Shown here one piece after another: positions 1-35,865 of a stretch of DNA of 35,865 nt; position 1 is the stretch's first letter, and each line of letters starts with the position of its first letter. The position numbers and the translations under genes were made by a program. Under the pieces are notes generated by a model. It was not told where the DNA came from and did not search any database. It was given only the letters and a program-made list of their open reading frames with translations. Origin of the DNA: an uncultured Prevotellaceae bacterium. GTDB lineage: Bacteria; Bacteroidota; Bacteroidia; Bacteroidales; Muribaculaceae. The stretch lies in assembly GCA_900318065.1 (NCBI GenBank), contig ONIY01000043.1, positions 1-35,865 on the forward strand, given 5' to 3'.

Positions 1-222
1 CGGCTTGTAAGCCACTTGAGACAGATGAATGGTTTTGTTTCCGCTTAAATCATCAAACCAACCATTGGCATCGGTGCTGGCGATGTATTTGCCATCGGGA
101 GTGGTGGCTGTAACAAATGGAACGGGCAAGCCTTCGTTATCAAGTACTTGGACACGTTGCGCACGCAGTGACAATGCACATAACAATAGCGAGCATGCGA
201 TGAGAAAAGATTGTTTTTTCAT
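1..222 (-). CDS. Secreted protein, N-terminal part only (runs off the window)
   Basis: The 74 visible codons start with a clear signal peptide (MKKQSFLIACSLLLCALSLRAQ, cleaved after the AQ). The mature start VQVLDNEGLPVPFV, followed by TTPDGKYIASTDANGWF, resembles the short beta-sandwich carboxypeptidase-regulatory or SpaA-like domains that begin many Bacteroidetes outer-membrane and surface proteins. The 3' part lies beyond base 1, so the main function cannot be told. The ATG at 222 is the only start placed ahead of the signal peptide. It lies 66 bp downstream of the M16 protease gene on the same strand, so co-transcription is possible. Confidence 0.75.
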   Translation of the reverse strand, partial: MKKQSFLIACSLLLCALSLRAQRVQVLDNEGLPVPFVTATTPDGKYIASTDANGWFDDLSGNKTIHLSQVAYKP

Positions 223-288
223 AATAAAAATATTTATTGTTGAAAATTTTTTTGATAATCATGGAATGTCGTTGCTAAGGGCGTTTTT

Positions 289-1518
289 TTATTTAAACGT
301 GAGCACCGAGCAGCGGTCGAGGGTGAGTTGCTGGGCGGCTTGCTGGAGCTGGGCTGGGGTGACGCTGAGGATGCAGTCGATGTTTTGCTGCAGGGTGCTC
401 ACGGTGTTGTAGTAGAGCAGTCCTCGTCCTGCGCCCATGGCGGTGAACTCGGCGTTGTCGCTGGCCACGAGCAGCTGGCCGCTGTACTGCCGCTTGTAGG
501 CGTCGAGCTGTCGCTCGCTCAGTGGCGATTGTGCCAGCGAGTCGATGGTGTTGTCGATGAGCCGCAGTGCTTTCTTGAGTTTCTCGTGTTCGCAGCCCAG
601 GTAGATTTGTATCATTCCGCAGTCGGTGAACGTCACCAGCGACGACTCCACGGTATAGACCAGTCCCCGCTTCTCGCGCAGACTCACGTTCAGCAGCGAG
701 TTCATTCCTGGCCCGCCCAGGATGTTGTTGAGCAGCGACATGGCGAAGCGCTCGTCGTGGTACATGCCTTGCACTCTCGCTCCCACGATGGTGTGCGACT
801 GGTGCAGTCCCAGGTCAACCACCTTGCGTTGTGGCTCGAGAGTGGTGGGAGCCTGACGCTTGATGCCTTGCTTGGCGTGAGAGAGGATGCCGAAGTGCCG
901 CTCGGCGAGGCGGAACACCTTGCTGGCGGCAGTGTTGCCCAGCGAGAAGAACACCATGTTGCTGGGCACATACAGGTGCTTGAGCCAGTTGAGGCAGTGC
1001 CCCGAGGTGAGCAGCCGCAGGTCCTTTTCCTCGCCCAGGATGTTGTGGCCCAGTTGGCTGCCGGCGAGCATCATGTCCTCAAAGTCGTCGTAGACCGCCT
1101 CGCTGGGTGTGTCGCGATAGCTCGCCACCTCTTCGAGCACCACGTCGAGCTCGGTGGCGAGTTCGTGCTCAGGGAAGGTGGAGTTCTCCACCAGGTCGGC
1201 GATGAGCTCTACGGCTCGTTCCAGGTGCTCCACGGGGAAGATGCAGTATAGCATGGTGCTCTCCTTGGTGGTGTAGGCGTTGAGTTCGCCACCCACTTGC
1301 TCCATGCGGTTGTTGATGCGTGTCGACGAGCGTCGCTTGGTGCCCTTGAAGATGGTGTGTTCTACAAAGTGTGCGAGCCCATACTGTCCTGCCGCTTCGT
1401 CGCGGCTGCCGGCGTTCACTGCCAGTCCGCACCATGCCACAGGCGAGTTGCGCTGCACATGCACCATGCGCAGCCCATTGGGGAGAGTGTGGAAGTGTAT
1501 ATTCTCGTTATTGCTCAT
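289..1518 (-). CDS. M16 family zinc metallopeptidase (pitrilysin/processing-peptidase type)
   Basis: A 409-residue protein with the inverted zinc motif HFVEH at residues 50-54 (H50, E53, H54). The third zinc ligand is probably E130 in the LDVVLEEV helix, 76 residues downstream, the spacing usual for the family. The C-terminal half has the inactive-domain signature LREKRGLVYTVESS. The length fits the single-unit (about 420 residue) M16B proteases resembling mitochondrial processing peptidase beta, which act as dimers or with a partner. There is no signal peptide, so a cytoplasmic peptidase is expected. The substrate is unknown. The ATG at 1518 precedes MSNNENIHFHTLPNGL, the normal family N-terminus. 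Upstream lies a short-repeat array and then the repressor gene. Confidence 0.93.
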   Translation of the reverse strand: MSNNENIHFHTLPNGLRMVHVQRNSPVAWCGLAVNAGSRDEAAGQYGLAHFVEHTIFKGTKRRSSTRINNRMEQVGGELNAYTTKESTMLYCIFPVEHLERAVELIADLVENSTFPEHELATELDVVLEEVASYRDTPSEAVYDDFEDMMLAGSQLGHNILGEEKDLRLLTSGHCLNWLKHLYVPSNMVFFSLGNTAASKVFRLAERHFGILSHAKQGIKRQAPTTLEPQRKVVDLGLHQSHTIVGARVQGMYHDERFAMSLLNNILGGPGMNSLLNVSLREKRGLVYTVESSLVTFTDCGMIQIYLGCEHEKLKKALRLIDNTIDSLAQSPLSERQLDAYKRQYSGQLLVASDNAEFTAMGAGRGLLYYNTVSTLQQNIDCILSVTPAQLQQAAQQLTLDRCSVLTFK

Positions 1519-1535
1519 TTTAAATTGTTAAGAGT

Positions 1536-1660
1536 GGGGATGGGGGATTGGGAATCGAAGCTCGGGGATCGGGGGTCGAGCGGTCGAGCATTCGAGCATT
1601 CGAGGTTTTTGTCCTTTGTCCTTCGTCCTTTACCCTTTGTCCTTTGTCCTTTGTCCTTTA
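1536..1660. repeat. Composite short tandem repeat array (GGGGATN, TCGAGCAN, TTTGTCC units)
   Basis: The whole gap between the repressor and M16 genes is short repeats. Positions 1536-1577 hold degenerate heptamers of GGGGATN type. Positions 1576-1604 hold 8-bp units TCGAGCGG, TCGAGCAT, TCGAGCAT and TCGAG. Positions 1608-1660 hold seven heptamers TTTGTCC or close variants plus a final TTTA. The stop codon of the repressor gene lies in the last unit. The second and third modules recur in the same order at 24625-24714. Confidence 0.9.
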
Positions 1661-2356
1661 CATTCTTGTGTCTACGTGGATGATGTTTTGCACAAACATC
1701 AGGTCGCGTATCTCGTTGCGCTCGATTACCATGTCGTCATATCGCTTGTTCTCACTGCGCAGGATTACCAATGCTGGGTCGTCGTGGTGGCGAATGTACT
1801 TCACCATGCGATAGTCGTCGAGGATGACGACATAGATCTGCCCCCAGAAGATTTGGCGCAGGTTGGTGAGTTCGCGCACCGCGATGTAGTCGCCATTGCG
1901 AATCACCGGACTCATCGAGTCGCCGCTCACGCGCACGATGCGGCACTGCGTGCTGGTCATGTCGGGCAGGTCGACAAAGCCCACTATCTGGTCGTCGGTA
2001 AACATCCTCGCCTGGGGCATATAGCCCGCAGTGACGTCGATGTCGTAGACTGGCGTGCCGCGCTTGGTCGCCGCTACCGAGGGCTCGGTGACGATGTGGG
2101 TGTCGGGCACTGTGACCAGCTGCTGAGGCTGCTGCTTGGCAAAGGGCAGGTCCTCGCCAGTCTCGAGCCACTGCTTCGACACGCCCAGGTTAACCACAAT
2201 CTTGTTGATTAGCGCCTCGCTCATCGCCAAGCGCCCGTTGAGGTACTTCGACAGGTTGGAGGTGTCTACGTCTATCTTCTGCGCAAAGTCCACCTGACGG
2301 TAGTTCAACTCTTTCATTAAGAACTTAATACGTTCCGCTACTGCGTTGTTATCCAT
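1658..2356 (-). CDS. XRE-family repressor with S24 LexA-like autopeptidase domain
   Basis: A 232-residue two-domain repressor of the CI/LexA type. Residues 5-60 form a helix-turn-helix (VDFAQKIDVDTSNLSKYLNG). Residues 100-230 form an S24 domain with GDSM, giving catalytic S147, and MVKYI, giving K186. An Ala-Gly bond sits at 110-111 (DVTAGYM), 36 residues before the serine. This matches the layout of LexA (Ala-Gly, then Ser, then Lys), so self-cleavage under stress is plausible. The ATG at 2356 is chosen over an upstream possible start because the promoter and palindromes occupy 2375-2409. No prophage genes are nearby, so the targets may be itself and stress genes. The C-terminus ends inside a repeat array. 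Confidence 0.92.
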   Translation of the reverse strand: MDNNAVAERIKFLMKELNYRQVDFAQKIDVDTSNLSKYLNGRLAMSEALINKIVVNLGVSKQWLETGEDLPFAKQQPQQLVTVPDTHIVTEPSVAATKRGTPVYDIDVTAGYMPQARMFTDDQIVGFVDLPDMTSTQCRIVRVSGDSMSPVIRNGDYIAVRELTNLRQIFWGQIYVVILDDYRMVKYIRHHDDPALVILRSENKRYDDMVIERNEIRDLMFVQNIIHVDTRM

Positions 2357-2374
2357 AGTAGTATAATTAATTTT

Positions 2375-2408
2375 TGGCAAATTTACCACAAAATTGGCAA
2401 ATTACCAA
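2375..2408. promoter_or_regulatory. Two palindromic operator-like sites over the repressor promoter
   Basis: Site A at 2375-2388 reads TGGCAAATTTACCA and site B at 2394-2408 reads TTGGCAAATTACCAA. Both are near-perfect dyads built on TGGYAAATT-RCCA. Site A contains the -7 element and site B overlaps the -33 element of the promoter of the adjacent XRE/S24 gene. This is the expected arrangement for autorepression, inferred from layout only. Confidence 0.7.
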
Positions 2409-2409
2409 A
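2378..2409 (-). promoter_or_regulatory. Bacteroidetes-type promoter of the XRE/S24 repressor gene
   Basis: On the minus strand TTTG (2406-2409) is followed by exactly 20 bp and then TAAATTTG (2378-2385), a full match to TTTG-N19/20-TAnnTTTG. Transcription would begin near 2371, leaving a leader of about 15 nt before the ATG at 2356. Confidence 0.8.
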
Positions 2410-2469
2410 TTTTTCAACCTTTTTTTCTCGAAAATTGCTATTTATTAGTGCCCGATAAACACAAAGGTT

Positions 2470-4053
2470 TCAGTCTGCGGCTGAGGGGGTGGTTTGGATT
2501 GTTTCGGGTTCAACGCCTGGGTAGCCTTCGTCGTTGATGATGGTTGCTGGGCCGTCTTGGCTCAAGGTGATGGTGAAGGTGTTAGGCACAATCCAGTTGG
2601 TCCAGTAGAGTTTTACCACCAGGGTGTCGGGGCTTGTCCAGGCATAGTTCCCCGCCACGGTGTAGTCGCCATGCAGTCCGTCTATGGTCTTGAGGACTAC
2701 GGGCCTCACGGCGTCGTTATAGGGCGGTGCCTGTGTTGTCGAGGTTTTCGCCCATCCTAGGTAGGCGGCAGGATACTTCTGCACTGTTCCGTCGTGGCTT
2801 GTGAGTGTGATGTCGCAGCGTCGCTCGCCGTCAAAGTTGAGTTGCATGGTCTTGTAATGGCGTGCGTTGTCGCCCAGTGTGAGGGTTAAGTTTTTCATGC
2901 CGTTGCTCTCTTTGCCAGTGAGCAGTGGAAGCGACACGTTGTTGAGGCAGTCGGTGAGGTAGCGCTGGGTGTTCTCGAGGGCAGCCAGTGGCGCATCTTT
3001 CACGCCGGGGATGAGGTGCTGCCAGATGCAGGCCAACTCTTTGCCAGTATTGTGCGACACTCCAGTTATCACCACCACGAGGTCGCGCTTGGGCGACATG
3101 ACGATGAACTGGCCGTAGGCACCGTCAGCGCGGAAGGCGTCGGGCAGCAGGCATCGCCACATCTGGTAGCAGTAGCCCTGGTTGGTGTCGGTAGCTCGCT
3201 TGCCGGGGTTGCTGTAGTTGGTGTGCTTTGCCGATGCCTCGTCAATCCACTTGGCGCTCACCAGTTGCTTGCCTTGCCACTTGCCACGGTTCATGATGCA
3301 CACTCCAGCCTTAGCCATCGACTCGGCGGTGAGGCGCAGTCCCCATCCGCCCACGTTGGTGCCGTCGGGACTTTGCTCCCAGTCGGCCTCATAGATGCCC
3401 AGCGGGTGGAAGAACCGCTCGTTAAGGAACTCCAGCAGTGTCTTGCCAGTGATGCGTTGCACTATAGCGGCGAGCATGAAGGTGCATAGCGAGTCATACT
3501 GAAACCTGCCTTGCTTGGTGACCGGCTGCGCGAGCCACACACGTGCCCAGTCGTCGCCCTCCTGGCGCAATTCCAGCGATGGCTTGATGCCAGCGGTCAT
3601 CGTGAGCAAGTGCTTCACTGTCATGGCCTTGAGTGTGGCACTCTTGGCCTTGGGTGCCTTGTCGGGCAAGAGGTCTATGACCTTGTCGTTGACCGAGAGC
3701 CTGCCGTCGTCGACGAGCATGCCAATGGCGAGCATCGTGAACGTCTTGCTGCAGGAGAAGAGCGTGTGCACATCATCTTTGGCAAATGGTGCTGGATGAG
3801 CCTCGGCAATCACCTTGCCATGACGCACCACCACGACGTGGTGTATGTCGGTGCGTGGTACCGCCATTAGCGCATCGATGAATTGCTTTACGGCATTGGG
3901 GTCTACGCCCTCCTGAGCAGGCGTGCTGCGTGGCAAAGTGGTGTTTTGGGCAACGGCTGGTGTCGTTTCGTTGCTATGACGGCTCGACGCTCCACATCCC
4001 ACTGCTGTGGCAAAGAGCATGAGCAAGAGCAGAGAGTTTTTCAGTGTATTCAT
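2470..4053 (-). CDS. Lipoprotein serine hydrolase of the class C beta-lactamase/DD-peptidase fold
   Basis: A 527-residue protein with a lipobox ending at C20 (FATAVGC). Residues 40-370 match the serine beta-lactamase-like fold: LFSCSKTFT gives the SxxK pair S100 and K103. A tyrosine motif YDSLCTF stands where YxN is usual, and a late strand GAYGQFIVMSPKRDLVVVITG replaces the KTG region. Such proteins are esterases, D-aminopeptidases or penicillin-recognising enzymes rather than resistance lactamases. The region after about residue 390 is an extra C-terminal beta-rich domain that I do not recognise. The gene starts 11 bp after the LRR-dockerin gene and probably shares its transcript. The substrate is unknown. 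Confidence 0.85.
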   Translation of the reverse strand: MNTLKNSLLLLMLFATAVGCGASSRHSNETTPAVAQNTTLPRSTPAQEGVDPNAVKQFIDALMAVPRTDIHHVVVVRHGKVIAEAHPAPFAKDDVHTLFSCSKTFTMLAIGMLVDDGRLSVNDKVIDLLPDKAPKAKSATLKAMTVKHLLTMTAGIKPSLELRQEGDDWARVWLAQPVTKQGRFQYDSLCTFMLAAIVQRITGKTLLEFLNERFFHPLGIYEADWEQSPDGTNVGGWGLRLTAESMAKAGVCIMNRGKWQGKQLVSAKWIDEASAKHTNYSNPGKRATDTNQGYCYQMWRCLLPDAFRADGAYGQFIVMSPKRDLVVVITGVSHNTGKELACIWQHLIPGVKDAPLAALENTQRYLTDCLNNVSLPLLTGKESNGMKNLTLTLGDNARHYKTMQLNFDGERRCDITLTSHDGTVQKYPAAYLGWAKTSTTQAPPYNDAVRPVVLKTIDGLHGDYTVAGNYAWTSPDTLVVKLYWTNWIVPNTFTITLSQDGPATIINDEGYPGVEPETIQTTPSAAD

Positions 4054-4064
4054 GACAGTAGTAA

Positions 4065-6044
4065 TTATTCAATCGTTGTAATGGATAACGGATTTTCTAT
4101 GGCTTTAATTGCGCACTGCTTGGCGATGGCGCGGTTTTCCTCGCTCATGCCCACGGGCGCGCCGTTGATTTCCTGGATGTTCTTCGCCTTGAGCCATTGC
4201 TGGTCCACCCAGGTGGTGTCGGTCCACACCTGGTCGCTCAGCCCGTAGCGGGCAAGCAGGGCGGCGGTGGCGGCGTAGGCCTCTATCAGGCAGGGAATGC
4301 CATCCTGAAGGTGCAGGTAGTCAAAGAGATGCCCCTGGTCGCCCAGCGAGTCGAGTGGCGTGGTGCGTGCATTCTGGATGGCAGTGCCGCAGGGCAGCAG
4401 CAGTTCTATTCCAGTGTCGCTCTGCATGTTGCGCACGCATTGCAGTATGCGCTCAAACATCTGCACGCTTGTTGTGTCGGGTGCCAGGCGTGGCAGGTTG
4501 TCGGGGTAGGACGGGGTGATGAGCCAGGCATACTGGTGTTGCCACGGGGCCTTCTCGTCGAGCCACTCGATAATCTGGTTGAGATAGGGCTGATAGGTGC
4601 TGTAGTCGCGCGAGGCGTTGGACTGCTGCTGGAGCATTATCACGTCCCACGGCTGGCTGGCGATAATTTGCGTCATGGGGGCGTTGTGGCTGGCATTCCA
4701 GGGGCGAGCGCCGTGCGACCAAAAGCGGGTGAAGCTGGTGGCAACCCCCGGGCTTGTGGGGGCGTGGGTGGTGGAGTCGAGTGCATTGTAGAAGTCGTTG
4801 AGCGCTCCGCTGCCCAGGTACATGATGTCGAGTTTGAGATACACCTGCGGCGCCACCGCATTCATGATGAAAGGCACATAGGACAGCGCGTCGAGCGAGT
4901 AGCTGTTGCCTATCGAGAGCACCCTCAACGTGTCGGTGACAACGTGTCGTTTCACATCAACTGTCACATCTTTATAATAGACGGTGTCGTTGCCCTCCTG
5001 CTGCAGGTAGAGCACCGCTTGCGTGGTGGTTCCTATGCAGTAGGTCTTGTTGTCGAGGGTGATTGCCGCGTTGCCGTTGTAGTGGGATGGCGCAGCGCCC
5101 GCCATGATGCCCGCGCCTGGGGCAATGGTGGCGGTCTCGTTGTCGTGAGCCACTATCTCCATCTCGCTGGCAACGGGGAGGGTGATGGTCGACACAATCC
5201 TCTGGGTGACACTGCCGTTGTGCAGTGAGGCAAAGCAATAGCCCTTGCTGCCCACGCCACTGGTGCTGCCGCTGAGCATGGCGGTGTAGATCTCGGTTAC
5301 GTCGGCCGAGGTAACACTGCCGTCGCCGTTGGCATCGCCAGGGACGTCGCTGTTTTCCAGCAGGTGAGTATAGACCTGAGTGACGTCGGCAGCAGTGACA
5401 ATGCCGTCGCAGTCCACGTCGAGCAGGCTGGCGCTCAGGGGCTCGGAGTCGACATCGACAAGGGTCTTAAACTGGTGGGTGAGCGAGGAATAGGCTTGGG
5501 CGCAGCTGGCATCGATACACAGCAGCGAGCCACTGGGCACCTGTTGCAGCACCATGATGGCATTGGGCACGTGACTGAAGACGTGTTCCACGGCATCGCA
5601 GCCCGAGAATGCATCGTCGCCAATGCTTTGCAGCGTTGACGGTAGCGACAATGCCGTGATGCCCGAGCAGCCGGCAAAGGAGCGGGCGCCCACGCGCTTC
5701 AACCCCTCAGGGAGGACTATAGCGCCCTGCAGGGCATCACACCCGGCAAACGCCTCGTCGCCTATCTCCTGCAGCGACACCGGCAGCGCCACGCCAGTGA
5801 GCAGCTGGTCGCCAGCAAGGGCGCGGTTGGCGATGGCGGTCACCGTGTAGACTCTGCCCTCGTGCAGCACCTTGTGTGGCACCACAAGAGTGGGGGAGGC
5901 GTCGTGTCCCACCAGGCACAGCGTTGAGTCGCCCTCGCGAATAGTGTAGAAGACACCATCGCAAGCAATGGTGTCGCCAGCCTCTATTGCACTTGATGGC
6001 AGCGCAATAGCACACGCCGCCATCAATAGCAATATCCTATGCAT
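4065..6044 (-). CDS. Secreted LRR (BspA-type) - dockerin - DUF4886 SGNH-like hydrolase
   Basis: About 659 residues. It begins with a signal peptide (MHRILLLMAACAIALPSSA); the in-frame ATG at 6065 would add seven residues. Approximate order: BspA-type LRR_5 repeats to residue 165 (LPEGLKRVGARSFAGCS); a dockerin-like pair at 205-260 (DVDCDGIVTAADVTQVY, DANGDGSVTSADVTEIY); a beta-rich linker; then a DUF4886 domain from residue 370 opening with LRVLSIGNSYSLDALSY. The Ser in GNSYS and the D-H pair in LFDYLHLQDG fit an SGNH/GDSL esterase active site. An adhesion module, a Ca-binding pair and a hydrolase in one chain suggest a surface enzyme acting on a glycan or its acyl groups. The substrate is unknown. 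It follows the Sel1 gene by about 20-40 bp, in one operon. Confidence 0.85.
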   Translation of the reverse strand: MHRILLLMAACAIALPSSAIEAGDTIACDGVFYTIREGDSTLCLVGHDASPTLVVPHKVLHEGRVYTVTAIANRALAGDQLLTGVALPVSLQEIGDEAFAGCDALQGAIVLPEGLKRVGARSFAGCSGITALSLPSTLQSIGDDAFSGCDAVEHVFSHVPNAIMVLQQVPSGSLLCIDASCAQAYSSLTHQFKTLVDVDSEPLSASLLDVDCDGIVTAADVTQVYTHLLENSDVPGDANGDGSVTSADVTEIYTAMLSGSTSGVGSKGYCFASLHNGSVTQRIVSTITLPVASEMEIVAHDNETATIAPGAGIMAGAAPSHYNGNAAITLDNKTYCIGTTTQAVLYLQQEGNDTVYYKDVTVDVKRHVVTDTLRVLSIGNSYSLDALSYVPFIMNAVAPQVYLKLDIMYLGSGALNDFYNALDSTTHAPTSPGVATSFTRFWSHGARPWNASHNAPMTQIIASQPWDVIMLQQQSNASRDYSTYQPYLNQIIEWLDEKAPWQHQYAWLITPSYPDNLPRLAPDTTSVQMFERILQCVRNMQSDTGIELLLPCGTAIQNARTTPLDSLGDQGHLFDYLHLQDGIPCLIEAYAATAALLARYGLSDQVWTDTTWVDQQWLKAKNIQEINGAPVGMSEENRAIAKQCAIKAIENPLSITTIE

Positions 6045-6085
6045 TATGCTTTGTGCATTATGCATCCCACAATATCTTTTTGTGA

Positions 6086-6823
6086 TTATTTGCCCATTTC
6101 TTGCAGGAGCTCCTTGTAGGCTCTAAGGGCATCCTTGTCGCCTTGCTTGGCGGCTTTCTCAAACCATTCCAGGGCTTTGTTGAGGTTCTTCTCAACGCCC
6201 TCGCCATTGTAATAAGACAGTCCCAGGTTGAGCTGTGCTGCGGCATCGCCCTGGTTGGCAGCCTTGCGGTACCATTCCACCGCCTTCTCGCGGTCTTGCT
6301 GCACGCCACGGCCCTCGTCATAGCAGATTCCCATGCAGCGCTGTGCTGCTGCGAGCCCTTGCTGCGACGCCTTGGTGAACCAGTAGATTGCCTTGCCGTC
6401 GTCTTGTGGCTTGCCCTCGCCGTTGAAGTAGCAGTTGCCCAAGCTCAGTTGCGAAGCGGCGTCGCCCTGGTTGGCAGCCATCTCATACCAACTGGCTGCT
6501 GTAGTGAAGTCTTTCTTTGAGTCGTAGATGTCGCCCAGGTTGTACTGGGCAATGACGTTGCCCTTCTCGGCAGCTTTCTTATACCACTGGATGGCCTTGT
6601 TCAGGTCGCGGGGTGCATTCTCGCCCTTCTGGTAGAAATAGGCGAGCAACAGTTGTGCTCCCTCGTCGCCCTTGCTGGCCTTCATGTAGCACTCGCGGGC
6701 CTCACCAGTGAGCCCGGCAGGCACGCCACTTGTTGTCTTTTTCTTCTTAGCATCGATGTTCCCGGCAAAGAGCAGCGCTAATGCCAGTACTGTGATCAGG
6801 TGTCTGAAAGCGATTCGTTTCAT
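6086..6823 (-). CDS. Secreted Sel1-like (TPR) repeat protein
   Basis: A 245-residue protein with an N-terminal signal peptide (MKRIAFRHLITVLALALLFA) and about five 36-residue Sel1 repeats covering residues 45-240. The repeat units read like AVEWYRKAANQGDAAAQLNL and end in GLSYYNGEGV. Sel1 repeats form alpha-solenoids that hold protein partners; enzymatic activity is not expected. A lysine run (KKKK) follows the signal peptide. It is the first gene of a likely operon with the LRR-dockerin and serine hydrolase genes downstream, and has its own good promoter at 6939-6969. Confidence 0.93.
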   Translation of the reverse strand: MKRIAFRHLITVLALALLFAGNIDAKKKKTTSGVPAGLTGEARECYMKASKGDEGAQLLLAYFYQKGENAPRDLNKAIQWYKKAAEKGNVIAQYNLGDIYDSKKDFTTAASWYEMAANQGDAASQLSLGNCYFNGEGKPQDDGKAIYWFTKASQQGLAAAQRCMGICYDEGRGVQQDREKAVEWYRKAANQGDAAAQLNLGLSYYNGEGVEKNLNKALEWFEKAAKQGDKDALRAYKELLQEMGK

Positions 6824-6938
6824 AATGGATGTATGTAATTTTAGTTGTTAAACAATCATGGGGTAGAGGTGTGGCAACTATAGCAACGTGTGTGGCAATA
6901 ATTGACGTGTCTTGCCCACTAAATAACACTTTAGATGG

Positions 6939-6969
6939 CAAAGATATAAAAAATATTTTAAATAGCAAA
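6939..6969 (-). promoter_or_regulatory. Promoter of the Sel1 gene and its operon
   Basis: On the minus strand TTTG (6966-6969) is followed by 19 bp and TATCTTTG (6939-6946), matching the Bacteroidetes -33/-7 pattern. The leader to the ATG at 6823 would be about 110 nt and shows no riboswitch that I recognise. Confidence 0.7.
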
Positions 6970-7062
6970 TTTACGGTGAGAAGAACATGGCACGAGTGCT
7001 CCATGTGAGACTGCGCCTTGGAGTGGCATGAGTGCCTTCCCGGGGCAATGGGGAGAGGGGGA

Positions 7063-7800
7063 TTAATGAGTGGGCGATTGTGGCTGCTGGTCCTTCTTGA
7101 TGTCCTGGAACAGCATCTTGTTCACCTCACGGCGCAGGTCGGCAGCCTCTTCGAGTCCTGCTTCGTCGTTGCCGTTGGTCTGAGCGAGTTTCATTAGTTG
7201 GGTGAGCAACTTGAGCACAGCATCCTTCTGCTTGTTGCCTTCACTCTTGAGTTTGGGCGTGGGGTTGGCGACAAACTGCCTGTACACATCATGCAGCTTG
7301 TTGTAGGCCTCGCGGCATTCCACAATCTTCTTGTTGATGGCGGGATTCTGGCTCACGTGCTGCTCAATCTCGATGAGTTGCTGCTCGGCGTTCTCGCCTT
7401 CTCCTTCGGCATCTTGTTCATCGGTATTCTTGATGGGCATGTTCTCCTCGCTGGGTGCCGGGGGCAGTGGTCCTTCGCCAAAGCCCTCCACATGAGTGGG
7501 CTGTGGACCGTCGATGGGTCTCACCACGCCTGCCATGAGAGTGGTGTCGGCATTGATGAGGCTGTCGAGCAGCGAGTCGCGCTGGATGTCGAGTTTCTCG
7601 GCCTCAAAACTCTCGACGGGAGTGCCATATTCAAATTCGTTGCCATTGCTGTTTCCTGGCTTGGGAATAGTCTTCTCGTTGCGTCCTATCACACTGTTAA
7701 CCCAGTTGTGCACAGGGGGAAAGAAAAAATACAGCAGCGCCAGCGTCACCACAGTGGCACCGGCTATCGACCATAATATTTTCTTGTTTCGAGAAGTCAT
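7063..7800 (-). CDS. Membrane-anchored protein of unknown function
   Basis: I do not recognise this family. The 245-residue product begins with a short basic stretch (MTSRNKKIL) and one transmembrane helix at about residues 9-27. A low-complexity acidic/proline-rich region follows to residue 140. Residues 140-235 are a charged helical segment likely to form a coiled coil (EIEQHVSQNPAINKKIVECR onward). The topology is presumably N-in with the helical part in the periplasm. The ATG at 7800 is preferred over a GTG three codons upstream because the membrane helix follows it normally. A TAACTTTG -7 box lies at 7838-7845. Confidence 0.8.
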   Translation of the reverse strand: MTSRNKKILWSIAGATVVTLALLYFFFPPVHNWVNSVIGRNEKTIPKPGNSNGNEFEYGTPVESFEAEKLDIQRDSLLDSLINADTTLMAGVVRPIDGPQPTHVEGFGEGPLPPAPSEENMPIKNTDEQDAEGEGENAEQQLIEIEQHVSQNPAINKKIVECREAYNKLHDVYRQFVANPTPKLKSEGNKQKDAVLKLLTQLMKLAQTNGNDEAGLEEAADLRREVNKMLFQDIKKDQQPQSPTH

Positions 7801-8166
7801 TTCAGTCACACTCGCTTTTGTATGCGAAAAAACTATGCAAAGTTAGTCTATATATTTTGAAATTTGCCACTTATTAGTGAATTGTTAAGTTTTTTTTATT
7901 CTTGTGGTGAAAACTACAAATATTTATGAAATCTTTACCCCAACCAGTACTGGGGGGCACATGGGGTCAGCCTCCGGCTGCACTGTCGTTGCACCATAAA
8001 TGAGCAATTGGCATGTGGGGTCAGCCTTTGGGTGGTGGATATCGAGATAGGTGCTGTGCTCCCAGGAAGGGGGAAGTTGAGGGGTGGCAATAATCAAAGT
8101 TTTTGGGTTTTAAGTGGAATATTTGAGAAATTCTGTGTAATTTTGCATTCTACAACGCAACGCGAG
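7801..8166. other. Divergent intergenic region with two -7 elements and a palindrome
   Basis: This gap separates the divergent membrane-protein and manA genes. A minus-strand TAACTTTG is at 7838-7845 and a plus-strand TAATTTTG at 8138-8145, each lacking a clear -33 partner at normal spacing. A perfect 10-bp palindrome CCAGTACTGG is at 7944-7953. The 11-mer GGGGTCAGCCT occurs twice, near 7963 and 8017. No coding region is convincing here. Confidence 0.5.
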
Positions 8167-9150
8167 ATGGCACGTAAGGTTGAAATATTGCGCCCACAGC
8201 TGTTCAAGTTTGGCTTGAACTTGAAGACTGTGCTCTGGGGTGGCGACAAGATTGCCAGTTTCAAGGGCGTGGACTTTGACGTGCACAACGTGGGCGAGAG
8301 TTGGGAGATATCGGGCCTCAAAGGCCACGAGAGCGTGGTTGTGGAGGGCGAGCACGAAGGGCTCACGCTGCGACAACTCGTGAGGCGCTACAAGGGCCAG
8401 CTGGTGGGAAACCACGTCTACCTCAAGCACGGCAACGAGTTTCCGCTGCTGGTGAAGTTTATCGATGCGAGCCAAGACCTCTCGGTGCAGGTTCACCCCG
8501 ACGACGACTTGGCACGCCGCCGTCACAACTGCTCGGGAAAGACCGAGATGTGGTATATCATCGAGGCCGAGCCAGGCTCCTCGCTGCTGGCAGGCATGAG
8601 CCGCACCATCACCCCGCGTGAATACCTGCAGCACATGGCCGACGGCACCCTGCTCAATGTGCTCGCGCGTCACGACACCCATGCTGGCGACATCTTCTTC
8701 CTGCCCTCGGGGCGCATCCACTCGATAGGCGCCGGCAACCTGTTGCTCGAGGTTCAGCAGTCGAGCGACATCACCTATCGCGTCTATGACTATGACCGCA
8801 TCGACATCAACGGCAAGCCGCGCCAGCTGCACACCGACCTCGCCGTCGACGCCATCGACTACACCGTGAGCAGCGACTGCCTGCGGCATTATCCCGACCG
8901 CAATGGCAAGATTTCGCTCATCAAGAGCATATTCTTCAACGTTGACCGCATTATGGTCGACGGTTCTTATCACCTGGCGATGCCTCACGACACCTTCCTG
9001 TGCCTGATGTGCATCGATGGCCATGCCACTATCGACTGTGGCAATGGCCGCCTCACCGACATCTCGCGCGGCGAGTCGTTCCTCGCTCCGGCGTGCATCC
9101 ACAGCCTTGACTTCAAGGGCAAGGCTACCATTATCACGGCGTGGGTGTGA
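8167..9150 (+). CDS. manA: Mannose-6-phosphate isomerase, class I
   Basis: A 327-residue cytoplasmic enzyme converting mannose 6-phosphate and fructose 6-phosphate, feeding GDP-mannose and GDP-fucose synthesis or mannose catabolism. Zinc ligands are visible: Q108 and H110 in SVQVHPDD, E127 in SGKTEMWYI and H185 in GRIHSIGAG, in the order and spacing of class I enzymes. The length matches the short Bacteroidetes/Firmicutes form. The ATG at 8167 gives the normal N-terminus (MARKVEILRPQLFKFGL with LWGG nearby). The frame stays open further upstream, but that extension has no family similarity. It is followed 64 bp later by the histidine phosphatase gene on the same strand. Confidence 0.96.
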   Translation: MARKVEILRPQLFKFGLNLKTVLWGGDKIASFKGVDFDVHNVGESWEISGLKGHESVVVEGEHEGLTLRQLVRRYKGQLVGNHVYLKHGNEFPLLVKFIDASQDLSVQVHPDDDLARRRHNCSGKTEMWYIIEAEPGSSLLAGMSRTITPREYLQHMADGTLLNVLARHDTHAGDIFFLPSGRIHSIGAGNLLLEVQQSSDITYRVYDYDRIDINGKPRQLHTDLAVDAIDYTVSSDCLRHYPDRNGKISLIKSIFFNVDRIMVDGSYHLAMPHDTFLCLMCIDGHATIDCGNGRLTDISRGESFLAPACIHSLDFKGKATIITAWV

Positions 9151-9214
9151 TATAATGCCATGGAGCGAGTTCAATACTGGTTAATCCTTGTTTAAACTTT
9201 TAATAATTAGGTAG

Positions 9215-10495
9215 ATGAAACGTATTTTTCTGTTATTATGGGCGGTAGTGATGGTAGCGTGCGCCTGGGCGCAAACTACAGTGCTTGACGACTTTAAGGA
9301 AGACATACACCGCAGTGCCAACAACTACCAGGCTTACCCCGACGGCAACTTGCCTGCATTGACACCTTGCCCCGAGGGCTACAAGCCGTTTTTCATGAAT
9401 CACTATGGCCGTCATGGCAGCCGATGGCTCATCAATCCTAACGACTACATCATACCCGTGGAACAGCTGAGCAAGGGCGAGCGCAATGGCAAGCTCACCC
9501 GCCGTGGCAAGGAGGTGCTCGACGCCTGCCGCAAGATGCTCGACGCTTCCCAGATGAGGCTGGGCGAGCTGAGCGACGTGGGTGCCGAGCAGCATCAGCG
9601 CATAGCACGCCGCATGTTCCAGAACTTCCCCGAGATTTGGGAGGGCGACGTCAGGGTAGATGCCCGTTCCACAGTGGTGATTCGCTGCATCTTGTCGATG
9701 CTCAACGCCACCCAGGTGCTCAAGTCGCTCAATCCTCGCCTCAACATCACCACCGATGCCAGCGAGCACGACATGTACTACATGAACTACCGCGACACCG
9801 TTGCCATTGCTGCCCAGCAGGCATCACGGCCTCTTGTCAATGAGCTGAAGGACAAGATTTTCACTCCCAAGCGCTTGGAGAAGATGACCTCGCGCTTGTT
9901 CAACGATAAGAAGTTTGTGCGCGACAGCATCGATAGTTTCAAGTTTGAATACACGCTTTTTGATGTGGTGAGCAACATGCAGAGTCATCATGCCTTCGAC
10001 GGCATCGACCTTTATACTGGAGTGTTCACCGTCGACGATGCCACCAGTTTCTGGACCTATAACAACGCGCGATGGTATATCTACTCGGGCAACACCTCAT
10101 TGAACAACCACACGGGCGCCAGGGCGCACAGGCACCTGCTGCGCAACTTCGTCGAGGCTGCCGATGTGGCTATCGCCAGCGGCACCAGCAGTGCCACGCT
10201 GCGATTTGGTCATGAGAGTGTGGTGTTGCCCATGGTGTGCCTCATGGGTCTTAACGGCATGGACTATGACACGAGCGACCTCTCGACACTTGCCGAGCAC
10301 TGGCAGTCCTACAAGGTGTTCCCCATGGCTGCCAACATCCAGATGGTGTATTACCGCAAGGCGGGTAGCGATGATATCCTGGTGAAAATACTGCTCAACG
10401 AGCGCGAGGCAACATTGCCCATCGCCAGCGACTGCGCGCCCTATTATCACTGGACCGACGTGCGCCGCCATTTCCTCACCCGCATCGATGAATGA
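9215..10495 (+). CDS. Secreted histidine-type acid phosphatase (clade 2, phytase/MINPP-like)
   Basis: A 426-residue protein with a signal peptide (MKRIFLLLWAVVMVACAWAQ). The phosphate-binding and nucleophile motif HYGRHGSRW gives R66, H67 and R70, with H67 the phosphorylated histidine. The distal motif is GHESVVLP (H333, E334), resembling the HAE motif of multiple inositol polyphosphate phosphatases rather than the HD of AppA phytase. The likely role is periplasmic or surface release of phosphate from phytate or other organic phosphates. It converges on the PAP2 gene with only 3 bp between the stop codons and begins a run of four phosphatase genes. Exact substrate uncertain. Confidence 0.9.
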   Translation: MKRIFLLLWAVVMVACAWAQTTVLDDFKEDIHRSANNYQAYPDGNLPALTPCPEGYKPFFMNHYGRHGSRWLINPNDYIIPVEQLSKGERNGKLTRRGKEVLDACRKMLDASQMRLGELSDVGAEQHQRIARRMFQNFPEIWEGDVRVDARSTVVIRCILSMLNATQVLKSLNPRLNITTDASEHDMYYMNYRDTVAIAAQQASRPLVNELKDKIFTPKRLEKMTSRLFNDKKFVRDSIDSFKFEYTLFDVVSNMQSHHAFDGIDLYTGVFTVDDATSFWTYNNARWYIYSGNTSLNNHTGARAHRHLLRNFVEAADVAIASGTSSATLRFGHESVVLPMVCLMGLNGMDYDTSDLSTLAEHWQSYKVFPMAANIQMVYYRKAGSDDILVKILLNEREATLPIASDCAPYYHWTDVRRHFLTRIDE

Positions 10496-10498
10496 GGA

Positions 10499-12061
10499 TT
10501 AATTCCCTAGAATGATATTGTAGACGATGGTGACATCGCTTGAGGTGATGTTGCCGTCGCCGTTGAGGTCGCCGTTGATGATGGCGCTGTCGTCGTTGTT
10601 GAGCAGCCAGTTGTAGAGCACGGTGATGTCGGTGCTGTTGACGGCACCATCGCCGTTGACGTCGCCCCACGAGGTGAGCGACAGGTATTCGCGCTTGGCA
10701 TTGTCGAAGAGCTTGACTGTTGACTGCTCGTTGCGCAGCTTGCCCAGCGTGCAAGCCGCCATGAGCCTTGCCGCGGCAACGTCGCTGGCATAGGCCATTC
10801 CTTTTATCACACGGCTTTCGCCATATTCCATTCCTCGCAGGAGAATGCTGTCCTGGTCGTGGGTAATGACCTCGGCAAGGGCGAGCGCTACTCCCCATCC
10901 CACCAGTGCGTGGCGGGAAGGATAGGACGACTCACCTGTAAGGCTCCACTCAACGCCACCATAGGGGTAGGTCTCCTTGAATTGGGAGTAAGGCCTGCGC
11001 CTGAAGTGTTCCCGTTTGTATATATTGGTCTGACTGTTGAGCAGGAAGGAGAGTGTTTTGATGAGAAAGGCGATGTGTGGTGTCTCGCTTTGAGAGATGT
11101 TGATGCCAGTGCACTCGTTGAAGATGTCGATGAAATACTGGTCGTTGAGTGCCATGTCGGCATTGGCAAGCTGCCCGCGCTCGGTAGAGTCGCGAAGGGG
11201 TTTGCATGCCCAGTATCTCTCAAGGTCGCCCAGGAAGAGGTAGTCGCTGGTGGTTGAAGGATTGTCCAGGATTCTTGTCATCACAGGGAACTCCCGTGGC
11301 GAACCCTTGATCTGGCTCACGGTGATGCCTCTCATCGCCGAGTACTCATTTTGTGCCGCCTTGATGTCGCGTGAGAACTGATTGCTGGCTCTCGCCTTGG
11401 CAATCGCTGCCGTGGCGCACATTGTGGCGGCATCCACGTCGCTCTGCCAGTGGGCTCCAGTAATCACGCTGCTGGTGCCATATTCCACTGCGCGTCTCAC
11501 TATCGTGTCCTGAAGAATGGGAAACGCCTGTGCCAGGGCCAGGGCAGTGCTCATGCAATAGGTCATGGGCGAGGAGGGATAGCTGGCGTTGGGCTGCAGG
11601 GTGCCAGGGGTGTTGAACTCGCCCCAGGCAGTGTCGTTCATCAGCACGTAGGGTCGCTTGCGTGGATTGGCTTGGACAAAGGGACTGGCATAGTTTGCTC
11701 CCGTGTTGCCAGCACGACTCATGAGTCGATAAATCGCCGGGGTGTTTTCCTGTGATATCTCCACTCCCAGCACCTGGCTGTAGATGGAGCACATGCGCTC
11801 AATGCCAGCAAGCGACTCCCAGCTTGCCTGCTCGCCACGCGGAGTGTTGCGCAAGGTCTTGCCCCACACCCACCATGTCATGTCGCAGGCAAAGGTGGCA
11901 CTGGCAGTGTCGAGCGGCTCTTCCAGTAATGCCAACTGCGCTGGTGTGGCAACGTCGCCCACATAGCTGTCGAGCGGGCTGGCGGCACTAGATGTTAATG
12001 CTCCTGCCAGCAGGAACATTAAAACCATGATGGTGTGAGTATGTGGAACTTTGCTTGTCAT
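10499..12061 (-). CDS. Secreted double-PAP2 acid phosphatase paralogue with degenerate active sites and a C-terminal dockerin
   Basis: A 520-residue protein: N-terminal signal peptide, two tandem PAP2 (class A non-specific acid phosphatase-like) domains at about 60-225 and 280-440, and a dockerin-like pair at 465-520 (GDVNGDGAVNSTDITVLY, GDLNGDGNITSSDVTIVY). The family motif is K-x6-RP, PSGH, SR-x5-H-x3-D. Domain 1 has V129 for Lys, PSSP for PSGH (P165) and SS for SR (S198), but keeps nucleophile H204. Domain 2 keeps K349, PSRH (H384) and R417, but has A423 where the nucleophilic His should be. Neither domain has a full site. It lies 33 bp after its intact paralogue on the same strand. It may be a binding or scaffold protein, or use residues shared between domains. 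Confidence 0.88.
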   Translation of the reverse strand: MTSKVPHTHTIMVLMFLLAGALTSSAASPLDSYVGDVATPAQLALLEEPLDTASATFACDMTWWVWGKTLRNTPRGEQASWESLAGIERMCSIYSQVLGVEISQENTPAIYRLMSRAGNTGANYASPFVQANPRKRPYVLMNDTAWGEFNTPGTLQPNASYPSSPMTYCMSTALALAQAFPILQDTIVRRAVEYGTSSVITGAHWQSDVDAATMCATAAIAKARASNQFSRDIKAAQNEYSAMRGITVSQIKGSPREFPVMTRILDNPSTTSDYLFLGDLERYWACKPLRDSTERGQLANADMALNDQYFIDIFNECTGINISQSETPHIAFLIKTLSFLLNSQTNIYKREHFRRRPYSQFKETYPYGGVEWSLTGESSYPSRHALVGWGVALALAEVITHDQDSILLRGMEYGESRVIKGMAYASDVAAARLMAACTLGKLRNEQSTVKLFDNAKREYLSLTSWGDVNGDGAVNSTDITVLYNWLLNNDDSAIINGDLNGDGNITSSDVTIVYNIILGN

Positions 12062-12094
12062 TCTAAAACTGGTTGAGCGTTAATGGTTTTTCGG

Positions 12095-13474
12095 TCACTT
12101 GCCTTGTTGCTGGGATTTCTTGAGCACATATTCTTGCCTGGCATCGTTGAGCATAGTGACAAACCATGAGTCGTTGTGATACTTGGCAAGCACGCACGCT
12201 GCCATCACCATTCCTGCCTGCACATCGCTGCTGTAGTGATAGCCCACAATCACGCGGCTGAGTCCAAACTCACGGCCACGCTTGAGCAGCTCGTTCTGGC
12301 AGTCGGGCATGACCTCGGCAAGTGCCAGAGCTATGCCCCAGCCTATGATGGCGTGCCCCGAGGGATAGGATGAGTCGGCATAGTACTCCTGCTCCTCGCT
12401 CGGGATTGCCGTGGGTGTTCCCAGCTCCACATAGGGGCGCTTCCTGAACCAGTAACTCTTCATTGCAGTGCCCTCGAGCCCCAGGCGCAGCTTGAGCATC
12501 TTGAGCAGTAACGATATCTTTGGCGTCTCGGTGCTGGAGATGGGAATGTCGATGCATGGCGCAAAGCCGCTCATGAGTGCCTGGTCGTCGAGGCTGGCAT
12601 CGGCAATGGCTATCTGGCCCCTGAGGCTGTCGCGCTCGGCCTTTGCGTTCCAGTAGAGGGCGACATCGCCCACATGCTCTGGTGAGGTGGTCGAGTAGGG
12701 GGCGGGTATGATTTTATTGGCTTGCGGAGAGTTGGCAGTTGTCACTTCGGTGAGGGTCAAGCGTTTGAGGTCGGCATATTCCTCGCGTGCCGCAATTATG
12801 TCGGCGGCAAAGTCGGGCTTGGCATGAGCCCGGGCAATGGCTGCCGAGGAGCAGAGCATCGCGGCGTCGACGTCGCTTTGCCAGTGCGCTCCCACAATCA
12901 CTCGGCTGATGCCATACTCATATCCACGGTTCAGGATGGTGTCTTGCATGTGAGGCGCCATCTCGGCGAGAGCCAGTGCTGTGCCCCATGCAAAGGAGGT
13001 GTGCGACGAGGGGTAGGAGCTATTGGTCTCAAGGTTGTCGTGAGAGTCATATTGTCCCCACACGGGTTCGTTCATGAGCAGGAAAGGCCGCTTGCGAAAG
13101 TACTGGCTCTTCATCCTCACCACGGCGTTGGCGCCAGTGTTTCCTGCGCGCAGCATCAGCTTGTAGATGGCCGGCGTGGTTTCCTCCGAGATGTTGATGC
13201 CCAGCACGTCGCTGTAGATGGTGCACATGCGCACGATGCCATATTTCGACTCCCAGCTTGCCTGCTCGCCACGCGGGGTGTTGCGCAGGCTCTTTCCCCA
13301 AATCCACCTGGCATAGTCGCCAATGAAAACGGTGCTCGCCGAGTCGGGCGGCAGTGGCATGTAGGCTATGGGGTCGGGGGCCTCTTCGAAGGTGAGATAA
13401 TAGTCGACAGTGGCGGCAAGTGAACAATTTGCCACCAGCGCTATCAATAATATGGAAAAGAGTCTTTTAATCAA
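12095..13474 (-). CDS. Secreted double-PAP2 acid phosphatase, both domains intact
   Basis: A 459-residue protein with a signal peptide (MIKRLFSILLIALVANCSLA) and two PAP2 domains at about 50-215 and 270-430. Domain 1 has K122, RP at 129-130, PSSH (H158), SR at 190-191, H197 and D201. Domain 2 has K339, RP at 346-347, PSGH (H374), SR at 406-407, H413 and D417. Both thus carry the complete class A acid phosphatase site. It should hydrolyse phosphomonoesters outside the cytoplasm. The start is a TTG at 13474: an in-frame stop lies two codons upstream and no ATG lies near. It belongs to a run PafA-PAP2-PAP2 on the minus strand, separated from the PafA gene by a heptamer array. Confidence 0.9.
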   Translation of the reverse strand: MIKRLFSILLIALVANCSLAATVDYYLTFEEAPDPIAYMPLPPDSASTVFIGDYARWIWGKSLRNTPRGEQASWESKYGIVRMCTIYSDVLGINISEETTPAIYKLMLRAGNTGANAVVRMKSQYFRKRPFLLMNEPVWGQYDSHDNLETNSSYPSSHTSFAWGTALALAEMAPHMQDTILNRGYEYGISRVIVGAHWQSDVDAAMLCSSAAIARAHAKPDFAADIIAAREEYADLKRLTLTEVTTANSPQANKIIPAPYSTTSPEHVGDVALYWNAKAERDSLRGQIAIADASLDDQALMSGFAPCIDIPISSTETPKISLLLKMLKLRLGLEGTAMKSYWFRKRPYVELGTPTAIPSEEQEYYADSSYPSGHAIIGWGIALALAEVMPDCQNELLKRGREFGLSRVIVGYHYSSDVQAGMVMAACVLAKYHNDSWFVTMLNDARQEYVLKKSQQQGK

Positions 13475-13491
13475 AGCTTAATGTTTTTTTG

Positions 13492-13555
13492 GGGGATCGG
13501 GGATGGGGGATCGGAGATCGAGGATAGGGGATGGAGGATAGGGGATCGGGGTCGG
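13492..13555. repeat. GGGGATN heptamer array
   Basis: About nine consecutive 7-bp units fill the gap between the PafA-like and PAP2 genes: GGGGATC, GGGGATG, GGGGATC, GGAGATC, GAGGATA, GGGGATG, GAGGATA, GGGGATC and a degenerate last unit. Related heptamers occur at 1536-1577. The array sits just upstream of the TTG start at 13474. Confidence 0.88.
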
Positions 13556-13563
13556 AAAATTAA

Positions 13564-15054
13564 TTATCGGTCGTTTTTTACGTCGAAGGTGATTGCCTCG
13601 CCCACGCAGGCGTTGGGCATCTGGATGTGTAGCATGGCGCAGATGGTGGGTGCTGCGTCAACGATGCGGGTGGGCTTGCTGGTTGCCCCATGTGGCACGT
13701 GCCATCCCATGAACACGAGTGGGATGTGGCTGTCGTAGGGGTTCCACGCACCATGGGTAGTGCCCTTGTAGTCTTTTTTTACCTTGAATGGGAGGTATCC
13801 GGGATGCGTCATGACCACGATGTCGCCGCTGCGTCCACGGTGGTAGCCGTTGATGAGGCGTTCCTTGAGGATTGCTGGAATGCTGGCTTGCTCTATGTTG
13901 TCGTAGTCGACGGCAACCACCAGTTCCTCCTCGTTGTTGAGCACGTCGAGGGCGGCTTTCTTGACTTGTGCAACGTCGGCGCCCACGCTGTCAATCTTGT
14001 CATAGTCGAGATAGATGCGGTAGTCATAGATTGCCTTGATGGCATTAGGCACGCCACACTCGTTGTAGATGGCAAGGTTCATGTTCTTGCGGGCGGTGCT
14101 GGCGTCCCAGCCGCCAGCGGGCTGGTTGTGCTCGTTCATGAAGTTGGGGTTGTGGGCAGCGCCATGGTCGGCACTCAGGAATAGCAGGTAATTGCCGCGT
14201 CCCACTTGCTTGTCGAGTTCTTTGAAGAAGTGCGCCAGTTCTTTGTCGAGTTGCATGTACACCTCATAGTTCTCACGGCCGCGGGTGCTGTAGGTGTGCC
14301 CAATGGCATCGGTCGACGAAACGCTCACGCACAGCATGTCGGTATACTTGCCACGTCCCAGCTTCTCGTTGTTGAGAATGGCCTCGGCCATGCGGAAGGT
14401 GTAGGTAACGCCCTGGTTGCTGGTGTTGAGGTCTACCTTGGGCTCGGTGTTGTACTGACGGTTGAACTTCTCCACCCAGTTGGGGAGGCGGTCCATATAA
14501 TAGGTGCTGGTGACAAAGTGCCCAACGTTGCTGTCCCACCAGTAGGCGGCATCGGCACTGTGTCCCGCTGGGAGAATAGCGGCACGAGGCTTGATGGCTA
14601 CGCCATAGACCTTGCAGTCGAAGTCGAGCGCCTGCTTGAGCTCGTCGCCAATGGTTGTCGCCCTGAGGTTGCGGGGCGAGTTCATGCCGGCTTTACTGTC
14701 GGTTCCCACGCCCTCCACGCTGTTGTCGTCGGTGCTCGACACGGGTTTGCCGTCAATCATGAAGCCATTGCCGGCAATGCCGTGAAAGAAGGGCACCGAG
14801 CCGGTGTAAAGGCTTGTGTGACCTATTGCTGTGACCGTGGGAATATAGTTTATCATTGTGTTCTCACAGCTGTAGCCCTCGTTGAGCAGTCGCTTGATGC
14901 CGTCGGGACCATAGTCTTCGTAGTAGTAATAGAGGTAGTCCCAGCGCATCTGGTCTACAACAATTCCCACTACCAGTTTAGGACGGTCGATTTGTGCTGT
15001 TGAGGCAAGAGCAGCACAGCACACGGCTAGTATCAATAGAAATCTTTTCATCAT
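13564..15054 (-). CDS. PafA-type alkaline phosphatase (type I phosphodiesterase/nucleotide pyrophosphatase superfamily)
   Basis: A 496-residue secreted enzyme with signal peptide MMKRFLLILAVCCAALASTAQ. Metal and active-site motifs of the alkaline phosphatase superfamily are present: VVDQMRWDY (D34); PTVTAIGHTSLYTG, which contains the nucleophilic Thr that distinguishes PafA from the Ser of PhoA; VSSTDAIGHTYS; and FLSADHGAAHNPNF. The length and arrangement fit PafA, the phosphate-insensitive phosphomonoesterase of Bacteroidetes. The role is to release phosphate from phosphomonoesters in the periplasm. The start could be either of two adjacent ATGs (15054 or 15051). It is the first gene of the minus-strand phosphatase run and has a good promoter 31 bp upstream. 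Confidence 0.93.
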   Translation of the reverse strand: MMKRFLLILAVCCAALASTAQIDRPKLVVGIVVDQMRWDYLYYYYEDYGPDGIKRLLNEGYSCENTMINYIPTVTAIGHTSLYTGSVPFFHGIAGNGFMIDGKPVSSTDDNSVEGVGTDSKAGMNSPRNLRATTIGDELKQALDFDCKVYGVAIKPRAAILPAGHSADAAYWWDSNVGHFVTSTYYMDRLPNWVEKFNRQYNTEPKVDLNTSNQGVTYTFRMAEAILNNEKLGRGKYTDMLCVSVSSTDAIGHTYSTRGRENYEVYMQLDKELAHFFKELDKQVGRGNYLLFLSADHGAAHNPNFMNEHNQPAGGWDASTARKNMNLAIYNECGVPNAIKAIYDYRIYLDYDKIDSVGADVAQVKKAALDVLNNEEELVVAVDYDNIEQASIPAILKERLINGYHRGRSGDIVVMTHPGYLPFKVKKDYKGTTHGAWNPYDSHIPLVFMGWHVPHGATSKPTRIVDAAPTICAMLHIQMPNACVGEAITFDVKNDR

Positions 15055-15084
15055 GAAGTGTATTTTAGTGGATATTTCAATCCC

Positions 15085-15115
15085 CAAAGTTAGTCATAAT
15101 ACTTTAAATGTGCAA
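15085..15115 (-). promoter_or_regulatory. Promoter of the PafA-PAP2-PAP2 run
   Basis: On the minus strand TTG (15113-15115) is followed by 20 bp and TAACTTTG (15085-15092). The start codon is about 25 nt beyond the predicted start of transcription. Confidence 0.7.
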
Positions 15116-15133
15116 GACTTGCGTAACACCTCT

Positions 15134-17149
15134 TTACCTCACAATCACCTTCTTGCCGCCAATGATGTAGATGCCCTGTGGCAGGCCCTGTGTGGCGGTA
15201 GCTGGGTCAACGTTCTGCTTGATGAGCTGGCCTTGAGTGTTGTAGACGTTGACGGGAGTGCTGGACTCGTCGGCAGTGATGTTGTCGATGGCAGTGCTGC
15301 CCATCAGGTTGAGGCTGCGCTGGTGCCTGCGGTACACAATCTCTTGCTGGTCGACGAAATTAATCTCCTGAAGGTCAATCTTGTCGTTGATGCCTATGAG
15401 GGACGTTGAGCTTATCTCGAGAGTGAGGAGTGCCCCCTCATAGCCGTCGATGTCATCGCCAGCAGGAGAGTAGCACCACAGCGAGTAGTAGTTGGGGCTC
15501 ACCTGCTTGAAGTGCAGCTCATGTCCCAGTGCTCGGCTGGTGAGCGTGGCGCTGTTGATGCTGATGTGGCTTGGCGTTGAGATGTCGAGCTGGAAAGCAG
15601 TGTAGTTGATGGTGTTCTCGAGAATTATGTTGAGGGAGACTGTCTTGCCCGTTATAGCGTCGCCATAGCCGTCGATGAGGTCGTCAAAATAGGTGTGATA
15701 AGGCTTGTTGAAGGGTTCGGTGCTATTGATGATGTTGTAGATCGACACAATGTCGCCCACGTTGACTTCGCCGTCGCCGCTCACGTCGGTGAGACTGGTG
15801 TTGATGCCCTGAGTGTTGCCGTCGGTCAAGAATAGCCGCTCGGCGACAGCGTCGATGGTGTTGACAAAGCCGTCTTCATTAACGTCGCCTCGCAACGTGG
15901 CGTTGCCAATGAGGAAGTTCATCCACTGGTCGGCAGCTTTATAGGCATTGGCAACATCTTTGTTCACGTTGAGCCTCACCTGGCTCTGGTTGATGCCTGC
16001 CCACACGTCGTCGCCCAGCTCAGGAACCTGAAGCGGCTGGGCGCTGATCTCGTTGAGACCTGTCATTCCCGCCATGGCGCGCGTGCCAATGCGGTAGACG
16101 CCATAGGGGATGTTGATTGTAGAGTGCTGTGACTGGTTGTAGAGGGCATAGTCGCCTATGTCGCCCAGGTGCTGGGTCATGAAGCCCGCGGGATTGTTGA
16201 TGTTGTCGCAACCGGCAAGCATATAGTCGGGCAGGTAGGTGAGTGTGGAGGGCAGCTCCACATTGTTGAGGTTCTTGTTGTAGAACAGCGTGCCCTCGTC
16301 GAGTTGCTTCACGTGGGATGGCAGCTCCAGGCGGGTGATATTGGTCTTTGCCAGTGCCCACGCTCCCAGGTGCTTGAGCCGTGGAACTCGGGAGAAGTCA
16401 AATTTCTTGAGGCCCGACATGTAGAACGCCTTGTCGCCTATCTCTTCCATGAGCGAGCCGTCACTAATGCTCACGCTCTGCAGTGAGGTGCAGCCTCTGA
16501 AGGCACCAGCGCCCACGCTCACCACGTTGTGGCCTATCGACACGCTGGAGAGTTGCTTGCAGTCGGCAAACGCCCCGTCGCCTATCTTGAGCGGCGAACC
16601 AATGCTGATGACCACCTTGGCGAGCTTGTCGCAATGGGCAAAGGCGTTGGCACCCAGGTGACTGGTGGCGTAGCTTAGGGTCACATTAGTCAACTTCTTG
16701 CATGAGTTGAAGGCATCGTCGCCAATGCTCTTCACCGAGCCAGGGAAGGTGATGCTGGTGATGCCAGTGCCCGCCAGGGCGCCATAGTCTATGGCTACCA
16801 GGTTGCTGGGCAGGGTCACCGACTGTAGTTTCACCAGTCCCATGAGTGCGCAGTGGGGCAGGGTGTTGGCATTAAAATTAAGAACCCCACTCAGGAACCC
16901 GTCGTCGACGGTTCCTGAGTAGGCCTCTATAGTAGCGTTGGTTAGTTCTAGAGTCTTGAGATTGGTGAGTTCATCGGCAATGAACTTGAAGTCTCGTGCA
17001 TCGATGGTTCCGTTGATGGTGAGCGATGTGATATTGTGGTCGGGCACCACTGTTGCCAGCTTGCCGGCAGTGGTGGTTACCGTTATTGCATGGGCATGCA
17101 GTGCGGCAACCATGACCAGCAATAAAATTATGCGTGCTCTAAACCACAT
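15134..17149 (-). CDS. Secreted BspA-type LRR protein with dockerin, cohesin-like domain and sorting tail
   Basis: About 671 residues. A signal peptide (MWFRARIILLLVMVAALHAHA) follows the ATG at 17149; a GTG two codons earlier is less likely. Residues 25-400 are LRR_5/BspA repeats (GDDAFNSCKKLTNVTL, IGDGAFADCKQLSSVSI). Residues 415-480 hold a dockerin-like pair (GDVNEDGFVNTIDAVAERLF, DVSGDGEVNVGDIVSIYNII). Residues 500-600 form a beta-sandwich (KTVSLNIILENTINYTAFQL) resembling cohesin, an inference from strand pattern. The last 40 residues (VYNTQGQLIKQ to GGKKVIVR) resemble a type IX secretion sorting domain. A surface adhesin or scaffold is likely. Close paralogue of the next gene upstream, from which it is 52 bp away. 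Confidence 0.87.
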   Translation of the reverse strand: MWFRARIILLLVMVAALHAHAITVTTTAGKLATVVPDHNITSLTINGTIDARDFKFIADELTNLKTLELTNATIEAYSGTVDDGFLSGVLNFNANTLPHCALMGLVKLQSVTLPSNLVAIDYGALAGTGITSITFPGSVKSIGDDAFNSCKKLTNVTLSYATSHLGANAFAHCDKLAKVVISIGSPLKIGDGAFADCKQLSSVSIGHNVVSVGAGAFRGCTSLQSVSISDGSLMEEIGDKAFYMSGLKKFDFSRVPRLKHLGAWALAKTNITRLELPSHVKQLDEGTLFYNKNLNNVELPSTLTYLPDYMLAGCDNINNPAGFMTQHLGDIGDYALYNQSQHSTINIPYGVYRIGTRAMAGMTGLNEISAQPLQVPELGDDVWAGINQSQVRLNVNKDVANAYKAADQWMNFLIGNATLRGDVNEDGFVNTIDAVAERLFLTDGNTQGINTSLTDVSGDGEVNVGDIVSIYNIINSTEPFNKPYHTYFDDLIDGYGDAITGKTVSLNIILENTINYTAFQLDISTPSHISINSATLTSRALGHELHFKQVSPNYYSLWCYSPAGDDIDGYEGALLTLEISSTSLIGINDKIDLQEINFVDQQEIVYRRHQRSLNLMGSTAIDNITADESSTPVNVYNTQGQLIKQNVDPATATQGLPQGIYIIGGKKVIVR

Positions 17150-17201
17150 GGACACTAACCATTAAAAATGCATATAAGAAATAGGTGTAAAGCAATGCGC
17201 T

Positions 17202-19199
17202 TTATTTCACAAGCACCTTCTTGCCGCCCACGATGTAGACGCCTGCTGGCAGGCCCTGAGTGGCATTGTTGCGGTCAACACCCTGGCGCAGCAGCTGGCC
17301 ATTGACGCTATAAACGTCGACAGGACCATTGTCGCTGTTGTCGATGCTGATGTCCTTCACACCTGTGGTGTTGCTCACCTCAACGGCGAGCTCGCCTATC
17401 ATGTGAGTCCTCTCGCAAGGCTCTACTGCAATGATGTTGCTAATGTTGATTGTCTCATTGCCGCCAAAGTCGTCACCGGCTTTCACCTTGATGGTGAGCA
17501 GTGAGCCCTCGTTGCCGCCAATGGTGGTGTTGCTGCTCTTGTAGATGACGATTCTCCACTTGCCGTTCTCAATCTCGTTGAAGCCTATCACGGCACCGCT
17601 GGTGCGGCTGGTGGCGGCTACCTCGTCGATGGTGAGTCCTTGCGGCATGTCAACATCGAGCTGCATGGCAGTGTAGAGTGCTGTGTTGTCGAGGTCGAGA
17701 GTCATCTCGTGGGTGCTTCCCTGCTCGATGGTGAAGTCTTGGGCGCTCATCTTGTCGCTGCCATCGTTCACAACCTGGTTGCGACCCGATACATTCTTAG
17801 AGCCCAGGATTATGTTGTAGACCATAGTGATGTCGGCAGCAGTGATGGAGCCGTCGCCGTTCACGTCGGCAGTGGCCTCAAACTGATAGGAGAGTCCCAG
17901 CAGGATGTCGTAGATTGCTGTCACGTCGGCAGCGGTAACCGAGCCGTCTTGGTTGACGTCGCCAGTAATCGATGGGTTGTCGAGCATGAAGTTTTGCCAC
18001 TGTGGTGCGTTGAGATAGTCGTTGAGGGCCTGGGTGGGCACTGTGAGAGGGATGATGGCCTGGTTCACGCCAGCCCACACCTCGTCGCCCAGCGCTGGCA
18101 CTGTGGCAGCGCGGCTCTCGATGGCTTGCATCTGTATCATTCCCGCCATGGCACGAGTGCCAATGTATTGTGTGGTGGCAGGAACAATCACACTGGTGGC
18201 TGGGGTGTTGTAGAGGGCGTAGTCGCCTATGTACTTGGCGTGCTCGCCCAGAACGTTCTCGTTGGCCACAGCAGTACCTGCCAGCAGCAGTGGGGCAATG
18301 GTGTCGCTGGTATTGTTGGGGATAAACGACGACAAGTCGGCGGCATAGTAGAACGCGCCTTTATTGAGCTGTGCAGTAGTGTTGGAGATTTGTGCGCTCA
18401 CTTGCTTGGTCTGGGCAAATGCCCACTGGTCGACGGTGGTGAGCGACTGTGCTGTAGCAAAGTCAAAGTTGGTGATGCCAGAGCTCAGGAAAGCCTCTTT
18501 GCCTATGCTCTGCAGGTTGTTCTGTCCTGAGAAGGTGATGTCCTGCAGGCGTGTGGTGCCCTTGAAGGCTTGGTCGCCAATGGCTGTTACATTCTCTCCC
18601 AGAGTCACATTGATGATGTGGCTGCAGCCCAGGAACGCCCCCTTGGCAATTGTGAAGCTTGCGGCAGGCTCAATGGTCACTCTTGTGAGGTCGACGCTCT
18701 TGGAGAACGCCCCTTCGCCCAATGTCTTGATTCCTGCTGGCAGCGACACGTTTTTAAGTCCTGTTGAAGAGAAGGCATAGGCGCCTATCGTCTCAAGGCT
18801 AGCTGGGAACAAAATAGCGGTGAGCTTGGTGCAGCCAGCAAAGGCTGCAGTGCCTATCGCCTTGATGTTCTCGGGCAGTACCACCTGCTCAATGTTCATG
18901 TCGAAGAACGCCATCTCGGGGATGGCATCGGCTTGATAGTCGAGCTCGTTGGCAAAAAGTGGCTTTGCACTCTTGTATTTCACGATGGTTGCCTGCGACA
19001 GGTTGATGCTCGTGAGTTGAGGCATCTGTTCTGAGATGTACTTGAAGTCTCGGGCATCGAGCGAACCGGTGATGGTGAGAGCAGTAAACGACTCTCCGGC
19101 AACGAGGTTGTGCAACTCGCCTGGAGTACATTCAACGTTCAAGGCCCACGCCATTGCGCAGCTTGCCATTAAAACTATGGATAATATTATTCTCTTCAT
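17202..19199 (-). CDS. Secreted BspA-type LRR protein with dockerin, cohesin-like domain and sorting tail (paralogue)
   Basis: About 665 residues with signal peptide MKRIILSIVLMASCAMAWA; the ATG at 19199 fits it exactly, and a longer reading to 19238 would bury it. LRR_5 repeats run to about residue 400. A dockerin-like pair lies at 413-466 (GDVNQDGSVTAADVTAIYDI, ADVNGDGSITAADITMVYNI), better conserved than in its neighbour. Residues 490-600 carry the cohesin-like sandwich (EMTLDLDNTALYTAMQLDVD, then NEGSLLTIKVKAGDDF). The tail VDVYSVNGQLLRQ to GGKKVLVK is the sorting-type C-terminus. Together with the neighbour it forms a duplicated surface-protein pair, probably binding host or dietary ligands through the LRR part. 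Confidence 0.88.
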   Translation of the reverse strand: MKRIILSIVLMASCAMAWALNVECTPGELHNLVAGESFTALTITGSLDARDFKYISEQMPQLTSINLSQATIVKYKSAKPLFANELDYQADAIPEMAFFDMNIEQVVLPENIKAIGTAAFAGCTKLTAILFPASLETIGAYAFSSTGLKNVSLPAGIKTLGEGAFSKSVDLTRVTIEPAASFTIAKGAFLGCSHIINVTLGENVTAIGDQAFKGTTRLQDITFSGQNNLQSIGKEAFLSSGITNFDFATAQSLTTVDQWAFAQTKQVSAQISNTTAQLNKGAFYYAADLSSFIPNNTSDTIAPLLLAGTAVANENVLGEHAKYIGDYALYNTPATSVIVPATTQYIGTRAMAGMIQMQAIESRAATVPALGDEVWAGVNQAIIPLTVPTQALNDYLNAPQWQNFMLDNPSITGDVNQDGSVTAADVTAIYDILLGLSYQFEATADVNGDGSITAADITMVYNIILGSKNVSGRNQVVNDGSDKMSAQDFTIEQGSTHEMTLDLDNTALYTAMQLDVDMPQGLTIDEVAATSRTSGAVIGFNEIENGKWRIVIYKSSNTTIGGNEGSLLTIKVKAGDDFGGNETINISNIIAVEPCERTHMIGELAVEVSNTTGVKDISIDNSDNGPVDVYSVNGQLLRQGVDRNNATQGLPAGVYIVGGKKVLVK

Positions 19200-19340
19200 G
19201 TCAAAAAAACGTTTTTTCAATAAAAAATGATGTGCCATCTTGGGTAGATGGGTGGTCTTACTAATTTAAACGTTGAATGGGTACACTTTATTATATTAAG
19301 GGAAAATTAATTGAATAAAATGCCTCATCACGATGCTGGC

Positions 19341-19778
19341 CTATAGTTCGCCATAGGGTAGCTTGGCTATCATCTCACCCATCTTTTGTGCTCCCTCGCT
19401 GAGCTTGCTGCCCACCATTGCCTTGAGCATGAATGGCAACTCAATGTTGAGCTCGGTAACGGCTTGAGTGCTGCTCTCGTCGATGGCCTCAAGATTGATG
19501 GTCACCCCAAAGGGCACGGGCGAGGACTGGGCGGTGTATTTCACCATTGATGGCGCAACACTCTCGCTCACACTCAGTTTCATGGTGCCCACTGGAGACT
19601 CCACGCTGATGCCGTCGTCCTCAAATTTCACCTTGTCGAGGTGTTCGCGCGCCTCCTGGGGCAGGCGGTCAATGTTCTGGTCGATGTGAGCCTTAAACAC
19701 TCGTGGGTCACTCAACTTGCTGTAAATCACATCGATGTTGTGGTTGATCACAACCTTATCGCTTTTATAGTTTTCCAT
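19341..19778 (-). CDS. SRPBCC-fold (START-like) protein of unknown role
   Basis: A 145-residue soluble protein without signal peptide. The pattern VINHNIDVIYSKLSDPRVF near the N-terminus, a run of beta strands (GTMKLSVSESVAPSMVKYTA) and a long C-terminal helix match the helix-grip fold of polyketide cyclase/START-like proteins, which bind small hydrophobic ligands. A similar small SRPBCC gene is often found next to pyrE in Bacteroidales, as here (pyrE starts upstream on the same strand, about 200 bp away). The ligand is unknown. Confidence 0.8.
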   Translation of the reverse strand: MENYKSDKVVINHNIDVIYSKLSDPRVFKAHIDQNIDRLPQEAREHLDKVKFEDDGISVESPVGTMKLSVSESVAPSMVKYTAQSSPVPFGVTINLEAIDESSTQAVTELNIELPFMLKAMVGSKLSEGAQKMGEMIAKLPYGEL

Positions 19779-19827
19779 ATTATTTCAGTTGCTTTATAGG
19801 GGTTATAGGATTGATTTGTTTATGCTT

Positions 19828-19864
19828 CTCAAGTTTCGTAAGTTTGTTCCCCCTCTAAGATAGA
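19828..19864 (+). repeat. Partial copy of the dispersed C-rich hairpin repeat
   Basis: The 19-mer GTTCCCCCTCTAAGATAGA at 19846-19864 is identical to the minus-strand sequence across the hairpin at 35789-35809. The preceding bases (AAGTTTCGTAAGT against AAGTTTCGGAAGT) also match. The right arm of the hairpin is missing here, so this is a truncated copy. Confidence 0.7.
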
Positions 19865-19979
19865 CCAATGGTGCAAGCCGAAGCCAGCGGCAAAACTTGT
19901 TTTGGCATTGGTGAGGCGCAGCCCATTGATGCTGAAAGAGCGGGCTCATTATTACTTTATAAACTTGATTTATGCTGTT

Positions 19980-20630
19980 TTAATCCATCTGGAGCGCCGA
20001 GGGAGTCCAGTTCTCGGGGTCGTCGTGCCACAGCTCGAAGGTGTCGACATCTTTGTTGTCGAGATAATGACAGGCGAGCGCTGCCTCAATCATCGCGTTA
20101 TAGTTGGTGAGTGTGATGAGAGTGAGGCCCTCGTCGGCAAAGGTGCTCAGCGCCTGCTGGAACTCATAGGTGAACAGTGCCACCATGCCCAGCACCTCGC
20201 CGCCTGCCAGCTGCATCTCGTGCAGCGCCTTGATGGCATTGTTGCCGGTCGATACCAGATCCTCGATGAGCACCACGTGCTGCCCAGGCTTGAAGTTGCC
20301 TTCTATCAAGTTTTCCAGGCCGTGGTCCTTGGGGACATCGCGCACGTAGACGAAGGGCAGTCCCAGTGTGTCGGCCACCAGCGCGCCCATGGCAATCGAC
20401 CCCATGGCTACACTCGCCACCACCTCGGCATTGGGGAAGTTCTCGAGTATGAGTCGCGAGAGCTCCACTTTCACAAATCGGCGCACGTCGGGGTAGGAGA
20501 GCGTGATCTTGTTGTCGTTGTAGATGGGGGCATTCCACCCGTTGCCCCACAGGAACGGACGGTCGGGCTGAAGCATTATGGCATTAATCTTCAGCAGTTT
20601 CTCGGCTAGGGTCAAGTCTAAACGTTCCAT
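19980..20630 (-). CDS. pyrE: Orotate phosphoribosyltransferase
   Basis: A 216-residue cytoplasmic enzyme making orotidine 5'-phosphate from orotate and PRPP in de novo pyrimidine synthesis. The PRPP-binding motif VVLIEDLVSTGNNAIKAL is at residues 119-136. The catalytic-loop signature YVRDVPKDHG at 95-104 includes the expected Lys and His. GMLQPDRPF-like substrate-binding residues occur as INAIMLQPDRPFLWGNGW. The ATG at 20630 gives MERLDLTLAEKLL, the family-typical start. A promoter-like element lies 34 bp upstream. It is divergent from the DUF5715 gene. Confidence 0.96.
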   Translation of the reverse strand: MERLDLTLAEKLLKINAIMLQPDRPFLWGNGWNAPIYNDNKITLSYPDVRRFVKVELSRLILENFPNAEVVASVAMGSIAMGALVADTLGLPFVYVRDVPKDHGLENLIEGNFKPGQHVVLIEDLVSTGNNAIKALHEMQLAGGEVLGMVALFTYEFQQALSTFADEGLTLITLTNYNAMIEAALACHYLDNKDVDTFELWHDDPENWTPSALQMD

Positions 20631-20663
20631 GTGTAATGTGTTGTTTTGCGTCAAAAACTAGTG

Positions 20664-20695
20664 CAAAAATAATAAAAAAGCGCCCATTCACTAAA
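20664..20695 (-). promoter_or_regulatory. Probable pyrE promoter
   Basis: On the minus strand TATTTTTG (20664-20671) is a match to TAnnTTTG. It is preceded at 20 bp by TTTA (20692-20695), one base off the -33 consensus. The leader would be about 27 nt. Confidence 0.5.
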
Positions 20696-20746
20696 AATAT
20701 CAACAATAAATTATATGTTTTTAGTCATTTTTTGTAATTTTGCAGT

Positions 20747-21445
20747 ATGAAGAAATCTAATCACAAGACAAGAATAAAGCGTTTTGCCGCTATAATGGCG
20801 TTTCTTGGAGTGGCTCTGGCGCTGGTGGTGGTCTATGCCCGGTCACAGGATCTGTGTAAAGCCACTCGCGTGGTGGGCGGCAAGGCCAATGTCAAGGCAC
20901 TCTACCATTTTGATGACGTGAACGACACACAAATCACTGCAGCACAACGGTTTGGCATTGAGCCCTTGCAGTCGCGCGACGAGCTCGACAGCATGCTTCT
21001 TTCCTCACTCGTCAAGGTGGAGACCTGCAATGGGTTCTGCGTTGAGCCACTCACTCACTCGGTGCCCTATCTCACGCCCAACGCCAATGACCTGCTTCAC
21101 ACTATAGCGACGAAATTCCAGGACAAACTCCAGGACCAGGGTCTTGCGCAGTATCAAATCGTTGTCACCTCGCTGCTTCGCACCAGCGATGATGTGCGCC
21201 GGTTGCGACGGGTCAACGGCAACGCGGTGAGCAAGAGCTGCCACATGTATGGTACAACGTTTGACATCGCCTACAACTGTTTCCAGCAGGTGGACTCGCT
21301 TGCCGACTTTGAGGGCGACCTCGCGTCGCACAAAGAGCTGGTCAACATACTGGGCGAGACGCTCAAGGAGCTGCGCGACGACAACCTGTGCTACGTCAAG
21401 TATGAGCGTCGCCAGCCTTGTTTCCACATCACTGCAAGATATTGA
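20747..21445 (+). CDS. DUF5715 family protein, M15-like peptidase fold
   Basis: A 232-residue protein with one N-terminal membrane anchor or signal helix at about 12-31. The C-terminal half looks like a zinc D,D- or L,D-carboxypeptidase of the M15 type: SLLRT at 142-146, SCHMYGTTFDIAY giving H166 and D173, and PCFHIT giving H227, which together would supply the three zinc ligands. The length and N-terminal anchor match DUF5715 proteins of Bacteroidales. It is probably a periplasmic murein-modifying enzyme. A TAATTTTG box ends only 4 nt before the ATG (20735-20742); it would imply an almost leaderless message, so the true promoter may be elsewhere. Confidence 0.83.
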   Translation: MKKSNHKTRIKRFAAIMAFLGVALALVVVYARSQDLCKATRVVGGKANVKALYHFDDVNDTQITAAQRFGIEPLQSRDELDSMLLSSLVKVETCNGFCVEPLTHSVPYLTPNANDLLHTIATKFQDKLQDQGLAQYQIVVTSLLRTSDDVRRLRRVNGNAVSKSCHMYGTTFDIAYNCFQQVDSLADFEGDLASHKELVNILGETLKELRDDNLCYVKYERRQPCFHITARY

Positions 21446-21503
21446 TTGATACTAGATTATAACATATTAACCCAATATACTAACTTATTAAAATCGTTCT
21501 GAT

Positions 21504-22187
21504 ATGAAAAAGTATTTAGCCGAAATGGTGGGCACTATGGTGCTCGTGTTGATGGGCTGCGGAACAGCAGTAAGTCTTAATTGTGGGGCCGATACTGCAT
21601 CGGTAGTGGGCACTGCAATGGCATTTGGTCTGGCAGTTGTTGCTATGGCCTACACTATTGGTGGCATCAGCGGTTGCCACATCAATCCCGCAATCACCCT
21701 GGGATGCCTCCTGACAAAGCGCATTAGCGGCAAGGATGCTGCCATGTACATGATTTTCCAGGTAATTGGCGCTTTCATTGGTTCTGCTTTGCTGTTTGCT
21801 TTTGTCAGCACTACAACAACCGACTTTGGTGGCACAACAACTGGTGCCAACACCGTTGCTGGAGCAGGAACTCAAATTGCCGGTTTGATTGTTGAAATTG
21901 TGCTCACTTGCGTCTTCGTTTTTGTAGTGCTCGGTGCTACTGCCAAGACTAATGGCGCTACCAACAATTTCGCAGGTTTGGCAATTGGCTTGAGCCTTAT
22001 CCTCATCCACTTTGTTGGCATTCATTACACAGGCACTTCGGTTAACCCCGCACGCTCGATTGCTCCAGCAGTGTTTGAAGGTGGACAAGCTCTTACCGAC
22101 CTGTGGGTATTCATCGTGGGACCATTCGTTGGTGCAATCCTCGCAGCATTAGTATGGAAAATCGTTGAGCCCAAAGAAGACAAATAA
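21504..22187 (+). CDS. aqpZ: Aquaporin Z
   Basis: A 227-residue inner-membrane water channel with six hydrophobic helices and two NPA half-helices: SGCHINPAITLG (N61-A63) and GTSVNPARS (N181-A183). The aromatic/arginine filter of water-specific channels is conserved: F41, H169, T178 and R184 correspond to F43, H174, T183 and R189 of the E. coli protein. Transport of water, not glycerol, is therefore expected. The gene is followed by a strong intrinsic terminator. Its base composition is visibly more AT-rich at third positions than most neighbours, as is the amylase gene. Confidence 0.96.
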   Translation: MKKYLAEMVGTMVLVLMGCGTAVSLNCGADTASVVGTAMAFGLAVVAMAYTIGGISGCHINPAITLGCLLTKRISGKDAAMYMIFQVIGAFIGSALLFAFVSTTTTDFGGTTTGANTVAGAGTQIAGLIVEIVLTCVFVFVVLGATAKTNGATNNFAGLAIGLSLILIHFVGIHYTGTSVNPARSIAPAVFEGGQALTDLWVFIVGPFVGAILAALVWKIVEPKEDK

Positions 22188-22212
22188 CATCAATCTCTAA
22201 ACCACAACAAAT

Positions 22213-22252
22213 AAATCGGAAAAAAGGGTCGGTTCCTTTTTTCCGATTTTTT
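22213..22252 (+). terminator. Intrinsic terminator after aqpZ
   Basis: Perfect 15-bp stem: AAATCGGAAAAAAGG at 22213-22227 pairs with 22235-22249 across a 7-nt loop. The T run extends beyond the stem to 22252. An A run on the left arm could make it work in both directions. Confidence 0.85.
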
Positions 22253-22266
22253 GATATTCGCCTAAA

Positions 22267-22313
22267 GACTTTCCGCCGTAACTCGTTTTTTTTACCACTT
22301 ACGGCGGAAGGTC
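22267..22313. repeat. Inverted repeat with oligo-T loop
   Basis: GACTTTCCGCCGTAA (22267-22281) pairs with TTACGGCGGAAGGTC (22299-22313): 15 bp with one G-T wobble. The 17-nt loop contains eight consecutive T. It lies between the aqpZ terminator and the next promoter. No function is evident. Confidence 0.7.
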
Positions 22314-22402
22314 TAATGTGTAAATTGTTATAATAGCAGTTGGCACTTCGCATTTGTGGGCCAGCATCTACCATGCTGAGACCTCCTTTCTAGTTTTTTT
22401 TC

Positions 22403-22433
22403 TTGCAAATGTGGAAAGGTGTTACTAACTTTG
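22403..22433 (+). promoter_or_regulatory. Promoter of the lipoprotein-prenyl synthase-TatD-CotH gene run
   Basis: TTG at 22403-22405, 20 bp, then TAACTTTG at 22426-22433. The start codon at 22457 lies about 18 nt beyond the predicted start of transcription. Confidence 0.7.
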
Positions 22434-22456
22434 CAAGTGATAAAAAAGTAATATTC

Positions 22457-22852
22457 ATGAAATCAAGACATTTATTACCCATAATTGGCGCGATGATTGT
22501 GGTGGCACTGTTGAGCAGTTGCTTCCAGCTCAAGGAGGAGACGCCTTCTCCTCTCAAGGGCAAGGCCGAGGTGGTTGCCACTGCCGCGGCCCAGAAGGTT
22601 GTGGGTACCGATCATTCCGACACGCTGGCGATGCAAAACGCTATCCTGGAGGCAAAGACCCTTCAGGCAGAGTTTCAGGTTGCCGATGACACCTGCGCCA
22701 TCAATGCGTTTAATCGCACGTTCAAGAAATATCTTCAGGAACATGACCCCAAGCTTGCCAAGGACATGTTTGTGGAACGCCCCAAGGACTTGCCAGCTGG
22801 TGAGCCGTGGGACGAGTTTGAGCAACTTGTCGAGGTGCCCGAGAAGAAATAA
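22457..22852 (+). CDS. Small lipoprotein of unknown function
   Basis: A 131-residue lipoprotein: MKSRHLLPIIGAMIVVALLS is the signal peptide and SSC the lipobox end (C22). The mature part is a charged, mainly helical domain (AILEAKTLQAEFQVADDTCA) with no catalytic motif that I recognise. It begins a tight plus-strand run with a second lipoprotein 27 bp downstream. The frame is open further upstream, but the ATG at 22457 fits the signal peptide and the promoter at 22403-22433. Confidence 0.75.
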   Translation: MKSRHLLPIIGAMIVVALLSSCFQLKEETPSPLKGKAEVVATAAAQKVVGTDHSDTLAMQNAILEAKTLQAEFQVADDTCAINAFNRTFKKYLQEHDPKLAKDMFVERPKDLPAGEPWDEFEQLVEVPEKK

Positions 22853-22879
22853 CGCATCACTAATAAACTCCCAATAGAT

Positions 22880-23521
22880 ATGAAAACATCAAGAATCACT
22901 CTTGCCGCGCTTTTATTGCTGGTGCTTGCTGCAATGACCAGCTGCGAGCAAGGCAAGGAGAAGGGTGTAGCGATGGGTGCCGAGTTTGCCAAGGCATGGA
23001 CAGGCGACGACCAGGCCCTTGACCAGCAGGTTCTCAAGGTGACCGCTGCGCTCGACAGCCTCACCTTCAAGAGCGCGTTTGCCGACGCCTTCATTGCCGA
23101 GGCGGGAAAGAGCGACAGTACCGTTGCCCTTGCCGCAAGGGTGCTCGTGAAAGACGGTGCCACGGTGACTGGCGACCTGTGCAGTGAGATTATCGACGGC
23201 CTGGCCAGTGGCAGCATCACCTACACTCAGGCCAATGCCCGCGTGATGCAGCTCTTTGAGGTGTGCGGCCGTCTCAAGAAAGACGACCTGGCGCAGGCCT
23301 TTGGCGCTCAGCTCGACAGCGAGGCGTCGAGTCTGCCCCTCGAGAAGCAGATGAAGGTGTACAGCAGCGCTACCACCCCCGAGAAACTGGGTGCCGCCCT
23401 CAAGGCCGACTCTCAAGCGCCTAATGCCGACCAGGCACTTATCAACCGCCAGGTCGAGGCGCTAAAGGGCATATATAGTGCCCAGGATTACAAGAAATTT
23501 ATTGACTCCTTTAAAAAATAA
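22880..23521 (+). CDS. Lipoprotein of unknown function
   Basis: A 213-residue lipoprotein with signal peptide MKTSRITLAALLLLVLAAMT and lipobox TSC (C22). The mature sequence is entirely helical in pattern, with several amphipathic segments such as DQQVLKVTAALDSLTFKSAF. I recognise no domain. The stop lies 6 bp before the polyprenyl synthase start, so the two are certainly on one transcript, and translational coupling is likely. The products may be envelope proteins unrelated in function to isoprenoid synthesis. Confidence 0.75.
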   Translation: MKTSRITLAALLLLVLAAMTSCEQGKEKGVAMGAEFAKAWTGDDQALDQQVLKVTAALDSLTFKSAFADAFIAEAGKSDSTVALAARVLVKDGATVTGDLCSEIIDGLASGSITYTQANARVMQLFEVCGRLKKDDLAQAFGAQLDSEASSLPLEKQMKVYSSATTPEKLGAALKADSQAPNADQALINRQVEALKGIYSAQDYKKFIDSFKK

Positions 23522-23527
23522 CCTGTT

Positions 23528-24502
23528 ATGCACGACTACAACTACTACCTGCGCCTCGTGGAAGGCGCCGTGAGCAACATAAACTATCCGTCAAGGCCAG
23601 CCGAGCTCTATAAACCAATCGCCTACACCATGTCGCAGGGAGGCAAGCGCGTGCGTCCTGTCCTCACCCTCATGACCTGTGAGGCGATGGGGGGCGACCT
23701 CAACAAGGCTGTCGACGTGGCACTGGGCATTGAACTGTTCCACAACTTCACGCTGCTTCACGACGACGTGATGGACCGTGCCGACGTGCGCCGTGGCAAG
23801 CCCACCGTTCACTGCAAGTGGAACGATAACGTGGCAATCCTGAGTGGCGACGCTATGCTCACCATGGCAACCCAGGCCGTTTCGCGCGTCGATGCCGACA
23901 TCGTCCAACCCATGGTGGAACTGTTTAACGACACTGCTATGAAAGTGTATGAGGGTCAGCAGTTTGACATGGACTTCGAGAGCCGTAACGATGTCACCGT
24001 CGACGAGTATATCGAGATGATTCGCCTCAAGACCTCGGTGCTGCTGGGATGCGCTTGCAAGGCTGGCGCTCTCGTGGCTCATGCCACCGAGGAGAACGCC
24101 AATTCCATCTATGACATGGCAGTGAACCTGGGCTTGGCGTTCCAGCTGCAGGACGACTACCTCGACGTGTGGGGCGATCCCGCAACCTTTGGCAAGGAGA
24201 TAGGCGGCGACATTGTCAACAACAAGAAGACCTTCCTCTTGATAAATGCTCGCGACCACTCGGCAGGCAACGACGCCATTGAACTCAACCGCTGGCTTGC
24301 CGACACCACCTCGCCCAAGCAGGAGAAGATTAAAGCGGTGACTGCGCTCTACGAGAAACTGGGACTTAAAGACCTGGCTCGCAACGCCATCGTCAACTAT
24401 TCGCACAACGCTCTCGACCTGCTCCACGAGACCAAGATGAGCTACGACGCCTACAAGGTGTTTGAGGGAATTATCAACCGCCTCGCCGACCGCGAGAAGT
24501 AG
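23528..24502 (+). CDS. Trans-isoprenyl diphosphate synthase (polyprenyl synthetase)
   Basis: A 324-residue cytoplasmic enzyme that condenses isopentenyl diphosphate onto an allylic primer for quinone side chains and other isoprenoids. GGKRVRP (K40, R41, R43), the first Asp-rich motif LLHDDVMDRAD (D79, D80, D83) and the second QLQDDYLDVWGD (D209, D210, D213) are all intact. The residue five before the first motif is F74. A bulky residue there usually limits the product to C15-C20, so a farnesyl or geranylgeranyl product is more likely than a long one, but this is inference. Start ATG at 23528, 6 bp after the preceding stop. Confidence 0.94.
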   Translation: MHDYNYYLRLVEGAVSNINYPSRPAELYKPIAYTMSQGGKRVRPVLTLMTCEAMGGDLNKAVDVALGIELFHNFTLLHDDVMDRADVRRGKPTVHCKWNDNVAILSGDAMLTMATQAVSRVDADIVQPMVELFNDTAMKVYEGQQFDMDFESRNDVTVDEYIEMIRLKTSVLLGCACKAGALVAHATEENANSIYDMAVNLGLAFQLQDDYLDVWGDPATFGKEIGGDIVNNKKTFLLINARDHSAGNDAIELNRWLADTTSPKQEKIKAVTALYEKLGLKDLARNAIVNYSHNALDLLHETKMSYDAYKVFEGIINRLADREK

Positions 24503-24522
24503 CCGGGAACGGGGGCTGGGGA

Positions 24523-24606
24523 TTAAGTGTTGAGTGTTAAGTGTTGAGTGTTAAGTGTTGAGCTTTAAGTGTTGAGTGTTAAGTGTTGAGTGTTAAGTGT
24601 TAAGTA
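24523..24606. repeat. TTRAGTG heptamer array, 12 units
   Basis: Twelve consecutive 7-bp units, mostly alternating TTAAGTG and TTGAGTG, so also six 14-bp units. Only one internal unit (TTGAGCT) and the last (TTAAGTA) deviate. It begins 20 bp after the polyprenyl synthase stop. Confidence 0.95.
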
Positions 24607-24624
24607 GCGCCTGCGGCGCGGGTG

Positions 24625-24685
24625 TCGAGCAGTCGAGCAGTCGAGCAATCGAGCATTCGAGCAATCGAGCAGTCGAGCATTCGAG
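24625..24685. repeat. TCGAGCAN octamer array, 7.6 units
   Basis: Seven perfect 8-bp units TCGAGCAN, with N being G, G, A, T, A, G, T in order, plus a final TCGAG. The same unit occurs at 1576-1604. Only the eighth base varies. Confidence 0.95.
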
Positions 24686-24686
24686 G

Positions 24687-24737
24687 CCTTTGTCCTTTGT
24701 CCTTTGTCCTTTATCCTTCCACGTTCCACGTTCCACC
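24687..24737. repeat. CCTTTGT and TTCCACG heptamer arrays
   Basis: Units CCTTTGT x3 and CCTTTAT (24687-24714) are followed by TTCCACG x2 and TTCCACC (24717-24737), ending 3 bp before the TatD start codon at 24741. The TTTGTCC-phase module matches 1608-1660. Confidence 0.92.
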
Positions 24738-24740
24738 ATC

Positions 24741-25514
24741 ATGTTAGACTCTCACAGCCATATATATAGTCACGAGTTTGATGACGACCGCGACCTGGTG
24801 ATTGCCAGGGCGCGGGAGGTTGGCGTGCGCCACATTGTGTTGCCCAACGAGAACCTCGAGAGCGTGCCTCGCCTGGTGGCGACGCGCGATGCCTATCCTG
24901 GCTACATCTCAATAGCCCTGGGCCTGCATCCCGAGGACGTGGATGCCGGCTATGAGGCCGTGCTCGCTGCCATGCGTCCCCTGCTCGACGAGCACCAGCC
25001 CGTGGCGGTTGGCGAGATAGGCATCGACCTCTACTGGGACGCCACCTGGCGCGACCAGCAGATGGCGGCGCTCGACACGCAGTTGCACTGGTGCAAAGAG
25101 CTGGGCATCCCCTTCATTATCCACTGCCGCAACGCTCTCGACGAGATTTTGAGCGTGATGGACAACTTTGGCGAGACCCTGCCACCGGGCGTGTTCCACA
25201 GCTTCACCGGCACACCTCAGGAGGTGGAGCAGGTGCGCCGCCGTGGCGACTTCTACTTTGGCGTGAACGGCATTGTCACCTTCAAGAAAAGCGAGGTGAA
25301 AGAAATCCTGCCAGTGGTAGGACTCGACAGGCTGCTGCTCGAGACCGACTCGCCCTATCTTGCCCCCGTGCCTAATCGTGGCAAGCGCAACGAGAGCGCC
25401 AACATTCCCTATATATGTAACTATATTGCTGAATATCTGGGAGTTTCGCCCAGTGAGGTGTCGGCATCTACCGACCGCAACGCCATCAGCCTCTTCAACC
25501 TGCACATTCAGTAA
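24741..25514 (+). CDS. TatD family metal-dependent hydrolase (putative DNase)
   Basis: A 257-residue TIM-barrel amidohydrolase-fold enzyme. Metal ligands are visible: H5 and H7 in DSHSHIY, E92 in VAVGEIGID, H128 in FIIHCRNA, H153 in VFHSFTG and D203 in LLETDSPYL. TatD proteins are cytoplasmic 3'-5' exonucleases or D-tyrosyl-type deacylases linked to DNA repair. The ATG at 24741 yields the normal N-terminus; the frame is open upstream only because it reads through the repeat arrays. The CotH-kinase gene follows after 20 bp. Confidence 0.95.
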   Translation: MLDSHSHIYSHEFDDDRDLVIARAREVGVRHIVLPNENLESVPRLVATRDAYPGYISIALGLHPEDVDAGYEAVLAAMRPLLDEHQPVAVGEIGIDLYWDATWRDQQMAALDTQLHWCKELGIPFIIHCRNALDEILSVMDNFGETLPPGVFHSFTGTPQEVEQVRRRGDFYFGVNGIVTFKKSEVKEILPVVGLDRLLLETDSPYLAPVPNRGKRNESANIPYICNYIAEYLGVSPSEVSASTDRNAISLFNLHIQ

Positions 25515-25534
25515 CACTCTCCACGCATCGCATA

Positions 25535-27646
25535 ATGACCAAGAAAAACATCCTACTGCTGCCTATGCTCATGATGTTGAGCGCCTTCACCGCAGGGGCT
25601 CTCGACATCCCTCAAGGCACATTCTATTTCGACAATTCGCTCACGAAATACACGGTGGTGAAATTTGTCTTTGGCAGTTACTCTAACCCCGAGAGCTATG
25701 TCATGAGCATGACCCATGAAGACGATGACCTGTGGAGCATCACCATCCCCGAGACGGTGACGGGGATGTACCGCTATTGCTTTGCCGAGACGTCGCTCGC
25801 CGATGGCATGTACAACGAGACGTTCCCCGACCTCAAGGACCGCATCAGCAACACGCTGGGCGAGAAACGCACCACCACTTGCGAACTCTCTATCCCCGTG
25901 GGGTGGGTGTTCACGCCCACCAGTGGCAGCAACTGGGCGACGGGCATGTGGGTGAAGCCGGGCGACGCCATGTCCTACTCGGGCACGCTGCCGGTGATGT
26001 TTATCAACACCGAGGGCGCTGTGCCCATTACCTCTAAGGAGGAATATGTCTATGCCGACTATTACGTTGACAATATGGGCATTGAAGGCATCGAGAATGT
26101 GGGGTCGCAGGATGCGCCGCAGCTCATGGAGATACGCGGGCGGGGCAACTACACCTGGAGCGACTTTGACAAGAAGCCTTACCGCATCAAGCTCGACCAG
26201 AAGACACCGTTGCTGGGCATGAAGCGCAACAAGCACTTCGCTCTGCTGGCGCACCCCGACGACAAACTGGGATTCCTGCGCAACACGGTGGGTTTTGAGC
26301 TAAGCAGGCGGCTGGGGCTGGCCTGGACACCGGCGCAGCAACCAGTGGAGGTGGTGCTAAACGGTGACTATCTGGGGCTTTACATGCTCACCGAGATAAT
26401 TCGCGTGGAGCCCGACCGCGTCAACATCACCGAGCAGGCCAACTATGAGACTAACCGCTTTCTCATCACCGGCGGATGGCTGGTGGAGATTGACAACTAT
26501 CTGGAAGAGGAGCAGGTTCGCACCGTGGAGGGCAACGGCAACAGCATATGGTCGACCTACAAGTCGCCTGAGTTGCTTAGCGATGAGCAGCGCACCTACC
26601 TCACCGGGCTTATCAATACTGCCAACGCCGCCATCTATGTGAGCGACAAGACCAACAACAGCTGGGAGAAATATATCGACCCCGATACCCTCGCATGCTT
26701 CTACCTCACGCAGGAGTTGCTCGACGACACCGAGTCGTTCCACGGCAGCTGCTATTGGCACAAGGAGAACGGCGACAGCACCAAGATTATGTTTGGGCCC
26801 GTGTGGGACTTTGGCAATGCCTTCCACCGCACTCCCAACCGCTTTATCTATGACCAGCCCGCATTCACGCAGACGTGGATTGGCGAGATTGCCAAGTTCC
26901 CTCATTTCCAGGAAATTGTGCTCAAGCACTGGAACCGCTATGTGCGCATTCACCACAAGTCGATGGACGAGTTCATAGATGATTTTATTGGCAAGATTTA
27001 CTATGCCGCGATGAGTGATGCGGCACGGTGGCCGCAATATGGCAACCCCGACATTCTCAACGACCGCGACACTTTCAAGAGCTACTTCCACAGCAAGTAC
27101 TCATGGCTCGCGAGCCAGTGGGGTGAGCCCAGCGACGTGCCAGGCGACGTGAACCTCGATGGCAGCGTCAACGCAGCCGATGTCACTCTGCTCTACGACA
27201 TCCTGCTGGGCGGGATGCCACTCGACGACGAACTCTCCATCCTTGCCGACGTCAACCACGACGGCAGCGTCACGTCGGCCGACGTGACTACGCTCTACGA
27301 CATCATCCTGGGATTTTATGTGCCCGAGACTGGCATAGTGATAAATGTGCAGTGCGACATTCAGCCACACCTATATTCGTGGACCTACTTCGACGGTGTG
27401 AACGTAATACTAAACGGCGACTGGCCCGGGGCAACGATGACCGAGACGCGCACCACCAGCGACGGCACTGTGTGGTGGACGAAGCGCTTTGACACCGACT
27501 ATGATTCCATCAACATAATCTTCAATGCCGGAAATAGCCAGCATCAAACCACCAACATCGAAGGCCTCACCACAGGCAACCACTACTTCATCTACGACGG
27601 CAACAAAACCTACCACGACGTCACCTCACAATACAGCAACGAGTGA
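25535..27646 (+). CDS. Secreted CotH-kinase family protein with dockerin and starch-binding-like module
   Basis: A 703-residue protein with signal peptide MTKKNILLLPMLMMLSAFTAG. An N-terminal beta domain (25-130) is followed by a CotH kinase domain at about 150-520: MEIRGRGNYTWSDFDKKPYR, GLYMLTEIIRVEPDRVNI and MFGPVWDFGNAF, the last holding the metal-binding Asp. A dockerin-like pair lies at 535-593 (GDVNLDGSVNAADVTLLYDI, ADVNHDGSVTSADVTTLYDI). Residues 597-703 resemble CBM26-type starch-binding modules (VNVILNGDWPG, then WWTKRFDT), and similar modules occur in the amylase downstream. CotH proteins are ATP-using protein kinases in spore coats; the role in Bacteroidales, outside the cytoplasm, is unknown. 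Possible substrates are partner proteins on the surface. Confidence 0.88.
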   Translation: MTKKNILLLPMLMMLSAFTAGALDIPQGTFYFDNSLTKYTVVKFVFGSYSNPESYVMSMTHEDDDLWSITIPETVTGMYRYCFAETSLADGMYNETFPDLKDRISNTLGEKRTTTCELSIPVGWVFTPTSGSNWATGMWVKPGDAMSYSGTLPVMFINTEGAVPITSKEEYVYADYYVDNMGIEGIENVGSQDAPQLMEIRGRGNYTWSDFDKKPYRIKLDQKTPLLGMKRNKHFALLAHPDDKLGFLRNTVGFELSRRLGLAWTPAQQPVEVVLNGDYLGLYMLTEIIRVEPDRVNITEQANYETNRFLITGGWLVEIDNYLEEEQVRTVEGNGNSIWSTYKSPELLSDEQRTYLTGLINTANAAIYVSDKTNNSWEKYIDPDTLACFYLTQELLDDTESFHGSCYWHKENGDSTKIMFGPVWDFGNAFHRTPNRFIYDQPAFTQTWIGEIAKFPHFQEIVLKHWNRYVRIHHKSMDEFIDDFIGKIYYAAMSDAARWPQYGNPDILNDRDTFKSYFHSKYSWLASQWGEPSDVPGDVNLDGSVNAADVTLLYDILLGGMPLDDELSILADVNHDGSVTSADVTTLYDIILGFYVPETGIVINVQCDIQPHLYSWTYFDGVNVILNGDWPGATMTETRTTSDGTVWWTKRFDTDYDSINIIFNAGNSQHQTTNIEGLTTGNHYFIYDGNKTYHDVTSQYSNE

Positions 27647-27674
27647 TCCCCGCCCCGTGCGGGAACGGAGAAAA

Positions 27675-27928
27675 CTGCGTCAATGTAGGGACAACGCGTG
27701 CGTTGTCCGAAACCAGCGAACCCGCTGATTGCCAGACGCGTCTACCCCTGGCGAGGGTGTTGCAAAAGGCTGAAAACTGCGTCAATGTAGGGACAACGCG
27801 TGCGTTGTCCGAAACCAGCGAACCCCGCTGATTGCCAGACGCTTCTACCCCTGGCGAGGGTGTTGCAAAAGGCTGAGAACTGCGTCAATGTAGGGACAAC
27901 GCGTGCGTTGTCCGAAACCAGCGAACCC
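27675..27928. repeat. Three tandem REP-like units (102-103 bp) with GTAG-palindrome cores
   Basis: Two complete and one partial repeat begin at 27675, 27777 and 27880. Each core (27685-27709, 27787-27811, 27890-27914) is GTAG followed by a perfect hairpin, arms GGACAACGC and GCGTTGTCC with a 2-nt centre. The flanks between cores are also nearly identical. It sits between convergent genes. GTAG plus a palindrome is the classic form of REP elements mobilised by RAYT-type Y1 transposases. No such transposase is in the window. Confidence 0.9.
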
Positions 27929-27933
27929 CCTTC

Positions 27934-27966
27934 TGCCCTTCGGGCACCTCCCCTAGCTTAGGGGAG
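27934..27966. repeat. Two C/G-rich hairpins at the end of the REP block
   Basis: TGCCC-TTC-GGGCA (27934-27946) is followed by CTCCCCTA-GCT-TAGGGGAG (27948-27966, perfect 8-bp stem). The second resembles the hairpin at 35789-35809 in layout. It may also act as a terminator for the minus- or plus-strand gene, but has no strong T run. Confidence 0.65.
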
Positions 27967-28016
27967 GAGTTGTCACAATATTCGCCCCATTAGCTGTTTC
28001 TCCGGGGAGTGAGTAG

Positions 28017-28922
28017 TTACCGGCCGCTTGCTTTGAGGATTTCGGGCCTGTACTCGAAGTGCATGGTGTCGTAGTGATACCAGCGTCCACCCCAGATGAA
28101 GCCGTGCTTCTCAAATATCTCCACTATCTCGTGGGGATACTTGTTGCGGTAGGCGATGTTGGCGTTCTCGTTGGTTGACTGATTGCGCCAGTAGTCGCTG
28201 TATTTCACGCCAATGTCGATAGTCATGCCATAGGAGTGCGCGCTCTGGCGCTTTGCCCCGCGCACGGGACGCCAGTAGAACGCCCCCGACTGTGCCAGAT
28301 ATTTGTGCAGCTCGGGGTGCTTCTCAAGCTCGGCAACCACTTTCTCGAGCTGCTTGTTGGCACCATTGACGGTAGTGAATTTCACCGTCTTGATGTTCTT
28401 GTTCACTCCGCCCTTGTTGGTAGCGGCACCAAATGGCCAGCGCACAGCCACGAGCTTGCTGCTCACCGCCTTAGCACTGTTGCCATACATCTTCTTGAAC
28501 AGCTCCTCGCAGCGACTCCTGCCGGCGTCCTGCATCTTGCCCGGTGTCCACGAGTCGAGGTCGTACTTGAAGGCAAACATGTCCTCGGGGTCGGCATCGT
28601 CGAGCAGCTCTACAAACGACTTCTTGCGGCCGTCGTCGTAGACGATCGTCGAGCCGTCGCTCATCAGCAGGCGGCCGTCCTTGTAGCCTTTCACAAAGGT
28701 GGGGTAGACCTCCATGAGAATGCGGGCACCCTGGGGGATGGAGCCGTCCTGCGCTGCCTGGGGCGTGTCGAGGCTGTCGCTGCTGGTTCTCACGGCCACC
28801 GCTTGCGCTTTCTCGCTCGAGGTGGCATTGGCGTTCTTGCACGACGTCATCGACGGTGCAATGCAACAAATCATTGCTGCAAGCATAACGCCTGCAGCAA
28901 TGGTTCTAAAACTATATTTCAT
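28017..28922 (-). CDS. M15 family peptidase lipoprotein (peptidoglycan L-Ala-D-Glu or D,D-type)
   Basis: A 301-residue lipoprotein, signal peptide with lipobox ending at C28 (SMTSC). The C-terminal 120 residues are an M15 zinc peptidase: QSAHSYGMTIDIG gives H229 and D236, and YHYDTMHFEYRPE gives H288. These are the three metal ligands of the VanY/endolysin-like family. The N-terminal 150 residues are family-specific and carry an unusual run of SDGSTIVYDDG. A role in trimming stem peptides at the envelope is likely. The gene is 21 bp downstream of the YARHG gene on the same strand, and the pair forms an operon. Confidence 0.92.
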   Translation of the reverse strand: MKYSFRTIAAGVMLAAMICCIAPSMTSCKNANATSSEKAQAVAVRTSSDSLDTPQAAQDGSIPQGARILMEVYPTFVKGYKDGRLLMSDGSTIVYDDGRKKSFVELLDDADPEDMFAFKYDLDSWTPGKMQDAGRSRCEELFKKMYGNSAKAVSSKLVAVRWPFGAATNKGGVNKNIKTVKFTTVNGANKQLEKVVAELEKHPELHKYLAQSGAFYWRPVRGAKRQSAHSYGMTIDIGVKYSDYWRNQSTNENANIAYRNKYPHEIVEIFEKHGFIWGGRWYHYDTMHFEYRPEILKASGR

Positions 28923-28943
28923 GCGTAGTGTAATCTTAACAGG

Positions 28944-29348
28944 TTAATGGTCATACTGTTTCAGGAAGTTGATATTGGCGTTCTCGTAGCGGTTGAACGC
29001 GCTGCTGGGCACCGTCGAGCGCCATCCGCGATACCACCACTGGCTGTTGAAGTAGGCACGCAGGTTAGAGTCCTTGAAAATGTAGCCATGGCGGGCATAG
29101 ATAGAGTTCTTGAGCACGCGAATTTGTCCGGCATCGAGATATTTGATGTCGTTCCATGTGGCATAGCGCTGGCCCAGCCAGTCATACTGTGTTCCCCACA
29201 CGGTGCTGCTCGACGAAGTGCGGGTTTTCTTCTTGCTCTTGGTGGTGCTGTAGCGGCGTGGAATTGAAGGCTGAGCAATCACCTGAGTGGCCATCGCGCC
29301 CAGGAAAAGCATCACTATTAATGCACTGATCTTCTTGTTTAGTCTCAT
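28944..29348 (-). CDS. Secreted YARHG domain protein
   Basis: A 134-residue secreted protein with signal peptide MRLNKKISALIVMLFLGAMA. After a Ser/Lys/Thr-rich linker the domain reads NSIYARHGYIFKDSNLRAYF, the defining YARHG motif, followed by aromatic SQWWYRGW. YARHG domains occur in extracellular bacterial proteins next to cell-wall enzymes; their ligand is not known. The ATG at 29348 is chosen because it fits the signal peptide and a strong promoter at 29399-29430. It probably forms an operon with the M15 peptidase, suggesting an envelope role. Confidence 0.9.
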   Translation of the reverse strand: MRLNKKISALIVMLFLGAMATQVIAQPSIPRRYSTTKSKKKTRTSSSSTVWGTQYDWLGQRYATWNDIKYLDAGQIRVLKNSIYARHGYIFKDSNLRAYFNSQWWYRGWRSTVPSSAFNRYENANINFLKQYDH

Positions 29349-29398
29349 AATAATTATGGTTTTAAAGGATTTTGAGTAAAATTGTTTATTTTCGTTTG

Positions 29399-29430
29399 CA
29401 AATGTAAGCAATTTATTCTAAAATCGCAAA
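29399..29430 (-). promoter_or_regulatory. Promoter of the YARHG-M15 operon
   Basis: On the minus strand TTTG (29427-29430), 20 bp, TACATTTG (29399-29406), a full match to the Bacteroidetes pattern. Leader of about 45 nt to the ATG at 29348. Confidence 0.72.
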
Positions 29431-29562
29431 TAAATGACATCTTTTTTCTTAAAACACCAAAAAAACTCTCCAATAAAATAAATCACCGTTTTTATAGTTT
29501 AAATAATAGAGACTTAAGCAGGCTCTAACGTGATATTTACATCAACTATCAACAAGAAAATT

Positions 29563-30768
29563 ATGAAACGATATATCCAAGTGCTGATAATGGCTGCTGC
29601 GGTGGCGATTGCTCCTGCCCATGCCGCCACAGTAGAGAACAATTTCTTCAAACTCACTACCCCCGACGACAGTTGGTTCCTCACCAACGACGACGCGCTG
29701 CGCCCCTATGGCGCGAGGGTCGACATCGCCCGCATGGATGCCCGTGGCGCAACGCTCGAGCTGGCGAGGATCGACTACATCGAGGGGGCGTTCGACCCCA
29801 GGCTCTACCTCACCCATCAGGTGGTGGAGAAGAAGGACGTCTTCTGCCGCGCAGCGACTAATATCACTGCCATCTACGACTCCTATCTCGCTGGCCGTGA
29901 GTGCCCTTGCGTGCAGTTCAACAAGCGCTCCAACGGCTACGACTACCAGTGCGAGGCGATGGCCTACAACGTGGGCTATGGCACCTGCATGGTGATAATG
30001 GCGCACCGCGCTGGCACGCCCAGCCTTGTGGCTCGCATCATCGACGGGATAACCTTTAAGGTCGACACAGCCACGCTCACCACAAGCGCACAGATGGTGG
30101 CGGCGGCTCAGCGCGTGGTCGCCAAGCATCACCTGCCCATTGGCAACAACGAGCACCTGAGCGGGGTGGAGATGAGCAAGGACTCGTCGACGGTAACGCT
30201 CACGGTCACTGTGCCTTACATCACCAAGGAGAACGTCAACGTGCCAGTCTTTGTCACCACCAAGCGCGACGCTTGGTTCAAGCAGGCGCCCGAGGCGCTC
30301 AAGTTCAACCTGCTGCTGGCTGCCATCACACGCGAGCGCAAGAGTCTGCGATATCTCTATGTCGACACCAAGGGCAAGGAAATAGGCACGCTGCTCATCG
30401 TGCCCGAGGAGTATGACATGGTCACCAGCGAGGAGGCGATACGTGCACAGCAAGAGGCGCAGGAGGCGGCAAGACGCGCTCAGGAAGAGGCCCGGCGAGC
30501 CCAGGAAGAAGCCACCAAGCGCGCCCAGGAAGAGGAGGCTGCTAGGAAGGCGCAAGAGGCGGCAGCCAAGCTGGAGCAGGAGAAGGCTGCCGCACAAGAG
30601 GCTGCAAGGGCTAGCGCTCCCACCACCCACGTGGTGAAACCCGGCGACACGCTCACCAAGATTGCCTCCACCTATGGCGTGACAATAGGCGAAATAAAAC
30701 AAACCAACTCCATGAAAAACGACCGAATCCAGATAGGACAAAAACTCACTATCCCAGCAAGAAAGTAA
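29563..30768 (+). CDS. Secreted LysM protein with Ala/Glu/Gln coiled-coil linker
   Basis: A 401-residue secreted protein with signal peptide MKRYIQVLIMAAAVAIAPAHA. Residues 25-285 form a domain I do not recognise. Residues 290-350 are a long Gln/Glu/Ala/Arg-rich helix with repeated QEEARRA and QEEAA-type units, probably a rod or coiled coil spanning the periplasm. Residues 355-401 form one LysM domain (HVVKPGDTLTKIASTYGVTI) that binds the glycan of peptidoglycan. The ATG at 29563 precedes the signal peptide; an in-frame GTG at 29530 is less likely. Divergent from the YARHG gene, with which it shares envelope context. Confidence 0.88.
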   Translation: MKRYIQVLIMAAAVAIAPAHAATVENNFFKLTTPDDSWFLTNDDALRPYGARVDIARMDARGATLELARIDYIEGAFDPRLYLTHQVVEKKDVFCRAATNITAIYDSYLAGRECPCVQFNKRSNGYDYQCEAMAYNVGYGTCMVIMAHRAGTPSLVARIIDGITFKVDTATLTTSAQMVAAAQRVVAKHHLPIGNNEHLSGVEMSKDSSTVTLTVTVPYITKENVNVPVFVTTKRDAWFKQAPEALKFNLLLAAITRERKSLRYLYVDTKGKEIGTLLIVPEEYDMVTSEEAIRAQQEAQEAARRAQEEARRAQEEATKRAQEEEAARKAQEAAAKLEQEKAAAQEAARASAPTTHVVKPGDTLTKIASTYGVTIGEIKQTNSMKNDRIQIGQKLTIPARK

Positions 30769-30824
30769 CGGCGAAAAGTGGATTATTTGGTGTCCGATAA
30801 AAGTCCGTTAGGACTGGTTAGGGC

Positions 30825-31000
30825 TTAGGCAGGGGTAGAGTGCGAAGCACGGACCCCCTGTTTAATGTCCCCCCCAAAAAAAAGTAGCCCCATAGGGGCG
30901 ACAGATAAAAGTTGACAATCAACCTGTCGCCCCGATGGGGCTATTGACAGAGATGTGCTAATAATGCAGGGGTTCCGCCTGCGGCTTCACCCCTGCCTAA
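30825..31000. repeat. Nested palindrome block (REP/BIME-like)
   Basis: The outer arms TTAGGCAGGGGT (30825-30836) and ACCCCTGCCTAA (30989-31000) are perfect 12-bp complements. The inner arms at 30885-30904 and 30924-30943 pair over 20 bp with one mismatch. Each inner arm is itself a hairpin of the type AGCCCC-AT-A-GGGGC, and the left begins GTAG. The string CCCCCCCAAAAAAAA at 30869-30883 resembles one at 35734-35747. Together with flanking bases, it fills most of the gap between the LysM and amylase genes. Confidence 0.85.
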
Positions 31001-31061
31001 ACCCAGTGCCAGCCCTAAGGGCTTTTCCGTCACTTTGCTTCCATAAACTATCAACCCATTT

Positions 31062-31077
31062 GTGCAAACGTTTGCGC
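31062..31077. promoter_or_regulatory. LacI-type palindromic operator upstream of the amylase
   Basis: GTGCAAACGTTTGCGC contains a perfect 12-bp palindrome GCAAACGTTTGC (31064-31075) centred on CG, typical of LacI/GalR-family operators. It lies about 55 bp upstream of the -7 box and 147 bp before the amylase start codon. Control by a maltose- or starch-sensing LacI regulator is inferred; no such gene is in the window. Confidence 0.65.
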
Positions 31078-31130
31078 TATTTTTTTTAAATTGAGGTAAT
31101 AAAATATTATAATTAATTATATAATTATAT

Positions 31131-31138
31131 TATTTTTG
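31131..31138 (+). promoter_or_regulatory. Possible amylase -7 element
   Basis: TATTTTTG matches TAnnTTTG. No TTTG lies at the proper upstream distance, but the surrounding DNA is extremely AT-rich. The leader would be about 80 nt. Confidence 0.45.
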
Positions 31139-31223
31139 TAAGATTGATAGGTAGTATCCTTACATTTCGTTAGCGCCAAGATTTTGCTAACTCATAAACA
31201 TATAACCATAAAATATAAACGAC

Positions 31224-32339
31224 ATGAAAAAGATTTACATTACTATCGCAATGGCATTACTGCTGCCGCTGACAACCCTCGCACAAGGATGGCCAGCAAA
31301 CTATGGCGGAGTAATGCTGCAAGGATTCTTTTGGGATAGCTATAAGCCCCAGTGGGATGGCTACGAGACACTTAACTGTCCCCATGGCGACCAATACACA
31401 TGGGCAACCATGTATGGTGCTGATTGGGGAGATAATGACCACTGGGAGGTGCCCATCACCACGTGGAACAGTCTTATGGCGCACAAAGATGAAATAACTC
31501 CTTACATCGACATCATCTGGTTGCCACAATCGGGTTCTACAGTTTGCCCTCCAACAACACCCTTCCCCGAAACCGAAGAATCGAAACCCAATTGGGATGG
31601 CAGTCGCCATTATGTAGATCGTGCTTGGAGGCATGATCAAGGAGGAAACTATAGAACGTATGTTGGTAACGATATCACCAACCCCGACTGTATGGGCTTT
31701 GTGCCAGTATTTTACTTCCACCATGGACTTTGCAAAAATCCAGATGGATCAGACTGGACTTATAACTATAATCATGACAACACCACAACAACCTACACCC
31801 CGTTCTCTTACTTTGGTACAGAGCAAGAGTTGCGAAATCTTATCTCAGCCTTTAAGGCCGATGGTACAGGTGCTATTGAAGATGTTGTAGCCAACCACCG
31901 CGGTGGCTTGGGAACATGGAGTGGTGACGATAAGTCAATTGATTTCCCAACAGAGTGGTATAAAGGTACATATTGCCCTCAAGGAAAATTTATCTCATGG
32001 GATAAATATGATGTTTGCATCGATGATGAAAGTGGAAAAGGCGCTGGAAACCCCGACTGCGGTGGAGATAATGGCAAGGGAAAGTGGGCACGCGACATTG
32101 ACCACCACAGCCCTACCACACGGGCTAAGGTCATCAAGTTCCTCGACTACTTGAAGAACGACCTGGGCTATGTGGGTTTCCGCTACGACTACGCAATGGG
32201 CTTCGAAGAGAAGCACTTTGCCGAGGACCCACTTTCAGCGTGGGTGAATACTGGGGCTCGCAAGATAATATTTCTTCTTGGGTACATAACACCTACGAGG
32301 AAGGAACTTATCAGAGCGCTGCCTTCGACTTCCCACTGA
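31224..32339 (+). CDS. GH13 alpha-amylase, N-terminal fragment (frameshifted)
   Basis: Signal peptide MKKIYITIAMALLLPLTTLAQ, then the GH13 (beta/alpha)8 barrel start GGVMLQGFFWDSY. Conserved region I is DVVANH (residues 220-225) and region II is GFRYDYAMGF with nucleophile D322. After about residue 335 the frame loses all resemblance to amylases (SAWVNTGARKIIFLLGYITP) and ends at 32339. The general acid and region IV lie in another frame downstream, so this is the 5' part of one gene of about 1471 codons. The coding DNA is more AT-rich than that of most neighbours, as in aqpZ, which may reflect high expression or later acquisition. Starch or glycogen hydrolysis outside the cell is the expected role. 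Confidence 0.9.
   Translation: MKKIYITIAMALLLPLTTLAQGWPANYGGVMLQGFFWDSYKPQWDGYETLNCPHGDQYTWATMYGADWGDNDHWEVPITTWNSLMAHKDEITPYIDIIWLPQSGSTVCPPTTPFPETEESKPNWDGSRHYVDRAWRHDQGGNYRTYVGNDITNPDCMGFVPVFYFHHGLCKNPDGSDWTYNYNHDNTTTTYTPFSYFGTEQELRNLISAFKADGTGAIEDVVANHRGGLGTWSGDDKSIDFPTEWYKGTYCPQGKFISWDKYDVCIDDESGKGAGNPDCGGDNGKGKWARDIDHHSPTTRAKVIKFLDYLKNDLGYVGFRYDYAMGFEEKHFAEDPLSAWVNTGARKIIFLLGYITPTRKELIRALPSTSH
32228..32230 (+). other. Frameshift site in the amylase gene (CCC run)
   Basis: One extra C in this CCC run would join the frames into FAEDPTFSVGEYWG, which includes the general acid E342 of region III in its usual GEYW context. The shift lies within a few codons of here. Nothing else in the two reading frames looks damaged. 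Confidence 0.8.
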
Positions 32340-35300
32340 TGTATGCTATCAATGATGCTTTCAACAATGGCAATTATCGTGGTTTAAATGATGCGGGTCT
32401 TATTGGTAACCCAATGATGAGGCGCTATGTTGTGACTTTTGTTGATAATCATGACACATTTAAAGACTTGCCAACCGACGATTCTAACCGAAACTACGCT
32501 AACCGCACAAACCATAACATTCTTGAGGCCAATGCATTTATTCTTGCTATGCCAGGAACACCTTGCTTGTTCTGGCCTCATTTCATGAATACCAACTGGT
32601 ATCCTCATATCGTCAAGATGATTAAAGCTCGCCGCATTGCTGGTGTTACTAACGAGAGCAATCGTTCGGCTGCAGAGTTCCCAGGGAATAATGGTATTCA
32701 ATGGATAATTACAGGCAACAACGGACAGATTTGTTTCCAACTGGGTGACGCAGTAAGCCAAGGAACTCCTTCAGGTTTCACCTCCGTTTGGGAAAGCTCT
32801 ATTGCTCGTTTTAGCATCACTAGCGAGCTCTATAGAAAAGTGGTAGATGAGAATTACAAGAAGACCGACCTCATCAATGGCTATCCTGTTATTGATAAGA
32901 TGAGTTGCACCTTTGACGAATCGATTGATGTGAACGTGTCACCCTCAAGTGAGGATTGCGAGTTGGTCTTCACTACCAATGGTACTGATCCAAAAGCTGG
33001 GTACAACACTATAACAAACTCTAAGAGTTTCACCTTTACCGAGAACACTACACTCAAGGTTGGCGTGGTGGTAAATGGTCAAGTGCCTTCAAGTTCGATA
33101 GTTACTCGCAAGTACGTCAAGACCAATACAACAAGTGACAAGATTAATATTTATGTAAATGCCGAGAACACCGAGGCTCCCAATCTCTATATTTGGTATG
33201 TTGACGGAAATGGTAATAAAATAGAGCCTAATGAACCTTGGCCTGGTTGTAAGACAACTGAAACAGTCACTGTTGGAAGTCTGACTTGGCATCATTATAG
33301 CATGGATGACCCAGGTGATGGAGTTAGCATGATTATCAACTGGAATGGTGGTAACCAGTCTCACAACATCTACAATATTAAGGGAGAAAAATTCTATACC
33401 TATATCAATGGTGTAGTAAATGACGTGACTACTACCTATCTCCCTATGATGGAGAATCCCGAGTTGGCTATCGACAAGGCAACAGGCACTTATGAGGGTA
33501 GTGTAAAAGCGACAATTACTTCAACCTATAGTGGGGCGAAGATTGTCTATACTGCCGATGAAGTTGGCACTGAACCAACTGCTACCAGTGAGCAAATCAC
33601 CAGCGGTAGCACTGTTACATTTAATGAAACAGGCAATCACTACCTGCGCGCCGGAATCCTTAAAGACGGCGAGGTAATCAACCAGGTAGCACGCAGCTAC
33701 AATGTCACAAATGGCACGGGAAGTGTTACTCCTCCTAGTGATGTTGAGATTTATGTTTATAGCCCATGGGCTCCTCGCTTGCATGCTTGGTTGAGTGATA
33801 ATACCAACATCAATGGTGCCTGGGGTGATAATCAGCAAATTATGTCCCAAACCGCAACCACTCCTGATGGAAAGACTTGGTATAAGTGGACAACAAACTA
33901 CACTAATTTCAAGATGAAGCTCCATAATGAAGCTTCGGGTGGTGGCCAGACCCAAGAAATTCCTATCAATGGAGCAGGCAAGTACTACTTTGTATATAAT
34001 ACTTATAATTATATTGAGGATATTGGACAGTTCGATGCAAGTTCTTACAAGGACGTTTCGTTGTTCTACAACTCATTAGACCCCATCACTATATATGTTA
34101 AAGCCGATGCCGCTCCTAATCTCTATGTTTGGAAAAAAGATGGCGATTTTGTGGCAAAGTATAATGGTAATTTCGTTGGTAATCAAATGGAAAAAGGTAC
34201 CCCAGTTCACATGACTAACGATGGCAATGAGTGGTATGAATTCAAGGTTACTGGTCCTAATGCCGTGAATATCATCCTGAGCCATGATGGCAGTCAGACG
34301 AGTGATATTAATGATGTTTCTGGCATTCGTTATTACAACTATAATGGAGGGACAAGTGCTGAGGATGTTACCAGCCAGTATACAACAGAATCAACAATCC
34401 CATCTTGTGCCACCACTATGGATAATTGCCAGTACTTATACTTTGAGAATGGCAGCTTTGGTTCTCCTTATGCTTGGGTATATAGTGGAACAAAGACCTT
34501 CTGCGAGCATGGCTGGCCTGGTGAGCCATTGATAGAAGCTGTGGGTACAGCTCCTAATGGCAATCTCGTTTATCGCTGGACTTATAATGGTACTTCTCCA
34601 AATCCAAGCGATGTAATATTCAGCAATAATGGTAGGTCACAAGTGGGTCCATTTGCTTTTGTCAATGGTGGCTATTACACAAGTGAAGGCTTGCAAGGCA
34701 CCGCAACAGGCAACATCAAGACCCTCGCCGAGGTGCTTAAGAATGGTGAAGTGAACCAGAACTACACTATCAGCAATGATATAGTTGCGGTTTATACCGA
34801 CCAAATGGGCTATAAGCACATCTTTGCCAAGGATGCCGATGGCGAGGCTCTGGAACTCTCTACCAACCCTGGTGGCAAGAAGATTCACCCAACGATGACC
34901 GACTGGACTTACGACCAGAGCAACTGGGTGGAGATTGTGTTGCCTGCTAAGTTGAATCCTAACAATTTGCAATTGTTTGACGACAAGACTCTGCTTGGTC
35001 AAACCATCGTGGGCAAGCTCGTTGACAAAGTGAATCCGTGCATCGAGGTTGTTGCTAACCCATTACCAACCAACAAGGAGACGGGCTACAATGAGAATCA
35101 GTATGTAGCTGCCAACTTCATGCCAGCCGATTATGCTCCTAATGCCGATTACTTCCTCGTTGCTCCTAAACCTCAAGAGCATGCGATTATCCACTGGGCA
35201 ATATATGAAGGCAATGACATCTTCACTATGCCTGAGAAGAATGCTGCTGGAACATTGGATGTAGTGATTAAGGGCAAGTTTGCTCTTGCTGCCGAACAGC

Positions 35301-35638
35301 CTTATTTTGACATGGCAAATACTACTATTGCTCAAACGCTTCAGGTTGGCAATGTTTATGACTTGGATGTAATCGTTAAGCGTAAGGTAACAAGGCAAGG
35401 CGCTCCAAGGCTTATGGAAGAGAGCGATGTGTCAAACATCTGGGAAGTTGCTGTGGTTAAGGTTACAGAAACAGATGTAACCACTCCCATCTCAACCGTC
35501 GATGCTGGTCGTGAGGTTGCCAGGGTGCGTTACTACAACTTGATGGGTGTTGAGAGCGACCGTCCATTCCAGGGCGTGAACATCATCGTGAAGGAGTACA
35601 CCGACGGCACTCGCAGCACCACTAAGGTGATTCGCTAA
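32240..35638 (+). CDS. GH13 alpha-amylase, C-terminal fragment with four starch-binding-like modules and sorting tail
   Basis: This holds the rest of the amylase; GTG at 32240 is only the first possible start and is really V340 of the whole protein. GEYW (E342) and FVDNHDT (D411) complete the GH13 triad. In whole-protein numbering the order is: barrel end to about 550; a chitobiase C-terminal-like domain (555-635, ELVFTTNGTDPK); a CBM26-like module (640-735, INIYVNAENTEAPNLYIW); a second chitobiase-like domain (742-830); CBM26-like modules near 840-930, 954-1050 and 1067-1150; an unrecognised beta region; and a final 37-residue tail (RVRYYNLMGVESDRPF to TTKVIR) of the type IX sorting style. 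The multiple modules suggest action on raw starch granules at the cell surface. Confidence 0.9.
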   Translation: MGEYWGSQDNISSWVHNTYEEGTYQSAAFDFPLMYAINDAFNNGNYRGLNDAGLIGNPMMRRYVVTFVDNHDTFKDLPTDDSNRNYANRTNHNILEANAFILAMPGTPCLFWPHFMNTNWYPHIVKMIKARRIAGVTNESNRSAAEFPGNNGIQWIITGNNGQICFQLGDAVSQGTPSGFTSVWESSIARFSITSELYRKVVDENYKKTDLINGYPVIDKMSCTFDESIDVNVSPSSEDCELVFTTNGTDPKAGYNTITNSKSFTFTENTTLKVGVVVNGQVPSSSIVTRKYVKTNTTSDKINIYVNAENTEAPNLYIWYVDGNGNKIEPNEPWPGCKTTETVTVGSLTWHHYSMDDPGDGVSMIINWNGGNQSHNIYNIKGEKFYTYINGVVNDVTTTYLPMMENPELAIDKATGTYEGSVKATITSTYSGAKIVYTADEVGTEPTATSEQITSGSTVTFNETGNHYLRAGILKDGEVINQVARSYNVTNGTGSVTPPSDVEIYVYSPWAPRLHAWLSDNTNINGAWGDNQQIMSQTATTPDGKTWYKWTTNYTNFKMKLHNEASGGGQTQEIPINGAGKYYFVYNTYNYIEDIGQFDASSYKDVSLFYNSLDPITIYVKADAAPNLYVWKKDGDFVAKYNGNFVGNQMEKGTPVHMTNDGNEWYEFKVTGPNAVNIILSHDGSQTSDINDVSGIRYYNYNGGTSAEDVTSQYTTESTIPSCATTMDNCQYLYFENGSFGSPYAWVYSGTKTFCEHGWPGEPLIEAVGTAPNGNLVYRWTYNGTSPNPSDVIFSNNGRSQVGPFAFVNGGYYTSEGLQGTATGNIKTLAEVLKNGEVNQNYTISNDIVAVYTDQMGYKHIFAKDADGEALELSTNPGGKKIHPTMTDWTYDQSNWVEIVLPAKLNPNNLQLFDDKTLLGQTIVGKLVDKVNPCIEVVANPLPTNKETGYNENQYVAANFMPADYAPNADYFLVAPKPQEHAIIHWAIYEGNDIFTMPEKNAAGTLDVVIKGKFALAAEQPYFDMANTTIAQTLQVGNVYDLDVIVKRKVTRQGAPRLMEESDVSNIWEVAVVKVTETDVTTPISTVDAGREVARVRYYNLMGVESDRPFQGVNIIVKEYTDGTRSTTKVIR

Positions 35639-35679
35639 GAGTTCAACACACGCGCGAGAGCATTACCTCACAGCGCAAG

Positions 35680-35725
35680 AAACCAACCACCCCCGGCACC
35701 AACCGCCAGGGGTGGTTGGTTTTAT
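35680..35725 (+). terminator. Intrinsic terminator after the amylase
   Basis: AAACCAACCACCCC (35680-35693) pairs perfectly over 14 bp with 35709-35722, with a 15-nt loop, and is followed by T-rich sequence. Confidence 0.85.
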
Positions 35726-35747
35726 AGAATGTGACCCCCCAAAAAAA

Positions 35748-35809
35748 CTCGGACAAAAAGAACCGTCCCTTTTGTCCGAGGGGAAGCTCCCCCTCTATCT
35801 TAGAGGGGG
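35748..35809. repeat. Two adjacent hairpins of the dispersed C-rich family
   Basis: CTCGGACAAAAG (35748-35759) pairs with CTTTTGTCCGAG (35769-35780). Next, CCCCCTCTA (35789-35797) pairs with TAGAGGGGG (35801-35809) around TCT. The second hairpin and its right flank recur, truncated and inverted, at 19828-19864. The remaining bases to 35865 hold no gene I can support. Confidence 0.75.
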
Positions 35810-35865
35810 AACTGACTTCCGAAACTTTGACTATTGCGAGTTGGCCGCAGGCCACAGCGTCCCCG

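What the first reader, a model, noticed from the sequence alone, without database searches (positions are those of the whole stretch)
4065..27646. Five dockerin-bearing secreted proteins in one locus, two with an adjacent cohesin-like domain: a possible surface assembly
Dockerin-like duplicated Ca-binding loops (DVNGDGSVTAAD type) are directly visible in an LRR-DUF4886 protein (4065-6044), a PAP2 paralogue (10499-12061), two LRR proteins (15134-17149, 17202-19199) and a CotH-kinase protein (25535-27646). In cellulosomes and R. bromii amylosomes dockerins bind cohesins. The beta-sandwich after the dockerin in both LRR proteins resembles cohesin by strand pattern. LRR proteins could thus be both scaffold and partner for a phosphatase-like, a hydrolase-like and a kinase-like subunit. 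Such an assembly in Bacteroidales is not something I can point to as described.
Basis: partly seen in the sequence, partly recalled or inferred. Interest (0 to 1): 0.75.

Follow-up and report, generated by a model that had tools for sequence, protein, structure and literature searches.

The report
Likely cohesin–dockerin surface assembly in Bacteroidales
A gut-type Bacteroidales bacterium carries about eighty secreted proteins with a plug-like dockerin domain, and two neighbouring surface proteins in this stretch carry the only socket-like cohesin domains found in its genome, so they may hold the other proteins on the cell surface.

The parts
17202..19238 (-).
17805..17963 (-). Dockerin of LRR2, full genome dialect (DVNQDGSVTAADVTAIYDILLG / DVNGDGSITAADITMVYNIILG)
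17400..17762 (-). Cohesin-like sandwich of LRR2
17229..17363 (-). T9SS type A sorting domain of LRR2
   Evidence: TIGR04183 25.2 bits against cut-off 23; 20.4 bits, below the cut-off, for the annotated protein; no PF18962 match
15134..17155 (-). LRR1: secreted LRR_5 protein with dockerin, cohesin-like domain and T9SS-type tail
15728..15889 (-). Dockerin of LRR1; its first repeat departs from the genome dialect (DAVAERLFLTDG)
15332..15652 (-). Cohesin-like sandwich of LRR1
   Evidence: found with the LRR2 sandwich alone at E 4.2e-12; profile A1, which includes this sequence, E 3.2e-28
15161..15280 (-). T9SS type A sorting domain of LRR1
   Evidence: TIGR04183 26.1 bits; 20.7 bits, below the cut-off; PF18962 15.6 bits against 27
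10499..12061 (-). PAP2-repeat protein with C-terminal dockerin (dockerin 10508-10666): likely client
25535..27646 (+). CotH protein with dockerin (27140-27295) and CBM26: likely client
4065..6065 (-). LRR-dockerin-DUF4886 protein (dockerin about 5289-5420): likely client

Best explanation
The two LRR proteins are the surface anchors of a genome-wide cohesin-dockerin display system. Each is exported by the Sec pathway and the type IX secretion system and held at the surface through its C-terminal sorting domain (inferred from the tails and from the presence of SprA). Its cohesin-like domain presents a binding face to which the C-terminal dockerins of about 80 secreted proteins (CotH proteins, C10, S8 and M6 peptidases, amylases with CBM26, LRR proteins, a PAP2 phosphatase) can attach with calcium. 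The dockerins share one sequence dialect, so any client could take any socket. With only two cohesins per genome this works as one-client-at-a-time display, like that proposed for Ruminococcus albus, not as a multi-enzyme scaffold; congeners with six-cohesin proteins may build larger assemblies. Shown here: dockerins, cohesin fold and homology, T9SS-type tails and SprA, C-terminal placement, the shared dialect, conservation of the LRR pair. Inferred: binding in trans, surface location, and how clients without sorting tails reach the surface.
For: Cohesin homology: profile A1 (79 domains) against PDB, all 13 hits with E<=0.02 are cohesin entries (for 2ozn, named only NagJ there, by its match to the same region as 2o4e and by recall); 25 of 79 members match PF00963 singly at E<=1, best 3e-7. 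Fold: Foldseek rows 1-43 and VIA-align rows 1-44 of 50 shown are cohesin or scaffoldin entries. Own genome: two believable A1 domains, both in the window LRRs. Dockerins: 64 of 83 ORFs have the dockerin within 9 aa of the C-terminus; 71 of 78 with an intact 5' end have a signal-peptide-like start by a home-made rule. Dialect: T14, Y17 and L21 kept in 74-76 of 77 dockerins in both repeats, N18 in 42 and 53 of 77; repeats more alike within than between genomes, 0.60 against 0.22 for G000. Anchor: TIGR04183 tails in both LRRs, in 3 of 83 dockerin ORFs in all, and SprA at 2719 bits. Conservation: LRR1-LRR2 side by side in L117, L126, L139, L141 and L142, fused in L140. Scaffolds in relatives: L116 six cohesin-like + dockerin; L164 8 and 5 cohesins, both with Por_Secre_tail, L166 4 with the tail, L165 10. 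Co-occurrence: 15 of 15 order-sample genomes with >=5 dockerin hits have cohesins, 8 by A1, the other 7 by PF00963; A1 in 8 of 15 against 16 of 232.
Against: No binding evidence of any kind. The window cohesins do not match PF00963. Two cohesins for 83 dockerins is a poor ratio. AF2 places Doc and Coh of LRR2 in a confident fixed arrangement (pTM 0.90), which could mean that the socket is used in cis; I could not see coordinates or PAE. G001 has 30 dockerins, no A1 cohesin and no PF00963 hit; it is 85% complete. A1 domains also occur in genomes with no Pfam dockerin (5 of 24 in the order sample, 11 of 33 in the family sample). The any-dockerin association is inflated, because Doc-Coh proteins carry both domains. 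PF00963 was not searched in dockerin-poor genomes of the order sample, so 15 of 15 has no control for the 7 found that way, and the model rings in 2 of 14 control genomes, in one over its cut-off. The T9SS tails pass their cut-off only in the six-frame scan, not in hmmscan. How client proteins without sorting tails cross the outer membrane is unexplained.
Confidence: 0.55

Rival explanations
1. Cis clasp: the dockerin and cohesin of each LRR protein bind each other, or pack as one rigid module, inside the same chain (or head to tail between identical chains) and form a calcium-stabilised stalk between LRR domain and sorting tail. The other dockerins bind something else.
For: Doc directly before Coh recurs in 33 Doc-Coh pairs collected from relatives, including genera with few Pfam dockerins; AF2 pTM 0.90 for the 208-residue Doc-Coh pair and 0.78 with the tail, more than a freely placed dockerin should give; LRR1's dockerin has left the genome dialect in its first repeat.
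Against: LRR2's dockerin keeps the full client dialect; single-cohesin and multi-cohesin proteins without a dockerin beside each cohesin exist in relatives; pTM is not an interface measure and the face is unknown.
Confidence: 0.25
2. The dockerins are not partners of these cohesins. The conserved C-terminal dockerin works as a calcium-dependent folding, export or retention tag recognised by an unknown partner, and the two LRR cohesin-like domains are adhesin sandwiches.
For: 83 dockerin ORFs against 2 cohesin-like domains; dockerins sit where sorting tails usually sit, and only 11 TIGR04183 matches exist genome-wide at E<=0.01, 8 of them over the cut-off; G001 has 30 dockerins and no cohesin found.
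Against: Cohesin fold and homology; 22 of 23 distinct genomes with >=5 dockerin hits have cohesins: 15 of 15 in the order sample and 8 of 9 in the family sample, the own genome being in both; relatives carry multi-cohesin proteins.
Confidence: 0.15
3. A true multi-enzyme scaffold exists in this species, but its multi-cohesin protein lies in the missing 6% of the genome or is too divergent for the profile; the LRR pair is then a side component.
For: Completeness 93.85% in 97 contigs; congener G060 has a six-cohesin protein.
Against: Congener G109 (96% complete, about 30 contigs) also has only two A1 domains, in two LRR-sized ORFs on one contig that resemble the window LRR proteins; profile A1 finds nothing else believable at E<=1 in the own genome.
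Confidence: 0.1

Closest known systems
Candidatus Stygibacter (Cloacimonadota) predicted cellulosome-like complex, PMC8542988 (passages and section 7 read)
   Same: C-terminal dockerins on secreted peptidases and glycosidases; cohesin protein with a conserved C-terminal domain for attachment to its own surface
   Different: There one 3,755-aa scaffoldin with tandem cohesins and CBM2/CBM3; here two single-cohesin LRR proteins, each with its own dockerin, and about 80 clients
'Planctosome' of Nemodlikiaceae, PMC6461901 (passages read)
   Same: Predicted non-cellulose cohesin-dockerin assembly with peptidases; adaptor protein holding both a dockerin and a cohesin
   Different: Planctomycetes; hyaline-repeat adaptor and lamin-tail anchor instead of LRR and T9SS-type tail
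Ruminococcus albus / R. bromii pattern, many dockerins and few cohesins, as described in PMC6118326 (passages read)
   Same: Dockerin excess over cohesin; in R. albus a single cohesin proposed to anchor dockerin enzymes on the cell surface
   Different: Clostridiales; no LRR-dockerin-cohesin anchor in the passages read
Bacteroidetes dockerins in rumen genomes, PMC7260996 (passages and section 7, part 1, read) and PMC6071333 (passages and Table 1 read)
   Same: Rumen Bacteroidetes with dockerins; PMC7260996 suggests their cohesins may be too distant to recognise; PMC6071333 lists two Bacteroidetes bins with cohesins, bin 136 (5 dockerins) among those with tandem cohesins
   Different: No cohesin family, surface anchor or client set is described in the parts read

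Membership tests
Dockerin type I (PF00404) | Profile match over the curated cut-off | tested here: met
   5 of 5 window proteins over 22.9 bits
Dockerin type I (PF00404) | Duplicated Ca loop D-x-N/D-x-D-G...D followed by a helix | tested here: met
   Both repeats in 77 of 85 dockerin segments split automatically; two helices in the LRR2 model
Dockerin type I (PF00404) | Binds a cohesin | not testable with these tools
   No complex prediction or assay available
Cohesin | Cohesin jelly-roll fold | tested here: met
Cohesin | Sequence homology to known cohesins | tested here: met
   Family profile: 5n5p E 4.1e-7, 13 of 13 hits at E<=0.02 are cohesin entries; 25 of 79 members match PF00963 at E<=1
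Cohesin | Window copies recognised by the curated PF00963 model | tested here: not met
   No match; hence called divergent cohesin-like, not filed under PF00963
Cohesin | Ca-dependent dockerin binding | not testable with these tools
   Needs assay or complex prediction
Cellulosome | Scaffoldin with several cohesins in the same genome | tested here: not met
   Own genome (93.85% complete): two cohesin-like domains in two proteins
Cellulosome | Dockerin set dominated by plant-wall glycosidases | tested here: not met
   Pfam on 83 dockerin ORFs: LRR_5 11, CotH 10, C10 peptidase 7, amylase 4, S8 3, M6 3, GHL10 2, GH53 1
T9SS cargo (type A CTD) | C-terminal sorting domain over the cut-off | tested here: inconclusive
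   26.1 and 25.2 bits against 23 in the six-frame scan, but 20.7 and 20.4 in hmmscan of the annotated proteins; PF18962 15.6 against 27 for LRR1, none for LRR2
T9SS cargo (type A CTD) | T9SS translocon in the genome | tested here: met
   SprA TIGR04189 2719 bits; other T9SS genes not tested

The most novel reading that the evidence does not exclude
A Gram-negative display system in which the type IX secretion system exports a minimal pair of LRR-dockerin-cohesin anchors, and dozens of secreted proteins that lack their own sorting tails are caught at the surface, or carried out with the anchors, by cohesin-dockerin contact. The anchor's own dockerin works in cis as a gate or links anchors into chains. 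Each lineage has its own dockerin dialect matched to its cohesins, and multi-cohesin versions evolved in other Bacteroidales.
Probability: 0.25. Interest if true: 0.85.

Novelty: new variant of a known kind. Interest (0 to 1): 0.62.

Why it matters
A 2020 bovine rumen catalogue states that the role of dockerins in Bacteroidetes is unclear, because no cohesin was recognisable in those genomes, and offers 'too distant to recognise' as one possibility (PMC7260996, section 7, part 1). This work supplies a concrete divergent cohesin family, an anchor protein with a plausible surface tail, and about 80 candidate clients in one genome, so the question can be settled with a few purified domains. If binding holds, Bacteroidales, usually discussed in terms of Sus-type loci, also use dockerin-cohesin display, and largely for proteins other than plant-wall enzymes.

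Tried and rejected
Pfam cohesin as a detector in the own genome: zero hits at E<=1, which would have closed the case wrongly. The single LRR2 sandwich as query found only LRR1 and a weak hit with stop codons; the deeper profile found no more (its third hit, E 0.046, also has a stop codon inside).

A local five-gene complex: rejected. Dockerins are genome-wide, and around the LRR pair of G040 (38 kb read) and G060 (42 kb read) no window protein matched except by LRR or dockerin segments at E<=1e-5. A first look at six loci had flanks too short to reach CotH or DUF4886, so I widened two of them. A cellulosome proper: rejected for this genome. Chance clustering: the window's density alone has P 0.003, but the genome clusters dockerins elsewhere too.

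I could not map the Doc-Coh interface: the models come without coordinates or PAE, so pTM is the only handle; neither list of 50 rows from the fold searches showed a PDB chain aligned over Doc and Coh together with a good fit (a few Foldseek rows span over 180 columns at rmsd 6.6-8.6). The search for related loci with A1 failed for lack of conserved stretches; with the LRR2 tail it gave 4 loci. Peer et al. 2009 on noncellulosomal cohesins is not held and is known to me only by title, from reference lists. Dialects were compared on small samples for all genomes but G000 (3-17 repeats); related sequences are not independent. Dockerin counts per genome are capped at 49 and 25 scored candidates, and A1 counts at 17.
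Full report
What was checked. The window is the whole of contig C2 of a draft genome (2.985 Mb, 97 contigs, 93.85% complete). The four loci found in named genomes carry the record titles Muribaculaceae bacterium (water buffalo omasum; yak rumen), uncultured Prevotellaceae bacterium, and Porphyromonadaceae bacterium UBA4259, so a rumen-type Bacteroidales is likely. Two of them, LRR1 (15134-17155) and LRR2 (17202-19238), have a sandwich domain between dockerin and C-terminus.

How many, and where? The profile finds two believable cohesin-like domains in the own genome, both in the window LRR proteins. Against these stand 82 Pfam dockerin matches, or 83 ORFs by a home-built profile in the fetched regions plus the window, 80 of which match PF00404 at E<=1e-5. 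A few are fragments at contig ends. In 64 of 83 the dockerin ends within 9 residues of the C-terminus. Of 78 with an intact 5' end, 71 have a signal-peptide-like start and 7 of those a lipobox, by a home-made rule. Cargo by Pfam at E<=1e-5: LRR_5 in 11, CotH in 10, C10 peptidase in 7, CBM26 5, alpha-amylase 4, S8 3, M6 3, GHL10 2, GH53 1, PAP2 1 and others (42 and 41 proteins). This is not a plant-wall enzyme set.

Anchoring. SprA of the type IX secretion system is present (2719 bits). TIGR04183 tails number 11 at E<=0.01, 8 of them over the cut-off, two of these the window LRR proteins (26.1 and 25.2 bits, cut-off 23). As annotated proteins the two score 20.7 and 20.4, below the cut-off, and Pfam's own tail model gives 15.6 of 27 bits for LRR1 and nothing for LRR2. 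One further tail, on C54, lies in a dockerin ORF. So the cohesin proteins have T9SS-type tails, and 3 of 83 dockerin ORFs do in all.

One dialect. In 77 dockerins that split cleanly (8 segments dropped), the two repeats keep T14 (75 and 74 of 77), Y17 (75 and 76), L21 (75 and 75) and N18 (42 and 53) besides the calcium ligands. That positions 17 and 18 lie on the exposed helix face used for cohesin recognition is recalled, not computed. Over ten non-calcium positions, repeats agree more within than between genomes in all eight genomes sampled, for example 0.60 against 0.22 for G000 (153 repeats) and 0.64 against 0.29 for G095 (14). Shared descent could give the same. LRR2's own dockerin has the dialect; LRR1's first repeat has left it.

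Relatives. In the family sample, A1 domains are in 33 of 119 genomes and in 7 of 7 of the genus (2-16 copies). Dockerins reach 48 or 49, the scoring cap, in 7 of 7 of the genus; elsewhere 0-6, except G001 with 30, which has no A1 and no PF00963 match. LRR1 and LRR2 stand side by side in L117, L126, L139, L141 and L142 and are fused into one 1368-aa ORF in L140. With 16-21 kb read on each side of the pair in G040 and G060, none of the other window proteins used as queries (20 in all) matched except by LRR or dockerin segments. Congener G060 has a 919-aa protein with six tandem cohesin-like domains and a C-terminal dockerin. In the order sample (247 genomes) A1 is in 24 and Pfam dockerin in 56: 19 of 24 against 37 of 223 have dockerins (Fisher p 7e-10, inflated by Doc-Coh proteins); for genomes with >=5 dockerins, A1 is in 8 of 15 against 16 of 232 (p 1e-5). 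The other 7 of those 15 have 8-30 PF00963 matches each (no control in dockerin-poor genomes, and the model rings in 2 of 14 control genomes). G121 has neighbouring ORFs with 8 and 5 cohesins, both ending in a Por_Secre_tail, and the second matches PF00963 at 58.8 bits; G165 has a 10-cohesin ORF running off a contig and a 4-cohesin ORF with the tail. Both genomes have C-terminal dockerins. Sampled genomes are related, so these tests are not independent.

The rival that matters. A second AF2 run on Doc-Coh of LRR2 alone (39 rows, 37 distinct) gives pTM 0.90 at 208 residues. The cohesin is about two thirds of the chain, so a freely placed dockerin should give clearly less: AF2 sees a fixed arrangement in cis. 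Whether the contact uses the recognition face I cannot tell without coordinates. Doc directly before Coh recurs in 33 pairs, so a cis clasp or a head-to-tail chain is a real alternative.

Prior work. PMC7260996 (passages and section 7, part 1, read) states that dockerins occur in rumen Bacteroidetes without recognisable cohesins and that their role is unclear. PMC6071333 (passages and Table 1 read) lists Bacteroidetes bins with up to 11 dockerins, two Bacteroidetes bins with 1 and 2 cohesins, and names bin 136, one of these two, among bins with tandem cohesins. PMC6118326 (passages) describes the many-dockerin few-cohesin pattern and surface anchoring in R. albus. PMC8542988 (passages, section 7) predicts a scaffoldin with tandem cohesins and a surface-attachment C-terminal domain, with dockerin peptidases, in Ca. 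Stygibacter. PMC6461901 (passages) predicts the planctosome. PMC10266427 (passages) reports dockerins in Bacteroidales single-cell genomes and a cohesin only in a Christensenellales one. PMC5831590 (one passage) reports no cellulosomal parts in its Bacteroidetes genome. Passages of PMC7480376, PMC3368933 and PMC4189754 added nothing on Bacteroidales cohesins. A 2025 cellulosome review, PMC12484212, had no occurrence of the words Bacteroidetes, Bacteroidota or Bacteroidales in its main text (word search only). I found no paper on this LRR-dockerin-cohesin architecture; many subscription papers are not in that library.

Verdict. Observation confirmed; interpretation right about the fold, wrong about a local five-part complex, and untested about binding. 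Best reading at 0.55: T9SS-exported LRR anchors for a genome-wide dockerin set.

Noticed in passing
31224-32339 and 32240-35638, + strand: One secreted alpha-amylase with CBM26 and chitobiase-like C-terminal domains appears split over two overlapping frames, so there is a frameshift (mutation or assembly error) around 32240-32339; no dockerin match in either ORF.
   Followed up: no
9215-15087: A run of phosphate-ester enzymes: histidine phosphatase branch 2 (9215-10495), two PAP2-repeat proteins (10499-12061 with a dockerin, 12095-13474 without), and a phosphodiesterase/nucleotide pyrophosphatase (13564-15087).
   Followed up: no
L140:2765-6868: In UBA4259 the two LRR proteins are fused into a single ORF: LRR-Doc-Coh-LRR-Doc-Coh-tail.
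   Followed up: partly
L116:4482-7238 (- strand): 919-aa protein of a congener with six tandem cohesin-like domains and a C-terminal dockerin, next to a 576-aa Doc-Coh protein with a similar C-terminal tail: a scaffoldin layout.
   Followed up: partly
L164:5474-16738: Two neighbouring ORFs of 2467 and 1239 aa with 8 and 5 cohesins among InlB-type repeats, both ending in T9SS tails, in a Bacteroidales genome of another family.
   Followed up: partly
G312 contig C35, about 376700-387500 (not fetched): A 5621-aa open frame with at least nine listed PF00963 matches in a dockerin-rich Bacteroidales genome.
   Followed up: no
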